A stretch of 64,000 bases of DNA, from the NCBI GenBank assembly GCA_963377175.1, contig CAUJNA010002890.1, positions 1,062,010 through 1,126,009 of the forward strand. The letters run 5' to 3'. The notes under the pieces were generated by a model. The model worked only from the letters and a program-made list of their open reading frames with translations. It was not told the origin of the DNA and did no database searches. How positions within the stretch are numbered: the stretch's first letter is position 1; the number at the start of each line of letters is the position of its first letter. The stretch comes from Effrenium voratum. Taxonomy: Eukaryota; Sar; Dinophyceae; Suessiales; Symbiodiniaceae. Shown here one piece after another: positions 1-64,000 of this stretch. A program made the position numbers and the translations under genes.

Positions 1-2
1 CT

Positions 3-92
3 ATTGCCAACCTGGATGAGCTCAACCTTTGCGCGGATTTGCCGACCCCGCACAAAAAAATCGCCGGCCAGAGAGTCGCGCTAATCCCCTGA
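3..92 (+). CDS. Terminal exon of an upstream host gene (partial)
   Basis: An open frame enters from the left edge and gives 29 residues (IANLDEL near the start, QRVALIP at the end) before TGA at 90-92. Composition is that of a real C-terminus and it reads on the + strand like every other host exon here. The family is not recognisable from so short a tail. Its stop lies about 540 bp before the first GGCT-like exon, which fits closely spaced one-directional genes. Confidence 0.5.
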   Translation: MANLDELNLCADLPTPHKKIAGQRVALIP

Positions 93-280
93 TGGTGGTT
101 TGGGTGGCTGCCAGGTTTGGAACCTGGCTCAAACCCCGGCAGAACCATGGTACGTATCTCGGATATTTGCACATGGAGTTCGGGTGTCCCTGAAGCAGGG
201 GCCAAGTGGGCCGAACATTTTGTGGGAGAAGTTGGATTCTCAAAATACATGGGAACAAAGAGACAGAAAGGAGTCAGATA

Positions 281-380
281 TGGGTATGGGTCAAAATTAA
301 AGCACCAGGAAACCGCAGGTTCTAGTCCATGTTTCCATTTATCAGTTGTCCATTTTGGTACCTACTTTTGACCCGCAGCC
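281..380. repeat. M4 dispersed repeat, copy 1
   Basis: About 100 bp starting GGGTATGGGTCAAAATTAA and ending TTTTGACCCGCAGCC, so the ends are inverted repeats (GGGTCAAAA / TTTTGACCC). Close relatives lie near 2434, 12820, 48962 and 59311. The rest of 93-631 shows no gene. Confidence 0.8.
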
Positions 381-631
381 TACATATAGTTCCACCCTCG
401 CAGAAGGTACACAGGTTGCCAAAAGGCCTGCATATGATCACTGTCTTTTCTTCTTGTTGCGCTTCATGGGCGTGGAACACTTTTTGAGTCGGAGCCCTTT
501 TTGGGTTGCTTCTATTTTAAAGGGAAGCCCAGAGGGAAACCAGAAGTTTGGGGTTTCTATTTGAAGATGGTAACTCTTTTCCGCTCTCAGCCGGGGTTCT
601 CTCTTCGGTGAATTCGTGTTGGGCGGGTCAG

Positions 632-687
632 GGGGCAACGTCCTCACCTTCGCCTATGGCGCCAACATGGGCTTGGCGCGGGGCTTG
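632..687 (+). CDS. GGCT-like gene, exon A (N-terminal FAYGANM motif)
   Basis: The frame reads through FAYGANM followed by LARGL. This matches the N-terminal signature of gamma-glutamylcyclotransferase-fold proteins (Y-F-A-Y-G-S-N-M, with S replaced by A), which binds the glutamyl substrate. The acceptor GGTCAG lies at 626-631. A GC donor at 688, or a GA donor at 697, would keep the phase that exon B needs. The exon carrying the start codon was not identified. Enzymes of this fold release 5-oxoproline from gamma-glutamyl peptides or act in glutathione turnover; the exact substrate cannot be told from here. Confidence 0.6.
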
Positions 688-1526
688 GCGAGCCGGGAGC
701 CGACTTTGACATCGCCCCAACAAACGAAGAGAGCGGCCGGCCATGGGGCCTGGAGCTATGAAAGTGTCATCCTTCTGAAAATGGTTCGGTTCTTCGTCTT
801 CTTCTTTTTTTTTGGGGGGGGGGTTAAACTTGGCAACTGCGGGGAAATGTTGTTGCTTGTGGTGAGCCTGGGGTCTTGTAGATAAAACTGTTAGACAAGG
901 TAGACCAAACAAGGAGCAAGGTCAGAAACAAATATTCCTGTGTACCTTCTCTGTGAACCAAAAAAACCCGGCTAAGTCAAGGTGAGTGAGGGAAAGTGGC
1001 AACAGATGCAGCCCATTTAGACCACTTTAATGCTAGGATTTGATTGTGAAGGGAAACCAACCCTGAAGGATCCTGCTAAGGTACTTGAACCGTGTTGAAC
1101 CTAAGAAAAAAAAACTCGTCCTTGCCTGCCTCCACTAGCACTCCCTCCCCTGTTTCCCCAAAGTCAGAATCCAAGAATGTTCAGAAGGACGAAGCGTGCC
1201 CAAGCCAGTGCTTCCAGTTACCATGGTAGGTAATCAGGGGAACCCATGATGTCAGACCTCGAGTGTCAAGAGTGGACCATTCGGGCCTTGAGGTTTCCCC
1301 GTACCCGTCTTGTCCAAAAGTGGAGAAACCCCAGTTCACACAACTAGTCAGAAAAACATGGATGTAAAAAGCCAAACATTAAACATACCGAAGGGTGAGC
1401 GATTCTAGATTCCAGTGGTCACTTAACCACTTGCACGGAGACTTACAACAATTATGTTTGTGGGCTATAGGCTATAAGCTATAGATAGGCTTACTCACCA
1501 CTTACTAAGTGCGATGTTTCTTTAAG

Positions 1527-1630
1527 TACGTGGAGTCTCTATGACCCTTGAAACATAGGTCCACGACCCCGAAATTTTGTGGGTAATGACCAACCGATTT
1601 TTCATTCGGGTCAGAAGGAGACTCTAGGTA
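1527..1630. repeat. M1 palindromic repeat, copy 1
   Basis: Starts TACGTGGAGTCTCTATGACCC and ends GGAGACTCTAGGTA, so the element is a short inverted-terminal-repeat (MITE-like) unit. It ends 14 bp before the acceptor of exon B. Confidence 0.85.
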
Positions 1631-1644
1631 GTGGTCACTCGCAG

Positions 1645-1749
1645 GCGAAGTTGCTCCACTTGGGAATCCATCCCAAGCACACGCTGGTGGGCATGCTGCC
1701 TCACCATGAGCTCATCTTCGACAAGCGCGGCACGGGAATGCGCTCGCGA
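1645..1749 (+). CDS. GGCT-like gene, exon B
   Basis: Acceptor GCAG at 1641-1644; a GT donor at 1750 leaves phase 0, which is what exon C requires. The peptide contains LVGMLPHHELIFDKRG, matching the GGCT-fold stretch that follows the substrate loop (consensus near LPGHRLVFDKRG). Joined in phase with exon A it gives the expected order of motifs. A GC donor at 1771 is an alternative end. Confidence 0.6.
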
Positions 1750-1782
1750 GTGTGGGTCGCCAACCGACGGGCAAAAGGAGCC

Positions 1783-1948
1783 ACCTGGAGTCTCCTTTTG
1801 ACCCTTGAAAAATGGGGGTCATTACCCACAGTTTTCACAGAAGTACCTGGAGCTCCTTCTGACCTCTAGAAAAAAGGGGTCATTACCCAAAATTTGGGGG
1901 TCGACGGTCATCGACCACATTTTTCAAGGGTCATGGAGACTCTAGGTA
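1783..1948. repeat. M1 palindromic repeat, copy 2 (compound)
   Basis: A left half starting ACCTGGAGTCTCC (1783) is followed by a second, nearly complete copy from 1844 (TACCTGGAG) to 1948 (CTCTAGGTA). It begins 34 bp downstream of the exon B donor. From here to 3075 I see only repeats: M4 copy 2 and an AT microsatellite. Confidence 0.8.
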
Positions 1949-2433
1949 CAAAGGTAGATGCCAACTCAATATTGCAAGTCAGGAAACAAGGGGAACCCTC
2001 GAACTACACCGCAAGTTGCCATGATGTTGTAGTTTTTCGCATGCCTGGTTTACTTGCCATTTGTTGGGGCATTGTAGCTTTGGCACCGCGAGTTTGCCGG
2101 TTTGGTCTCACTTCCCGAGATTGTGGAGACTTGGGCACCGTCCTGATATGAGACTTGTTTGGCCTACCCCGAAGAATCAACTCGGGGTGTACGGGGAACG
2201 GAGCCCAGTGGCCCGAGTTCTGCAGGGTGGATAGGTCCTGGCGATACCCCGAAGAATCAACCCGGGATGTGGTACGGGGAACGGGGCCAGGTGCAGACCA
2301 AGCCCCAGGAACCACAAGGAAGCAAGAAGTCTATAAACTTGTTTTGGCCAATCCACTCGATCGGAAGGGAACCTAGCACTCCTGTGGCGTTTTGCCTTTT
2401 TAAGTCTTGTAGCATGCTTCTGGGTAGACCATT

Positions 2434-2537
2434 TGGGTATGGGTCAAAATTAAACCACCAGGGGACCACAGGTTTTGGTCCATGTTTCCACTTGCCAGGG
2501 CAACCCATTTGGGGTACCTATTTTTGACCCACAGCCA
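2434..2537. repeat. M4 dispersed repeat, copy 2
   Basis: Starts GGGTATGGGTCAAAATTAA and ends TTTTGACCCACAGCC, closely matching copy 1 at 281. Confidence 0.85.
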
Positions 2538-2695
2538 TTCCAATGCCAAGGTTGTGATTGTGACTCACCTGACGTTGGTTGAACCTCCGAGAAAAGAACG
2601 CCTTCAGGGCTTTTGCAAGCGGCAGGTCATTGACGGATGGCGAGGCAGAGCCTGCCTTTGTGAGGGCCCGAGGGGAACGCGGGGACTAGAATTAT

Positions 2696-2805
2696 GTTTG
2701 TTTATTATACACATATATATATATATATTTATTTATTTAATAAATGTATATATATACACTTTATATCATTATATATATACTACTGTATACAGTACATATG
2801 TTTAG
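2696..2805. repeat. AT-rich microsatellite
   Basis: Degenerate TATA/CATA tracts with no coding signal. Confidence 0.8.
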
Positions 2806-3075
2806 GGGACCCCCAAAGCAGAAGCCTCTATTGGGCTCCCATTGCTTTGGCCTGGCCCCACAAGGTGCCAATGGTGCAACTGAGATAAGCGCGCCCGCAC
2901 GACGGAGGGTGTTTTTACCGCCCGCACGACTTGGGTGCGGGCACCTTTTTGGTGGGTTTGCTTAAAAGAATAAAGGGCGATTCCTGGCTTAGATGGGGTT
3001 TCTTCCATTTACCAGGACCAGCCATTTTGCCAAAAGGCCGCCTATGCTCCCGCATCTCTTTTGGTTCTCTCCAAG

Positions 3076-3149
3076 GCCAATATCCGGCACACAGAGGATC
3101 CCGGCGATCCACTGGCCGTGCTGCTCGCCAAGAAGATGCGGAAAAGAGT
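3076..3149 (+). CDS. GGCT-like gene, exon C
   Basis: Acceptor CCAAG at 3071-3075. The peptide starts ANIRHTEDPGDP, matching the AN(I/L)-x-P-x-PG segment that precedes the VHGV strand in GGCT-fold proteins. A GT donor at 3150 leaves two bases, which exon D completes with its first base. Earlier GC donors at 3120, 3123 and 3138 have the same phase, so the 3' end is uncertain. Confidence 0.55.
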
Positions 3150-3186
3150 GTGGGCGTGTGTTGTTTCTCTTGCGGGTGCGATAGGT

Positions 3187-3277
3187 AGGGAATGACCCTT
3201 CCGGGTTTTGGGAATGAACCAGATTAGGGTTTTCCGGGCCCCGATGGTTTTTCGGGTCATTCCAACTCATTCCCTGC
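3187..3277. repeat. M7 dispersed repeat, copy 1
   Basis: Starts GGGAATGACCCTTCCGGGT and ends ATTCCCTGCTGA; the ends are roughly inverted. Related copies lie near 6528, 7762, 38937 and 62569. The stretch 3278-4020 shows no gene. Confidence 0.6.
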
Positions 3278-4020
3278 TGAGAACCAGCAAGTTTTTGAGG
3301 GTACCCTCCCAAACAAAGACAGAACCTGCCAGTTCCTGGAAGACCATGGTCCTTTTAATGGGCACACCTGTGGTTCCATGTTGGTTTTGAGCGTACCTGT
3401 TTCCAGATTGGTTTATTTAAAGGGACACCGAAAAGCCGTCCTCGGCTGCCAGCGATGGCTTAGGTTCCAAGAGGACTTTCACCCCGCCATGCCAGGATTT
3501 TCTTGGTGCTCTGCCCAGGTTTTTCTTGGTGCCACCAATGGGTTTGTGGATTTCAGAGGATAGTTGTTGTTTTCTTTATTTGTTTCCTTTGTTGTTGTTT
3601 TTCAGAGGGAATATGTTTTTCCAGGGGGCGAAGAAGCAAATGGAAGTACTGTAACGACTGTAACGCCAATATAGTTGGCCTCCAATGTAAATGTTCCGCA
3701 TACCTGAACACTCAAATTACCCATAAAACATGGGATTGGGTTGAGTTCCTATGAAGGGTTTCAGGGTCCGGGTAAATGTTATGCCCCCTTTTTGCCCATC
3801 AGCATACTCCTACTGTGCTTGTCCAGAAGACTGGGGGAATTGAGTACCTCACAAACATTCTAAGGCTCTCAGGATTACAGGGTTCCGAGCCATTTCCTCT
3901 TGTGGAGCCTCAAAAGCGGCAGGTTCTATGGTCACCACCAGTAAATTGCAACTTTTGAGGGGGACACCGAGGGAGCCCTGTATAAAGTATTCCTACGCAT
4001 CAGTATTAATTACTCCTACA

Positions 4021-4152
4021 CACTGTGGATGGACGAAATCCGTTCGCACCACGCAATGAAACCATTGTTGAAGCCATTGTTGAATGGTATTTACAGGGGA
4101 ATCGAATCATTCCATGCTAAACGGTGGTGCAGGATTTCGCCCCTCCACAGTA
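4021..4152. repeat. M3 palindromic repeat, copy 1
   Basis: Starts CACTGTGGATGGACGAAATC and ends with the inverse (GATTTCGCCC...CCACAGTA), typical of a non-autonomous inverted-repeat element. Confidence 0.85.
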
Positions 4153-4496
4153 GCCATTGCGTATAGGTTGCACACCTTTTTTTACACCCCCGTAAAGACT
4201 AGAATATACAACAGTGGGATCGGCACATTTGGTAATCATAAGGGTCTCCCGAGTGGCAATCATACCTAAGTTCCCTTGGATTGAAACCATCATCAAAGCA
4301 CGGTTGGGTCAACATAAACACCGTGGAATCGGTTGAACCGTACGGCAAATATGTTAGAGCAGAATGAATACACAGATACAGACAGCAGTATCTTTGAACT
4401 CCGGATGGATGACAACGTGGTGGACCCCTGAATGTTGATATCAATTGACATCGGGGCATTATGCCATCTTCTTGCATGTTCGGCCAAGTTAATAAG

Positions 4497-4591
4497 TACC
4501 TGGAGTCTCCATGACCCTTGAAAAATGGGTCAATGACCCCACAAATTTGGGAAATGACCCCATTTTTCAAGGGCGACGGAGAATGCAGGTA
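4497..4591. repeat. M1 palindromic repeat, copy 3
   Basis: Starts TACCTGGAGTCTCCATGACC, ends GAATGCAGGTA; the inner arms AATGGGTCA and TGACCCCATTTTTC also pair. Confidence 0.9.
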
Positions 4592-4766
4592 GTTAGCCAC
4601 CTGAGTTACAACCAATGACAAGGTTTCCTCCACTTTGGGGGGCTTATGGCGAGTTGTAACCTAGGCTACTGCAACTCACTGACTTGGCCGAACACCCAAG
4701 TAGAAATCCATGCAAACCATGGGAAATTATGTAACCATTGGTAGCCACGTGAACACAGTTAACCAT

Positions 4767-4898
4767 ACTGTGGATGGACGAAATCCATTTCGCACCACCT
4801 GAGAAACCCTGAAATGATGATTCGCCTGTAAATGCCAACCAGCAAGGGTTTCTTATTGTTTCAAAGCGGTGCGAAACGGATTTCGTCCATCCACAGTA
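4767..4898. repeat. M3 palindromic repeat, copy 2
   Basis: ACTGTGGATGGACGAAATCC at the left end is matched by its inverse ending CGTCCATCCACAGTA. It lies 34 bp upstream of exon D. Confidence 0.9.
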
Positions 4899-4932
4899 GG
4901 ACAAGGAGCGCAATTCCACTGTCGCATCCGAG

Positions 4933-5033
4933 GTCCCCTGTGCACGGCGTGGTGCACGACGTGAAGCGGAGCGATCTGGCGAAGCTGGACGCCTCGGAAG
5001 CACCGCTCTACCACCGGGTGAAGATGCCCCTTG
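4933..5033 (+). CDS. GGCT-like gene, exon D (VHGVVHDV / LD..E motif)
   Basis: Acceptor CCGAG at 4928-4932, donor GC at 5034. The peptide contains VHGVVHDVKRSDLAKLDASE then LYHRVKM, an excellent match to the GGCT-fold core V-x-G-V-x-Y-x-L...L-x-x-L-D-x-x-E-G...Y. The position of the catalytic glutamate of the family (D-x-x-E-G) is kept as DASE, but the following G is A. Phase is compatible with exons C and E. Confidence 0.7.
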
Positions 5034-5945
5034 GCAGGATATGTTTCGATTTTTCCCTGTTGGTTTTAACATTTAAATATACACTGCTTCAGCAAATGGA
5101 TGGTCAAAACCCGGGGCAGATGGAGGCTAGTAAGAGATAGTCCCAACCATCTACAGATGCGGCTGTTTGTCTAATTCTTTACATTGTTTTTGGGTGCACA
5201 GTATTAATACCAGGTTTTTTAATTATGGCTCACTTGATTGCATGACGATGCATCTTAATGGAATCCTCCATCTTTCTTGGGCATAGATGCCCGCCAAATA
5301 ATCCACAACTCAAATTTATACCCATGTGTGTGTGTGTGTGTTTGAGTGTGTCTTGAGGGTATCAGAGAGAGAGAGGGAGACCCTTTTTTTAGGTTCAAGG
5401 GAAAACACCATTTTGTTTTATAGTATGGTTGCTTTATATTTTTTTCTGCCGGGTATCCACTATTTTGACATCAGACTTTGGTGTGTCAGACTGTCTTTCT
5501 TTGATTCTTTGAGGGTACCCTGTGTGGTTTGGCATGAGAAGCAGAGCCAGAGACAAGAGACCGGCCATTGTTGCCGGGTCAAAGACGAACAAGCCCATTC
5601 AGGGCTGCTAAACCACAGGGGTAGATAGCTGGTATTGGGCCCTTTCTTTCAATCTTTGTGTTCAGCCCCCGCATTAGATGGCTCCACGACTTGGCTCACC
5701 AAGGCTTAAACCCTATCTTAGAACCAGTCGGCTGGGATTCCCCAAGACAATAAGTTATTTTGTAGTTTAAGTTACAACCCGCTTATAAGACCCCCTTAGT
5801 GAAGTGAACCTTGTCATTAGTGGGTTGTAACCCAGGAGGCCACGCACGTAACTCGGCCGAACATCCAAGCAGGGAACTGATTGTCCATATTGAAGCCACA
5901 ACTGTGAATTCATCCATAAACCAGGGGTTGATACCTGGGGTCCAT

Positions 5946-6174
5946 AGCGTGGATGGACGAAATCCGTTCGCACCACTTTGAAACCATGGTTGAAACCATG
6001 GTTGGTTGGTATTGACGTTGGGGAATCGAATCATTCCAGGGGTTCTAAACGGTGGTGCAGAATTTCGCCAATCAACAGTAGCCATTACGTATGGGTTGCA
6101 CACTACTTTTTTCTTACACCCCTGTGGTTTCTTAGGTGGTGCGAAATGGATTTCGTCCACCCACGCCACAGTAT
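5946..6174. repeat. M3 palindromic repeat, copy 3 (long form)
   Basis: Starts GCGTGGATGGACGAAATCC; an inner terminus ends at 6080 (CAACAGTA) and a second one (GTGGTGCGAAATGG...CCACAGTA) at 6174, so two elements are nested or fused. It ends 134 bp upstream of exon E. Confidence 0.8.
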
Positions 6175-6307
6175 TAACAATCCCACTAACCTGCAACATG
6201 AAAACCCGGTTGGTCATATCGTGTTTCTTCAAATTGGGGGGCCAATTCCACCGGGGCGGCGCGCCTCCGGGGCTCGGAGGCGGGGGCGTCAAAACGGATC
6301 GATCCAG

Positions 6308-6363
6308 CGCCGAGGCCGGTGGAAGTGGACACCCCGGCCGGCGCCAGAGAGGCCCGGGCGCGA
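6308..6363 (+). CDS. GGCT-like gene, exon E
   Basis: Acceptor CCAG at 6304-6307 and donor GT at 6364. The one base left over by exon D plus CG makes the first codon, and the frame reads VEVDTPAGAREARAR, ending in phase 0 as exon F requires. This fits the short V-x-V...G...A strand pair before the A-x-TYV motif of the family. The agreement of three exons in phase supports the model. Confidence 0.55.
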
Positions 6364-6400
6364 GTTTTTTTTGTTTTAATGGCTGCGAAATCGTTGCAGG

Positions 6401-6526
6401 CTAGGTCCCCCAACAATTGGTGCCTTTTTTACCGTTTCTTGTTTTGGGGTTTGGGGTTCCCCTACTGAAATAGGCATCCAGAAAAAAGTGGGTACCCTTA
6501 TTCTAACCCCTACCGGAGGACCTAGT
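6401..6526. repeat. M2 palindromic repeat, copy 1
   Basis: Starts CTAGGTCCCCCAACAATTGG and ends ACCGGAGGACCTAGT. It begins 38 bp after the exon E donor. Confidence 0.85.
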
Positions 6527-6527
6527 A

Positions 6528-6610
6528 GGGAATGAGAAATGGAATGAACCTGGGGATTCCCTGAAAAAAAGAGGGAAACCGTCGGTTGGGAAATCCTATT
6601 CTCATTCCCA
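6528..6610. repeat. M7 dispersed repeat, copy 2
   Basis: GGGAATGAGAAATGGAATGA at the left, CCTATTCTCATTCCC at the right: an inverted-repeat unit directly abutting M2 copy 1. Confidence 0.55.
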
Positions 6611-7761
6611 GGCGTTCTCACAGGAGAATAGGGGTGAGTCGAAAAAGGCGGGTGATTCATTGGAATTCATATTCATTTCCAATAGAGGCAGAGTTGTGGG
6701 ATCAAGGAGTTTATCCAACCACTTCTGTGATACCTTCGGGAATCCCCTCTTATGGGGGATTGGCCTTTTTTTGCGGCCCTTTTTGGTTGTATCACAGATT
6801 CGTGGGAGTCGATTCCATGTCAACCACAGCCCTGAGGGGCGATTCCAATTCTCATTCGGATCCCAACCAGTGGCTTGCCCTTTCCAGATCCAACCCTCTG
6901 GAAACCAACGGGATCCATTTTCCAGTGGAGTGTTGGGGTTCCCCGCCTGATATCTCTGTTCCCAGGCATCCGGTTCCTTAGCCTTTTAGCTTTCAAGTGT
7001 TTAGTGGTAGCTTGCATTTAGCCCACTCAACTTATAGCGGATCTGAACACGGACAGCCCAGATATAAAAAAGGGACAAGAGCTGGTTAGCTACGAGAAGG
7101 GCATAACTGGGATCCACTGGGCTTGCTTTGACCTTTCTTGTTGGGAGGGGGGTGGCCCCTGACAAAACATACGACCAGAAAACGGGCGCCAAGGCACTTC
7201 CTTTCTGATGGGCCACCGGGGGTCTGGGCATCGTAGGCTTGATTTGGTGGGGTCAAAAAGAGGTTCCGGCCGACGGCCTGGTTTGCATGTAAGGGACCTT
7301 CATTTGAGGAACTTGTCTAGTTGATTGGGATGGGACAAGGTTTGTTGAGCATGTCGCAAAGAAGTTCCTACGGCTCGGGATCTTCATGTCCCGCTGGATG
7401 TGACCCCAAAGGCCCCGTTACCTTTTGGAATGCTCCGCCGCAAAGACATGTATTCGCGTGGAATAGGCTAAATCCCTGTAAGACGAAGACGATCCTTGAA
7501 AACGAATCCTCCAGGGACATTGCGTTGGTGCACCTCTTATTTTTGCAGATAGCTCAAATGGCTTCTCCACTGCTTCCAGGCCCAACAGGTTACAAAGGTG
7601 CGTCAATGCTTGGTGTTGAAAGGGACGCCGACACACCCACACAAAATCTGGCCGTTGCCCATCGGACCACCGTTTAGGGATCGTATTTCACCACAGGAGT
7701 GTCATCACCTAAATTGGGTCCAGTCCCCTTGGTTGCCAGACATTTTCTTGCTGGTGCTCAT
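6611..7761. other. Intron sequence without a clear gene
   Basis: No element recognised apart from inverted GGGATTCC / GGAATCCC type words. Near 7376-7470 a + frame reads RDLHVPLDVTPKAPLPFG, which could be a further small exon, but exons E and F already join in phase without it. Confidence 0.4.
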
Positions 7762-7846
7762 TAGGGAATGACTTTCCGGTTGTTGGGAATGAACCGGAAG
7801 GGGATTCCAAACTAACGGAAACCATATCAGGGATGGTTCCCTGCTA
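7762..7846. repeat. M7 dispersed repeat, copy 3
   Basis: Starts TAGGGAATGACTTTCCGGTTG and ends GGTTCCCTGCTA. Confidence 0.6.
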
Positions 7847-8004
7847 AGCGAACCAGAAAGTATAGCAAACAAGCAGGGAAGCAACCCCATTTTTGTGCTG
7901 GGAAAAAGCACTCGTCTTCCCCAAAGAGCGAAGAGGCCCGTGCTCAGACCGGCCTAAGAACCCAGCAAGCTTACTGAGAATCGGCTTTTCACCCATTCGG
8001 ATCA

Positions 8005-8120
8005 ACTAGGTCCCCCAGTAGTGCCCTTTTACCAACTTGTTTGGGTGAGGGTTCCCCTACTAAAGTAGACGTCCCGAAAAAAAGTTGGTAGCCTTATTCT
8101 AACTCCTCTCTACTGGAGGA
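8005..8120. repeat. M2 palindromic repeat, copy 2 (right end lost)
   Basis: Starts ACTAGGTCCCCCAGTAGTGC; the right end stops at CTACTGGAGGA without the final CCTAGT. Confidence 0.85.
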
Positions 8121-8133
8121 ATAATATTTGCTT

Positions 8134-8190
8134 CATGTTGACCCTATATCAATCAACCCCAGCTTATTAATAGGGAGTGTCCCTGGTTTT
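8134..8190. repeat. M5 dispersed repeat, copy 1 (partial)
   Basis: CATGTTGACCCTATATCAATC followed by AACCCCAGCTTATTAATAGG, then GTGTCCCTGG; this is the left half of the M5 family. Confidence 0.6.
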
Positions 8191-8410
8191 CACCCATTCG
8201 ATGGGGTAGACTTAGCATACATTTTACATTTTGCCAGTGACTCAAAGGGAAGCAAACAATAGAATATACATTCTACAACTGGAGGCTTAAGTCATGCTCG
8301 GATCAAATTTACCTCGAGTCTTGGCCTAAGAACCCAGCAAGCTTGCTGGGACTCGATTTTGTTGTCCATTGGGATCAAGCTTTGGACCGAAGTCCAACAA
8401 CTCTTTGCAG

Positions 8411-8476
8411 GTAATGGCATGGACCTATGTGGGCAACGACGAGGACCTGGGGCCCCACGTTCAGGTGCACGGCAAG
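8411..8476 (+). CDS. GGCT-like gene, exon F (AWTYV motif)
   Basis: Acceptor TTTGCAG ends at 8410 and the donor is GC at 8477 (AAG|GCAAGG, a typical dinoflagellate form). The peptide starts VMAWTYVGNDEDLGP, matching the A-x-TYV strand near the end of the GGCT fold. It follows exon E in phase. The expected C-terminal PSxRY helix is not directly downstream; a matching exon is seen only at 46992. Confidence 0.6.
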
Positions 8477-8802
8477 GCAAGGGACTGGGTTGAGCGCCTC
8501 TCTTTTCTTTTTTTTTTTCCGGCGTCACCAAAACTGAGGGTGATTTTCTTTTTGGGATCCCTGCACTGTTCTTGTCATGTTTTTGTTTCTGATTCGGTTC
8601 ATTTTCAGAAACCAAGGGATCCCAATGAAGTTGTTTTACTATGGGCTGCAATGAAGTTGGTAGTTCATGTTCATTTTCAGGGGGCAACTACCATACCAAG
8701 GGGCTCCCTGATTGTAGGGGGCTGCAATGAAGTTGTTTTACCATAGCAAGGGGTGGACCAAGCCACCGACGGTCCCCTGTGACCCATTTGTTCTGTTTAT
8801 AC

Positions 8803-8899
8803 TACCTGGAGTCTCCATGACTCGAATCAAAAATGGGTCAGTGACCCCATTATTTTGGGTAATGACCCCATTTTTGAAGGGTCATGGAGACTCCAGGTA
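8803..8899. repeat. M1 palindromic repeat, copy 4
   Basis: Starts TACCTGGAGTCTCCATGACT and ends GGAGACTCCAGGTA; nearly perfect inverted ends. Confidence 0.9.
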
Positions 8900-8936
8900 C
8901 TCCAAAGCCCCCAATAGAGACCCCGCCGAGCTTCAG

Positions 8937-9097
8937 CTTTTTTCGGGATTCGGCGCTTCGTCGGCTCCGAAGTGCCATATGACTCCAGGCCGGGCACATA
9001 CCCATGGGACGAGCAGAAGAAGGACCGAAGTGCGGCCGCCAAATTCTGGCTGATCCAACTCAAGGGAGGATACTTGGATGCTCCTCCAAATTTTTAG
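8937..9097 (+). CDS. Exon-like island ending in a stop
   Basis: After a possible acceptor CTTCAG, the frame reads RFVGSEVPYDSRPGTYPW and later AAKFWLIQL before TAG at 9095-9097. The composition is protein-like and GC-rich against its surroundings. No family recognised; it could be the 3' exon of a gene or an unrelated open stretch. Confidence 0.35.
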
Positions 9098-9206
9098 CCC
9101 TTGGCATAACCTGGGGTAGAACTCACTTGCCCAAAGCCGACCGTATAACCATTGAGTTCCCGGATTTGCTCGATTTTTAATAAAGGTCCCAAACGGTTAA
9201 CCTTTT

Positions 9207-9321
9207 ACTAGGTCCCCCAGTAGTGGCCTTTAACCCTTTTTTGGGGAGGGTTCCTCTACTAAAATTGACTACAGAAAAAAAAGGGTACCCTTATTCTAAC
9301 CTCCCTACTGGAGGACCTAGT
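9207..9321. repeat. M2 palindromic repeat, copy 3
   Basis: ACTAGGTCCCCCAGTAGTGG at the left and CCCTACTGGAGGACCTAGT at the right. Confidence 0.9.
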
Positions 9322-9461
9322 TTATTTCCAGGTCCTTTGGGCAAGTGAGAGAACCCACAAGGTTAAGTCTACGGACCGGGGAACTTTGCAGGTCATGGGT
9401 TACGATCACAGCTTACGTGGCGCATCGAACTCCCAATGGTTGAAAATCTGGGGTCAAACCA

Positions 9462-9520
9462 TGCTGCGGATGGACGGAAACCTGCACCACTTTGAAACCA
9501 TGGGAAACCATTGTTGGATG
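9462..9520. repeat. M3 repeat, half copy
   Basis: GCTGCGGATGGACGGAAACC then CTGCACCACTTTGAAACC; only the left terminus is present. The rest of 9322-10250 shows no gene or known element. Confidence 0.55.
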
Positions 9521-10250
9521 TTACAAACAAAAGCCCTAAGGGGCCGATTTGTCAGCGGCTTCAGTTAGATTCTAACTTCCGGATTTCGGAGCTTCCGATT
9601 TGGGACCTCTGAAAGGACGCTTTGTAAGGTTGGCACAGGTTATATCCTGGAGCCTTGGACCCATAAAAAGTTGTGGGGGCAGAAAAGCATTGATTTGGGC
9701 AGGGAGAGCAGGCTTGCAGGAAACCTATGGACAAGTTTTGTCCGTTCACATTGGTGTTTTGCACCCATGAGAAAAGGAAGCGCCGGCTGGCTTTCAGGAA
9801 TTCACTGCAGCAGAGCTGCAAGCATCCGTGGCGCCAATGGGTAAGTGAAAATTATCCACTGCCATGGAAGATCTAGATATCCAGATGACATCCCCCAGCC
9901 ACCACTCCTGTCGACTATGGGCGTATTTGGGAAGATGCCAGGAGTCCAAGTAGAAGGTTTGGCTTGGGATCCCTGATCAATCACTTGGCCTTGTAGACGT
10001 CACATGGAGATATACTTCTTGCAAGCATACAGTTCCTGTGCAGACTTGCTAAAAACAACAGCAAGCCACAGCCACCCGAAACTTAGGCTTTCTTCGCGTC
10101 AAGAAAAACAACAACAGAGCCACATACAGCACTTGGCTTTCACTTGGCGTTTGATTCTATTCATGTTTCGTAGGCTGCAACAAAACCAGACTCTCTTTTT
10201 TTGGCAAGCTCAAGGGTTGTACAGAGGCTGAATCGTCCACCTTGGGCCGA

Positions 10251-10396
10251 AGTCCCACACTCCCGCCATGTCTCGCTTGCGGGTGATCCTCCGTGATCGC
10301 GCGGTGCTGGTGACGCTCGGCGCAAACCTGGAGTTGCTCGACCTGCAGCTCGGAAGCGACGAGGCAGGCGGACGGTGGCCCTCATGGATTCGCAAG
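10251..10396 (+). CDS. Exon-like island
   Basis: Possible acceptor CCGAAG ends at 10250; the frame reads VILRDRAVLVTLGANLELLD and ends PSWIRK at a possible GA donor (10397). M1 copy 5 begins 9 bp after the exon end. Family not recognised. Confidence 0.4.
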
Positions 10397-10404
10397 GAAG
10401 CATT

Positions 10405-10493
10405 TGCCTGGAGTCTCCATGACCCTTTAAGAATGGGTCAATGACTCCAAAATTCATGGTAATGACTCATTTTTCAAGGGTCATGGAGACCTG
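10405..10493. repeat. M1 palindromic repeat, copy 5
   Basis: Starts TGCCTGGAGTCTCCATGACC and ends GTCATGGAGACCTGC; the right end is slightly shortened. Confidence 0.85.
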
Positions 10494-11371
10494 CCGATTT
10501 TTCTCTTGGTTGATTCCTTTTCCATTCCAAGCATCGTTCTTTTCGAGAAGCGGATCCGTTTCCCTGGGTTAGAAAGATTCGGATCCCTGGAAAGAACGGA
10601 CATGGAAGGTAGCACTCGAATTTTATGAGCTCACCTGCGGGTATGACGAGCTCATCATGAGAAAGGTCCTTTACTATACTTGGGGATCCCTCATTTCATC
10701 TTTCGGAAGTATGGTAAAATTTGCAGAAACATGGTTTGTTGGGTGTCAAAAGGGGTTTAAGCACCTTAGGTGCAAAGGACCTCTAACGTCTTTGCATTTG
10801 TTGGGGAAGTTTTGTTTGGCCTCATTCCCTGAGTTTATTCTTCCTGGAGGGAATCGAACTCGGAACATCTTCAAATTGCCGGCATAAATACTGTTGGTCT
10901 GTTTCCCTTGAGGACTTGTACCCCTTGGGTGTATTTGCCTCCCATGTACTCGGGCTCAATCAGCTTTGACGTTTAGGCTTCGTTCCCTGAAGTAAGGACC
11001 TGTTGACAATGTCAGCTTCGGATTAATCCGGAGAGGATGCTACTTATCAGAGAAAGCCCCTAATAGGTCATTTCCCCCCTTGGCAGTCGGGTCTTTAGGG
11101 CCTACATCGCCCTTTAAACTAATTTTGTCCCCTCAGTACATCTGCAAAATAATTCTTCCTTGTGAGAGGGTACTTGTAAAGGTTTATTGGGCCAATATGA
11201 AAGAAATCTTGAATCAAGGACATTAGGTATGGGTTTTGGAGGTATGGATGCTTACATACCACGAATAGCAAGCTTGCAAGGTGCGTATACCCCTTATATA
11301 ACTGGCTATATAACTTCCATAGCATCGGTTTTTGTTCACCGGGTACGTGTTTCAATGCACCCACCGCATAG
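10494..11371. other. Non-coding stretch, nothing recognised
   Basis: No element of the named families and no exon-like island is seen. A word near 10851 resembling a tRNA T-arm is not supported by the other arms. Confidence 0.4.
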
Positions 11372-11496
11372 GCGGCGGCGGAGCTCGACGCCGTGCCCGG
11401 CTTCGCGGTGTCCCAGGCGGGGCGCGAGCTGACCCGCGCGCTGGAGCGGCATGCGCTGGCGCACGATGCGGCGGACAGCTTGCAGCGACTGGGCTG
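11372..11496 (+). CDS. Exon-like island, alanine-rich helical
   Basis: Acceptor CATAG ends at 11371; the frame reads AELDAVPGFAVSQAGRELTR then ALERHALAHDAADSLQRLGW, up to a possible GA donor at 11497. Strong GC3 bias supports coding. Family not recognised. Confidence 0.45.
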
Positions 11497-11519
11497 GAGA
11501 ACCCCGGGGTTCAGAAAAG

Positions 11520-11790
11520 TCAGGCAGGCCACCCAAAAAGCGATGGTTGGGTTAAGGGGGTTGATCAAATCCGATGACAGGACGACCATTGATGTTTCCT
11601 ACATGGGTTCAGGAAGGCCAGTTGACGGCCAGCAAAACCATGGTTAGGTTCACAAGGAGGTGGATCAAACCATGGGGGTTCCCCACCCACAGGCAGGCCA
11701 GGGAAAGTCCCCTTTTTCTGGAGCTCAGGCAGGCAGGCCGTCAGTGAAGCAATGGTTGGGTTCATAGCCTGTGGAAATTCCTTCCTGGAA
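11520..11790. repeat. Degenerate repeat cluster with GGTTGGGTT words
   Basis: Three loosely repeated and partly inverted units contain CAACCATGGTT or CAATGGTTGGGTT together with GCAGGCCAG-type words. The following 11791-12250 shows no gene. Confidence 0.45.
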
Positions 11791-12250
11791 AACAGGCCGC
11801 CGCTCAAACAATTGGGCGTTCAACATCGTCATCGTGGAAATTGGGTCACCTTGGTGGCCATTCTTTTCATGGGGGTGTTGAAGCCCAGGGCCTACATTTC
11901 CCTTCAAACTGGTTTAAGCATCACCTTTGAACTTTTGGACTCCGACCACAAGTCTTGATGGCTCCCGGCCATCCTCTTAGCTTTTTATTTTAGATGGGAT
12001 TTCCATTCACCCACTAAAAGTTAAGCTTTTAGCGGGGAATCTGAGGACAGCCCAGAAGTGAGTTTCCTTTTGGCCGTGTGATGTCTTTCTGGGGAACCCT
12101 GAAATGGGCGCTTCCCCGCAATGAGATATCCCCTAAGACTGCCTGGAGGGGGCTCGCTTGAAGGGGCTCGTACCGGGGGGCAAACGGAGGGCTGAGCAAA
12201 GCGGGATGCCAAGAACAAACACCACGGAAAAAAAACAACAGGAAAAACAT

Positions 12251-12369
12251 GCTGTGGATGGGCGAAATCCATTTCGCTCCACCTAAGACTCGCTTCCCCT
12301 GTAATTACCAACCAACGTTATGGTTTCCCCATGGTTTCAATTTCGTGGTGCGAACACCCATCCACAGTA
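12251..12369. repeat. M3 palindromic repeat, copy 4
   Basis: GCTGTGGATGGGCGAAATCC at the left; the right end is GTGGTGCGAACACCCATCC then ACAGTA, with a short deletion. Confidence 0.8.
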
Positions 12370-12819
12370 TCACCTGTTCTAGCTGACCGAAAGTGGTGGC
12401 AACAAAACAACCCAACAAGGTATGTGCTAAAGGTTACCTCAAACGATCGCGGTTGTCCTACCCTCCCACCAATTGAGCCTGACGTTTGGGGGTCCTTGTA
12501 CAAGGAAAATGATCTTCCAGGACTCCCTTCTAGAAAACGGTTTGGATGCGCCTGAGAGTGGATTTCACCTGTTGGTCCTCCCTTTGTTGATCCTTTTTTC
12601 GTACTATTTTAGTACTCTTTTCATATCCTAAAGGGGTGGATCCACAGATTCGCCACATCCATAAACCGTTTTCTAGACCCCTGTCAGGTTTGCAGAAGAT
12701 CAGTGGTTGTGAGGGGATGAGATGACGTGGGTCACTTTAAGATTGGAACCTCTGCATGCGGCCTCAGCTTCAGACCCCAGGACCCTAGGTTCCATGTCAA
12801 CTGGTGGGAGGGAATGACA

Positions 12820-12920
12820 TGGGTATGAGTCAAGATTAAACCGCCAGGGGACCGCAGGGTTTAGTCCATGTTTCGACTTACTAGGGTTCTATTTTGGGTA
12901 CACTGTTTTGAGAGCCACAT
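12820..12920. repeat. M4 dispersed repeat, copy 3
   Basis: TGGGTATGAGTCAAGATTAAA at the left end and TTTTGAGAGCCAC at the right, 16 bp before an exon-like island. Confidence 0.75.
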
Positions 12921-12935
12921 GACCCCTCCACTTAG

Positions 12936-13047
12936 GAAGCTCCTGATCCGTTGGCGCAAGACCCGTCGCAGCGACCCCATCCTGGAAGCCGTGGGTGCTT
13001 CTCGGCCGGGCCCCCGCGTCTTCGTGGATCGAGTGGGGAGACGCTTG
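12936..13047 (+). CDS. Exon-like island
   Basis: Acceptor CTTAG ends at 12935. The frame reads KLLIRWRKTRRSDPILEAV then GPRVFVDRVGRRLA, up to a GC donor at 13048. Basic and GC-rich; family not recognised. Confidence 0.4.
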
Positions 13048-13446
13048 GCCAGATCTGTGGCGAGTTTTCCTGGACCCCTGGCTGGTTTTACCAGGTTGGG
13101 TTCATATATGACCACCATTGTTTACCCGAGGATTGTCATCAGTCATCATCCAAGATTGTCATTGGTCATCATCTAAATTGGCTCAGCCATGCTTTTAGTG
13201 GGGGTTGAACCTAGGGTTTACGCGACGAGCCCTCGTTCCTTTTGCGGGGAATGGAATTGTGTCCCGGACCCCCTGACGTCCTGACCCCCTCACGAAGGGA
13301 CTTGCGTGTCCAGTTACTCAAGTTATAGCCATGGTTAGAACCTACAAACCTGACGTTGGTAACGGACATTCAAATAGGTGGGGCAGTGGAGCATATTTAC
13401 CCTGGTTTCGCAGCTTGGTTTTCGGCTCATGATAAGTTCGGTTGAG

Positions 13447-13550
13447 GCTACATGGGTCTCTTAGGCAACCTGGCGGACCTGTCCTGGGAGGTTTTGGCCC
13501 CGGACGTGGCTGGGGGCTTCTTCGAGGATTGGGATTGGGACGGGTTGCAG
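13447..13550 (+). CDS. Exon-like island, acidic/aromatic
   Basis: Acceptor TTGAG ends at 13446. The frame reads YMGLLGNLADLSWEVLAPDV then AGGFFEDWDWDGLQ, up to a possible GT donor at 13551. Family not recognised. Confidence 0.45.
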
Positions 13551-14587
13551 GTTGCACGGTCTCTGGTGTGACCGAAGTACCGCAGAGCGACCTGGGGGTT
13601 AGAAATGGGGGTGAGGGCACCCTTTTTCAGGCCATTTTGGGGTGCCGTCCGAGTCCTTTTAAGAAAGACACGAGCCACCCCCACGTGTGATTCACTGATG
13701 GAGTTCATGCGTTTTACCATTGCCCCTTGACATGTCCGTGGTGAATCACGGACCTCCAAGGTTTCTTAGGGTTTGAGGGGTCCTTACTTCCATTTGCTGA
13801 AATGAATATATGTGTTTCCATTCCGCAACGTTCGGAAACCCTGGTTTATGATTCGATTCCCCTGGACAAATATCAACCAACAATGGTTTCAACATTTTGT
13901 TTCAGGCTTCCGTCGTCATATCTTTTGCTTGGGTGGGCAACAGCCGAGGCAGTTCAGGTGGGCGTCTACAAAAAACTTTGCACCACCCCCTAAACGACTG
14001 CATCCACACCAAAGGCAAGGTTGCAACATGTCTTCATGATGTGTCATGTAACCATTGGTCCGTTGCTAGTGGTATAAACATATTTCTGTGTCACCATTGT
14101 CTTCCTTGGCCGTGGATGGATTTTTTTGGGAGCGGGTGGAAGCCATGTTGGAGGAAAGGCTGGTATGAAGATGTTGCGTAGTCCTCCTTGTTTTGGGGGG
14201 CTCGGAAAATCATTTTAGTGTGTCCTTGTCGCCTTTGTCAATTTTGGTCGGGGGTGGTAGAGTTTTGTTTACACAACGCAGGCCCCGCTTTGATCAGGTA
14301 AGTCTTAATTGGCAGCTTGGGGATTTGAACACCCTGGTTCTAGAGGGTAAATGGGAAGCTCCTGGAACACCTCCGAACCGAGCTCCAAACCACCAAGAGG
14401 GAAGCTTACTAAAGGAACATTTCGTTCTCAGAATGACTTGAGCCCTGTAAACCCACCATTTTTTAGAGGGACATTTCAGGATGTTACTTTACTTTCCATC
14501 CCTTGGTCGCAAGAAGTCGGTAATTAGCCCGTGGGATGTGGTTTTTGGACACACAGACACACCCTCCCCCTTCCCCCGGATGGCCAG
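13551..14587. other. Intron or intergenic stretch without a recognised gene
   Basis: Words of the M3 inner region (ATTCGATTCCCC, AACCAACAATGG) occur near 13850-13890, but no complete element or exon island is seen. Confidence 0.4.
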
Positions 14588-14705
14588 GTAGCGCTCTTTG
14601 GCTACGCGCCCCGGGCGGCCGTTTCCGCGTCCGCGTCGCCGCGGCTGCGGCAGCTGGGCAGCTTCCGAGTGCCGGGCAACTCCGCGGCGCGAGGCGTCGA
14701 CGTTC
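14588..14705 (+). CDS. Exon-like island
   Basis: Acceptor GCCAG ends at 14587. The frame reads VALFGYAPRAAVSASASP then LGSFRVPGNSAARGVDV, up to a GT donor at 14706. Family not recognised. Confidence 0.4.
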
Positions 14706-14736
14706 GTTGCAACAAGGGGGTCCACAAGGCCCTAAA

Positions 14737-14850
14737 GTTAACCCCGGATTAATAAACCCCTGGTTGATTAATAGGGGGGTGTCCCCTTTTAGTGGGGATT
14801 CATCACTGCCCCCGAATATTGGGACCGGTTTATTAATCCTGGGTCAACAT
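14737..14850. repeat. M5 dispersed repeat, copy 2
   Basis: GTTAACCCCGGATTAATAAAC at the left and its inverse TTATTAATCCTGGGTCAAC at the right; directly abuts M1 copy 6. Confidence 0.8.
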
Positions 14851-14954
14851 TACATGGAGTCTCCTTCTGACCCGAATTAAAAATCGGGAAACAGGACCAA
14901 CAATTATTTTAGGTAATGACCAACCATTTTTAAAGGGTCATGGAGACTCTAGGT
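14851..14954. repeat. M1 palindromic repeat, copy 6
   Basis: TACATGGAGTCTCCTTCTGAC at the left, GGAGACTCTAGGTA at the right. Confidence 0.85.
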
Positions 14955-15067
14955 AGGAGCCCTGAGACGCCGAGACCTGCGCTGGGAGGCACCTCTAGAC
15001 AAGACCTTAACCAACAAAGCCACTCGGAACACCGGACTCGGGTCAGGGCCCCGATTGCCCGGCACAG

Positions 15068-15171
15068 GCCACCGATTGACTCGGCTGCAGCCGCAGCGGT
15101 GGTACCGGGTGCAAGTGCGCAGCGTGGGGCCGCGGAAGCGCTGGGTCTCCCAGTGGAGCGCTGAGGCGTCG
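15068..15171 (+). CDS. Exon-like island resembling half of a fibronectin type III domain
   Basis: Acceptor GGCACAG ends at 15067, with a possible GA donor at 15172. The peptide TRLQPQRWYRVQVRSVGP followed by WVSQWSAEAS has the L-x-P...Y-x-V-x-V-x-x-V-G...S-x-W-S pattern of the C-terminal half of FN3 domains. The family call rests on this pattern alone. It is the last host exon candidate before the virus, 624 bp from the viral end. Confidence 0.45.
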
Positions 15172-15488
15172 GAAAAAACGCGACACGATGTGAAAGGGGC
15201 GAAGGACGTTGGAGATCCGATTTGTGTCTCTTTGCGTACCCCAGGGCCGCAGCGAGTGTTTCTTTTTTCGAAGGGCCCCACCCCTAAAACAATTTGTGTG
15301 TTGTTATTTTGGTTGCCTGGCGACAAAACTCATCTCTTCCCAGTTGCCCATGTTGTAGGTAACCAGCTGTTTCTCTGTTGGTCTTTAAGGGGTGGTTGAT
15401 TTGGTTATCTACGAGACAAGGAAATGGAATGCATTTTTTCTCTCTGCGTACTTGACCCATGTGCTTCCAGTTGGTTGCTATCATAATG

Positions 15489-15560
15489 GTGACCCCAGAT
15501 TAGTCAACCCCAGTTGGCCCCCTCCAAAAGTGGTCTGATTCCCCACCAAACCCAGGGACA
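15489..15560. repeat. M5 dispersed repeat, copy 3 (partial)
   Basis: GGTGACCCCAGATTAGTCAAC then CCCAGTTGG, and later TGATTCCCCACCAAACCC; runs straight into M2 copy 4. Confidence 0.55.
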
Positions 15561-15664
15561 CACCCAGTGGGTGCCCTTTTACCCTTTTTTGGGGGAGGGC
15601 TGAGGGCCCCTACTAAAACTGACTACAGAAAAAGGGGTACCCTTATTCTAACCTCTCTACTCGG
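15561..15664. repeat. M2 palindromic repeat, copy 4 (ends decayed)
   Basis: Inner part GTGCCCTTTTACCCTTTTTT and GGTACCCTTATTCTAACC is well kept, but the terminal CTAGGTCC words are lost at both ends. Confidence 0.75.
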
Positions 15665-15784
15665 ATTTTTTTGTTGCTTCTGGCACATCATCATTGTGTA
15701 GTCTTGGTGAATGGGCTCCCACCGGACTCTTGCATGGGGTGTTCGGCCAAGCAAGTCAGTACGGCACTTTTGTGTGGTAAAAAC

Positions 15785-15794
15785 GGGGGGGGGG
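15785..15794. repeat. Poly-G run at the left viral boundary (target-site duplication candidate)
   Basis: Ten G directly precede the viral terminal repeat. An 11-G run on the same strand directly follows the right terminal repeat, so the runs are direct repeats, as expected for a duplicated target. Polintons usually make 6-bp duplications; a homopolymer hides the exact length. Confidence 0.6.
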
Positions 15795-16142
15795 AAAAAA
15801 TGGTAAAAGTAGGGGGCCTGGGGGGTGGTCTGTTGATGGTCCCCTGTTATGGTTTTTATGTTCATCTCAAATCTGTGTTCCCCCTTATTCGTTTTGAAAA
15901 GAGGGTTTTTAGGGAGCTTATTTATCGTTTTCGTTAAGGTAATCATTTTGGTAATTGCCCCCCTTGTTCATTGTTGGGCTGGGGGCAAACATTTTTTTCA
16001 TTTGAAAGAGGTAGCCCTTTTAGTAGTTATCAAGTTCTGGGGTGTTGGTGGTGTATTTGTTTTGTTAGTATGTTTATCAATAATTTTCTTTTATAGGTTA
16101 AAAGTTCGCTATAATTATAACATATAAGATTTTACATGTTAT
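15795..16142 (+). repeat. Left terminal inverted repeat of the virus
   Basis: Starts AAAAAATGGTAAAAGTAGGG and matches the reverse complement of 36747-37096. By eye I count about 17 differences over roughly 345 aligned bases (about 5%). It ends around ACATGTTAT, just after the stop codon of the outermost viral gene (16163). Confidence 0.93.
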
Positions 16143-16162
16143 AATTATGGTTTAGTTATGAA

Positions 16163-16786
16163 TTACACAGGTTCATCAACCATTAGTTTAAGCCTTATGT
16201 TTTGTACTCCTTCAAAATTCATTCTACTTCTTGCATCTTCCATACGACTGTCTATTGTTTGATGCGCCACTCTCATTACATCAGCTATATTATCTATGGT
16301 TATATTATCTACAAAATCATCACTATGAAAATGAAAACTAAAAGTGTTAAAATGGTCGTCTTCATAATAATTGAAATGATGAAACCTTACAAACATATTT
16401 ACCTCAACTATTATAACTTCTCCATAACTGTTATCGGTTTCAATGCTATCTAACAAACAACCTAAGTTTTCATGTTCATTAAAAACTATATCTTCAATGC
16501 TTTTAATGCTTAAAGGTTTATTTCTTGAAATGTAATACTCAATTACGTGTCTCTTTATATCATCACCACCTACAACAGTTCGACGCTTTGTCTTTCTTTT
16601 TGTTTCTGTTCTGTTTATTTTATATTGTTGTTGTATTCTCTTTAATGTCTTAATATGATTATGTTTTATTTTCAAATACTCAGGTTCCCCTAATCTATAT
16701 GAAATGATACCTTTTAATACATCAACAGGTAAGCTAGCACAATTCTTAACCATAAAATTATTATCTGATATTTTACCCCCACTCAT
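16163..16786 (-). CDS. F-box-like small viral protein, left terminal gene
   Basis: A 207-aa protein of unknown function. Near residues 17-46 it has SLPVDVLKGIISYRLGEPEY then LKIKHNHIK, very similar to the start of the viral gene at 32167 (LPLDIKNLVLSYNLGD then LLKIKNNNII). The LP-x-D-(V/I) start recalls F-box or BC-box helices that recruit ubiquitin ligases; that role is inference. The middle is basic (KRKTKRR near 62-68). It points outwards to the left terminus, with its stop 20 bp from the terminal repeat. Its promoter region is nearly identical, in inverted orientation, to that of the gene at 36206, including the early-type motif. Confidence 0.75.
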   Translation of the reverse strand: MSGGKISDNNFMVKNCASLPVDVLKGIISYRLGEPEYLKIKHNHIKTLKRIQQQYKINRTETKRKTKRRTVVGGDDIKRHVIEYYISRNKPLSIKSIEDIVFNEHENLGCLLDSIETDNSYGEVIIVEVNMFVRFHHFNYYEDDHFNTFSFHFHSDDFVDNITIDNIADVMRVAHQTIDSRMEDARSRMNFEGVQNIRLKLMVDEPV

Positions 16787-16927
16787 TTTTCTCTTAATAT
16801 ATAAGGTTTTTTCTCTTTAAGTAGTTTTGGCTAGGGGTTGCTGGTCGGTTGGTCTGGGTTTCAGGTTTAATTTAAATGTCTTAACCTTCTTTTTAGATTA
16901 TAAAACAATGTTTAATCATATTATAAT
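16784..16927 (-). promoter_or_regulatory. Left copy of the subterminal inverted promoter module, early-type motif
   Basis: On the minus strand AAACTACTTAAAGA (16815-16828 on +) is followed by CCTTATATATTAAGAG and then ATG. The whole stretch matches 36066-36208 in inverted orientation with few differences, including CTGAAACCCAGACC further upstream. Confidence 0.75.
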
Positions 16928-17025
16928 TAAATATTATGAATAAACAAACATCATATTTCATAATTATTAATTGTATGAATTTCAAATTTGATAAAGTGCG
17001 TGAAAAAGACTGTTTCAGGTGTAGT

Positions 17026-17216
17026 CCCACGAACACGGGACTCCCAGTCCCACGAACACGGGACCCCCAGTCCCACGAACACGGGACCCCCAGTCCCACG
17101 AACACGGGACCCCCAGTCCCACGAACACGGGACCCCCAGTCCCACGAACACGGGACCCCCAGACCCCCAGTCCCACGAACACGGGACCCCCAGTCCCACG
17201 AACACGGGACGCCTTG
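17026..17216. repeat. GC-rich 23-bp tandem repeat inside the virus
   Basis: Eight copies of CCCACGAACACGGGAC followed by CCCCAGT-type spacers, at 23-bp spacing except one 30-bp step before copy seven. Two copies of CCCCTCCATTTGGGACCC follow (to about 17263). The block is strikingly GC-rich for this AT-rich element. It lies between the left terminal gene and the methyltransferase, where no gene is present. Confidence 0.92.
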
Positions 17217-17269
17217 ACCCCTCCATTTGGGACCCTTGGCCCCTCCATTTGGGACCCCTCACCCATTGC

Positions 17270-17899
17270 TCATATCCGAGGTTGAGAAGACATGAAATAA
17301 ACAAATATCTCGCTTATCAAATCAGTAGGAATTTTATATAGGTCATCTTGTTTATGTTTAATGTATCCCTCACCCCAATCTGATTTCTTTCCCGATGGCA
17401 ACCGTTGAGCAGTTTCTAAATGTTTTCCATTCCTAATTTTCCCACAATCCCCTTTGCATAATGGTCTGGGTTTCCATGTTTCAATGTTTGACCACAACCT
17501 CGTTCGCTTCCTGTAGTTCATGCCATATTTACAATAATCCACATCATAGTATTTCAACCCACTCATGAAGGGTTGTTCCTTTAATAATCCTGTTTGAGGA
17601 TTTTCCACAACCCACCATGTAGGTTTAAAGTAGTCAATGATTTCAAGGGTTTTCAAAACGATACTATTCGCATAATCTATCTTTCTAACCCCAGTAGTTT
17701 TAGCACGACTGTATTCGGTGCATGGAGGAGATGCCCAAATCACATCAAAATCACTAACCCCGAACTGTTTATAATCCCAACTCAAAATATCAGTATTTAT
17801 ATTTGCATTTTTCAAATCAAGGGAAATAACACTATAACCTAAATCACGAGCGACCTGACCAACACTACCTGTCCCACTAAACATCTCTAATAATTTCAT
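17270..17899 (-). CDS. C5 cytosine-specific DNA methyltransferase (short, phage-like)
   Basis: The 209-aa protein transfers a methyl group from S-adenosylmethionine to cytosine C5 in DNA. Motif I (FSGTGSVG, residues 7-14), the catalytic PPC motif IV (58-60, in WASPPCTEYS), ENP motif VI (99-101) and RKRTRLW (motif VIII-like, 130-136) appear in order. The protein is far shorter than typical bacterial enzymes (300-400 aa), with little room for a target-recognition domain, like compact phage versions. It follows the GIY-YIG gene on the same strand with a 15-bp gap. It may protect viral DNA or modify host chromatin; inference only. Confidence 0.92.
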   Translation of the reverse strand: MKLLEMFSGTGSVGQVARDLGYSVISLDLKNANINTDILSWDYKQFGVSDFDVIWASPPCTEYSRAKTTGVRKIDYANSIVLKTLEIIDYFKPTWWVVENPQTGLLKEQPFMSGLKYYDVDYCKYGMNYRKRTRLWSNIETWKPRPLCKGDCGKIRNGKHLETAQRLPSGKKSDWGEGYIKHKQDDLYKIPTDLISEIFVYFMSSQPRI

Positions 17900-17914
17900 T
17901 CTTATTAGAGATAT

Positions 17915-18583
17915 TTAGATATTAATATTTTCATTAACTGTCGATTGCTTACATTTGTTTGTCTTTTGGTGTCGTTTCAATCCATCCTTTCTCACACAAC
18001 AACCGCATAAATCACAGTTGGTTGTGTCCATGGACTTTTGGCTAATTTCTTGTTTTTTGTCTTCATATCGCTTTCGGCTTTTTTCTTTTAGTTGCTCCAC
18101 ATTGTTTTCATAGTATCCTTTGTAATATTGTTTATACCAGTCCTTATGTTTCTCCTTATATTGGTCTGTCATTTCTTTAATTCGTTCTTTATTGTTTAAG
18201 TAATACCCATGTACTTGTGATTTTATATTGTCTTTGTTTTCTTCTATCCATTCGTTTCTCGTTCTACCTGCTATTTGCTTATTAAGTGTTGGCTTATACT
18301 GTCTTATCAGTTCTCCTTCTCGCTTTCGTAATTGTTCTACATTTTCACATGGATATTCTTCTAGTAATTCTATGTAAAACTTGTCTTCTCCTATATCGGT
18401 CATTTTCTGATAAATCTTGTATCTGCTTCGTGAAGCCATTTGTAATGATTGTTTATGTTTGTAAAACCTTTTTGATAATGGTTGCGTAGTGCTTCCAATG
18501 TATATGTCATCATCTTCATTATTTCTTATGCAATAGATTTTGCCATTGCAGTAGTTTTTCTCCTTTTTTCCTTTACCTTCCAT
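17915..18583 (-). CDS. GIY-YIG endonuclease with C-terminal zinc finger
   Basis: The N-terminal region has KIYCIRN (15-21) and DIYIGSTTQPLSKRF (26-40), the GIY-YIG core with the following arginine. Charged helices follow (VEQLRKREGEL, then a lysine-rich segment). The C-terminal segment CDLCGCCVRKDGLKRHQKTN ending in C is a C2H2/C2HC-type finger (about 190-212). Such nucleases make single- or double-strand cuts and occur in large DNA viruses, phages and mobile introns. Here it stands between the methyltransferase and the polymerase, all on the minus strand, so a role in replication, recombination or host DNA cutting is possible. Confidence 0.9.
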   Translation of the reverse strand: MEGKGKKEKNYCNGKIYCIRNNEDDDIYIGSTTQPLSKRFYKHKQSLQMASRSRYKIYQKMTDIGEDKFYIELLEEYPCENVEQLRKREGELIRQYKPTLNKQIAGRTRNEWIEENKDNIKSQVHGYYLNNKERIKEMTDQYKEKHKDWYKQYYKGYYENNVEQLKEKSRKRYEDKKQEISQKSMDTTNCDLCGCCVRKDGLKRHQKTNKCKQSTVNENINI

Positions 18584-18610
18584 TTGCTACATGATTAACA
18601 TGACTTCTCT

Positions 18611-21600
18611 TTAGGACTTGTTCAAACTATAATGCCCGTATGGAAGGGAATAAAAGGCATCTTTATACCAGCGCTTATTTTCAAAATTACTCAAGCTCTG
18701 CTTAACTTGAGACATTGAGAATAATTGATGGTTGCGACTACGAATGAAATTGTATGTTATTTGATGCTTTTTGTTTTCATACAATGCTTGTTCATAACTT
18801 TGGTAAGTCAGTTCTTTCTTCACCTTATGTTTCACTACACCTTTTGATTTTTTATGTTCATCATCCTCACCATGTATTGCAAAAGCGTATGACTTGGGTT
18901 TGAGTGCTATGAATTTGGTAATTATCTTTGAAGAGCATTCATCTTTAAAATAACCGAGTTTTTTCTTATTTGTTTTGTCATGGCATGGATGTTCTACTGG
19001 ATAATCGCTAAAGTCCATATATTGGTTTAATTCTTTGAAGTCCTTGTAGATGTCCTCAGTGAATGTTTGAATTACATAACTATCAGTATCTGTATATACT
19101 AATTTGATATTTTCATTGTATTTTTTCTTAAGGACATCATAATAAAACTGATACATATGCAATTTACTTAAATCTAAAATCGTCATTCCTAAAAAGATTG
19201 GTTTATCCAGTTTCAGTTTTGCTTTAGTTTTCTCAACTCCTACGATATTTTCATTAATAATAAATCTATTTTTGAAAGTTGGATTATTCACGCACTTTTC
19301 ATATCTAACTTCGTTATCAACCAGTTCAAAGTCCATATGGTTTCGCTTGTCTTCCATAGTTTTACCATATACAGAATTATTCATCAGCTTATAGAGTTCT
19401 TTCTCAAAATCGCTTTTGGCTTCTTTCCTTTTACCAGTGTTGAAGTCAATCCACGGTTTCAACCATGCCCTCTGTTGAAATTTTATTATCCTATGGACTT
19501 TACCCATTTTCATTCCCATTTTCAAATAATACTGTAAAGTCTTAATATGAACCACATATTTTTCTTTATCCTTTAGATTTAATATTAACTTACTTGTTTT
19601 CTCGTCCTTGGGACTTTTACCATCATAATATATTTTGAAGACTTGCTTTTGATAATCGGAAAGCATATTCACATTTACATTCATTATTTCAGGCGCTAGT
19701 GGATAGTCAGAGTGGAAGTCGTGCAATGTTTCGGGATATTCCAAATCAACTTCCATAATATAACCGAACTCATCGTTTTCATTCCATTTTTCAACAATGG
19801 GAGTTTTCTTTGCCCACTTGATATTTTTTAGCGGTAACTTCTGGGACATTGCCAAACCATACAAGTTATTAGCATCCAAGTAACTAATATAATTTGATGG
19901 CTTGTTCTCATCATATGCTTCCCCCATATACTTATTATTTGCCACTGCTAATTTATGACTTACCTGACACATACCACCTCTCATTCCCTTTTCAACCATC
20001 TCAAACATTTCTTGGTCATGCAATTGTTCTATTTCAACACCAGTTTTTAGAAGCATCGCGTCCCATGCGAAATTTGGCAATGTGTAATAATGAGCGGGGT
20101 CTAAACCGTAGTATTCCATACACAAGTCTCTAAAGTTTTCAAATACATCGGTCAGTAGTAAAACATCAGTTCTTAAATACAAGTCGTGATACTGCCCGAG
20201 TGTTCTAATCCCGAAGTGCTTCCATACTTTCAGTGCCCTTTCATAATCTTTATCACTTACATGTTCTTCACTCAATTTACTGTAAAACGCTTCTTTCGGT
20301 GGTAAAGCCCTTTCCTTAAATCTTTCAAAATCATCAAAGTAGTCATAGGGATAAATACCCTTATCAGTCAATAAATCCAAATCTTCATCGGTTTTAACAT
20401 ACGGGTTTCTAACGCTATATCTGAAATTGTTCTTCCAATTCTCACGCTTTTTATCATCCTCATATTTACTCAACTTCACCAACTTATCCAACGAAGACGA
20501 TAAGAAACTGAAACTGTCCTTGAAACAAAGATTTTTAAAACCAAAGGTTATAAACTTTTCGCTGTTCTGAGCGATACATTCTATTTTAGAATTCTTGTTC
20601 AGTTCGTGAGCCTTGTTGATGATTAAGTGGGCATCGTAGTTTTTAAGATTATGAAGAAACACAGGGATTTTATAATATCTCATACTAAATCGTAGATTGC
20701 AGTCCTCGTGGGCGCATCCTCTATACTGCCCCGTAAAGTGGCAATGGTCCCAACACTTCTTTTCTCCTTCCTCAAATTTGTTTCCACAAATGAAGCAGTT
20801 AGTGGCATTATTGAAGTCCTCCCAGTCCTTCTCGGTTTCAATACGGTCTTTGTCCTCCTTCATTTTCTCCAAAACTTCCTCTCTGACTTTATTGATTTTC
20901 TCAACAAATTTATCCATACAATCCTGACCTCTGTATAAGTAAGGCTCACTACTTCCGGTTATAGCATTGACTACATTAATCATAAAACCACACGGACGAT
21001 GATTTTGATATGATGTAGTTTTAGCTTTTGCCGATTTGCTTTTAACATCAATTGGCACAGTTAAACATTCAAAGTCGGCATAGATTACGAATGGAGCTTT
21101 AAGTTTCTTGAAATGGTTTTTGAATTCTATTGTTTCACCTGCTTTTGGCATTTCTATTTTTTGACCCTCAACTGCTAGACATCCCTGTTCTTCGTGTTTC
21201 TTTAAAAGTTCTTCGGTCTTGAAACCATGTGAGCAGGTTCTACAGTGATACTTCTTCGCCTTCATCTTGTTAGTCTGACTACTCATTAACTTATCATAAT
21301 TTTTGATATAAGCGTAATGGGATTTAACATCATCAGTCAATTTAATCAAATCGATTTTGTGTTGTGCTTGTGGGTTGTTGCTTCTTTTGTATAATAAAAT
21401 AGTTTTACTATTCGTATCGGGGTTTATGTAATAAACATTGACCGATATGTGTTTGTTCTGTTCTTCAAATAGTTCAATCTCATCATTACCTACTGGAAAG
21501 TCTATTCCGTCCCATTTGATAAATTTGTCATCTACATATTTCTTATAATGATACATGTCGCAGGGATGGTCTTTTTTGTATAACTCATAAAATCCACATT

Positions 21601-22363
21601 GAACGGAATATTTAAAACATAAGTCGTCCTCATTTTTAATATTAATACAAGCCTTTTTGTTTGCCACCCAGTCGGGCAATGGAATAAAGGATGAACCACG
21701 GGTAGGATTGTACCTATCATAACTGATGACTAACTTTTCAACTTGACCAAGAACCAATCCCGACTGAATGTATTCGGTTATTTCAATTTGTGTCTCAATG
21801 TCGTGCCCAATGTTGTTTAAGACGGTGTTCAACTCATCGGGATTATGAATATTGTATCTTCTGCTTCTTAACCGCCTTTGAATAAGTTCGTTGGCGGGAT
21901 TTTTGAATGATAAATCGGTTTCCACGATTATTTTCATGTTCGGGTTTCTGTTCAGGAATTCGGCCAGTCGTTGCTTCTGGTATTTTAAGTAGGATAAACC
22001 TTTCATCCCCTTTAATCTTATATCACTTACCGAGTAGGTGTTGGCGTATCCCTTGAACGCTTGTTGCTCGTCTGTGATTTTGGACTTGAAACGCTTGACA
22101 TAATCCTGTAAGGGTCTGCCTCTCGTTAGTTTTAGATAATTAGCACCTTTCATTAAAAGGCCATGCTTTCTATATCCGTCACTCCTCGCCACTTCCTTGA
22201 GTTTCGTGTTCAATACGTTTGAAACTGGTTTGTTCTTATCATATCTGTAGGTCTTATCACCTATTTTGAGTTTTTGTGTTTGCCTCCCTTCTTTTTGTAT
22301 TAGTTCGCCTTGTTGGCTGTTTAAAATGAAATCTATGATTTTATTTTCTGACATGGTAACCAT
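18611..22363 (-). CDS. polB: Protein-primed-type family B DNA polymerase (PolB)
   Basis: The 1250-aa polymerase would copy the linear viral genome from its terminal repeats. A C2H2-like finger (CRTC...H...C, about 373-395) precedes Exo I (IYADFE, about 427). Next comes a CFICG...WDHCHFTGQYRG...C..CN module (about 523-556) resembling endonuclease VII/HNH zinc sites found in Polinton polymerases. Exo II (NLKNYDAH, about 572) and Exo III (YLRTDVLLLTDVFE, about 729) follow. Polymerase motif A is SYLDANNLYGLAM, motif B LMNNSVYGKTM and motif C YTDTDSYV (about 1090). All catalytic acidic residues are present and no break is seen. The 280-residue N-terminal region may hold the terminal-protein function; inference. 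An early-type promoter motif lies just upstream. Confidence 0.97.
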   Translation of the reverse strand: MVTMSENKIIDFILNSQQGELIQKEGRQTQKLKIGDKTYRYDKNKPVSNVLNTKLKEVARSDGYRKHGLLMKGANYLKLTRGRPLQDYVKRFKSKITDEQQAFKGYANTYSVSDIRLKGMKGLSYLKYQKQRLAEFLNRNPNMKIIVETDLSFKNPANELIQRRLRSRRYNIHNPDELNTVLNNIGHDIETQIEITEYIQSGLVLGQVEKLVISYDRYNPTRGSSFIPLPDWVANKKACINIKNEDDLCFKYSVQCGFYELYKKDHPCDMYHYKKYVDDKFIKWDGIDFPVGNDEIELFEEQNKHISVNVYYINPDTNSKTILLYKRSNNPQAQHKIDLIKLTDDVKSHYAYIKNYDKLMSSQTNKMKAKKYHCRTCSHGFKTEELLKKHEEQGCLAVEGQKIEMPKAGETIEFKNHFKKLKAPFVIYADFECLTVPIDVKSKSAKAKTTSYQNHRPCGFMINVVNAITGSSEPYLYRGQDCMDKFVEKINKVREEVLEKMKEDKDRIETEKDWEDFNNATNCFICGNKFEEGEKKCWDHCHFTGQYRGCAHEDCNLRFSMRYYKIPVFLHNLKNYDAHLIINKAHELNKNSKIECIAQNSEKFITFGFKNLCFKDSFSFLSSSLDKLVKLSKYEDDKKRENWKNNFRYSVRNPYVKTDEDLDLLTDKGIYPYDYFDDFERFKERALPPKEAFYSKLSEEHVSDKDYERALKVWKHFGIRTLGQYHDLYLRTDVLLLTDVFENFRDLCMEYYGLDPAHYYTLPNFAWDAMLLKTGVEIEQLHDQEMFEMVEKGMRGGMCQVSHKLAVANNKYMGEAYDENKPSNYISYLDANNLYGLAMSQKLPLKNIKWAKKTPIVEKWNENDEFGYIMEVDLEYPETLHDFHSDYPLAPEIMNVNVNMLSDYQKQVFKIYYDGKSPKDEKTSKLILNLKDKEKYVVHIKTLQYYLKMGMKMGKVHRIIKFQQRAWLKPWIDFNTGKRKEAKSDFEKELYKLMNNSVYGKTMEDKRNHMDFELVDNEVRYEKCVNNPTFKNRFIINENIVGVEKTKAKLKLDKPIFLGMTILDLSKLHMYQFYYDVLKKKYNENIKLVYTDTDSYVIQTFTEDIYKDFKELNQYMDFSDYPVEHPCHDKTNKKKLGYFKDECSSKIITKFIALKPKSYAFAIHGEDDEHKKSKGVVKHKVKKELTYQSYEQALYENKKHQITYNFIRSRNHQLFSMSQVKQSLSNFENKRWYKDAFYSLPYGHYSLNKS

Positions 22364-22412
22364 AATACTATACTCTATATAATATAAGGTATTTTCTCTT
22401 TAAGTAGTTTTT
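22364..22412 (-). promoter_or_regulatory. Early-type promoter of polB
   Basis: AAACTACTTAAAGAGAAAAT on the minus strand is followed by ACCTTATATTATATAG and then the ATG. C-rich words (CAACCCC) lie upstream, as in the terminal modules. Confidence 0.7.
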
Positions 22413-22511
22413 CGGGCTGGGGTTGACTGTTGGAGAAAATGGGTTTCGGGTTGAGAATGAACGCATTAATCTCATTAAGTGTTTTTAATAAGATGAATGA
22501 TTATTATTTTT

Positions 22512-22835
22512 TCATAATGTGCATTGTCGCGAAGCTTGCGAACAAATTTTAGATTTCTTGTGTTTAGATAAATTTGATTTGCTTGATATCGTCCTTCCGC
22601 AGTCCTCACAAGTGTAAGACTGTTTTAGGTTATTGTTGTAGTAATTCTGGTGGTAGTTCTTCTGGTCGTCCCTCCATCTCACGGGTTGCTCATTGCCATC
22701 GCTCGAAGTCTGGTTCTGTTCGCTTATCATCTGTAAGACTAAGTCGTTTTCTGCTTTCATCAGTTCAACCATCATATCAAATTCATCATTCGTTATTCTC
22801 TGTTTACTATTACCGTTAATAAAAATTCCTGTCAT
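22512..22835 (-). CDS. Small C2H2 zinc-finger protein
   Basis: A 107-aa protein with one classic C2H2 finger near the C-terminus (CEDCGRTISSKSNLSKHKKS then KIC, about 77-99). The N-terminal half is acidic and glutamine/asparagine-rich. The gene has its own early-type promoter motif (22857-22870 on +), directly after the stop of the next upstream gene. A DNA-binding regulator of viral transcription is a reasonable inference. Confidence 0.75.
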   Translation of the reverse strand: MTGIFINGNSKQRITNDEFDMMVELMKAENDLVLQMISEQNQTSSDGNEQPVRWRDDQKNYHQNYYNNNLKQSYTCEDCGRTISSKSNLSKHKKSKICSQASRQCTL

Positions 22836-22872
22836 TTTACTATATTAGGGCGTTTTGTCTTTAAGTAGTTTT
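22836..22872 (-). promoter_or_regulatory. Early-type promoter of the zinc-finger gene
   Basis: AAACTACTTAAAGACAAAAC on the minus strand, then CCCTAATATAGTAAAATG. Unlike the other copies it has no C-rich block upstream, because the neighbouring gene ends there. Confidence 0.65.
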
Positions 22873-23750
22873 TATTTTTTCTTCTTACCTCGGCTACTTT
22901 TTGTATTTGTGCTTTCTGGGCTTCTACTCCTGCTTCTTGTTTCCATTTGTTCCCTCGTCCATTCACTACCTCTAGCTATTTCTTGGGGTGAGTTGCTCCT
23001 GCTTCTTGTTTCTAATTGTCTTCTGTTCATTTGATTACCTCTTGCTCTTTCTTCTGGTGAGTGGCTTCTGCTTCTTGCTTCTACCTGTCGTCTTGACCAG
23101 AATGATGTCCTCGGTTGTTCTTCTTCCTGTTCCCTTGATTGTTCTGATGGTGTGGATGTCTTCTTGTCACGCTTGAATAGTTCAAATACGCTCTTGTCTT
23201 CTCCACCTAAAAATATGTTTCTTAACGATTTTATTTCTCGGCTTTCCTCTTTCTTCTCTTCCTCTTTCACGGTTGATGCTGACGATGATGACGTTAAATG
23301 AAGACTTTGTAAATCTTCCTGCTTTTCATCAGACTGTTTTAAATCAGTATCTTTTACATCGGTTGGTTCATCTGACTTTTTCTTTTCTTCAGTCCTACCT
23401 GAAATTGCATTACTATAAATTTCATCAGTAAAATCTTTTGCTATATATCGTGTTGTTTGCGCGTCTGCTTCGTTGTTTTCATAAAACTGTGATGATGGCG
23501 CTACTTCATCAAACATATCAGGGAACAATTCGTGTTGAAGAACTTGTTCATCAGTTTGAACCCTAGCATTCAACCGTAGTCTCCTATCGTATTTTGAAAG
23601 GTCAAAATCGTCAAAATCTATATTGTTGATTGACAAGTCAATTACCTGTCTTTCGGGGATGATTTCAATTTTTAATCTGTGCGTCATCGCTTCCTTTAGC
23701 ATTTCTTCAAAAGTAGGGCGTCGGCGTAATCCATAATATTTATCAGTCAT
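22872..23750 (-). CDS. RS-repeat protein with RPTFEEMLKEA motif
   Basis: A 292-aa protein of unknown function. Residues about 9-20 (RRRPTFEEMLKEAM) resemble the start of the next upstream gene (RPSYDELLKETL), suggesting a shared interaction peptide. The middle is acidic and serine-rich. The C-terminus carries three related units of the type RRQLETRSRSNSPQEIARG, then ends in KSSRGKKKK. RS/SP-rich tails bind nucleic acid and are targets of SR-protein kinases; similar basic tails condense DNA in virions. It starts after a TATATAAT-like box, so a late or virion role is inferred. Confidence 0.75.
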   Translation of the reverse strand: MTDKYYGLRRRPTFEEMLKEAMTHRLKIEIIPERQVIDLSINNIDFDDFDLSKYDRRLRLNARVQTDEQVLQHELFPDMFDEVAPSSQFYENNEADAQTTRYIAKDFTDEIYSNAISGRTEEKKKSDEPTDVKDTDLKQSDEKQEDLQSLHLTSSSSASTVKEEEKKEESREIKSLRNIFLGGEDKSVFELFKRDKKTSTPSEQSREQEEEQPRTSFWSRRQVEARSRSHSPEERARGNQMNRRQLETRSRSNSPQEIARGSEWTREQMETRSRSRSPESTNTKSSRGKKKK

Positions 23751-23770
23751 ATTAAATATTATATATTTTA

Positions 23771-24694
23771 TTAAACTTCCGCTGGTATTTCTTTAAATGA
23801 ACCATCCATCACGGTTGGACTATCTTCTTTTTCCTTAGGTCGTGGGTGGAAAACTGAGTAATACACTTTATCATTGTAAAACCTTACTAATTTCAATCTG
23901 TGTTCCTTCTTGATAAAATCACCATCGCTATTAATTAAAGCATTATATAACTCAGTGAATTCTTCATGAACACTGTCTTTAATCTTTCTAAATCCTTTCA
24001 GTTTGTCCATGACTGTTTTCATCTCTTCTGGTCTGCTTGCAAGATAAGCGGGTGTTAGTTCAGACGCTCTTTTCTTAAACTCGTTGTAACCATAAGCGTC
24101 TTCTGCTTTTGATTCTACTTCAACAACTGGGTCGTCTTCTCGTTCATCTTCTTCTTCGCCTTCCTCTAATGGTTCTAATTCTGGCATTTCATCAGCGGAC
24201 ACCATTGAATGAACTTCTACACCGGCAGGATATGAACTCTTTGAAACAGCGCTTGCCATTTCTTCGTGTTGTTCTCTCCAAAGTCTCATTTTTTCTGCAA
24301 GTTCTTCTTTCTGTTTCTGTGCTTCCGTTAGTCCTTCTTGAATGAAAGACTGGTGTTGTTTCAGTGTGTCAGCAAGTTTCAATTCATCATTAAGTTTAGC
24401 TCTTACACTACCATCGTCCGACATTGCTCCTTTCATAACTTCTCCTCTCCGGTCTAGTTCTTGTTTCTTTTGAATGTCTAAGACGTCCTTATTATCAAAC
24501 TGACTACCGTATTGGTTTAATCTGTATCTTGTCGCTTTTCTGTCTATCACATTTTCAATTGATGGACGGTTCTCATCTCCTACTAATGTTTCTTTCAATA
24601 ATTCATCATAAGAAGGTCTCAAATGTAATTGTGATTTCAATGAACCTACTTTTACCGGTCCTACTGTATTCAATCTACTAATTGATTTAATCAT
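23771..24694 (-). CDS. Helical virion-type protein of unknown function
   Basis: A 307-aa protein with an early RPSYDELLKETL motif (about 27-38) shared with the gene at 22872. A long charged helical region follows (KLADTLKQHQSFIQEG, then EAQKQKEELAEKMRLWREQ), with coiled-coil character. Then comes an acidic stretch (EEGEEEDEREDD, about 177-188). The start follows AATTAATATACT directly, a late-type arrangement. It lies in a minus-strand run with the genes at 24722, 25085 and the penton gene, so a structural or core role is likely, but nothing in the sequence proves it. Confidence 0.7.
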   Translation of the reverse strand: MIKSISRLNTVGPVKVGSLKSQLHLRPSYDELLKETLVGDENRPSIENVIDRKATRYRLNQYGSQFDNKDVLDIQKKQELDRRGEVMKGAMSDDGSVRAKLNDELKLADTLKQHQSFIQEGLTEAQKQKEELAEKMRLWREQHEEMASAVSKSSYPAGVEVHSMVSADEMPELEPLEEGEEEDEREDDPVVEVESKAEDAYGYNEFKKRASELTPAYLASRPEEMKTVMDKLKGFRKIKDSVHEEFTELYNALINSDGDFIKKEHRLKLVRFYNDKVYYSVFHPRPKEKEDSPTVMDGSFKEIPAEV

Positions 24695-24721
24695 AGTATA
24701 TTAATTATTTAGAAAAATAAA

Positions 24722-25054
24722 TTAATCAGAGATATTCTTAATCATTTCTTCTAAATGCTTCTTTCTTACAGTTAGTTGTTCCTTCGTTTGTATTCCATCT
24801 GGTGACCGTGTGTTGTCTAATATGTTTCTTATTCTGTCTAATTCCTTTCTGTAACTTTCGGTTCTGTTGCTTTCAGCTAAATCATTTCTATATTTTATTA
24901 ATGCTCCCTGTGATTGTCTCGCTTCCAGCGTGTCCTTCAACTGTTTAAAATAATTCATTCTTGAAGCAACTCCCCATAAATCTGAAACATTATAATGACG
25001 TTCTACTTGTGGCGCCCTTTTAAATTCTACATTTCTATGACTTCTCATAAGCAT
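24722..25054 (-). CDS. Small helical protein, unknown
   Basis: A 110-aa basic protein, helix-rich (NYFKQLKDTLEARQSQGALI, then ESYRKELDRIRNILDN). The start follows TATATTAATC. It is one of the cluster of small genes between polymerase and penton genes. No family recognised. Confidence 0.7.
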   Translation of the reverse strand: MLMRSHRNVEFKRAPQVERHYNVSDLWGVASRMNYFKQLKDTLEARQSQGALIKYRNDLAESNRTESYRKELDRIRNILDNTRSPDGIQTKEQLTVRKKHLEEMIKNISD

Positions 25055-25084
25055 GATTAATATATATTATAATTAGATTATTAT

Positions 25085-25579
25085 TTAAAACATTGATGAA
25101 GATAATTTGTTTATTTTTTCTTGTTTATCTTGTTTTTTCTTTTGTTTAAGTTCTTCATAATGTTGGCTTAATAGTTCTGTTGCCGTGGGTTTCTTAATAG
25201 TTTCTTTAATCACTTCTTGTTTAATCTCATTCTTAATTTCTTCTTTTACTTCTGGTTTTATCTTTCTAATATTCTTTTGTGGATTGACTGGGAGCATCTC
25301 GGTTTTTGCCCCTTTACAATTTTTAGGATGTGAGTGTCTCAAACTTTTCAATGTCATCTTTTTAGAGCATTGTTCACATTCTACTAATTCAACTTCTTTT
25401 TTAGTTCTTGGTAATGCTTTTGCTTTCGCTTTTGGTTCAGGAATGACTTCTTCAGGTTTAACTTCTTCTGGCGTTGGTTCTTCATTAACTGTTTCATTTT
25501 GTTCAACGACTTCATTATTAACAGGTGCTTCTTCTGTTTTAGTTTCATTATTAACATCTACTACCTCAATACTTGACAT
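25085..25579 (-). CDS. Acidic protein with central C2HC-type finger
   Basis: A 164-aa protein. The N-terminal 45 residues are very acidic and proline/glutamate-rich (TPEEVKPEEVIPEPKAKAKA). The centre has CEQCSKKMTLKSLRHSHPKN followed by C, a possible zinc site. The C-terminus is lysine-rich and helical (KQKKKQDKQEK). The ATG directly follows a TATATTATATG-like box within a long palindrome. Function unknown; the layout suggests a nucleic-acid-binding protein. Confidence 0.72.
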   Translation of the reverse strand: MSSIEVVDVNNETKTEEAPVNNEVVEQNETVNEEPTPEEVKPEEVIPEPKAKAKALPRTKKEVELVECEQCSKKMTLKSLRHSHPKNCKGAKTEMLPVNPQKNIRKIKPEVKEEIKNEIKQEVIKETIKKPTATELLSQHYEELKQKKKQDKQEKINKLSSSMF

Positions 25580-25580
25580 A

Positions 25581-25620
25581 TAATATATATAGATTTTCCA
25601 TATGGAAAATCTATATATTA
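25581..25620. terminator. Long palindrome between penton gene and the next gene
   Basis: Arms TATATAGATTTTCCATA and TATGGAAAATCTATATA form an almost perfect palindrome in the 42-bp gap. It may be the 3' end signal of the penton mRNA, a late promoter for the gene at 25085, or both; the sequence shows only the symmetry. Confidence 0.55.
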
Positions 25621-25621
25621 T

Positions 25622-26476
25622 TTAAATAATATCGCTTTTTACAAATAATAATGACAGGGATACATTTACCCCATTTAAATTAATTTCATTTCCTAATGAA
25701 TTACTAATCCAAAAATCTAATTGTTTAAAGCTTCTATTTGATACATCCAAGTAATCCAGAGGGTTTAATTCCGAATCAAAGACAATTCCCGCGTGTGGTG
25801 CTGTGACTGGTACTTTCTTAACAACTGTGCTATCACCGGTTCTTAAATTTACTTGATTATAATTAGACAATTGAGAAGAATGAATATAAATATTTCTAAT
25901 GGGTTGAAGATTAACGAAACCAGAAACATAAGGATTATTATATTGATAAACTACCATTTGATAATTTCCTAAAACTTCATTAGCAGATTGCAAGTTATTA
26001 GCATCAAAAGTTCCATTCCATATATAATCCGCATATGTTAGTTTCATTTGTTCATCAGTTAACACAGCGAACTTTCTATCGGCATAGTTTGAATAAATTG
26101 TTATTTTATTAGTTTTAACACTGTAAGTAACTTCATAAGTATTTGAGAAATTAGTATTATCTACAACACCATTTATTTTTGACTTTAATTCTGTCGCTAG
26201 TTCTGTGCCAGTATATACTCCTTCGTCCAATTGTAACGCTAAATAATGGACATTTGTGTTATCTTCATCTGGAACTAGTGGAGAAGAATAAAAGTATAAT
26301 ATATTATTTAATCCTGACTGAATTGAATACCACGAGTTAGGTAATGTTACTTCGTGAATGTAGCAATGAACTCCATTGTCTGTTTGTAATGTTTCCGGCA
26401 ATTCAACTCTAAAATTTGATGATGAACCGCTAATTCTATGAGCACTGTCAATATAGACCTTCTTATATGTGAGCAT
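25622..26476 (-). CDS. Penton-like minor capsid protein
   Basis: A 284-aa protein starting KKVYIDSAHRISGSSSNFRV then ELPETL. This is the beginning typical of Polinton, PLV and virophage pentons (V-x-I-D-S...R...G-S-S-S-x-F), followed by the family's Y-I-H-E-V-T-L-P-N-S-W-Y strand. A later LDEGVYTGTELATELKSKI helix is also usual. The single jelly-roll protein would form pentameric vertices of the capsid. The frame is intact, unlike the major capsid gene that lies 1.1 kb away on the other strand. The start lies in an ATTAATTAATTGAG context. Confidence 0.8.
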   Translation of the reverse strand: MLTYKKVYIDSAHRISGSSSNFRVELPETLQTDNGVHCYIHEVTLPNSWYSIQSGLNNILYFYSSPLVPDEDNTNVHYLALQLDEGVYTGTELATELKSKINGVVDNTNFSNTYEVTYSVKTNKITIYSNYADRKFAVLTDEQMKLTYADYIWNGTFDANNLQSANEVLGNYQMVVYQYNNPYVSGFVNLQPIRNIYIHSSQLSNYNQVNLRTGDSTVVKKVPVTAPHAGIVFDSELNPLDYLDVSNRSFKQLDFWISNSLGNEINLNGVNVSLSLLFVKSDII

Positions 26477-26515
26477 TATTAATTAATTGAGAAATTAATT
26501 TATAACTTTAATTAT

Positions 26516-27176
26516 ATGATTAATAATAAAAAGTTAATTTATGAAATGAAGCATGGGAAAATTAAACATTATCAACCTTATAAGAAAACAACTAAAATAA
26601 CTGATGTTATGAAGCAAACTGACAAAATATTAAATAGTTATTATCCTAATTCAAATTTAACTGATGCACAAGGCTTAAGTAGAGCATATGGCAATGGTAA
26701 CGGTTTTTATATTGATGGTGATAAAATGTATGTAAGCAGGAACATTTGGAAAAGGAACGTTTGGAGGTGCTGTTAATGACATTCTGGCAGATGTAGGACT
26801 TCCCTTTAAAATGACTAAATATTCACAACGATATAAAGACACATCAACAGCATTGGATGAAAACAATGAAGTTAAACATCTTATAACACATAGTCTCGGT
26901 TCAAGTGTAGGGGCACAGATAACAAAAGATTATCCTGAAAGAGAATTAACTCTAACCACTTATGGAGCGCCGTTTATATCACGAAGGTCTAAAATTACCG
27001 ATGATTACATTAATTTTAGAAGTATCTTAGACCCTGTCAGTATTGCTGACCGTGGTGCTATAACTGTTTATACTGGTTCATTAAATCCATATACTAACCA
27101 CGATTACATAACTGGATACGGAGACCAAGGTAAAGATGTTTCAAGAAGCAATGAACCGGTAAAGGAGATATTATAA
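26516..27176 (+). pseudogene. Class 3 lipase-like gene, frameshifted
   Basis: Two frames form one gene. The first (from 26516) has helices and an FYIDGDKMYV strand; the second (to 27176) has THSLGSSVGAQI, the serine nucleophile elbow of class 3 lipases. It then has SILDPVSIADRG (a D-P-V aspartate-like site) and NPYTNHDYITGYG (candidate histidine). One extra A at about 26735 shifts the frame; the first frame then meets TAA at 26774. The protein would act on lipid or ester substrates, for example during virion entry or egress. Programmed frameshifting is an alternative, but no slippery heptamer is evident. Confidence 0.75.
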
Positions 27177-27194
27177 ATAATCTAAATTATATTA

Positions 27195-27449
27195 ATGATA
27201 CAACATAAGAAATATGACAATGAAACAACAGATGATATGATTAAGAATCAAAATAAAAAGTATAAGAAAAGTACATATGAAGAAATTAGAGAATTAGTAA
27301 TGGAGAAAGACGCTTCGGCAAGAAGCCTCGCGAGCATTCGCGACAAAGGGAATAATCCAGTTGAAGATAAGATTAAGAAAAAGAAAATGAAAATATTTAA
27401 AAATAATAATTCTAATCAAAAGGATTACACTAAATTATTCAATTTGTAA
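27195..27449 (+). CDS. Small basic protein, unknown
   Basis: An 84-aa protein, lysine/asparagine-rich, with ATG 18 bp after the lipase stop. It contains EEIRELVMEKDASARSLASI and ends KKKKMKIFKNNN then YTKLFNL. The central codons (27305-27350) are markedly more GC-rich than the rest. No family recognised. Confidence 0.6.
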   Translation: MIQHKKYDNETTDDMIKNQNKKYKKSTYEEIRELVMEKDASARSLASIRDKGNNPVEDKIKKKKMKIFKNNNSNQKDYTKLFNL

Positions 27450-27600
27450 AAAAATAATAATATTTTTTTTTAGAAATTAATGAAATTACAATTTCATCAA
27501 TTTGTAAAACATAATTATTAATTATGTTTTAGAAATTAATAAATGTATAAATTTATCAATTTAGTTTAGTTTAAATTATTTCTAAATTAAATTATATATA
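27450..27600. terminator. AT-rich gap with hairpins before the capsid gene
   Basis: Two symmetric words stand out: ATGAAATTACAATTTCAT and AAAACATAATTATTAATTAT followed by GTTTT. They probably end upstream transcripts. The gap closes with TATATATAGCA directly before the capsid ATG, a late-type promoter. Confidence 0.45.
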
Positions 27601-27603
27601 GCA

Positions 27604-28987
27604 ATGGAAACTTTTAGTGCTGAAGATATTCTAATTGACAACCTCTCATTTAAATTAAATAAAGGTGCAAGTTATATCAACGACCGTCGTTCTGTCTCGT
27701 TTTTTCCTTCTGGAAGTAATATCTACACCCCTTCATCTGGTCAACGTGTGTTGAAAATAGCTTTAAATGCTGAAGATAATACTTGGCTTGACCCGCAGAG
27801 TGTAATGGTTTATTTCACTGTTGAAAACACTGACCCGTCAGACAATAAACGCTTACGTCCTCTGTCTCCTGCTTATTCCTTTTTTAGAAGAGCAAGACTA
27901 ATTGCTGGTAATCAACTTGTTGAAGACATTGATTATTACAACCGAAATCATCACATGATGAGTTGCTTGATGTCAAAAGGAGCAAGAGACAATGAAGACG
28001 CCCAGAGTTTTGGTTATAGATATGATGATGATTTAAACACACGTCGTGCAGTTCCTGCATCGGGTCATATTGGTCCTGCATATGACGCTTACACAATTCC
28101 AGGCTTTAGAAGAAAAATGGTTGTCGGATTTAAACCGATGCTTGGTTTATTCAATCAATTTAAGTATATTCCGTTAAAAGCGTGTCCTCTTGTTTTAGAA
28201 CTTGAACTGGTTTCAAATTTTAGTGATTGTGTTGTTACAGTTGGTGGTACGAGGTTTCCACCGAGTGGCAACACAGACACAAGCCTTCATACAAATGAGC
28301 AGTTCTCAATTAGTAACGCATTCCTTCAAACTGATTTGGTAAGCTTGGACAACGACCTTCATAATAAATATGTTGCACACCTACTTGATGGGAAAGAATT
28401 ACCTATTACTTATAATACTTATATTTGTCAATCTAATCAAGTTCCTGATGGTTCGTCGTCAATTAACACTACTGTTGTTCGTTCAGTGTCTAAACTCGTT
28501 GCCGCGTTCATCAGTTTCAACAAAAGCGGAGTAGGCGATACTCACGTTATGAAAGAATACAACAATTTCTATCATCCTATGTATAACTTGAATTATCAAG
28601 ACAGTGGATACTACAATTCCGACCTTGATTTAGAATTTCAACTTCAATTAGGGTCAAAACTATATCCTGAGTATCCTTGCCGTTCATTAACACAAGCATT
28701 CTATTATTTACGAAAAGCATTAAATTTACCATTGTTCCATCAACACCATTTATCAATTGAATATTCGGCTTATCGTGTTGATAAGTTTATCTTTGCTATG
28801 GATTTCGAAAAGGTTCCCGATTAGTTCATATACTGGAATTAACACAAAAGCAGGGCAACAACTTTTAATTCGTGTGAAACCTATTGGAAGTATGGTAACA
28901 GCAAATATGCCAGATACAATATATATAACATTAGTATCAGAACAAATATTATCCATTAGAGACGCCGGAGTGCAGATTTTAGATTAA
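27604..28987 (+). pseudogene. Major capsid protein gene, frameshifted near the 3' end
   Basis: The 406-residue open part contains SVSFFPSGSNIYTPSSGQRV, then WLDPQSVMVYFTVEN, and YSFFRRARLIAGNQLVEDID then YYNR. These blocks fit the double-jelly-roll major capsid proteins of Polinton-like viruses. TAG at 28822 ends it after FAMDFEKVP. The other frame continues at once with SSYTGINTKAGQQLLIRVKP and ends IRDAGVQILD before TAA (28987), the usual C-terminal strands of such proteins. One extra C in the CCC at 28816-28818 explains the break. Full length would be about 460 residues. It follows a TATATAG late-type box. Confidence 0.85.
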
Positions 28988-29051
28988 AAATAAGTAAAAA
29001 TGATAATATTAAAAATAAATAAATATTATCATTTTCTACTATTAATATATA

Positions 29052-31868
29052 ATGCCTTCAATAAATTTAACAAACTTTGAAAATGTTGTAGCGCACACAA
29101 TTAGCGAAATCAATTCTACAAGCGGGGTAACAAACATTAGAAACATATACGCTAATCAATCAGATATAATTGATTTACTCAACAATAAAGCAGACCAAGT
29201 AGATACTTACACAAAAGCACAGATTGACGCTAATTTTTATGATATAACTCAATCATACAATAAGACGGAAGTTAATGTATTATCAAATAATATTAGTTCA
29301 AATACATTTTTAATAGGTAATCTGACAATAACTTCAAATACAAATTTTAATAGCATCAGTTCCAATACACATTTAATAAGCAATGTAAATTCTACTACGA
29401 CAAGTAATTTTAATGATATTAGTTCCAATACACATTTAATAAATAATTTAAATTCTACTGTATCAACTAATTTTAATAATATTTCATCTAATACTAATTT
29501 AATTAATACAAATTTTAATAATATTTCATCTAATACTCATTTAATAGATAATTTGAATTCTACTATAACATCTAATTTTAATAATATTTCTTCTAATACA
29601 AATTTAATAAATAATTTAAATTCTACGGTATCAACTAATTTTAATAATATTTCATCAAATTCTCATTTAATATCTCAATTACAATCAGGTTCATTTGATA
29701 GTAATTTATATTACAATAAAATAACAACTAATAATTTATTATCAGATAAATTAAATACATCAATATTAAATAATACATTAATACATAATATAACAACAAC
29801 ATCGACTTTTAAAATAGCAAATTTTGGAAATTATAATAATTTTTATGAAATGTATAATAATTATTTTGATAGTTATATTTATGGAAATTTAAGTGGAGCA
29901 ACTATGTTTTTAAATCAAAGAGGTTTTGGAGATGTAGAAATTAATAATTCTTCAACTTTTCAAAATGATAAAATAATATTAAATCATAATACAACAATAT
30001 TATCTAATTTACAAGTATCTGGTTTATTTTCTTGTTCGTCTATTTTAGATATAGCAGGTTCTGATGCTAGATATGTTTTACAATCAGATGGATTAAGTGG
30101 ATTAATAACAGGAAATACAAATACAATTAATTCAATAATTACTACTAATAATTCACAGGATACATCATTAGGTCAAAAGTTAGATAAAATAGATACTAAC
30201 GCTCAATCAGTAGCAGGTGCTATTAATTTTAGTGATAATACAACTTTACACAGTAATTTAAATATGTTGACTACGGGAAGTATAATATGTAATAAGTTTA
30301 GTACTACACCTTCGCCTAATTTAGGTTTGCAAATGACTTTTCAAATGTTTAATAGAGAGTTCAATATTAATAGAGATGGCAGAATGTGGATGAGTAGCGC
30401 AGGTGGTCAATGGGAAACGCAAATAGGAGATGCTAATGTTGGACGTGTGTGGGTTAAGGATAGATTCGGTTTAGGTGCTGTTGGTGTTAATGGCTATGTT
30501 TTAAACTGTGCCGGAAAATCGAGATTTACTGATGCAGTTGATTTTATAGGAACTGACAAGGCAGTAAATCTTAACAATGGTTCATATTTGAATTTTAATA
30601 ATAATGGTTCAATACGAAGATATATGCCCAATACAATAGAAGGTTTATATATGTCTCATGATGATTTTGTAGCCATTAGTGTTGGTGATGTTACAAATGC
30701 TTCTAATCAATATATGATGTGTGATGGATTAGTGAATAAAACAATTTTTAGTAAACCTATTGATGTTTTAGGAAACATTTATACGAATGCTGATGTTAAT
30801 TGTGATAATATTAATATTGATACTGGTGGTAAATTAACAATTGATACAACTTGCGAATTATATAAATTCGTTAGCTCTTTTTCATCTTTTGATATGAGAA
30901 ATACTGATGCCAATTCTTCAATTAGGTTTGTCGTTGGAGACAGTTCCGTTCAGTCTAACATAGTCGGGGCAGTTAATATTACTAACGGATGGACTTTTAA
31001 CACAAGCACTGTTGATGTTATGGGCAATTTATTTGCTGACGATGTTTATATTAAAACCAATGGAGCATAAAGGAGTAATCATTTAGCACCTAATGGTGGT
31101 ACATTGGTAACTGTTGATACTAACTTGGCCATTCAAAATGCTTATCTAGCAACTAATACCATACAATCTTTTGATTTAACAACGGTTTCATTTTTGAATA
31201 ATATTTCAATGACAACAGGAACAGATATATTAATGGGAACAAGTGAAATATCAACTTACTATGATGGAACTAATTTATCCACAATTGATGTAATATTCAG
31301 AACGTCAAACACGGCGTTCAGAGTTTCAGATAGTTCAACTACACCTTCAGTTTTATTATCTATTGATAAGACATTTGGAACAACAGTAAATACTGGAAGT
31401 TTTACAAATAATGCCTCATCAACATTCAATGAAAATGTAACAGTTGCAGGAACGAAGAAATTGTTATGTAATACACTTGAACCATCAACAGGAACTAATA
31501 TAGACTTAACAGCAACGACAGTAACCATTAACGGAACGTTTGTTGATTCATCTGATTCGCGGTTGAAATATGACATAGACAATGTCAAATCTAACTGTAT
31601 GAATATTATTAAGAAATTTAAGCCAAAGAAGTTTAAGAGACACGATAGAAATGACGGGGGTAAAACTCATATAGGATATATCGCAGATGAAGTATTAAAA
31701 GCAATTCCTAAAGAGTTTGAAAATATTGTATGTAAAGATAAAGAGTATTTAGGATTGAATTATTTAGTTTTACCCGTGTTGGTTCATAAAGCAGTATTAG
31801 AATTAAATGATAAAATAGATAAACTTGAAAAAGAAGTTAAGGAATTGAAAAAAGAAAAATCTAAATAA
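29052..31868 (+). pseudogene. Fibre/tailspike-like protein with S74 chaperone, in-frame stop
   Basis: A 672-residue open part is followed in the same frame by 266 more residues; only TAA at 31068-31070 separates them. The N-terminal part is built of repeats of the type NFNNISSNTHLINNLNSTV (about residues 75-215), suited to a trimeric coiled or beta-helical shaft. The C-terminal part has SSDSRLKYDIDNVK, then THIGYIADEVLKAIP, and ends in a heptad-like lysine/glutamate coil. This is the S74 intramolecular chaperone (auto-cleaving) domain of phage endosialidases and related fibres. It would bind host cells; the stop may be a mutation, or read through. A TATATA box stands just before the ATG. Confidence 0.8.
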
Positions 31869-31877
31869 TAATATATA

Positions 31878-32087
31878 ATGGGTATTGGTCAAAGCAAAAA
31901 CGAAGAAAATAACAGTATGGAAGACATTAAGAATTTAAGAGTAGATGAAAAAACGAGAGCGGATACTTTAATAATAAAATCTATTCAAGAATGTGTAACG
32001 AGAATAGAAAAGTTAGAAAATCAAAAATCGGACAAACTATTATATAAATTACCTGCGTTGAATTTATGCAACGCTTCATTGATTTAA
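31878..32087 (+). CDS. Small, probably N-myristoylated protein
   Basis: A 69-aa protein starting MGIGQSK, which fits the MGxxxS myristoylation signal, followed by an acidic linker and a helix (RADTLIIKSIQECVTRIEKL). It begins 9 bp after the fibre stop and just after ATATATA. Myristoylated small proteins attach virion parts to membranes in several large DNA viruses; that role here is inference. Confidence 0.65.
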   Translation: MGIGQSKNEENNSMEDIKNLRVDEKTRADTLIIKSIQECVTRIEKLENQKSDKLLYKLPALNLCNASLI

Positions 32088-32166
32088 ATTAATAATATTA
32101 ATATGATTCATTAACATTATTAATTAAAAAATATGAATAACATTTACTAATAAAACTTTGTCTTTC

Positions 32167-32646
32167 TTAATTGATGACTTTAATAGTTATTTTTTTCACT
32201 TGTAATGAAATAAAATTAACCACATTGTCCCTATACACTAAATTAGTTTTATAAAGGTCTTTATTAAGAAAATAATAAATATCAAATAAATTATTTGATG
32301 TTAAAGTACGATTACGAAGATGATTAAAAAAAGTAAATGAGGTAGATGTAACAAATATATCATATTCAATTAATAATTTTAATGGTTTATGTTTTTGATG
32401 TAATTTATCTAACTCACTTAAGTTAAAAATATATGATATGCCGTTTTTGATAATATTTTTCATAATGATATTATCAATTTCAAAATACTGTGAATTCTTT
32501 AATTTGTAAGACTTATACACTGGTTTAAATTTACTAATATAATTTTTAATAATATTATTATTTTTTATTTTTAATAATCTAACATCACCTAAATTATAAG
32601 ATAATACAAGGTTTTTAATGTCTAATGGTAAATCATAAAATATCAT
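32167..32646 (-). CDS. F-box-like small viral protein
   Basis: A 159-aa protein starting MIFYDLPLDIKNLVLSYNLG then LLKIKNNNIIKNYI, clearly related to the start of the left terminal gene product at 16163. The rest is hydrophobic-aromatic and asparagine-rich. Unlike its relatives it has no AAACTACTTAAAGA motif; its ATG follows AAATATATT. Function unknown; the F-box resemblance is weak without a profile search. Confidence 0.65.
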   Translation of the reverse strand: MIFYDLPLDIKNLVLSYNLGDVRLLKIKNNNIIKNYISKFKPVYKSYKLKNSQYFEIDNIIMKNIIKNGISYIFNLSELDKLHQKHKPLKLLIEYDIFVTSTSFTFFNHLRNRTLTSNNLFDIYYFLNKDLYKTNLVYRDNVVNFISLQVKKITIKVIN

Positions 32647-32661
32647 AATATATTTAAATCT

Positions 32662-33416
32662 TTATTTTATTTTAAATGCTTTTTCAAATCTAACATAAAA
32701 CATATTATTAACATCTTTGGAATTCATATTAACATAAAAGAAGGAGTAGGGCTTATCATCTACCGCTTTATGATACATATTTAACAGTTGCTCTTTATCA
32801 ACGATGGCGGAGTTTTCCTCAATGAATGACATTAACTCTGATACATTCTTTAACTTGAAGATATACAACGAACTAGAATTCAACCTAATGATTGGAGCAA
32901 GGACACGATATTTTTGAACACTTAAGCAAAAACTAATGGCGTCGTGTCTGCCTCTCGTTGCCAGTCCATGAATAACTTACTATATCTAACAAATTTAGGG
33001 TCGTCTGCAAAATCATCAACAATGATTAAAATTGAATGTAGTTTCTTCATCTTCTGTTCTTTCATATAATGAATTATCTTTCTTTGTGTGTTAATTATTT
33101 CTTCTAGTTCTTCAGGTTGGTAGGTGTCATAATATAACTTTTCTTTTTCATCATCAACCTTCATATTATCTTTTTGATATTTCTTGACTTCAACGAAGGT
33201 AGGGTCATTATGAACCGACGGGCTAAAAATGAATATACGGGCGAAGCAGTCCCTATAAACATTTAGGATAAGGTTTTGAATTAAAACTGTTTTGCCACCC
33301 GTTGATGAAGCAACAACAATTGAGCGAAAAGGTAGTTTTGGTACATGTTCATATTTAGATTGTTTGAAATCGTAATCAGTTATATTTATTGGTTTTATTA
33401 TTGGAACATCAGACAT
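32662..33416 (-). pseudogene. A32/FtsK-HerA-type packaging ATPase, frameshifted
   Basis: The first frame (33416 to 32922) has VVASSTGGKT, a Walker A motif (about 35-44), and ILIIVDDFADD, a Walker B (about 128-138). It ends at TAA shortly after MDWQ. Another frame carries on at once with RGRHDAISF, then SVQKYRVLAPIIRLN and the C-terminal frame that ends at 32662. The R-G-R-H and S-x-Q-K-Y words are the sensor region of these genome-packaging motors. A duplicated GA near 32940-32945 would explain the shift. The motor would pump viral DNA into capsids. A separate short frame (32883-32662) is the C-terminal part of this gene, not a gene of its own. Confidence 0.88.
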
Positions 33417-33468
33417 AATAAAATAATATTAAAGTTATTTAGAAAATATTTTATATTTATTATTTTAT

Positions 33469-33651
33469 ATGAATAGAAGTTATTCAGATTATATTGATAT
33501 AATAGATAAAGTAGAAAATATAGAACAAGTAATACTAACTGATAATAGATTTAAAAAAGTATGCTATTTTGTTTTAGAATTAATTAAGTTTGTGATACAA
33601 TATATTAAAAATATAAATATTAATATAGATGGGGAGAAAGAAAAAGAATAA
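33469..33651 (+). CDS. Short hydrophobic/helical protein, uncertain
   Basis: A 60-aa frame with IDKVENIEQVILTDNRFKKV then a helix (YFVLELIKFVIQYIKNI), which could be a membrane or amphipathic segment. It follows TTTTATATG and overlaps the start of the next gene by 23 bp. It may be real or chance in AT-rich DNA. Confidence 0.45.
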   Translation: MNRSYSDYIDIIDKVENIEQVILTDNRFKKVCYFVLELIKFVIQYIKNININIDGEKEKE

Positions 33652-33988
33652 GACTGAACCAGTTGTTTCTTCAACTGATGAAGAAAAAGAAGAAATTGTT
33701 AAAGAAACATCAGTTATTGAGTTTGCTTGTCCAATGTGTAAAAAAATCTTAGAAATGAAAAATGAATTAGAAATACAAAAGAAAGGACACTGTAAATGTT
33801 CGTGTATTCCGACAAGTTTCAAAATAAGTAGAAATGATAAGAAAATGAATATTGATAAAACTAAAGACAGTATCAACTTAGAAACAGATGTTCATAATAT
33901 TGCTATTCGCTTTGGGAGGGGAGTTACTCCATCAGATAATGGTAATAAGGAAACTCAGGAAACTGTTAAACAAATAATGAAAAATTAG
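33629..33988 (+). CDS. Small zinc-ribbon-like protein
   Basis: A 119-aa protein starting MGRKKKNK, a basic tail. ACPMCKKI then HCKCSC (about residues 34-58) give two CxxC-type pairs, a possible zinc ribbon. The C-terminal half is polar. The start follows AATATTAATATAG, a late-type box. Function unknown. Confidence 0.65.
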   Translation: MGRKKKNKTEPVVSSTDEEKEEIVKETSVIEFACPMCKKILEMKNELEIQKKGHCKCSCIPTSFKISRNDKKMNIDKTKDSINLETDVHNIAIRFGRGVTPSDNGNKETQETVKQIMKN

Positions 33989-34058
33989 TATTTAAAGAGT
34001 AGATTTAACATAATTGCAACATTTAGTTTTAAAAGTTTAGTTTTATAATTTAGTATAT

Positions 34059-34358
34059 ATGGAGGAACATTTAGCGAACATTGACAGTAGTTTAGAGTTG
34101 TTGTTTCCAAGATTAGAAAAAGTGTTGGAGCAAAATGAAAACATACTGAAAATCTTAAAGAGCTTGAATATTAAACCTACATATAATAACAATAACAGTT
34201 ACCAAGCAAAAGAAGTAGATAGAGACAGTAGCGAATACAAAAATAAACGAACCATTTATGTTAAAAAACTGAATGAAAAAGTCATAAAAGAACCTAAACA
34301 ATCAAGTCTGGATTACTATCAAGTCAAGTATAAAGAAGACACCAATAAATACGTTTAA
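34059..34358 (+). CDS. Small coiled-coil protein, unknown
   Basis: A 99-aa protein with an N-terminal leucine-rich helix (LELLFPRLEKVLEQNENI then LKILKSL) likely to oligomerise. The C-terminal half is basic and tyrosine-rich. The ATG follows TAGTATAT. The gene ends tail-to-tail with the integrase gene, overlapping it by 4 bp. Confidence 0.65.
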   Translation: MEEHLANIDSSLELLFPRLEKVLEQNENILKILKSLNIKPTYNNNNSYQAKEVDRDSSEYKNKRTIYVKKLNEKVIKEPKQSSLDYYQVKYKEDTNKYV

Positions 34359-35281
34359 TCATTAACTAACAAAATTTCGTGTCTCAAAAGCGGTTTGTTT
34401 ATTCCTGCTACTTTGTAAGTTTTATTACCCATAATATCATATTCAATTTTATCGATATTGAATATTTTATTAGACCATTTAGAGTTATACTCCTTTCTGT
34501 CGGTGTAATTACCCCTTTTCTTTTGGAACACTTTTACCTTGTCGTTCTCCTCTATTTTGGGATACTTTCTTTTGTTTTTTTCTCGTAGTTTAAGATTGAC
34601 CTTTACATTTATTTCATTGTCGTCCTTGTGTGCATCGGTCGGTGTCATCCTTGTTGATGAGTGTGATGTGCTGTTATACTGTTTCAATGCCGGCGTTAGG
34701 GCATCGGTCCATTTCATGTTGTTAAACCTAACTCTATCGTGAATTTTGTTTTTCATCGTTCTAATAAAACGCTCGGCCACATTTGCGTGGGTCTTCGTGA
34801 CGATGTGGTTTATTCCTTCACTGTTGAAGAAATCCTGAACTTGATTTTTAGTTGCAAACGCTCCGTCGTCATCAGAATACACGGACATCGGATAACCCAT
34901 CTTTTTAAAGCTTGTTCTCAACGCCTTCAAAACGTGCTCTCCGTCTCTTTCCTCCATCGGTATTACATCTGCTAATTTACTGAAGATGTCAATCACGACT
35001 AAAGCATACTGTGGAACGTTCTTGTCTTTTGCTAAAGGTGACATATGCATTATGTCTATTTGATATTCATATCGTGCGAATGGAGCGGTATAGGAATTAG
35101 TACCTCTATAATTTTTGATTTGTTTATTTGGTTGTTTCTTTAAGAAAGACTTTACATCGTCTAATGTTATTGTTGGGTCTTCTTCCTTTGCCTTCTTGTG
35201 TGTCGCTTGTGTGCTTCCGAAACCCTCGTCTAAGTCGTAATAGATGTTGCTGATTATTTGGTCTTTTGTTAATCTCGCCAT
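34355..35281 (-). CDS. Retroviral-type (rve) integrase
   Basis: A 308-aa integrase that would join the viral ends to host DNA. The catalytic core shows YEYQIDIMHM (D76), VYSDDDGAF (D138 likely) and HANVAERFIR (E170), the D,D,E triad with FSKLADVIPM between, as in Polinton and retrotransposon integrases. The N-terminal 60 residues hold no clear HHCC zinc site; they have a DDVKSFLKKQP helix typical of Polinton integrases. The C-terminus has an SH3-like DKVKVFQKKR...YNSKWSNKIFNI region. The frame is intact. It agrees with the inverted repeats and the target duplication. Confidence 0.95.
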   Translation of the reverse strand: MARLTKDQIISNIYYDLDEGFGSTQATHKKAKEEDPTITLDDVKSFLKKQPNKQIKNYRGTNSYTAPFARYEYQIDIMHMSPLAKDKNVPQYALVVIDIFSKLADVIPMEERDGEHVLKALRTSFKKMGYPMSVYSDDDGAFATKNQVQDFFNSEGINHIVTKTHANVAERFIRTMKNKIHDRVRFNNMKWTDALTPALKQYNSTSHSSTRMTPTDAHKDDNEINVKVNLKLREKNKRKYPKIEENDKVKVFQKKRGNYTDRKEYNSKWSNKIFNIDKIEYDIMGNKTYKVAGINKPLLRHEILLVND

Positions 35282-35342
35282 TATATTAAATTGTTAGAAA
35301 ATATTTTTTCAATATAAAGCCCCACCCCTTAACATAAAATAC

Positions 35343-35384
35343 AAACTACTTAAAGAAAAATGGATATAATATAGTAAGAAAAAA
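35343..35384 (+). promoter_or_regulatory. Early-type promoter of the gene at 35385
   Basis: AAACTACTTAAAGAAAAATG then GATATAATATAGTAAG precede the ATG. An upstream C-rich block (GCCCCACCCC, near 35318) echoes the other early-type promoters. Confidence 0.7.
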
Positions 35385-36041
35385 ATGACACTGTTTAATT
35401 ATGATAAATGTCCTTGTAAAAATAAAAAATGTAAGTCTGTCGTGGCACTAGCTAATATTTTACCTGTTAATGTTTGTAATCTTATAGGTGGTTATATTAA
35501 ACCAAGATGTTTTGATTGTTGGTATTTGAGAGATGAAGAAGAGCATTTTATGAGTGATAAACACATTCCTGAAGAAGGTCTGGAAAAAGCAGAGCTTCAG
35601 TTAAAGATTATTGAACAAATGCTAAATAACGATATGACTTGTCTAACAGTAATCCCTTTTGTTAACAAACAATACAGAAAAAGAATTGACAGAATATTTA
35701 ATAAACAAGAGGTTAAAGAAAGATTTAAAACAAGAAAAATGTATTATCAAGGATTAAAATCATATTGTAAGAATAATCAAGAAGAAGTTACTGTACTTTT
35801 AAAAAATTGTCTTAAAATTGAAGAATTAAAGTTTATCAAAAATAGTGATTTGTTCTTTCCTAACCTAAACAATTGGTGGTCATATAGAAATAACAATTAT
35901 TATATGAGAAACATATTAAGCGACTTAATTGAAATTTACACAGACCAATTAATAAAAGGATACGAGCATTATTGTTGTGAGTATAGTATGAGTTGTTATA
36001 GTGGTTGTATCGCTGGTGAGATTGAATACGGGTCAAATTAA
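35385..36041 (+). CDS. Cysteine-rich F-box-like protein
   Basis: A 218-aa protein. Residues about 9-16 (CPCKNKKC) and 46-50 (CFDCW) give cysteine pairs, with ILPVNVCNLIGGYIK between them. This LPxxVxxLIxxY pattern recurs in the genes at 16163, 32167 and 36206. The CFDCWYLRDEEEH part resembles CYDCCHFKKEN in the neighbouring gene at 36206. The rest is helical and basic. An early-type promoter suggests a host-interaction or regulatory role; F-box activity is inference. Confidence 0.7.
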   Translation: MTLFNYDKCPCKNKKCKSVVALANILPVNVCNLIGGYIKPRCFDCWYLRDEEEHFMSDKHIPEEGLEKAELQLKIIEQMLNNDMTCLTVIPFVNKQYRKRIDRIFNKQEVKERFKTRKMYYQGLKSYCKNNQEEVTVLLKNCLKIEELKFIKNSDLFFPNLNNWWSYRNNNYYMRNILSDLIEIYTDQLIKGYEHYCCEYSMSCYSGCIAGEIEYGSN

Positions 36042-36065
36042 CTTTTGTTTATTAATATTGTTATC

Positions 36066-36208
36066 TTATAATATGATTAAACATTGATTTATAATCTAAA
36101 AAGAAGGTTAAGACATTTAAATTAAACCTGAAACCCAGACCACCGACCAGCAACCCCCTAGCCAAAACTACTTAAAGAAATATTACCTTATATATTAAGA
36201 GAAAAATG
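36066..36208 (+). promoter_or_regulatory. Right copy of the subterminal inverted promoter module, early-type motif
   Basis: AAACTACTTAAAGAAA (36165-36180) then CCTTATATATTAAGAG and ATG. The stretch from TTATAATATGATTAAACATT to the ATG mirrors 16784-16927, showing only a few substitutions and single-base gaps. Confidence 0.75.
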
Positions 36209-36733
36209 AACGGTGATGGAATCAATAATTATATCGATAAAAAATGCTATGATTGTTGTCACTTCAAAAAAGAAAATATGGAATTGTATAAATTGAGTTT
36301 ACCTAATGAAATAGTGAATAATATTATTAATTATTCAATGGATGGTGAAGAAGACATATGTAAAAATTGTAAAACTTGGAGAGATAATCAATTTTTAATC
36401 AAATGTCTGTTGGGAATAAAAAGAATACATAATAGAAATGTAGAAGATGATATTTTAATATTTCTAACTGTAAATAAAATACCACCTTACGATTATGTTA
36501 AACAGTTTCTTAAAATCAGTAAGAAAAAATATGACATGATTTATGATATATTATGGATGTTGGGTTATAGTCAAGAGAAAGGAGAAGATGTTAAAGAAAA
36601 TATCAAATTATTTATTGAAAGTAAAAAGTTTAATGTTCAGAATACAGTGAGAGATGTTAATATTATTTTTAAAATGATGTATGAAAGAAGTAAGACAAAC
36701 CAATTAGATTATTATCCTGAACTGAAATTATAA
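36206..36733 (+). CDS. Cysteine-rich F-box-like protein, right terminal gene
   Basis: A 175-aa protein. CYDCCHFKKENMELYKLSLP is followed by NEIVNNIINYSMDGEEDICK then NCKTW, combining cysteine pairs with the LPxxIxxII motif of its relatives. It points outwards to the right terminus and stops 13 bp from the terminal repeat, the mirror image of the gene at 16163. Promoters of the two are almost the same while the proteins differ strongly in length and sequence. Function unknown; a role in modifying the host is inference. Confidence 0.72.
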   Translation: MNGDGINNYIDKKCYDCCHFKKENMELYKLSLPNEIVNNIINYSMDGEEDICKNCKTWRDNQFLIKCLLGIKRIHNRNVEDDILIFLTVNKIPPYDYVKQFLKISKKKYDMIYDILWMLGYSQEKGEDVKENIKLFIESKKFNVQNTVRDVNIIFKMMYERSKTNQLDYYPELKL

Positions 36734-36746
36734 TCATAATATAATA

Positions 36747-37096
36747 ATAACATGTAAAATCTTATATGTTATAATTATACTGAACTTTTAACCTATAAAT
36801 GAAAATTAGTGAGAAAAACACTAACAAAACAAATACACCACCAACACCCCAGAACTTGATAACTACTAAAAGGGTTAACTCTTTCAAATGAAAAAAATGT
36901 TTGCCCCCAGCCCAACAATGAACAAGGGGGACAATTTACCCAAATGATTACCTTAACGAAAACGATAAATAAGCTCCCTAAAAACCCTCTTTTAAAAACG
37001 AATAAGGGGGAACACAGATTTGAGATGAACATAAAAACCAGAACAGGCAACCCTCAACAGACCACCCCCCAGGCCCCCTACTTTTACCATTTTTTT
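36747..37096 (-). repeat. Right terminal inverted repeat of the virus
   Basis: Reverse complement of 15795-16142, with about 17 differences. It ends TACTTTTACCATTTTTTT directly against the 11-G run. Confidence 0.93.
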
Positions 37097-37107
37097 GGGG
37101 GGGGGGG
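37097..37107. repeat. Poly-G run at the right viral boundary (target-site duplication candidate)
   Basis: Eleven G on the same strand as the 10-G run at 15785-15794. Together with GTTGAAGCATTTG it continues the host repeat unit interrupted by the virus. Confidence 0.6.
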
Positions 37108-37420
37108 TTGAAGCATTTGATGTTCCCGGATTTCTTTCACACCCCTGCCTCTTTCCTAGTAAAAGTAAGGGGTGTGAACAATCTGTTGTTTGTGGATTTC
37201 TTTCACACCCCCCTTTTGCCTGGTAAAAGTGGGGGGTGTGAAGGTTTTGTTTGAGAATATATAAAAAACAATAAACATATTAATTATTACTATATTTCTT
37301 CACACCCCCCCTAAAATACTGGAGAAAGTAGGGGGTGTGAAAGAACTCCTCCGGCAGCAAAACCCTCACACCCCCCCCCCCCCTAAAATGCAGGTGAAAT
37401 GGGGCTGTGATCATATCCTA
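37108..37420. repeat. Tandem hairpin repeats (about 66 bp) at the integration site
   Basis: Units of GGATTTCTTTCACACCCC...GGTAAAAGTGGGGGGTGTGAA recur from 37128 and 37194 (66-bp spacing). Two looser hairpins follow at 37299-37341 and 37365-37410. Each holds a TTCACACCCC / GGGGTGTGAA palindrome. The flanks of the virus, brought together, resemble one more unit. Confidence 0.75.
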
Positions 37421-37427
37421 CTTGAAG

Positions 37428-37628
37428 GGGCAGGGCACTTACTAAGTGGTTAGTAAGCCTGGTAATAACCCACTTCGGAGAGGTGTAACCATGGTAAGTG
37501 GGTTATTATAAGTAGGCTACTAATCAATTATAACCTACTTATACTAACCCACTTACCATGGTTACAACTCTCCTAAGTGGGTTATTACCAGGCTTACTAA
37601 CCACCTAGTAAGTGCCCTGCCCCTTCAA
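37428..37628. repeat. Long palindrome, about 200 bp
   Basis: The left arm begins CAGGGCACTTACTAAGTGG and the right arm ends CCACCTAGTAAGTGCCCTG; arms of about 90 bases pair almost perfectly around a centre near 37527. Inner words AACCATGGTAAGTGGGTTAT are shared with the shorter relative near 45755. Confidence 0.9.
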
Positions 37629-39108
37629 GTAAGCTTGGCAGCCAAGATCATCCAAGTTCCCTTTCTGGGAGATGAGGCTTATCCACCATCGGTTTCAAAG
37701 GGTTCCAGGCGACCTTTTTGTTTGGGTTGGCTTAAATCTTCCCCAGAATTAGCTCCCCTTTTTGCTTTTTTGAGCTTTTTTGGGGTTCCCTTTGTTTTCC
37801 ACTAACCAGGCAAAACATATATTTTTTTGCCGGGGTCCTAATTTCAGCCTAGAAATGGAGACCAGCGCAAAGGGGTTTCCCCTTTGACACAAGCCCAGAG
37901 ATGCGAGGCTTGACTCCAACCATGGAGAAAACACGGCTTCTCTTTGGAAACCACCCATGCTCGGGTTCCCCCTACTCCAAATACCTGCTTTTCTGCGTAG
38001 GACAAAAACAAAAGCTGGTTTTCCATGGTAAACACTTCCAAGTCTTAGTAGAGAGAGGGGGGGAGGGTTAAAACATGCTACCAAAACATGTCCTTCTTTC
38101 CCATGGCCACTGAAGGTCTGGGAGCCTGCGACTTTTTGCTGAAAAGAATGGTAGAACGGGGGTTGCAAGGTGAAGATTCCTTTCTCGGGTTCATGTTTCT
38201 GATTTCGGTTTTTGGTTGGTGAGTTGATCTGATTTGCGCAGATCTGGGGGAGGGGTTTAAGAACTGAGCAAACGAGGGGATGACCATTCCAATGTATACC
38301 AACATGTGACCCGGGTGAATGTGAGGAAACATATTGCATACATGGATTGTTTGGGATTTACTCACTCGCCAACAGATCGCATACGAGCAAACTGGAGGTT
38401 TCCAATCACCAGCCAGTTCATAAACACTGGTTGATCATTCGTGGGTGTTCCGTTTAGGGGATCCCTCTCTTCTTGCGGGAGCACTGATCAGCTCGAATCG
38501 AGGGTCCATATATGTACGTATATATAGATACATATTATCTTTGGTGCATTTTGCTTGGCTGTTAGGACTTTAACTTTTTGCCAACTAATGGGTTTTTCAC
38601 CAAACCACTAAAAGTTAAATTTTTAGCAGGGGAGCAGAAAGCGAGTCATTAGGCATCCAAGCTCACCAGGTAAACGAGCTCACCCATGATGGGCTGTGCT
38701 TAGGTCTGCTCCAGGTCCGGGGATCCTTTGAGGGTTCCTTGCTTCGAAAGGGAGACCGCGACCGCGAGAAGTGGGTAGGGGAGGGGGGGTAGCCTTTCTT
38801 CTCCAGGCAAGTAGGGTAAAGCGCCAAGGGCCTATTTCTGGATCGGTAATTGCGGAGAGTTCGCTCAACGTGGAGCTTGCACCTAAAGACCCAGATGGAA
38901 GACAACGGGGCGTTTGTGAAACTTGCTGATCTTCAGCAGGAATGACCTTCCGGGTGTTGGGATTGAACCGGTTTTAGGGATTCCCTCAAAGGAAGCCATA
39001 GTTGCATTTGTGCTTCTCGGCAAAGGCATCCCACCGAAAAATACCGAACAATCCGCACTGCGCCAGGTGCCCTTCCGAACTCTGAGCACTTCCGCCGCCA
39101 AGGAGCCA
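37629..39108. other. Right flank of the virus, no gene recognised
   Basis: Non-coding on both strands as far as I can see. A small AT tract lies near 38505-38540 and half of an M7 repeat (GGAATGACCTTCCGGGTGTTGG) near 38938. No exon-like island passes inspection. Confidence 0.4.
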
Positions 39109-39220
39109 CGGTTGTTGTTGGGAAACATTTTACCATTTTGCTTATTGTGGTTTAGTGGTTGAAATCCAACCACTCAACCTAAAATTTGAAGATTTTTGCT
39201 CCCCTACCAACGTCAACCAA
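39109..39220. repeat. M6 dispersed repeat, copy 1
   Basis: CGGTTGTTGTTGGGAAACAT at the left, GCTTATTGTGGTTTAGTGG inside, and CCTACCAACGTCAACCAA at the right; the ends are loosely inverted. It abuts the next exon island. Confidence 0.85.
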
Positions 39221-39228
39221 GGAGCAAG

Positions 39229-39338
39229 GGCTGCACGTGAGCAGCAGCGGCTTTCTGGTGAAATCCGAGCGGATGGTGCACCTTTGCGTGGCCGGGGAGG
39301 TGGATGGCCTGGCACCCCGCGACAGGCACGAGACCGAG
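39229..39338 (+). CDS. Exon-like island
   Basis: Acceptor GCAAG ends at 39228; the frame reads LHVSSSGFLVKSERMVHLCV then AGEVDGLAPRDRHETE before an in-frame TAG at 39339. Strong GC3. No family recognised. Confidence 0.4.
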
Positions 39339-39341
39339 TAG

Positions 39342-40285
39342 CTTCCATTTGCTTAACTTAAGAAGCCATGGAGTTATGGATCTCAACCAAGGGAAGTGTT
39401 CAAACTAAGAACGGACAATTAGAGACTAAGAGAGGAAAATATGAATACTAAGAGTGGAAAACATAGATACAAAGAGCTCTCATTGAACTGCCGATCAGCG
39501 ACCCAAAAAGGGGAGCGCCCAAGCTTCCGTTTGCTGAAATGAATATTTCTTATGTTCCCTGGTTGGTTTTTTGAAGGGAATCGATTTCACTTTTTGTTTT
39601 CCAGGGGTCTTCAGCAAATGGAAGAGTGGCTTCCAGGTGTCGAGAGGATTGGAGCATGCTTGCAGGGGCCCAACATGGGGTGGTTCAATCCCCCAAAAGC
39701 TGGGCTGTTCAAAGGCAATCCGCAAGATCCTTGCCTGGGGTTACGCAAGGAACCGGTCCCCTTTGTAGGGATTATGGATTAGGATTGGCCAACCCATTTT
39801 GAACCGCCCAGAAAGGAGAACGCCGGCGCTTGGGTCTATCTTGGGGCAGTCAAAAAGTAGAACCCTAAATATGGGAGGTGAGTGCCCAAACCGATTCCCA
39901 GGCCCAGTTTCGCAGGTTCGGTTCCTATACCCGGCTTTTTCGGGTGGTTAGGTTACCGAAGCTATAACCCGAGCTTGCGGCAACGAACATCCAAGTAGGA
40001 TATACTTGGACCCTCAAACTACCCTTGCAAAAGGGACATCACAAAACATGATTTTGGGTTGCAACCCCTTTAAAAGTTGGATTTCTGAGGGTCCAGGTGG
40101 ATTAGTGGAGTTAGCCAGGTGGCTAGCCATGTGCACATACTTGGCCGTTCATCCACGTAGTAAGGTGGTTGGCCAAGCTAGTAAGTGTTTAGTGACCTAA
40201 GCTATAACCCGGTTATAAGTCGGCTAAGTGCAGTTAACCCACGTGGCCTCTTCCACTTCCTGACTTGGCCGAACGTCTAAGGAAG
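39342..40285. other. Non-coding stretch with TTGGCCGAAC words
   Basis: Words of the type TTGGCCGTTC/GGCCGAACGT occur near 40142 and 40266 and belong to a diffuse host family also seen near 4684, 5852, 15742 and 46112. An A-rich part with ACTAAGAG(A/T)G repeats lies at 39424-39475. No gene recognised. Confidence 0.4.
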
Positions 40286-40392
40286 TAGCTGGAGTCTCCA
40301 TGACCCTTCAAACATGGTTTCAAAAATGGGTTGACGACCCCATTATTTTGGGTAATGACCCCATTTGTTTAAGGGTCGCGGAGACCCCAGTA
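40286..40392. repeat. M1 palindromic repeat, copy 7
   Basis: TAGCTGGAGTCTCCATGACC at the left and GCGGAGACCCCAGTA at the right, 29 bp before an exon acceptor. Confidence 0.85.
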
Positions 40393-40421
40393 TGACCTTT
40401 GTTTGATGAACGCCTTGCCAG

Positions 40422-40533
40422 GCTAAGAGCGCAGAACGTCCGAGACTCTTTGGGTCTTTCCGTGGGCGACGCCACGACGGATCTCCTGAACGCTCGCTAC
40501 TGCCGCCTGGTGCAAAGCTGCGACACTCGAATG
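40422..40533 (+). CDS. Exon-like island
   Basis: Acceptor TTGCCAG ends at 40421 and a GC donor stands at 40534 (ATG|GCAAGC). The frame reads LRAQNVRDSLGLSVGDATTD then LLNARYCRLVQSCDTR. Good coding character; family not recognised. Confidence 0.45.
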
Positions 40534-41244
40534 GCAAGCAACCGCCTGGACACTCAAACTAGCCTTACTCTAGGGGTTGATTCCCCACTCTTTTCAGCCA
40601 TCGTTCTTTTCAAAAGCCATCCATTTCCCCAGGGTTTTTTGTGGTTTCTGGAAAGAAGGATCCCTGGAAAGAATTGGGAAGTTGACCCTAGACTTACAAA
40701 AACGTATTTACCAACCATGATTTTGGGGAAGACTGCTTTCACGGCATGGGAAAAGTGACCTGCATGTTCATTTTGGGGCCAGGAATATTGATCAAGCCTC
40801 ATTTGGGTGGTTTCCCATTGGTTTTTGGCAAGCAGAAAACGATCCAATCCAAACGGTAGGCCACCAAATGGACGGAAGCTGAGCACATTTCCGATGCGCA
40901 AAGACATGGCTTGCGCTCTATGGTTGTCAAGCCCCAGACACGTGGCTGGCTTCTTTCGTTACTTGTTATTGGGGGAGTAACATCTGCAAAAAAAAAAATG
41001 CCAACAAGAACAGGGCTGTTTGTTATCCTGTAGGAATCCACTGGGGCCCGTTTCGGGGGGTCGACTTGCGAGATGTAGCCCGACTTTGTTGATGTGTGCG
41101 AGTTGTTTTCCCATGGCTTTGCCTTTCCACCCGGAAAGGTAAGCCTTTTGCAGGGGGGCTAAGTCTGCCTGGACCCCCAACAGACCGATTCCTTTTTTCT
41201 ACCATTCTACCTCTCTTTTATGGGTCATTTCGGCAGAAACAAAG

Positions 41245-41317
41245 GGGTCCATGGTACCCCATGATTTTAGGTAATGACCCACCATTTTTGAAGGGTCAGA
41301 CGGAGACTCTAGAGGTA
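41245..41317. repeat. M1 repeat, right half only
   Basis: GGTAATGACCCACCATTTTTG then GGAGACTCTAGAGGTA; the left terminus is missing. The stretch 40534-41244 shows no gene. Confidence 0.65.
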
Positions 41318-41515
41318 GCGATGGTAAACAAGGAATCGGCACCGTCTTTTTGGTTCACTGTTCAAAGAGAAGCCCAAGGGAAGCCCGCTTACTTACCCAC
41401 TTACTACTGCCCACTTGCAAGCATGACTTGTAAGCACTTACTACTCTGCCCCTTTACGTCTGGCCCAAACCAGTTGGTTTGCTCAAAAGGCGCCCCCAGG
41501 TCAGAAGGGTTGGCC

Positions 41516-41590
41516 TGACTTCGTGCGCGGCGGCCTGAAGGCCACGAAACCGAATACGGCGAAGCATGCGGGGCCGGAAGCCCCGAAAAG
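41516..41590 (+). CDS. Possible exon-like island ending at an M1 repeat
   Basis: A short GC-rich patch; one frame reads FVRGGLKATKPNTAKHAGPE. It stops where M1 copy 8 begins. Another frame is also open, so the coding call is weak. Confidence 0.2.
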
Positions 41591-41688
41591 TCCTGCAGTC
41601 TCCTTCTGACTTTTGAAAAATGGCTTTTCATTACCTCATTTTTTGAGGTCATTGACCCAATTTTAAAGGGTCATGGAGACTCCAGGTA
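41591..41688. repeat. M1 palindromic repeat, copy 8
   Basis: TCCTGCAGTCTCCTTCTGAC at the left, GGAGACTCCAGGTA at the right. Confidence 0.85.
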
Positions 41689-42176
41689 GGCATTTTCAGG
41701 AAAACCTGCCTTTTGGACTCACCCCCTAAGTTCCTGGACTTGATACTTTTCGGGAAGACCATTTTAGTGGTAAACAATCAGTTTGGACTAGAAGTGAGAA
41801 AAAACACAGTATGCTTTCAGAATCCTGTTTTTAGAGGACTTTGGGTGCTCATGGTCATTGGCAGATGTGTGTGCGTATGTGTGCACGCGTGTGTTTTTGT
41901 TGAGGGTACCATTTCACCTTGGGTTTCAAGCAAACCAACAGAAGTCGCAATCCATATTCGGACCATTTTGACACATACTCACTACTGTTACCGGGAGACC
42001 CGACAACCCTGACAGACTGGGCTGTTCTGACCCACACTCTGTGCCTCGTTATACACCAACCAGCGGAACCTTACCCAGCGATTCCATTTTGCCTGCATAG
42101 GGAAGCACAGGAACCACCCAAGGCCCAACAGCAAAACCGCTGGGAACCCACAAGCCGGGACCCACTGGTGGTATGC

Positions 42177-42285
42177 ATGGTTGTTGTTGGGAGACATAAT
42201 GCATTTTTGCTTATTGCGGTTTATCCGGAGATCCCAACAGAGCTGCTAAAATTGAAGTTGTTGCTCCCCTTCCAACGTCAACCAA
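42177..42285. repeat. M6 dispersed repeat, copy 2
   Basis: ATGGTTGTTGTTGGGAGACAT at the left, CCTTCCAACGTCAACCAA at the right. Confidence 0.85.
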
Positions 42286-42356
42286 GTATGGCGTGCCTAA
42301 GGGTCATAGGTGTCCGTTTTAGGTTAGTGTGGTTAAAATAGAAGGCACAGGTTTAG

Positions 42357-42560
42357 ATGGGGTTTTATGCCGCATTTACCAAAAAACCAATCTATTTTTC
42401 CAACAGGACACCTATGGCTCTGTCATTCTTACAAACGAGCTTTGGCCTTTGCATCATCGGGAGGATCAAGCCTAAAAACTTTTTTTCCCGCCACGGAGAT
42501 GAGTTTTATGCCCCATTTACAAGTAACCCCATCTATTTGTTCAAAAGGAAACCTATGCTA
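42357..42560. repeat. Diverged direct duplication
   Basis: GGGTTTTATGCCGCATTTACC...ATCTATTTTTCCAACAGGA recurs as GAGTTTTATGCCCCATTTAC...ATCTATTTGTTCAAAAGGA about 143 bp later. Confidence 0.55.
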
Positions 42561-42617
42561 AGGCCGGCTTCCCCCTAGGCCCTACGGCCCTCTGACCCGG
42601 CGTCGAGTCCCCGCCAG

Positions 42618-42729
42618 GTGTCGCGCCCCGCCGCGCAGCGCGAGGAGCGCGTGAGGCGCATGAAGCTGGCGCTGGCGGCCACGGAGCTCTACGGGGAGAA
42701 GCTGCCCGCGCAGAACGCCTGGCGACTCG
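42618..42729 (+). CDS. Exon-like island, charged helix
   Basis: Acceptor CGCCAG ends at 42617. The frame reads QREERVRRMKLALAATELYG then EKLPAQNAW, with very strong GC3. A GC donor (CTG|GCGACT) closes it near 42729. Family not recognised. Confidence 0.5.
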
Positions 42730-44049
42730 GACATGATTACAAGTCTCCGTTCAGTCTGTTATAACCAGGCTTAATCACTTACGATGCACCCGATCGCCCC
42801 TTTAAGCAGACCAGTGGGGTGTTTTTCAAACTGGAGTCTTGGAGGGTTATAAAGGGAAGAAAATAAAGCAAGCCATAAATTTGGTCCCCAATGTTGAGTT
42901 TCACCCAGTGGGTTGCATTTTGGAGTTTGTTGAAAGGGGAAGCGAGAGGAAGCTTAACCATTTTCGGGTGGCCCTATTTTATCACCGCTAAAAGCCCATT
43001 GTTGGGCTTTTGTCATTTTCTTGGAAGGCTTGCCTTGGGCTTCTCTTGAAACAGTCAACCAAAAAGACGCGTGCCGATTCCTTGTTTACCATCACTACTG
43101 CTTTCGGCTATGAATCTCACTAGGCAGCCACCTGTAAAGTTCATTTCGGTGGACAGTGGACATGAACTCCCCTGAAATGAGGTCCGCCAAAGGGTTCAGG
43201 ATTGAAACCGTGCCGAACTGTTGCTTAAAGTCAGCATTCCAAAAAACAGCAATTGCACACAACCAGGCAATTCTGTTGCTTTTAAATGTGCGCTCAAACT
43301 ATCCCTTGAAGCTACTACTTTCCGATTCTCAACGAAAAGGGAATGATTTGTTTATTCATGGGGGTTGGCCAAATTAGATTTACTGAAAGTACTCCATAAA
43401 CCCTTTTGAATGATTCGCAAGTTGGAAACAAGGATTCCCCAATCAAAGGAGCTTCATTATGGGTGAGCTCGTTTTTTCCTCGACGATCACTGATTTGTGG
43501 TGGGGGGGGGGGTTAGGGCACACATCACCTTTGAGCCCTCCTTTCGGTGAGGTGATGCTTTAAGGACACATGAGCCACGTCCTCAAAACCCTTTGGGAAC
43601 ATATGAGGAAGCCTGTGCACGGCCCAACCGATTTGATGACAATGAAGAATCATGAAGATAACATTCCTGTGAACAAGGAAAAAAGAAGCTTACCTACGGG
43701 TTAGTCCGGTGCAATTTCCAATTTTGAGAATTGTGACTACACAGTGACTACTCTCCTACAACACAAGGAAACTCAGAGGAATCCTTCTTTTTGAGGAGGA
43801 CCCCCCCGAACGTCAGGTTCCATGTTAATGGGAGGGCAACTTGCCCAGGAGCTGGCAAAATCTGACCAAACGAAGACGGATAACATGGAACATTTACCGC
43901 GACAAGTGACACTTTCGGTTGTATGGTCGCGTTTTGGTGGTGAACCAAATTTAAACTGTTATGACCCAATCCACTCAGGCAGCGAGAAATTTCTTTGGGT
44001 TTCCTTCGGAAACCATCCCAAAGAGGGCAGTCTCCAAAAGCCGACGGAG
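42730..44049. other. Non-coding stretch, no gene recognised
   Basis: A poly-G run (about 43501-43512) and scattered short inverted words; no named repeat or exon island found. Confidence 0.4.
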
Positions 44050-44110
44050 GTTCCAGGGCCCCTTCTACTACGAGGAGATCGGCATGCGGCACTTGTCGAC
44101 TGAAGCGTGA
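44050..44110 (+). CDS. Small exon-like island with stop
   Basis: Acceptor CGGAG ends at 44049. The frame reads FQGPFYYEEIGMRHLSTEA then TGA at 44108-44110. It could be a last exon or be spliced at a GA donor inside. Family not recognised. Confidence 0.35.
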
Positions 44111-44399
44111 GCCGAGCCGGTCTTTTGAGAGAGGCGTATGCAAGAGGTTGTTTGAACGTTTTTTGGCATCCTGCAGTCTCTTAGACTCAGCTTCCCACGA
44201 AAAAGATTGGATTCGTTTGGAGGGGTTAGCGGGTAGTTTCCCATGTACCTGCAACAAGAACCAGGAATTCAACGCTCCCAACCACAAATGCAAGCCAGCA
44301 ATTAAGGGTTACCTGTTAGATAGAACGTGGTAACACATGGTTTCAACCATTTGGCAGTGTTTTTTTTGGAGGGGTCTGTAACAGAGCCGCGGCGGACAT

Positions 44400-45260
44400 T
44401 CGTTGCAGACCTCTGTAACAAGACCAGCTGGCTCGTTACACACCCCTCGTTACACACCCTCGTTACACACCCTCGTTACACACCTCAGATGAACAAACCG
44501 GGCCAGTGACGTGACTGCCCTCTTTTTGCCGCAGCCTGGCTTGTGTTGAACAGCTGCAATCAAGCTGGAGCTGCGGAGGCGCTTTGCGTACTGTGCTTTG
44601 CTTTGCCTCGTTATAGACCTCGTGACAGAGCCGTTACACACCTCGTTACAGACCCAACCCCAGCCCGGGCCAGCGACCCCGCTTTTTGCTGCAGCTTGGC
44701 TTGCGTTGAATAGAGCTGCGGAGGCGTGCTTTGCGTGCTGCGCTTTGCTTTTTCCTTGCGACAGGCCTCGTTACATATCCGTTACATACCTCGTTACAGA
44801 CCCAACCCCAGCCCGGGCCAGCGACCCCGCTTTTTGCTGCAGCTTGGCTTGCGTTGAATAGAGCTGCGGAGGCGTGCTTTGCGTGCTGCGCTTTGCTTTT
44901 TCCTTGCGACAGGCCTCGTTACATATCCGTTACATACCTCGTTACAGACCCAACCCCAGCCCGGGCCAGCCCCCCCCTTTTTGCCGCAGCTTGGCTTGCG
45001 TTGAAAAGCTGGTGCTGCGGAGGCGCGCTTTGCGTACTGCGCTTTGCTTTGCCTCGTTACAGACCTGGTTGCGTAGCCGTCACATACCTCGTTACAGACC
45101 CAACCCCAGCCCGGGCCAGCGACCCTGCTTTTTGCCGCAGCTTGGCTTGCGTTGATGCGCTCCTGATTCTGCTTGTCAGGTTTTTTTTTGTCCGTTACAG
45201 ACCTGCGTAACAAGGACCTCCGTTACAGACCTCCGTAACAAGATTCGTGCCGCGTCGCGC
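44400..45260. repeat. Tandem array with 148-bp period
   Basis: The word GACCCAACCCCAGCCCGGGC recurs near 44651, 44799, 44947 and 45098, giving about 148-bp units that also contain CTGCAGCTTGGCTTGCGTTG and GCTGCGGAGGCG. The edges (44400-44500 and 45190-45260) hold shorter CGTTACA(C/G)AC repeats. Long open frames here are by-products of the repeats. Confidence 0.9.
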
Positions 45261-45754
45261 GTTACAGACCCCTAAAATCAAATCATAGCCATTTTAAGCT
45301 AAACTAGAAAAGGTCCAAACATAAACGAGCAATATACTTAGCTTTGCTTCGTTTTGTAATCTTGAAGACTTTTCGTGCTGAATCCTTCAGAGACTCCAGG
45401 TTGTGATCTTGCAATTCAATTAATTCGGCGTACAGCCGGCCAAATCTCAGCTGCGAGATAGATACAAAGCCTGCTGCGAGCCGAGCATATTGTTGACTGG
45501 GCACCAACTCGCATGACCTCACTCATGCGAGAGGATTTCTGTCGCATTCACAGGGGAACCACCCTGATTTGTGTACCTGAACCCCCAAAATTCCCTTAAC
45601 AACGCTTTATTACCCCAAATGTTGGTTGGTGAATTCCCTTGTCCAGGTACTGGGGTTGATTCATTGGAGCACCGTCGTGAGAAATTACGTCGTTTACTCA
45701 AGCACATCTCCAGCGACAGGAAGGTGTGTGGTTCATGGGCCACATCGCTACTTA

Positions 45755-45892
45755 AAGGAGCGATCGGGTACTTAGTAACTGGGTACTGAGCCTGGTTATA
45801 ACCCACTTAGGAGCCTCGTAGCCGCGGCAAGTGGGTTATTACCATGGTTATTACCCACTTACTACGTACCCTGCCCTTTAAGTAGGTCAGAA
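45755..45892. repeat. Palindromic repeat related to the one at 37428
   Basis: CTTAAAGGAGCGATCGGGTAC at the left and GTACCCTGCCCTTTAAG at the right; inner GTTATAACCCACTTAGGAG and AAGTGGGTTATTACCATGG match the long palindrome. Confidence 0.75.
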
Positions 45893-46991
45893 TTTCAATG
45901 GGACGGGTCCTGAAGGAGGGATAGAGCTTTAAGATGACCCAAGCTGGGTCTGTTTGGACCTCAAGCTCAGGTGGGTCAGATGCCCAAGCGGGCAATTAGG
46001 TGGTTTGGTCTTTCTTGTGGCCCTTTACCCCAAAAAAGGCTTGGTTTCCAGATGGTCTCCCTTGACCAAAAACGGGTACTACATTTCAATATGGGATACC
46101 CATTTCTACTTGGGTGCTCGGCCAAGTCAGTATGTTGTTCGGAACCTAGGTGTTGGTCTCCACAATGGGGCCTTCCATTCGAGCAAGCCACCGATTCCCT
46201 GGTTGGTCTTGCCGATTTCAACTTCCGACCCGATTCCCAATTGCTGATGTGTTGTTTTTGTTTGCATGTGGGAATAAAGGGGGTCCCGGGTTTACAAGTC
46301 AACCTTTGTTTTTTTTTCTCGCGCGAAGGAGATGAGTTTGAAGGCACCGAGTCGAGCTTTTGGCGCATTCCCACGTAGCCCCAGCTTGATGACACTGGTG
46401 CATTTCAATGGAGGGTATGTGCCGAAATTGGGAAAACCCGTTTTGGACCTTATGGTGTATGACATTCCCCTTCATCCCCCTGCTTAGGGGCTGACCTTGA
46501 TCATGGTCAAATCAGGCCATTGCTTGGGTCGATTGTTTGGCCACCCTGACGAGGAGCAGGATGCTTGCCAAATGGATGCAAGAAGGAGCAGCAGTGCTCC
46601 CTGTTTAAACCTCTTATTGCCAAACAGAAGTGGACGGACCTTTTCAAGATGTCGGTCGTCTTTCGAAAACCATTATTGCTGGGGGGTTCTCAGCCATCCG
46701 GTTTTACAGGTGTTTAGCTGTTTAGTTGGTTTCGTTGTTGGGTTCCACCTAGCCCAAAAGTTAAACTTGTAGGACAGCCCACATGGTCTTCTATCGCCTT
46801 TCAAGAGGATGGTAGTCCACTTGCCATGATTGTTGGAGAAAAGAAAACCGAAAGCCATTTGGAAAGCTCCTCAACGTGTCGACTTTTAGCAGGGGTCCCT
46901 ATATTTCCTCTTCAAACATGTCCCCACCAAAAGGACACTTACTTTACATCGGCTACAAAAAAGCTAAGTTTTGGGCCTCACACGGACGAAG
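45893..46991. other. Non-coding stretch before the GGCT-like C-terminal exon
   Basis: A GCTCGGCCAAGTCAGTATGT word near 46110 belongs to the diffuse TTGGCCGAAC family. No exon island recognised. The stretch 45261-45754 also shows no gene. Confidence 0.35.
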
Positions 46992-47050
46992 GAGCGCCCA
47001 GCGAGCGCTATGCCGAGCTGGTAGTTTGCGGTGCCAAGGAGCGCGGGTTG
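46992..47050 (+). CDS. GGCT-like C-terminal exon (PSERY motif)
   Basis: Acceptor CGAAG ends at 46991, GC donor at 47051. The peptide APSERYAELVVCGAKERGL is a near-textbook match to the C-terminal helix of GGCT-fold proteins (PSxRYLxLLxxGAxExGL). Exon F at 8411 would need such an end. Distance (38.5 kb), intervening exon islands and a phase mismatch if joined directly to exon F make it unclear whether this is the same gene or a second copy. Confidence 0.55.
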
Positions 47051-48074
47051 GCAGCCGTGAGCCATCCCAACCCGAGAAAGTGCTTAAGGTTCGTTGCCAG
47101 TCTGGCAGCCGTCTATCGGCGCGTCGTCAAAGCCCTGCTTTGTCTTCCGTGCCATAACCGGGCTGGCCCATGTCGAAGTGTCGTGGAAAGATTGTGTAAT
47201 GATCCAGGCTTGGAGGTCGCAAAGAACCGGCGCAAATTTCGGCAGGATGTCCAGGTTAGGTCAGGACCTAAGGAACCGGACCAACCGGCTTATCTTAGGT
47301 CATGGTTATAAGCTTTTACTGGCGGCCTAGAAATGGTTCCTTTTACGACACGCCCAAACAGCGTGGAACAAAGAACATGGCCTAAGGGGACCAAGCATCT
47401 TGCCAATGAACATCCAAGCGTATTGGCATCCTTGACGCGAACAAGCCGCTACCTCCTGTTAGAGGACCAGTTCTTATGCGACGAGTTTTTTCACGGGTGG
47501 CCGGCACTTGGACGGATCTAACCTCGCACAAAAAGCTGTTCAAAGGGTATCAGGGGACCCTCCGGAACAAAATAGTATGGCACCCTCCCCCACAGTTTTG
47601 GGTGCGTCCCAAAAAGTCAGCTTGCCACCACCCCCAAAATGCTCGGTGTCCTTTCGGTTTCCCTTCAACCAAACCCACCTAAGGGGTTGGTGTCCCTGAA
47701 TGGCTCTCACTCCGAATGTCTCTCACTCCGTGAGCGCCATTCGGTCTAGTCACGTGTTGGGTCTGGACCATTTGAGTGGTAAATAGCAAGGAAGCAAAGA
47801 CATATCGCTGTCGTTGTCAACACCAATGGGATCCCATGTAGGTGCACCACCCATTTGAACCTATCTTAGTGGGGATTGGGATGTTCACTGGGGTTACGGG
47901 ATTTTGACCCATGGCCACATGGGACCCTCTTTTTTTTGGTTGGCCACTCCACTGAATCGGTTTGTGCGTCGGTTTCTCACCGAAGCCATTTGCGAAGTAG
48001 TTGGATCGGAAGTGAGTCAGGCACCCCCTAAGTGTTGGTTTCGATGGGTTTGGGGATTTCAATCCCTGCTTGTG
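47051..48074. other. Intron or intergenic stretch
   Basis: No complete named repeat. A CAATGGGATCCCATGTAGGTG region (47824) is related to 53440, a possible further repeat family. No exon island passes inspection. Confidence 0.35.
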
Positions 48075-48170
48075 TACCTGGAGTCTCCATGACCCTTTAA
48101 AGATGGGTCAATGACACCAACATGTTGTGTAACGACCAACCATTTTTCAAGGGTCATGGAGACTCCAGGT
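48075..48170. repeat. M1 palindromic repeat, copy 9
   Basis: TACCTGGAGTCTCCATGACC at the left and GGAGACTCCAGGT at the right. Confidence 0.92.
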
Positions 48171-48405
48171 GGGTACATTTGAAAGCCTTTCTTAAGCGAT
48201 TCGTCTCCAAACCAAACCACCTGGAAACTCTGAGCGGGGGCTCACCAAAAGAAAAGGACGCTCCTTGGAGGGAAGCGCGAGGGCTTCTCCGGCGGCTCCA
48301 CTGGAGGGCTTGAGGCCTTCTCATGGTTGCCTCTAAGGGAGCCCTCGAAGGGAGCCCTAGTAGTATAAACCATCCCTTGTAGTTTCCTCTAAGGAAGCCC
48401 TAGGC

Positions 48406-48530
48406 ATGGTTGTTGTTGGGAAACTTGTTTTTTTTTGCATTTTGCTTATTGTGGTTTGGTTGAAATCCCCCACTTAAATGCTAAAATAAGAAATCTGAAG
48501 CATTTTGCTCCCCTTCCAACGGCAACCAAG
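48406..48530. repeat. M6 dispersed repeat, copy 3
   Basis: ATGGTTGTTGTTGGGAAACT at the left, CCTTCCAACGGCAACCAAG at the right. Confidence 0.85.
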
Positions 48531-48961
48531 TTCTCCCCAAACCGCCAAACCGCCACCAAAGAACTTGGGAAGTGAACGCTTCTCACCGAACCCAGCCAGT
48601 TGCGCAGTGGCTTGCTTCCTTTTTCATTTTTTTTCTCGGAAGGGTTCCGATTCCGTTGAAATGAGCCAACCAACCAAAAAGGATCCCGATTCTTTTTTCG
48701 CGCGGAAATCCACTGGGCATCTTAGCAAAAGCTTGCTGTTGCTCAGTAAGGAATGTCATATAGGAATGACCCCTATAAACCATCCCACTGGTGGTTTCAT
48801 TTATTCGGGCCTCCCTGGGTTCATTCCATTTCTCCTTCCCTGCCTATCGCAGCGATCGCAAGGTATCTTCAGAGCCCCGCAAAAAGTTCCATGGACAACC
48901 AGGTTCTTCAACAACCAATACACTAAAACCAACGGGGTATTTGAGCACCAGCAAGACCACA

Positions 48962-49137
48962 TGGCTGGCTCAAAATTAACAAAACAGCAGGGGCTGCTCC
49001 GCAGGTTTTTGTCCATGTTTCCACTTCCCAGGGCAAGCCGTTTTGGGGTGACCCTGTTTTTGAGCCACAGCCACTTGGGTCAGTCTGTTTAGGGCCAGCC
49101 GTTTTGGGAATTCCGTTTTTTTCTGAGCCACGGCCAT
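48962..49137. repeat. M4 dispersed repeat, copy 4 with duplicated right end
   Basis: TGGCTCAAAATTAACAAAAC at the left; one right end (TTTTTGAGCCACAGCCA) at 49073 and a second (TTTTTTCTGAGCCACGGCCA) at 49137. It lies 21 bp before the acceptor of the next exon. Confidence 0.75.
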
Positions 49138-49158
49138 ATAGACGACCCTCCCTCCGAG

Positions 49159-49258
49159 GAGCGGGGCCTGCCGGCCTGGTACAGCTCCAGGCTGCAGCGC
49201 GCCCTGGAGCTTCTGGGCCTCGATTCCGGCCCGGTGCGCCCAGAGCTCTGCGCGAAAA
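49159..49258 (+). CDS. Exon-like island, possibly the end of the GGCT-like gene
   Basis: Acceptor TCCGAG ends at 49158. The frame reads ERGLPAWYSSRLQRALELLG then LDSGPVRPELCAK. GLPxxY...L after the PSxRY helix is usual at the C-terminus of GGCT-fold proteins, and the phase agrees with the exon at 46992. Evidence is modest. Confidence 0.4.
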
Positions 49259-49294
49259 CGAGGGGGGGAGGTGGGAAGACTCCAAGGGTCTGGT

Positions 49295-49485
49295 TTCATT
49301 TTGTTTTGTGTTTTTTTGTTTTGTTTTTGGTTTGGTTTGTGTGGTGTTTGTTTGGTTGTCTGTTTTTTTTTTTGGTGTTGGGTCTTGGTCATGATGTGGG
49401 GGTTTGGTGTGGTGTGTTCTTGTTTGGTTGCTGTTTGGTGGTTGTTTGGCGGTTCTTTTGGTTTTGTGGTTTGGGGCGTTGTTCA
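49295..49485. repeat. G/T-rich low-complexity stretch
   Basis: Runs of TTTTGTTTTG and TTTGGTTTGGTGT words with almost no A or C; no gene. 49486-49818 shows nothing further. Confidence 0.75.
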
Positions 49486-49818
49486 CGTGACTACACATGT
49501 TGTCTTTTCTTTCGCAATGAAGTAGTCTGCATGTTGTGATTTGTGTTTTGTTTTGTTTGACGTGCTTCCAGCAGACAGCGACCTACATTTATGGAAGCCC
49601 AAGAAGTTGTGCGCGTGGAGTGGTATTTCCTGGCTTCCGCTTGTTGTGCGAAATCTCTAATGCGTTGTGGTTCCGTGTTGAAGCTTTTGTGTGGAGAGGG
49701 TGTACCTTGAACTTCTGCCAAAAAGGAGTGACACTTGTGTTTGTCCCATGGAAATCACTGGGGGTCGGGGGCTTACGGCTCAAGTAGAGGCCAACATCTT
49801 TGTTGACTGGTTCCTGGA

Positions 49819-49920
49819 CATGGTTGTTGTTGGGAAACATTGTACATTGTTGCTTATTGTGGTTTAGTGCACTTTAGTGCTAAAATCTGAAGATTTTTGC
49901 TCCCCTTCCAACGTCGACCA
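49819..49920. repeat. M6 dispersed repeat, copy 4
   Basis: ATGGTTGTTGTTGGGAAACAT at the left, CCTTCCAACGTCGACCA at the right. Confidence 0.88.
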
Positions 49921-50109
49921 AGTGGAGGGTGGGCCCCTGGGTCGCTAGTCTGGGGGCTTTGTGGCTATGGAATGGGCCATCGGAACAAGGAGTGCTTCGG
50001 GCCAGTCACCTGTTATCGCGGAAACCTGTTCGGGGGCGGGGGCGGGGGGGGGGGGGGGCAGACACGGGGCAGATTTGGAATATTTTGCGGCAAATGATCC
50101 ATCCACGTG

Positions 50110-50410
50110 TGTTGATGGCTGATGTGTATATATGATATATATATATATATATTGTGTTATACATATACATATGTTATACATAAATATATATATATATATA
50201 TGTATATACATTCCTAGCACGTACACTTGAATCATTATACACAGATACGTATATGTACTATCTACATATGCATTGCGTATGTATACAAATATGCATGATC
50301 ATATACATAATGTTTAATCATACACAGACATGAATACTTGTAAGCATTAATATATATATATATATATTTACATATACATGCACCTGTGTATGTACATGTA
50401 TATCATACAG
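50110..50410. repeat. AT-rich microsatellite cluster
   Basis: TATATA and CATACATATG tracts; preceded by a G-rich run at 50030-50059. No gene. Confidence 0.85.
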
Positions 50411-50540
50411 CCATTGGTGGTTTGAGGCTTCAGTTGAGCCTAAGGCCACTTCAGCTGCGACCACCTGAGCCCCCACGGAGCCTTGACAAGCCAGCTGCTT
50501 GACCGCAGTATCGCGACCATGTTGTTTGTTGCTCGTCACA

Positions 50541-50672
50541 TACGGTGGATGGACTAAATCCTGCACCACCTGAGAAAGATTGGAATGATGATCGCCCTGC
50601 AAATTCCAACTTGTAATGGTTTCCCATCATGGTTTCAACGGGGTGCGAAATGGATTTCATCCATCCACAGTA
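50541..50672. repeat. M3 palindromic repeat, copy 5
   Basis: TACGGTGGATGGACTAAATCC at the left, GATTTCATCCATCCACAGTA at the right. Confidence 0.88.
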
Positions 50673-50741
50673 TGAACATTCGTAGCCAAGTCTTCAAACC
50701 GCCAATTTGCTCGAAGAATCGTCTATCTTCATCCCGCGAAG

Positions 50742-50795
50742 ACTGTGGATGGATGAAATCCAAAACCTAGGTACTGTGGATGGATTCAATCATAT
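50742..50795. repeat. Two M3 left termini in tandem
   Basis: ACTGTGGATGGATGAAATCC and then ACTGTGGATGGATTCAATC, without right ends. Confidence 0.7.
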
Positions 50796-50939
50796 TCCAT
50801 GTTTGGTCGGTGGAGGGGAGGGCAACGGCTGAGGCAGGGAGTGTGTCTTCTTCAATGCTGTGGGTATGCATGTGTGTGTGTGTGTGTAAATATATTTTAG
50901 TGCCTCCGGCTCAGGCCGCCGACATTACAGGCCTGCTTT

Positions 50940-51925
50940 CTTATTTGCGTCCCTTTGGAATTGTCCCCTTGCCCCCTTCCCCTCTGAGATTTTTGCCCCC
51001 CTTTCTTTGTTGAGATCCATTCCCCCTTTCCGCCCTAAGGCCTTTTCTCCCTCTGTTTTTTCCCTTTTCCTCCCTAAGATGTTTTCACCCCACTCCCTGT
51101 TGAGATCCTTTCCCCCCTTTCCCCCCTAAGGCCTTTTCCCCCCTGAGATCTTCTCCCTTTTCCTCCCTTTCCCCCACTTCCCCCCTTACGGCCTTTTCCT
51201 CCCTGGGATCTTTTTCCTTTCCTCCCTGAGATCTTTCCCCCCCTTTCCCTGTTGAGATCCTTTCCCCTCTTTCCCCCCTACGGCCTTTCCCCCCGCTGAG
51301 ATCTTCTTCCTATTCCTCCTTAAGATCCTTTGCCCCCTTTTCCCTGTTGAGATCCTTCCCACCCTTTCCCCCCTCAGGCCTTTCCCCCCCCTGAGAGCTT
51401 CTCCCTTTTCCTTCCTTAGATCTTTCCCCCCTTTCCCTGTTGGCCTTTTTTCTCCCAGATCTTCTCCCTTTCCGCCCTAAGATCTTTTCCACCCCTTTCC
51501 CTGTTGAGATCATTTCTCCCCTTTCCCCCCTACGGCCTTTGCCCCCAGATCTTCTCCCTTTCCTCCCTAAGATCTTTCCCCCCCTTTCCTCCCTAAGTCC
51601 TTTTCCCTGAGTTCGTCTCCCTTTGCCTCCCTAAGATCTTTTCCCCCCTTTCCCGCTTAAGATCCTTTCCCCCGTTTCCCCCCTAAGGCCCTCCACCCTT
51701 CTCTTTCCAAAGTCTTTTTCCCCCTTTCCCGTTTGAGATTTTGTCCCCCCATTGCCCCTTAGGGCCTGTTCCCCCCGAGAAAGATTTCCCTTTTCCTCCC
51801 AAAGATCTTTTCCCCCCTTTGCCCCTTAAGGCATTTTTTCCCCAGATCTTCTCCCTTTCCTCCCTGAGATCTTTCCCCCCCCTTTCGCTGTTGAGATCCT
51901 TTCCCCCTTTCCCCCCTTCATTTCC
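50940..51925. repeat. Long pyrimidine-rich degenerate tandem array
   Basis: About 1 kb of C/T-rich strand built of CCTTTCCCCCCTAAGGCC, TGAGATCTTCTCCC and CTAAGATCTTTTCC words at irregular spacing of about 25-30 bp. Strand asymmetry is extreme. No gene. Confidence 0.9.
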
Positions 51926-51948
51926 TTCACCAGCATGGGCAACATCCC

Positions 51949-52011
51949 CAGCATCACTTGCATCATCCGCATCCTTGGCAGGCGCTGATGCGGATGATGC
52001 AGGTGATGCTG
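51949..52011. repeat. Strong 25-bp hairpin
   Basis: CAGCATCACTTGCATCATCC then GCATC pairs with GATGCGGATGATGCAGGTGA then TGCTG across a 13-base loop, with one non-Watson-Crick pair. It lies at the right edge of the pyrimidine array. The following 52012-52865 shows no gene that I can support. Confidence 0.85.
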
Positions 52012-52864
52012 GCGATGTGCCGCTGGAGCGCTAAGGATGCGAAAGCGCACCCGGGGGGAATCGAACACCCCAATGTTTTTCACAAACTGAGTTGCGCAAG
52101 CCCGCACAATGAACAGATTTAGTGAAGCGTCTTCGAATCACCGCGTGGTACCCCCCCCCCCCCGCAACAGTCTGAAATGCTGCCCCTTGGGAGGGGTTAG
52201 GGGAGGGGTAAAGGAGCATTTCTTATGTCGAACACGCCGTCTGTTGTCGGCGGACTTTTGTTTCTCTCATTTTGTAGTTGTGTTGCTGAAAGTGCGTTTT
52301 AACTTAGAGCTCTGCTCTGTTTTAGTGGGGTGATGCGAAGAACACAGTTGTTTGCCAACATACCGAAGGCGTGCACAACGGTTGAAGCTCCCCTTTGGCT
52401 TCATGCGGCTTTCTTCGGTGGTGTGGAAGATAGCACTGTGGGGAGCATGCCTGTTGCAGATGAACGCTTTCACTACAATAGTAGTTTCACAGGCGGAGTA
52501 TTTCACATGAAGATCTTAGCTTGCCGCCCCCGAATTTGCCAACTGGGGCCTAGTTGTTTGGGGGTCGGTCCGAGTTGGCGAATGCAAACTGCCCTTTTGA
52601 CCCTTTTGGCTTCAACACGTCTTGGCTTAATTCAAGTGTCCCAAGCTGTCAACTGTTCATTCCACGTCCTTGTGATGCAAGTGGGTTGGAACCTCTCTTG
52701 TATTCTGTTTGCCGCACGAATTTGGAGAATATGGGTCGTTCAACCAGAGTGCCGTGGATTCTTCAGGTGTGGAATGCACCGTGTAAGGCGGGTGGATGTT
52801 GTCCAACATGAGAGGGGCCTTTTGACCCAGCCATGCATGGGGCCCAAACATTTTTGCCACGTGC

Positions 52865-53202
<338 letters not shown>

Positions 53203-53280
53203 TTTGAGGTTACCTTTTCTGTTGGTGGCTTTAAAGGCAAGAAATCAATATAATCACCATTTTGAGTGGTACGAATCCCT

Positions 53281-53415
53281 ACTTTGGATGGACGAAATCT
53301 TGCACCACCTAGGAAACCCTGGTTTCTGATGATTCCCCCTGTAAATACCAACCAAGTTATGGTTTTTGCATGGTTTCAAAGTGGTGCGAAGCGGATTTCG
53401 CAACCATCCACAGTA
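53281..53415. repeat. M3 palindromic repeat, copy 6
   Basis: ACTTTGGATGGACGAAATCT at the left and GCGGATTTCGCAACCATCC then ACAGTA at the right. Confidence 0.85.
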
Positions 53416-53543
53416 TTTGGCCCCTAATTGGCTGTGGGTCAAAACCAATGGGATCCCATTTTGGGCACCACTCATTTTAGCTATTTTAGTGGGATTGCTG
53501 GGGGCTGACCGGGTTGTTGGGTCATGGCAATTTTGCCCCATAG

Positions 53544-53619
53544 GTCCTCCTGCGGCCACCTCGCCGCCGCCGCCTTCCTCTTCGTGGAACCCAAGAAGGC
53601 TCAGGCGCCCTTTCCGCTG
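53544..53619 (+). CDS. Exon-like island, directly followed by an M1 repeat
   Basis: Acceptor CATAG ends at 53543, GT donor at 53620. The frame reads GHLAAAAFLFVEPKKAQAPF then PLV. M1 copy 10 starts one base after the donor G. Family not recognised. Confidence 0.4.
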
Positions 53620-53620
53620 G

Positions 53621-53718
53621 TGACAGTCTCCTTCTGACCCTTGAAAAATGGTTGGTCATTACCAAAAAATCTGGGGTCATGGACCTATCTTTAAAGGGTC
53701 GGAAGGAGACTCCAGGTA
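53621..53718. repeat. M1 palindromic repeat, copy 10
   Basis: TGACAGTCTCCTTCTGACCC at the left (outer CCTGG lost) and GGAGACTCCAGGTA at the right. Confidence 0.85.
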
Positions 53719-54220
53719 GTTGTGGGGGAGGGAGTGTTGTGGGGGTGATTAGAAGCAGGGGCAAGCCTCCATGGCGCCACCTGCTCTACAGTAACCTTGG
53801 GGAATTCTTGGGTACCCCCCAGGCAGAGAAAACCTTTATACCGCAAGCGAGGGCATCCAGGAATCTGGGTAGACTTAGACAAGAGGCTCGTAAGCAGTGC
53901 TTACCTTTTGGCTTGGAAGCTCAAGCCACGGTTATAACTGGGGTAACTGGGGGTGGCCCCCTCAAAAATGTTTACATCCCACTTACCTGACGTTGGCAAC
54001 GAACAGCCAAGTGGGGGGTCTCGGAAGCGGTTTGAATGTGTCTTTTGTGGTTCCACCCCGCCAGGAGAGGACCTGGTGCTCTTTTCATATCGGGGTGGAG
54101 CCACAAGAAACACATTAAAACCGGTCCAAAAAAGAACCTACAGGGGGAAGAACAGGTGAAATCCTCAAAAACATCCACAAAAAGCGCGAATCCAAGCCGT
54201 TTTCCAGAGCTCCTCTGCAG

Positions 54221-54292
54221 GGGGAGCTTCGGTGGGAGCGGCATCGCCAGGCCAACAGCGGAATCGCCAGCTTCCTGACTGAGATCGCCTAG
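54221..54292 (+). CDS. Exon-like island with stop codon
   Basis: Acceptor CTGCAG ends at 54220. The frame reads GELRWERHRQANSGIASFLT then EIA and TAG at 54290-54292. It may be the last exon of the right-hand gene. Family not recognised. Confidence 0.4.
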   Translation, partial: GELRWERHRQANSGIASFLTEIA

Positions 54293-54379
54293 AAAAGTCC
54301 GGTAGAAGAGCGACTCGTGCCGCAAGAATTCCAAGGAGCCGCCCCAATTCAATGGAGGAAGCCACGCCCCCTTGTTGGC

Positions 54380-54465
54380 TATATATATCTATATATATAT
54401 ATATCAGTTATACAAGATGCCTATGTATACATATATTAATATATGTATCCATCAGTTATACAAGT
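54380..54465. repeat. AT-rich microsatellite
   Basis: TATATATCTATATATATATA and TATTAATATATG tracts. Confidence 0.8.
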
Positions 54466-55751
54466 TGCTGTATGTGGGTGATGTATGAGCTCACCATGTA
54501 ACTCCTTCACTGAGGGTTCCTATTGTGATTTCTAGTGTTCGAAGGATTGTAGACGTTGCATACGGATTATACCTATACCCCCGGGCTATAAACCAAATGG
54601 CCGGAACCAGTTGTAAGGATCTTTCGGTCTTTCGGGGTTTGCCTTGCAGGGGGGACGCTCCGTTCCATGAATTCCCCCCCTCCCGCTTTCCTTCATATTG
54701 TAAATTGGCCTCAAGTCTCGGGAGCGTGCTGGTCTATACAAAATGGCAGTTACAAGGAGCCAACAAGTCGCCAGCCTGTTGCTTCTGTTTGTGCAGGAAA
54801 GCTGAAGCTCAACCCGAGAAACCGGAACACCCATTTTGTGAGTGACCAGAGTCGTTCTTGTGCCACTGTTTAAGGCAACAGCCTGGCATGCTTCCAAGAA
54901 CTTGCACTTGGTGAGGAGCAAAGAGGAGTTCTTGGTGTCTCAAAATCGGAGACCCCCAAAATTCGCGCGCTTCCTGTTGTTTTCCCTTGAAAGCTGCTCA
55001 AGGCTACTCAAAAGGGCACACCCACTAGGACTGAGAACCACTCTGGCAACTTGAAGCCTCCCCCCTACTCAAAATACCCAGAGTTTTAGTTGGTTTCGCA
55101 TGAATACGAAATATGTTTTAGTCAGAGGTTCACATGATACCCGAATGCTCGGAAGCCTGCACAGACTCAAGGAAGTAGATCCGACCATGTCGCAAGAACA
55201 TTGGCTGAATATGCTGAAACAAACAGCCCACACAACCACACGACTTTCCAAAACAGATTTCAACACGTCATTTTTCAGATTTCATTGCCAGACCTGACTC
55301 GTCTTTTGCCCTGTTGCCCTGTTGGGTTTCCTTTACTTGGCCATTTAACCGGAAATTCTGCCCAACAGCAAGCTTTGTGTTCACCTATTCCACATTCGTG
55401 CGACGAGTGTGGCCACAGACTATATGTTTATGCGGGAGCAACAAGTGAACCATTTTGCAGGGGGCGGCGAAGCCAAGTCTCACCAAGAGAAGCCACACGT
55501 GCGAACCCCGACATGGGCTGGGAGTCAGAGCTGGAATGGACACAGGCTGGACGGTGTATGGTTTTGGGTACCGTTGCCAGCTTGGCTTATATAAAGGGAA
55601 ACCGAAACGAACGCCATGGTTTGGTGGGTCCCCATTTTGACATCTATTTGGACACACCCAATTACGACCTGGCGTGACCCTTTTTTGCTTTAATCACAGT
55701 GGGTCTAGTTTAATCTTTGATGTTTGGGCACTTGAGACATGTGAGGATATG
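54466..55751. other. Stretch without a supported gene
   Basis: Several short open frames exist on both strands, but none has the composition or boundaries of the exon islands. No named repeat seen. Confidence 0.35.
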
Positions 55752-55864
55752 CTAGGTCCCCCAGTAGTGCCCTTTTACCCTTTTTTGGGGGAAGGTCCCC
55801 TACTAAAAAAGACTACGGAGAAAAAGGGTACCCTTATTCTGACCTCTCTACTGGAGGACCTAGT
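55752..55864. repeat. M2 palindromic repeat, copy 5
   Basis: CTAGGTCCCCCAGTAGTGCC at the left, CTCTACTGGAGGACCTAGTA at the right. Confidence 0.95.
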
Positions 55865-55956
55865 ATGAAAACCATCTCTCATTGAATTGCACCACACGTT
55901 TTCGGTTTTCGGAGGGAGCTATCAAAGTCAGAAGCTGGGAATGCTTCCATTCCAAC

Positions 55957-56040
55957 CACCTGGAGTCTCCTTCTGAGCCTTTAAACAAGGGTTAATGACC
56001 CACCAACCATTTTGTAAGGGTCAGAAGGAGACTCCAGGCA
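55957..56040. repeat. M1 palindromic repeat, copy 11
   Basis: CACCTGGAGTCTCCTTCTGA at the left and AGAAGGAGACTCCAGGCA at the right; both outer arms carry the TTCTGA variant. Confidence 0.92.
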
Positions 56041-56509
56041 CTGGGGCAATTTTGGATTGAGCTTGTTGGGTCGAGCTTGCTGCTTTGGATCCAAACAACA
56101 CATATCCCCATCCTTATTTTGAGTCATGGACAACGCACGGCGAAACCAATCTTCCTCCTGTTTCGGCCAGACCTTTGATTGTATTTTTGACCCCCCCCTT
56201 CATTCTTTGGACTCTTTGATGCCATGTGTCTAAGGGTTCATTCCCCGCTCTCTTGACCCATCGTTCGATTTAGAAACCGTCCATATTCTCAAGGGATCGG
56301 CAACCATTTTTTGAGAGGGACGGCAAAAGATCACTGTCACGGTCATGATTTTGACCATGTCTGGGGGTTATTAAAGTCAGAAACTGGGGTGTTTCCATTT
56401 GGACTACCAGCTTGACTTTGATACTGGCAGAAGAGTGGAGCTGAGGGTATGGCTAGAATGTGTCTATCATGCCCGCTCCGTGCGCCCGGCTCTTCAAAAC
56501 TCTCGCCAG

Positions 56510-56561
56510 GCGGCAAGGATGAGGCCTCACTCGCCAAAGTGCGGGTGTGCGTGCGATTCAG
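56510..56561 (+). CDS. Exon-like island, possible start of a kinesin motor
   Basis: Acceptor CGCCAG ends at 56509 and a GC donor stands at 56562. The frame reads GKDEASLAKVRVCVRFR. K-V-R-V-x-V-R-x-R is the first strand of kinesin motor domains (usually followed by P). With only 17 residues this stays a suggestion. Confidence 0.3.
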
Positions 56562-56625
56562 GCGCGAACGTTTCTCAAGTTTTCCCGACCTCCGAAAGTC
56601 ATATTTATTTCAGTGTTGTATAGCA

Positions 56626-56721
56626 TACCTGGAGTCTCCATGACTCCTTAAGAATGGGGTCATTACCCAAAAACAACGGGGTCATTAACCCATTTTTGAA
56701 GGGTCATGGAAACTCCAGGTA
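56626..56721. repeat. M1 palindromic repeat, copy 12
   Basis: TACCTGGAGTCTCCATGACT at the left, GGAAACTCCAGGTA at the right. Confidence 0.92.
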
Positions 56722-56817
56722 TATCTAAATGTGCAGGTCAGTGAAGGTAATCTATATCAATGTCTTATGCATCCGTTTCTTTCATTGTCCTCCACCGGAT
56801 AAACATTATCAACCTGC

Positions 56818-56940
56818 ATGTTGACCCCATATTCATCAACCCCAGTTTATTAAGGAATATGTTCCCCTCCAACAGTGATGATTCCCCACTCAACCCCGGG
56901 ACACACAAAAAAAACAACAACAACTGGGGCTGATTCATAC
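56818..56940. repeat. M5 dispersed repeat, copy 4
   Basis: ATGTTGACCCCATATTCATC then AACCCCAGTTTATTAAGG, with GATTCCCCACTCAACCCC inside and CAACTGGGGCTGATTCATA at the right. Confidence 0.75.
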
Positions 56941-57117
56941 GAACCTCACAGAAAACCCAATCACCTTTTTATGTCGGCGGTTCACGGAGAGGGGCTCCCC
57001 GTACACGCGACCTCTGCGGAACGTTGGCCCATCTGCCGAAGTATGCGGCCCTCTGAAATACTGAATCTCGCTTGTGGTTGAGCGAATGAGCTGGGGGCAT
57101 CCGAACATTTGCCTTTA

Positions 57118-57240
57118 ACTAGGTCCCCCAGCTAGGTGCCCTTTGACCGTTTCTTTTTTTGGGGAGGGTTCCCCTACTACAATAAAGCTCAAGAAAAGAA
57201 ATGGTACCCTTATTCTAACCTCTCTACTGGAGGACCTAGT
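57118..57240. repeat. M2 palindromic repeat, copy 6
   Basis: ACTAGGTCCCCCAGCTAGGTG at the left, CTCTACTGGAGGACCTAGT at the right. Confidence 0.93.
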
Positions 57241-58362
57241 GCCACCCCCGCCGCTTTTGTCTAATTATGAGAGGCTTTTTTCTTTTTCCGCACGGGGTCC
57301 ATTTTCACATCAGCTACCAACAAAAAGGTGTTGTCCTTGTTTCCCCATGGCTGTTACACAGGGTACTGGTAAGGGCAGGAAACCATGAGACGCCCTGTAC
57401 CCATGAGCAATTGCTGGGTGACACCAAGGGTCGTCTTGGTCAACCGCACTGATTCAGAGCCAACTCGCAAGGGGGTTCCATGAACGATCATGAGTCATAA
57501 CTCCCTCATTCCAGTAAATATGCGTGTGGTTTGTTTCCGAAGGGCACCTTGTGCAGAAGAGCACAGCACTTCATGTTCTTCTCACTGAAATGACCCTTTT
57601 TGTGTCATGGCAACCCAAAAGGTGATGACCTTTGAAGTTTTGGTCCGTAAGGGGCAACTGAGTTTACGATGTTCTTCCAGTTGCGTTTTAGAATTGGTTG
57701 ATTCTGCAAACCAGGGGAGCAACTGATAAAGCTTAGAAAAAGGTTAGGCAGGGATTGTGAAGGGGTTAGAATTAGAAAATGGAAAGGGGGTTCTGAATGG
57801 ACTATCAAGTTATACAGTGGGGCTAAACATATACATATATGTGTGTATATATATAGATATACATATATCAAGGGGTTGGGTGGTGTGTTAAAGCACGAGT
57901 CTAAACACTTCCATTTGCTTAGGGCCCCTGGAAAACAGAATGCAATTTCAGTAGCAGTAGTAATATATTCCCTTTGATATTAGCGGGGAATTGAATAACG
58001 AAATATCGTGAGCAAAGGGGGTTTAAATCGGGGTTGTGATTCAGCCCCATAAAAAAATGGTTGACCCAAATTCGATGATTACAATGCTTAAGCAGGGCTT
58101 CTTTTTTCTGGGTCGCCAAGTCTTTCAAAGTTCGGGATCCACTTGCCCAGTGGATTCCGCCCTTTCTTCAACTTGTTCTCGGGGTTCCCCTTGAAACTCA
58201 ACCAAACAAAAGATGCCGATTCCTTTTTTTTCCCCTGGCGACTGGGCAGAGGGGAGCTTCCAGCCCTTCGCTCTTCGGCTTCGAAGCTCGAGCCAGGCCT
58301 TTGCTTCCGGGGGAGGCAGGAGGCCTAGTTCCTAGCCCTGAATGCGCTGCTCCCCTCACCTG
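57241..58362. other. Non-coding stretch with small AT tract
   Basis: An AT microsatellite lies at 57826-57868. A GC-rich patch at 58247-58325 (GELPALRSSASKLEPGLC in one frame) could be an exon but lacks clear boundaries. Confidence 0.3.
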
Positions 58363-58468
58363 ATGTTGACCCATGAAAAGTCCGGCAAAAGTGATGACCA
58401 CCAGTCCCCATTAAAACCAGGGACACCCCCACAATAATCAGCGGGAGTTGATTGATCCGGGGTCAACA
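58363..58468. repeat. M5 dispersed repeat, copy 5
   Basis: ATGTTGACCCATGAAAAGTC at the left and TTGATTGATCCGGGGTCAAC at the right. Confidence 0.75.
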
Positions 58469-59310
58469 GTACCAAAACATTTTTTTTCATGGGGAACCGC
58501 CAAATGTAGGAGTGCGTTTGTATCTAGGGGACCCCCCCATTAAACTAATCAATGGTGTTTTGCCCGTGGCTTCCCTTTAAAAGCACAAAACAGGGGTACC
58601 CCCAAAACAAGACAGACCTGCATCTACAGAATACCAGTGCTTTCAGTTGCCACTATAGTAGGTCAAAGATAGAGATTTAATAACCTGGTTACCTATCATA
58701 GTGATACCTTAAAGCACTGGGCAAACTATGTACGAAGTTAGGCGTGCCCCCTTAACGCTTGGATGTTTGGCCAAGTTACTAACGTTTGGATGGTATACCC
58801 ACTACTAGCCAGATTAGCTTCACTTCTACAACCAGGCTAGAACTTAGGTTTCTAAACACTTCCTGACTCGGTCAACCACTTCCCCCCACAAAGCCCGGTA
58901 GGAACCGCACCGAACGTCATCGCGTTGCAAGGAAAGGCCTTGAGGAGGATTATTGGATTATCTCGCTCCCCGAGTTATAGACTATATATTTTCGGAACAT
59001 CATTTTAGTGGTAGACAAACAGTTCAGACTTGTTCAGGCCAATCCACTCAGGAAATGAGTTGCAGTTTAATTCCTGCCTCAACAACTTTATGGAATGGCA
59101 CCAAACAAGAGAGAGACGAGCTGGGTTCTCAGCAGGGTGCCGAACAGCGCATTGTTGATTGACCCAAAGGGCCACCAAACCAGGGGGCTATTAAAAACCT
59201 TGAGGGGCCTTTTGTTGACAAACCCTTTAGGGGGTATTAAACCCAAGGGCCGATCAACATAGCCCATGTTAACGGAACAAGACATAAGCACTTTGTCCAA
59301 ACCCCCTATT
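58469..59310. other. Non-coding stretch, nothing clear
   Basis: A loose inverted pair (CCACTATAGTAGGTCAAAG and TAACCTGGTTACCTATCATAG) lies at 58650-58715. No gene recognised. Confidence 0.35.
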
Positions 59311-59414
59311 TGGGTATGGGTCAAAATTGAAGCACCAGAAAAACCGCTGGTTTTAGTCCTTGGTTCTATTTACCGGGGTTCCATTTCGGATACCCATTTT
59401 TGACCCACAGCCAT
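59311..59414. repeat. M4 dispersed repeat, copy 5
   Basis: TGGGTATGGGTCAAAATTGA at the left, CATTTTTGACCCACAGCCA at the right. Confidence 0.88.
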
Positions 59415-59570
59415 TTAGCACCCAGAAACATCTTGCGAGAAATCCCATCCTGCGAGTCGCCCGTAAGGAGGGTGGCTCACGTATCACCTGGGATGAGGAC
59501 CCAAGGGGCGGGTGGACGCAAAACAAAGCCTGTGGCAAGAAAGGGCGTGGGTGTTTGATCCCTGAGTTAG

Positions 59571-59653
59571 TACCTGGAGTCTCCATGACCCTCAATGACC
59601 CCAAAACGTTGGGTAATGACCCCATTTTTCAAATGTCATGGAGACTCCAGGTA
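59571..59653. repeat. M1 palindromic repeat, copy 13
   Basis: TACCTGGAGTCTCCATGACC at the left, GGAGACTCCAGGTA at the right, with a shortened centre. Confidence 0.92.
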
Positions 59654-60016
59654 AGTTGTCAGTAACCTATATATAGCCCACTTTCTTGTCAGTCCCCCCA
59701 AGTGGTGTTTGTTAGGTGGCTAACCACTTACTAACTTGGCCAAACATCGGAGAGGGGCGTCTCGTGTTTGGAGTCCGTGTGCTTTTGGGCTTGCTTTACC
59801 GGACAGCTCACGAAAAAAAACGGGCAGCATTTCCGCATACTTCTTTGACAAGGCAGAGGATCAAACAGTGAATCGCCACGACAGGTCCAGGTGACCTAAA
59901 GACAATGACTCCCCGCACATGGACCAGAAGATCAGACACTGCAAAACGCAATAGCTGAGCTTGTTTTTCAGAGCCGAAACCAGGGTCCCCCCAAGTGCGG
60001 AAAGTGGAATATCTGG

Positions 60017-60112
60017 CACCTGGAGTCTCTTTCTGAGCCTTTAAAAAGGGTTCATGACCCCAGGATTTGGGATAATGACCCCATTTTTTGAGGGTCATGG
60101 AGACTCCAGGTA
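60017..60112. repeat. M1 palindromic repeat, copy 14
   Basis: CACCTGGAGTCTCTTTCTGA at the left, GGAGACTCCAGGTA at the right. Confidence 0.92.
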
Positions 60113-60225
60113 CCCTAAATTTGTTGGACCTTTTGGGGAGTTTTGACTGTTTTAGTGGGAATCGCGCAGTTCGTCCTCCCTTTTGCCAGTTTACGAACCG
60201 AGATCATGTGTTGCTCCCTGGGAAC

Positions 60226-61023
60226 AAGGGAAATTATGAGGCGGGCCCCCATAATTTTCGCAGGATTTGGGATTGGGGGCAGCACGTTGTGCAGGTTGCA
60301 AGGGCCAATGCCTATGTGGAATGTCCGTCCAATTTTTCAGCCAACCTGAAAGGGGCACCCTGAAAAAAACCAGCAACCGTTATGTACTGAAACGCATTTT
60401 GGGGGTTGTGTCAAGGGAAATTATGAGGCGGGCCCGCATAATTTTCGCAGGATTTGGGATTGGGGGCAGCACGTTGTGCAGGTTGCAAGGGCCAATGCCT
60501 ATGTGGAATGTGTCCGTCCAATTTTTCAGCCAACCTGAAAGGGGCACCCTGAAAAAAACCAGCAACCGTTATGTACTGAAACGCATTTTGGGGGTTGTGT
60601 CAAGGGAAATTATGAGGCGGGCCCGCATAATTTTCGCAGGATTTGGGATTGGGGGCAGCACGTTGTGCAGGTTGCAAGGGCCAATGCCTATGTGGAATGT
60701 GTCCGTCCAATTTTTCAGCCAACCTGAAAGGGGCACCCTGAAAAAAACCAGCAACCGTTATGTACTGAAACGCATTTTGGGGGTTGTGTCAAGGGAAATT
60801 GTGAGGCGGGCCCCCATAATTTTTGCAGGATTTGGGATTGGGGGCAGCACGTTGTGCAGGTTGCAAGGGCCAATGCCTATGTGGAATGTGTCCGTCCAGT
60901 TTTTCAGCCAACCTGAAAGGGGCACCCTGAAAAAAACCAGCAACCGTTATGTACTGAAACGCCTTTTTGGGGTTGTGTCAAGGGAAATTGTGAGGCGGGC
61001 CCCCATAATTTTCGCAGGATTTG
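60226..61023. repeat. Tandem array with 189-bp period, about 4.2 copies
   Basis: Units begin near AAATTATGAGGCGGGCCC at 60231, 60419, 60608, 60797 and 60986 (partial), and contain GTGCAGGTTGCAAGGGCCAA and CCAGCAACCGTTATGTACTG. Since 189 is a multiple of 3, both strands keep long open frames through the array. Very few differences between units point to recent expansion. Confidence 0.96.
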
Positions 61024-61297
61024 AGCATTTTTGGGGTTGACCCGATGTAGTGTTCAGGGGGTTTCGCCCCGGAGGCTGATTTACTTAATGGGGGGGGGGG
61101 TCCGGGTTTAATATTAGGGGGTAGAGACTACATTTCTATGACACATCACTTGCCTGGATGCGGGGGAATATGTCGATGCATGTGGTTGCGTCAGGACAAT
61201 GCGCCTAGGGTGTACGTGGCTCCAGGCGTGGGTGTTCGATCGCTTTCGTCGCGGCATAGGGACCAAACCACAACCCTAGGGTACCGATTCCCATGAA

Positions 61298-61413
61298 TGT
61301 CGAACCCATATGAATCAACCCCTGTTTGTTAATACTGTAGGGGATGTCCCTGAGTTTAGTGGGGAATCAGACCACTTTTAACACGCTGGGGTTGATTAAT
61401 ATGGCGTCAACAT
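61298..61413. repeat. M5 dispersed repeat, copy 6
   Basis: TGTCGAACCCATATGAATCA at the left, GGGGTTGATTAATATGGCG then TCAACATGA at the right. The rest of 61024-61879 shows no gene. Confidence 0.75.
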
Positions 61414-61879
61414 GAAAAGAATGGCAAGGACCCAGTTTAGAGGATCACAAGCGTTAGCTAAACAGCGGTTCTGTCAGCCCCCCTCCCCCCCCGCAGAGTG
61501 TTTGAACGGCATGCCTGAATCGGGAGGGGAAAACCGGGGTCAGCATTTTGTGATTGTTTCTCCTAGGGTTCTCAGGTTCAGAAGCTGAATTCAGTTAGTT
61601 CCCTTTGTTGCCCCCAGACTAATATACTCCCAATTCAGTGTGGATGTTGTGGAGGGAATGCCCGCCCCAATAGGATGGGTTCTACTTAGATCCGGGGTCA
61701 ACATTTGAACGGGGGTGACTTTGGCATATGGGCGCAGAGAAACTTGGCACCCAACGGATTTCGGCTAAAGCCCGAGGGCCCGTCCGCGGTGGCAAGCCCA
61801 GCCATCCAGTCCCTGCGGGCGTTTTGATGTTTCGAGTTGGTTTCGGGGCGTTTGGGTGCTTGGGCTTCGATTCAACAAC

Positions 61880-62142
61880 CACCTGGAGTCTCCATGACTC
61901 TTGAACAATGCTTGGAAGAACCAACCATTATTCTACCCCCTACTCCAAATACCCACTTTTTTTAGGGTGTCATGTGGACCCTCTACTAAAAAAGGAGGTA
62001 TGTACCGTGGAAAACCAGGTTATAAAAATAAAAATAAATTCAAAAAACATAATAATAATAACACAACTGGAAAAACGGGTAATTGGAGTGAGGGGTAGGT
62101 GATGACCAACCATTTTGTAAGGGTCAGAAGGAGGCCCCAGGA
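61880..62142. repeat. M1 palindromic repeat, copy 15, interrupted
   Basis: The left end ACCTGGAGTCTCCATGACTC and the right end GGTCAGAAGGAGGCCCCAGG are separated by about 150 extra bases, including an A/T-rich AAATAAAAATAAATTC tract. Confidence 0.7.
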
Positions 62143-62728
62143 AGTCAACATCTTTCCGCCGGATCAGAGATAGAACGGAGCAAGCCGGGCCTGCAATCAG
62201 GGCCTGAAACCATTTAAGATGGGCCGGCTGGATCCGCATCTTTTAATTGTCGAACCTGTTTTTGTTTAAGGGTAAGCTAAACAACTGAATCAGAAAACAT
62301 ATACTTAGTTTCTTTTGGGTGGATTTACCCAAACAGAAAAACTTGGTAAACTATTTTGCATACATGCATATCTTGCAGAATACTTTGCGTCTTTTGGGTG
62401 GACGAAGTCTGAGACAGCACCACAAAAGCACATATGAATTGATACTACTTAGTTCTTTTTTGGCGGACCAAATTTGAAACAGAACCACGAGGAAGCAATT
62501 AACAATAAAAGATGGACTAAGCCTGAAACAAAACCACGGACAGATCTTTTCTTGCTGGTGCTCAGCAGGGAATGAGGAATTCACACCCATATACACCATC
62601 CCTTGGGGTTTCCCTTCAGGGGACCAAAACCTGTATAGGGTCATTTTTTCATGCGCTGCTTGTCTCACCAGCAAGCTTTTTCCGCGTATCGCGTTTTCGT
62701 GCGCCAAGTCATAAGTCGCTCTCGGCAG
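62143..62728. other. Non-coding stretch with an M7 half copy
   Basis: GGGAATGAGGAATTCACACCC near 62569 and CCATCCCTTGGGGTTTCCC (62596) resemble M7 words. Short repeats of CTTTTGGGTGGA and AAACAGAACCACGA lie at 62307-62560. No gene. Confidence 0.4.
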
Positions 62729-62775
62729 GCCGGAGCGATGCCAAGACCTTCGAGTTTGCAGCGGCCTCGGAGCGT
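62729..62775 (+). CDS. Small exon-like island
   Basis: Acceptor CTCGGCAG ends at 62728. The frame reads RSDAKTFEFAAASERGFVG; the donor is unclear (GT near 62772-62776). AKTFEF recalls the K-x-F-x-F-D strand of kinesin motors and might follow the exon at 56510, but this is weak. Confidence 0.25.
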
Positions 62776-62815
62776 GGTTTCGTGGGCTTATCCTGTGGAA
62801 CTTGACCAGAGGGGT

Positions 62816-62895
62816 CCTAGGTCCCCCAGCTAGGTGCCCTTTTACCTAATCTTTTTTTGGGGAGGCCCCTACTAGAAGAGACTAGAACAAAGGGT
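62816..62895. repeat. M2 palindromic repeat, copy 7 (right end lost)
   Basis: CCTAGGTCCCCCAGCTAGGTG at the left; after CCCCTACTAGAAGAGACTAG the element breaks off. Confidence 0.85.
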
Positions 62896-63094
62896 TGCAA
62901 CTTAGGTTGCGAACAGCTAGCTCACTAGCTTCTCGGAACACCCAAGTAGGGCTATGAGAAACAGAGGAGGTTTGAACCATGTGTCAGCATGCTAGGCCCT
63001 GGTGGAGTATCGGATGTCACTCATCTTTTTGGCCTTGAACTGTACTTCAGGAAGGCTGTGAGTCAGCTGTCGAACACAGTTTCGATATTTGCCA

Positions 63095-63295
63095 GTGGAT
63101 CCATTTACCTGCATAACAGGTATAAAAAAAGCCTTCAAAAACCAAGAGAACACTGGCTGGTTGCCTACTATAGTCCATTTACGTGGGAAAGGCAGGTATC
63201 CAAAAACAACATCCTTCAAAACCAGATCCACTTACCTGCATAACAGCCTTCAAAGCCAAGAGGAAACTTGCGAAGGGTTACCTACTATAGTGGTA
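63095..63295. repeat. Diverged direct duplication
   Basis: CCATTTACCTGCATAACAGG...CCTTCAAAAACCAAGAG...CCTACTATAGT recurs as CCACTTACCTGCATAACAGC...TTCAAAGCCAAGAGG...CCTACTATAGT about 126 bp later. Confidence 0.8.
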
Positions 63296-63375
63296 TCTTG
63301 GATCCACGGCGTTTGGTTGGCCAAAGAAGCCACTCAGACTGTGACGGATTGAGTTGTTTAGTTGCTTCTGTTGCC

Positions 63376-63860
63376 GTGTTGTGTGTGTGTGTGGTGTGTG
63401 TGTGTGTGTGTGGTGTGTGTGTGTGTGGTCTGGTGTGGTGTGGTGTGGGTGTGGGTGTGGGTGTGGGTCTGGGTCTGGGTGTGGGTGTGGGTGTGGGTGT
63501 GGGTGTGGGTGTGGGTGTGGGTGTGGTCTGTGTGTGTCTGTGTCTGTGTCTGTGTCTGTGTCTGTGTCTGTGTCTGTGTCTGTGTCTGTGTCTGTGTCTG
63601 TGTCTGTGTCTGTGTCTGTGTCTGTGTCTGTGTCTGTGTCTGTGTCTGTGTCTGTGTCTGTGTCTGTGTCTGTGTCTGTGTCTGTGTCTGTGTCTGTGTC
63701 TGTGTCTGTGTCTGTGTCTGTGTCTGTGTGTCTGTGTCTGTGTCTGTGTCTGTGTCTGTGTCTGTGTCTGTGTCTGTGTCTGTGTCTGTGTCTGTGTCTG
63801 TGTCTGTGTCTGTGTCTGTGTCTGTGTCTGTGTCTGTGTCTGTGTGTGTGTGTGTGTGTT
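63376..63860. repeat. Compound microsatellite (GT)n, (GTGGGT)n, (TGTGTC)n
   Basis: GT tracts to about 63435, GTGGGT units to about 63524, then about 50 units of TGTGTC with one phase slip near 63727-63730, then GT again. Open frames here are artefacts. Confidence 0.98.
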
Positions 63861-64000
63861 TTCCAGTAGTTTTCTGATGCAGTGGTTGTGTGGTCTTGGT
63901 TGCTATGTGTTTTGTTGCTTCTGGCTCGGGGTGATTGGTTCAGGCTCGATGTGAGCTGTTGTAAAGAGGGTGTCCACGACCCCTCAAGAAAAACAAAATC

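Follow-up and report, generated by a model that had tools for sequence, protein, structure and literature searches.

A probable Polinton-type provirus with insertion junctions at G:C tracts in a peridinin dinoflagellate

Gene content and borders of the element

The window, the whole stretch of 64,000 nucleotides of Effrenium voratum DNA analysed here, contains one low-GC insert with inverted ends. GC content falls from about 50% outside to 20–37% in 1-kb bins across the block, except for one bin at 44%, which holds a 23-bp GC-rich repeat. The features are listed below in window coordinates; Pfam E-values are for matches above cut-off unless stated.

15785..15794, host G-run (target tract) at the left junction
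15795–37096, whole insert, about 21 kb
15795..16148, left terminal inverted repeat (TIR), begins A6-TGG
16163..16786, minus strand, subterminal accessory gene (F-box-like in the first-pass annotation; without Pfam support)
16783..16948, inner inverted repeat, left copy, about 166 bp, 92%
17023..17210, 23-bp GC-rich tandem repeat, 8 exact-core units
17270..17899, minus strand, C5 cytosine DNA methyltransferase, 209 aa (PF00145, 6.1e-6; phrog_757, 2.5e-18)
17915..18583, minus strand, GIY-YIG nuclease (PF01541, 7.3e-9)
18611..22363, minus strand, pPolB, 1250 aa, with candidate vOTU Cys249/His349, an internal Endonuclease VII HNH, and exonuclease and polymerase motifs
22512..22835, minus strand, small C2H2 zinc-finger protein (PF00096, 2.6e-5; 24.9 bits, just under the cut-off of 25.2)
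25622..26476, minus strand, minor capsid (penton, mCP) candidate, 284 aa, open frame
26516..27176, plus strand, lipase-like gene, broken into two ORFs (26516–26776 and 26811–27176)
27604..28824, plus strand, major capsid (MCP) candidate by its homologues, 406 aa, early frame end
29052..31868, plus strand, fibre with C-terminal S74 domain (PF13884, Peptidase_S74, 9e-11); in-frame stop at 31068–31070
32167..32646, minus strand, accessory gene (F-box-like in the first-pass annotation)
32922..33416, minus strand, A32-type packaging ATPase, 164 aa, shortened (PF04665, Pox_A32, 1.4e-6)
34355..35281, minus strand, RVE (retroviral-type) integrase, 308 aa, open frame (PF00665, 2.8e-9)
35385..36041, plus strand, subterminal accessory gene
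36044..36209, inner inverted repeat, right copy, pairs with 16783..16948
36206..36733, plus strand, subterminal accessory gene, the commoner one adjoining the TIRs of other copies
36741..37095, right TIR, last base 37095 or 37096 owing to a T-run
37097..37107, host G-run at the right junction, same strand as the left one; duplication length ambiguous in the window copy

The inverted ends were located at 15795 and 37095/6, with arms of 354/355 bp that are 95% identical, so that both terminal repeats lie in the insert as the first-pass annotation had stated. The same annotation called the element complete; both ends are present, but the capsid, fibre, lipase and ATPase frames are broken and, with four broken frames, the term is unsupported in the sense of intact. 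TIR divergence was considered as an age clock and rejected. Identity between the arms of one element is 95.2% in the window copy, 96.0% in another (C1442) and 99.4–99.7% in three others, yet the left arms of the window copy and C1442 are 98% alike and the arm differences therefore seem to be inherited. Neither tRNA genes nor Rfam families at gathering scores were found within the window, and the single 21-base pattern searched there for spliced-leader relics had no match.

Against Pfam, the 1250-residue protein matched no polymerase model up to E = 1. Its homologues carry PF03175, and the PolB and exonuclease motifs, like the candidate vOTU Cys/His pair, do not vary across 28 aligned sequences (the window copy and 27 chosen from 120 listed), which upholds the call of a polymerase. 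The call of an integrase is upheld by the rve match; the protein aligns at 56% with a metagenome relative (IMG/VR contig 3300028392_002905, L021/L022) and matches solved retroviral integrases weakly (best E 0.0022). The packaging ATPase stands through its Pox_A32 match, but its frame is cut short, at 164 residues against 256 in a relative.

Both capsid genes had been annotated and candidates exist for each, with 483 (MCP) and 96 (mCP) homologues; the MCP frame is truncated, however, and the mCP profile matches only weakly, to the PBCV-1 protein P1v1 (E 0.051). The MCP frame ends about 54 residues early relative to 460-residue relatives, and among 102 scored copies the open frame is shortest in the window (412; at least 463 in 93 of the 102). 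No capsid was matched by the MCP profile in the PDB, and on the metagenome relative Capsid_N is weakly matched (E 0.028). Two MCP scans of viral contigs returned nothing; these scans are insensitive, since contig L022 encodes an MCP at 37%. The S74 domain of the proposed chaperone fibre is confirmed, in a frame that contains a stop. The "class 3 lipase" is not confirmed as such: neither half matched Pfam up to E = 1, and an open-frame relative gave sub-cut-off alpha/beta-hydrolase matches only (Lipase_3, E 0.031).

The methyltransferase and nuclease are retained on their DNA_methylase and GIY-YIG matches. By contrast, the repeated F-box-like genes are not: no F-box was matched up to E = 1 in the proteins scanned, and the four proteins so named include one detectably similar pair only (E 5e-5 in one direction and 0.09 in the reverse, within a set of 24 proteins). 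Among 20 proteins scanned there was no match to an S3 helicase, which together with a virophage MCP marks mavirus-type virophages, nor to a protease except for the S74 domain, the Pfam name of which contains 'Peptidase'; the protease search excluded small ORFs and can miss remote homologues.

Host, copies and relatives

The host is a peridinin dinoflagellate, with 97 PCP matches in the 1.16-Gb assembly and none in 14 controls, in line with the dinoflagellate assignment made at first pass. Further copies with the same terminal repeat are present in this genome, where the TIR tip has 258 matches and its reversed control none. Between the window copy and 19 other copies, PolB dN/dS is low, 0.096–0.125 at dS 0.15–0.21; the PolB copies are the best 37 of 3558 candidates, and intact copies are therefore favoured in the sample.

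Maverick-Polintons are marked by a pPolB with the order TP-vOTU-Exo-Palm, a retroviral-type integrase, long TIRs, a target site duplication of 5–6 bp, a packaging ATPase, a double jelly-roll MCP and a single jelly-roll mCP, and nearly all Polintons have a cysteine maturation protease. The element shares with the Maverick-Polintons (Polintoviricetes) a putative pPolB, a retroviral-type integrase, TIRs (of 354 bp), an A32 packaging ATPase (shortened), candidate capsid-type genes and a 5-bp target duplication (in other copies), and is unlike them in giving no protease match, in its G:C-tract target and in the HNH inside its PolB. Inserted homing nucleases are known in polinton pPolBs, according to the accessible text of PMC11071308.

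In the part of PMC4642659 available, pPolB with RVE is the Polinton signature, an element of M. neglectum combines this pair with a PLV-type MCP, and PLVs are without a protease and have, in varying combinations, GIY-YIG, lipase and Dam/Dcm-type methylases. The present element resembles those PLVs in having no protease match and in possessing a GIY-YIG, a lipase-like gene and a methylase. The first-pass label of Polinton-like virus is right in that the element is a Polinton-type provirus with the pPolB and RVE signature; it may be either a PLV or a Polinton. That the gene combination is the unusual point is not supported: lipase, Dcm-type methylases and GIY-YIG are reported for the PLVs above, an S74 protein is known from mavirus (accessible part of PMC3671162), and the gene set is mostly published already.

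Most of this gene set is found, in open frames, on the IMG/VR contig, where PolB matches at 53%, ATPase at 56%, mCP at 36%, lipase at 41% and GIY-YIG at 39%, in addition to the integrase and MCP given above. The contig also encodes a fibre with an S74 domain and has a similar mCP-lipase-MCP-fibre-ATPase order, and differs in that its GIY-YIG lies between lipase and MCP and its polymerase on the other side. At E 1e-3 it matched neither the methylase nor the subterminal genes, and it may be partial, since a search for TIRs in it found none. Because all seven proteins match one contig, the insert is not a chimera of unrelated parts.

The Oxyrrhis marina PLV (PMC12721341) is likewise an endogenous low-GC dinoflagellate element with broken frames, but it has a tyrosine recombinase and a helicase-pPolB fusion, and TSDs were not detected in it. 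Mavirus-like EMALEs are TIR-flanked integrated elements in a protist genome as well; their integration, in the portion available of PMC8547959, the only study encountered that examined this point, is without evidence of sequence specificity, and their TSDs are mostly 3–5 bp.

Insertion junctions and the duplicated target

Junctions were taken from 98 of 100 places listed, all without mismatch to the TIR tip, out of the 258 matches. GGGG or CCCC lies within 6 bp of the element end at 84 of these 98 junctions and in 78 of 88 distinct flanks, against a background of 1828 in 41,889 6-mers (4.4%) in the host part of the window and 1437 in 38,820 (3.7%) in flanks 0.2–1.5 kb away. In the same 88 flanks the count drops to 10–19 at 18–60 bp outward. 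Of the ten misses, six contain a run of at least six.

Of 29 two-ended sets, 27 have the tract on one and the same strand to the left and right of the element (12 G/G and 15 C/C, including one CCCGG; two disagree). Identical 5-bp flanks occur in 16 of the 29, and in seven sets the two flanks agree at 5 bp but at none of the other lengths between 3 and 14 (AGGGG, TGGGG, CGGGG, CCCCT, CCCCT, CCCCA and CCCGG). Six of these seven resolved duplications are NGGGG, and the single non-G base that each of the six contains lies 5' of the G4 in every case (two-sided 0.03, with two of the six depending on the element being fixed at A6/T6); C675 and C3127 have a 5-bp reading only when it is so fixed. The 13 sets without identical 5-bp flanks, the window copy included, are mostly beside pure tracts, where the length of the A/T-run is ambiguous. 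At C945 and C1162 a single G4/C4 is present, with no further such run in the 19 bases examined. The same-strand tracts and the identical 5-bp flanks identify the G-run as duplicated target. A G-run belonging to the TIR was rejected, as a run within an inverted repeat would give opposite bases on the two sides.

Opposite tracts are seen in C128b and C3111, and also in C779, which may not be one element because its two TIR tips differ. Partner ends were sought for eight junctions and found for two; the ends of C37 are 66 kb apart and those of C1001 46 kb apart, and each may not be a single element. G4/C4 is missing from C3034 (CCCGG) and from the flank of L149/L154. Right flanks are common and left flanks are not in C128a/b, C935/C3033 and C3101/C3299, owing to mis-joins or recombination. 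No empty site for the left flank of the window copy was present among 40 scored of 2973 candidates, and, the site itself aside, what matched was a stretch of about 100 bp within this flank.

The flanks are locally tract-rich, the 10–19 of 88 at 18–60 bp being still above background. Many of the target tracts reach a length of at least 10 G or C or are situated within G-rich repeats.

Probable integration into G:C tracts

Both termini and the gene set bear out the earlier reading of an integrated Polinton-type virus, and the insert is very probably a copy, in partial decay, of a Polinton-type provirus that is present in high copy number and inserts itself into G:C tracts of its peridinin dinoflagellate host. 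The linear genome would be copied by PolB, presumably with protein priming, and virions may form. The RVE integrase would join the A6-TGG ends to host DNA via a 5-bp staggered cut, preferably where at least four G (or C) follow one another, so that the duplicated target would mostly be NGGGG on the G strand. The tract may be read by the integrase or its intasome itself. Insertion at NGGGG in G:C tracts by the DDE integrase of this virus, as a dispersed safe-haven strategy, appears likely.

A possible but doubtful alternative is that the integrase itself is indifferent to sequence and that a host poly(G)-binding protein, a G-quadruplex or an R-loop guides it to the tracts, for which the many tracts of at least 10 G or C, or in G-rich repeats, would speak; against it, the isolated G4/C4 sites of C945 and C1162 are used, and the non-G base keeps its 5' position in the six resolved duplications. 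That this is an ordinary dinoflagellate Polinton or PLV, already described and with nothing new, is unlikely. A figure legend in PMC12721341 gives a 21.2-kb S. kawagutii dinoflagellate polinton, and PMC10120064 describes 2,535 Polarella MCPs together with an MCP 'Dino group', but the terms target site, TSD and insertion site are absent from the main text of the latter, and no target preference is found in the accessible parts of PMC12220804 and PMC8547959. Landing in G-tracts is a precise site choice, of which we found no earlier report for such elements.

Random insertion followed by persistence only of copies in G-tracts (taken as neutral DNA) is very improbable: although G/C tracts exceed background at 18–60 bp too, regional selection would not yield 78 of 88 flanks within 6 bp against 10–19 from 18 bp. 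It is hardly credible that the G-runs belong to the element or are a sequencing or assembly artefact, for although homopolymers and repeats are error-prone and in three pairs of sets only one of the flanks is shared, the tracts agree in strand across the insertions in 27 of the 29 sets, and identical 5-bp flanks occur in different host sequence, the fifth base varying among them.

A lineage whose target can be read offers a handle on site choice by DDE integrases; the G-tract target tells where in the dinoflagellate genome the proviruses of this family sit, and allows junctions to be located in other assemblies too. Mavericks are enriched at dinoTAD boundaries in Breviolum (available text of PMC11071213), and G-tract choice, if true, could explain this crowding, provided that the boundaries are tract-rich. 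The element is a well-sampled addition to the dinoflagellate Polinton group, with a metagenomic relative.

Boundaries and gene content of the insert

The Polinton-type insert at window 15795..37096 has a GC content of 20-37% per 1-kb bin compared with about 50% outside; the single exception is a bin of 44%, which contains a 23-bp GC-rich repeat. The insert ends in terminal inverted repeats (TIRs) of 354/355 bp (95% identity), and a second inverted pair of about 166 bp (92%) lies inside it. The following repeats were found near the insert or elsewhere in the window.

37097-37380: short inverted units rich in G (CACACCCC...GGGGTGTG), adjoining the insertion
37419-37631: palindrome, nearly perfect (arms of 101 nt, 95%), about 320 bp beyond the insert's right end
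44568-45155: 148-bp tandem unit, 4 copies, 90%
51020-51907: C-rich minisatellite
52866-53199: (GT)n, 334 bp, 100%
60225-61023: 189-bp tandem unit, 4.2 copies, 98%
63376-63859: TG-rich array

Some of the G-rich units at 37097-37380 include a GGTAAAAGT-like string, similar to the TIR tip.

Of the genes proposed in the first-pass annotation, the integrase (rve), packaging ATPase (A32), S74 fibre (Peptidase_S74), methylase (C5) and nuclease (GIY-YIG) have Pfam support. No polymerase model in Pfam matched the 1250-amino-acid protein, the sole match being Endonuclease VII (7.2e-5, slightly below the cut-off). Its assignment as a PolB was nevertheless borne out, as PF03175 is present in several homologues and the PolB motifs and exonuclease DxE are invariant across 28 aligned sequences (the window protein plus 27 picked from 120 listed homologues, 38-85% identical). 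The pair Cys249/His349 is also invariant and may represent the vOTU protease of polinton polymerases; the available text of PMC11071308 describes such polymerases with the order TP-vOTU-Exo-Palm and inserted homing nucleases. Four positions at which one sequence has lost the HNH are retained in the other 27.

The virus had been described as complete, which holds for the terminal repeats, present on both sides, and fails for the candidate capsid, fibre, lipase-like and ATPase genes, whose frames are interrupted; those of PolB, integrase, minor capsid candidate, methylase and GIY-YIG are open. Among 102 scored copies of the capsid gene (of 4213 candidates), 93 have an open frame of at least 463 and the window frame, at 412, is the shortest, with an internal stop in one further copy. 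The break is thus not general for the capsid, the gene surveyed.

Host, copies and relatives

Peridinin-chlorophyll protein (PCP) is a hallmark of peridinin dinoflagellates. The 1,155,904,702-base assembly contains 97 PCP matches, the best of which aligns with solved PCP chains at 2e-76, compared with none in 14 control genomes, supporting the proposed dinoflagellate host. The suggested search for further copies with the same terminal repeat gave 258 occurrences of the TIR-tip 28-mer (up to 3 mismatches) and none of the reversed pattern. At 37 scored PolB places (of 3558 candidates) the gene is full-length or nearly so, 96-100% identical and without internal stops, and the window PolB differs from 19 other copies by a dS of 0.15-0.21 with a dN/dS of 0.096-0.125; the scoring favours good copies. 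These ratios are as expected if purifying selection acted on the polymerase while the copies diverged. The protein clusters P0001 (297 members, 97%) and P0121 (268, 96%), whose members are possibly not all from the host genome, fit a high copy number.

Directly inside the TIR, all 30 loci read (L024-L053, about 1.85 kb of element each; two are the window's own ends) carry a homologue of the window gene at 16163-16786 or 36206-36733. Beyond it the loci vary, with another accessory gene or pieces of methylase, GIY-YIG or integrase. Judged from these arrangements, subterminal cassettes seem to be exchanged between copies, perhaps via the inner inverted repeat. Of the 30 loci, the window's left end alone yielded an exact copy of the core of the 23-bp tandem repeat.

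A 17.4-kb IMG/VR contig encodes PolB, integrase, ATPase, major and minor capsid candidates, a lipase-like protein, GIY-YIG and S74 fibre, all in open frames, and the order of its structural genes nearly matches that of the insert, so the core genes are a shared set and not a one-off. More distant is IMGVR_UViG_3300007522_001028, with a PolB of 38% identity, a T4-gp36-like/S74 fibre and a phospholipase A2-like protein. In a 561-amino-acid protein (P0111), a major-capsid-like N-terminal part is fused to a Peptidase_S74 domain, a fusion that may have arisen in assembly or by a deletion.

G:C tracts at the junctions

Host sequence at the ends of the 30 TIR loci is G- or C-rich. Junctions were read at 98 of 100 listed TIR-tip places (258 in all), every one with 0 mismatches; by position they group into 29 sets with two ends each, leaving 40 single ends. 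The ends of C37 and C1001 are 66 kb and 46 kb apart, respectively, and these may not be single elements. GGGG or CCCC lies within 6 bp of the element end at 84 of the 98 junctions, and in 78 of 88 distinct flanks when those that resemble each other over bases 9-45 are counted once; the background is 4.4% (1828/41,889) in the window's host part and 3.7% (1437/38,820) farther out in the TIR-locus flanks. Among these 88 flanks the count is down to 58 at 6 bp and 25 at 12 bp; from 18 bp outward it is 10-19. Six of the ten remaining flanks have a run of at least six G or C inside the 12 bases shown.

If the run belonged to the element, its inverted ends would carry opposite bases. In contig orientation the same base is present on both sides in 27 of the 29 sets (G in 12, C in 15, including C3034 with CCCGG) and opposite tracts in two (C128b, C3111), so the run is the target. 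Further mates were sought for eight ends and found for two: the tracts of C675, counted among the 29, agree, and those of C779, whose TIR tips are unlike each other, disagree.

Identical 5-bp flanks occur in 16 of the 29 sets. Seven match at 5 bp and at no other length from 3 to 14; for two of these, C675 and C3127, this requires setting the A/T run at the element's end to A6/T6. Six resolved duplications read NGGGG on the G strand, the odd base being 5'. The single G4/C4 within the 19 bases printed for C945 and C1162 speaks against a G-quadruplex requirement.

In the available text of PMC8547959, EMALE integration shows no evidence of sequence specificity, and mavirus and Mavericks have duplications of 5-6 bp; the GAGGG duplication that PMC12220804 gives for cryptophyte PLVs is of low complexity and was deemed spurious by its authors. 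No report of G-tract targeting by such elements was found in the mainly open-access literature covered, which does not prove absence.

No more than about 14-15 bp into its right flank, C1420 meets an apparent second TIR tip, and a similar A-run is present in C1535; a single tract may have been hit twice. Three pairs of sets (L063/L065, L081/L099, L103/L113) have a common right flank and different left flanks, which suggests mis-joins or recombination between copies.
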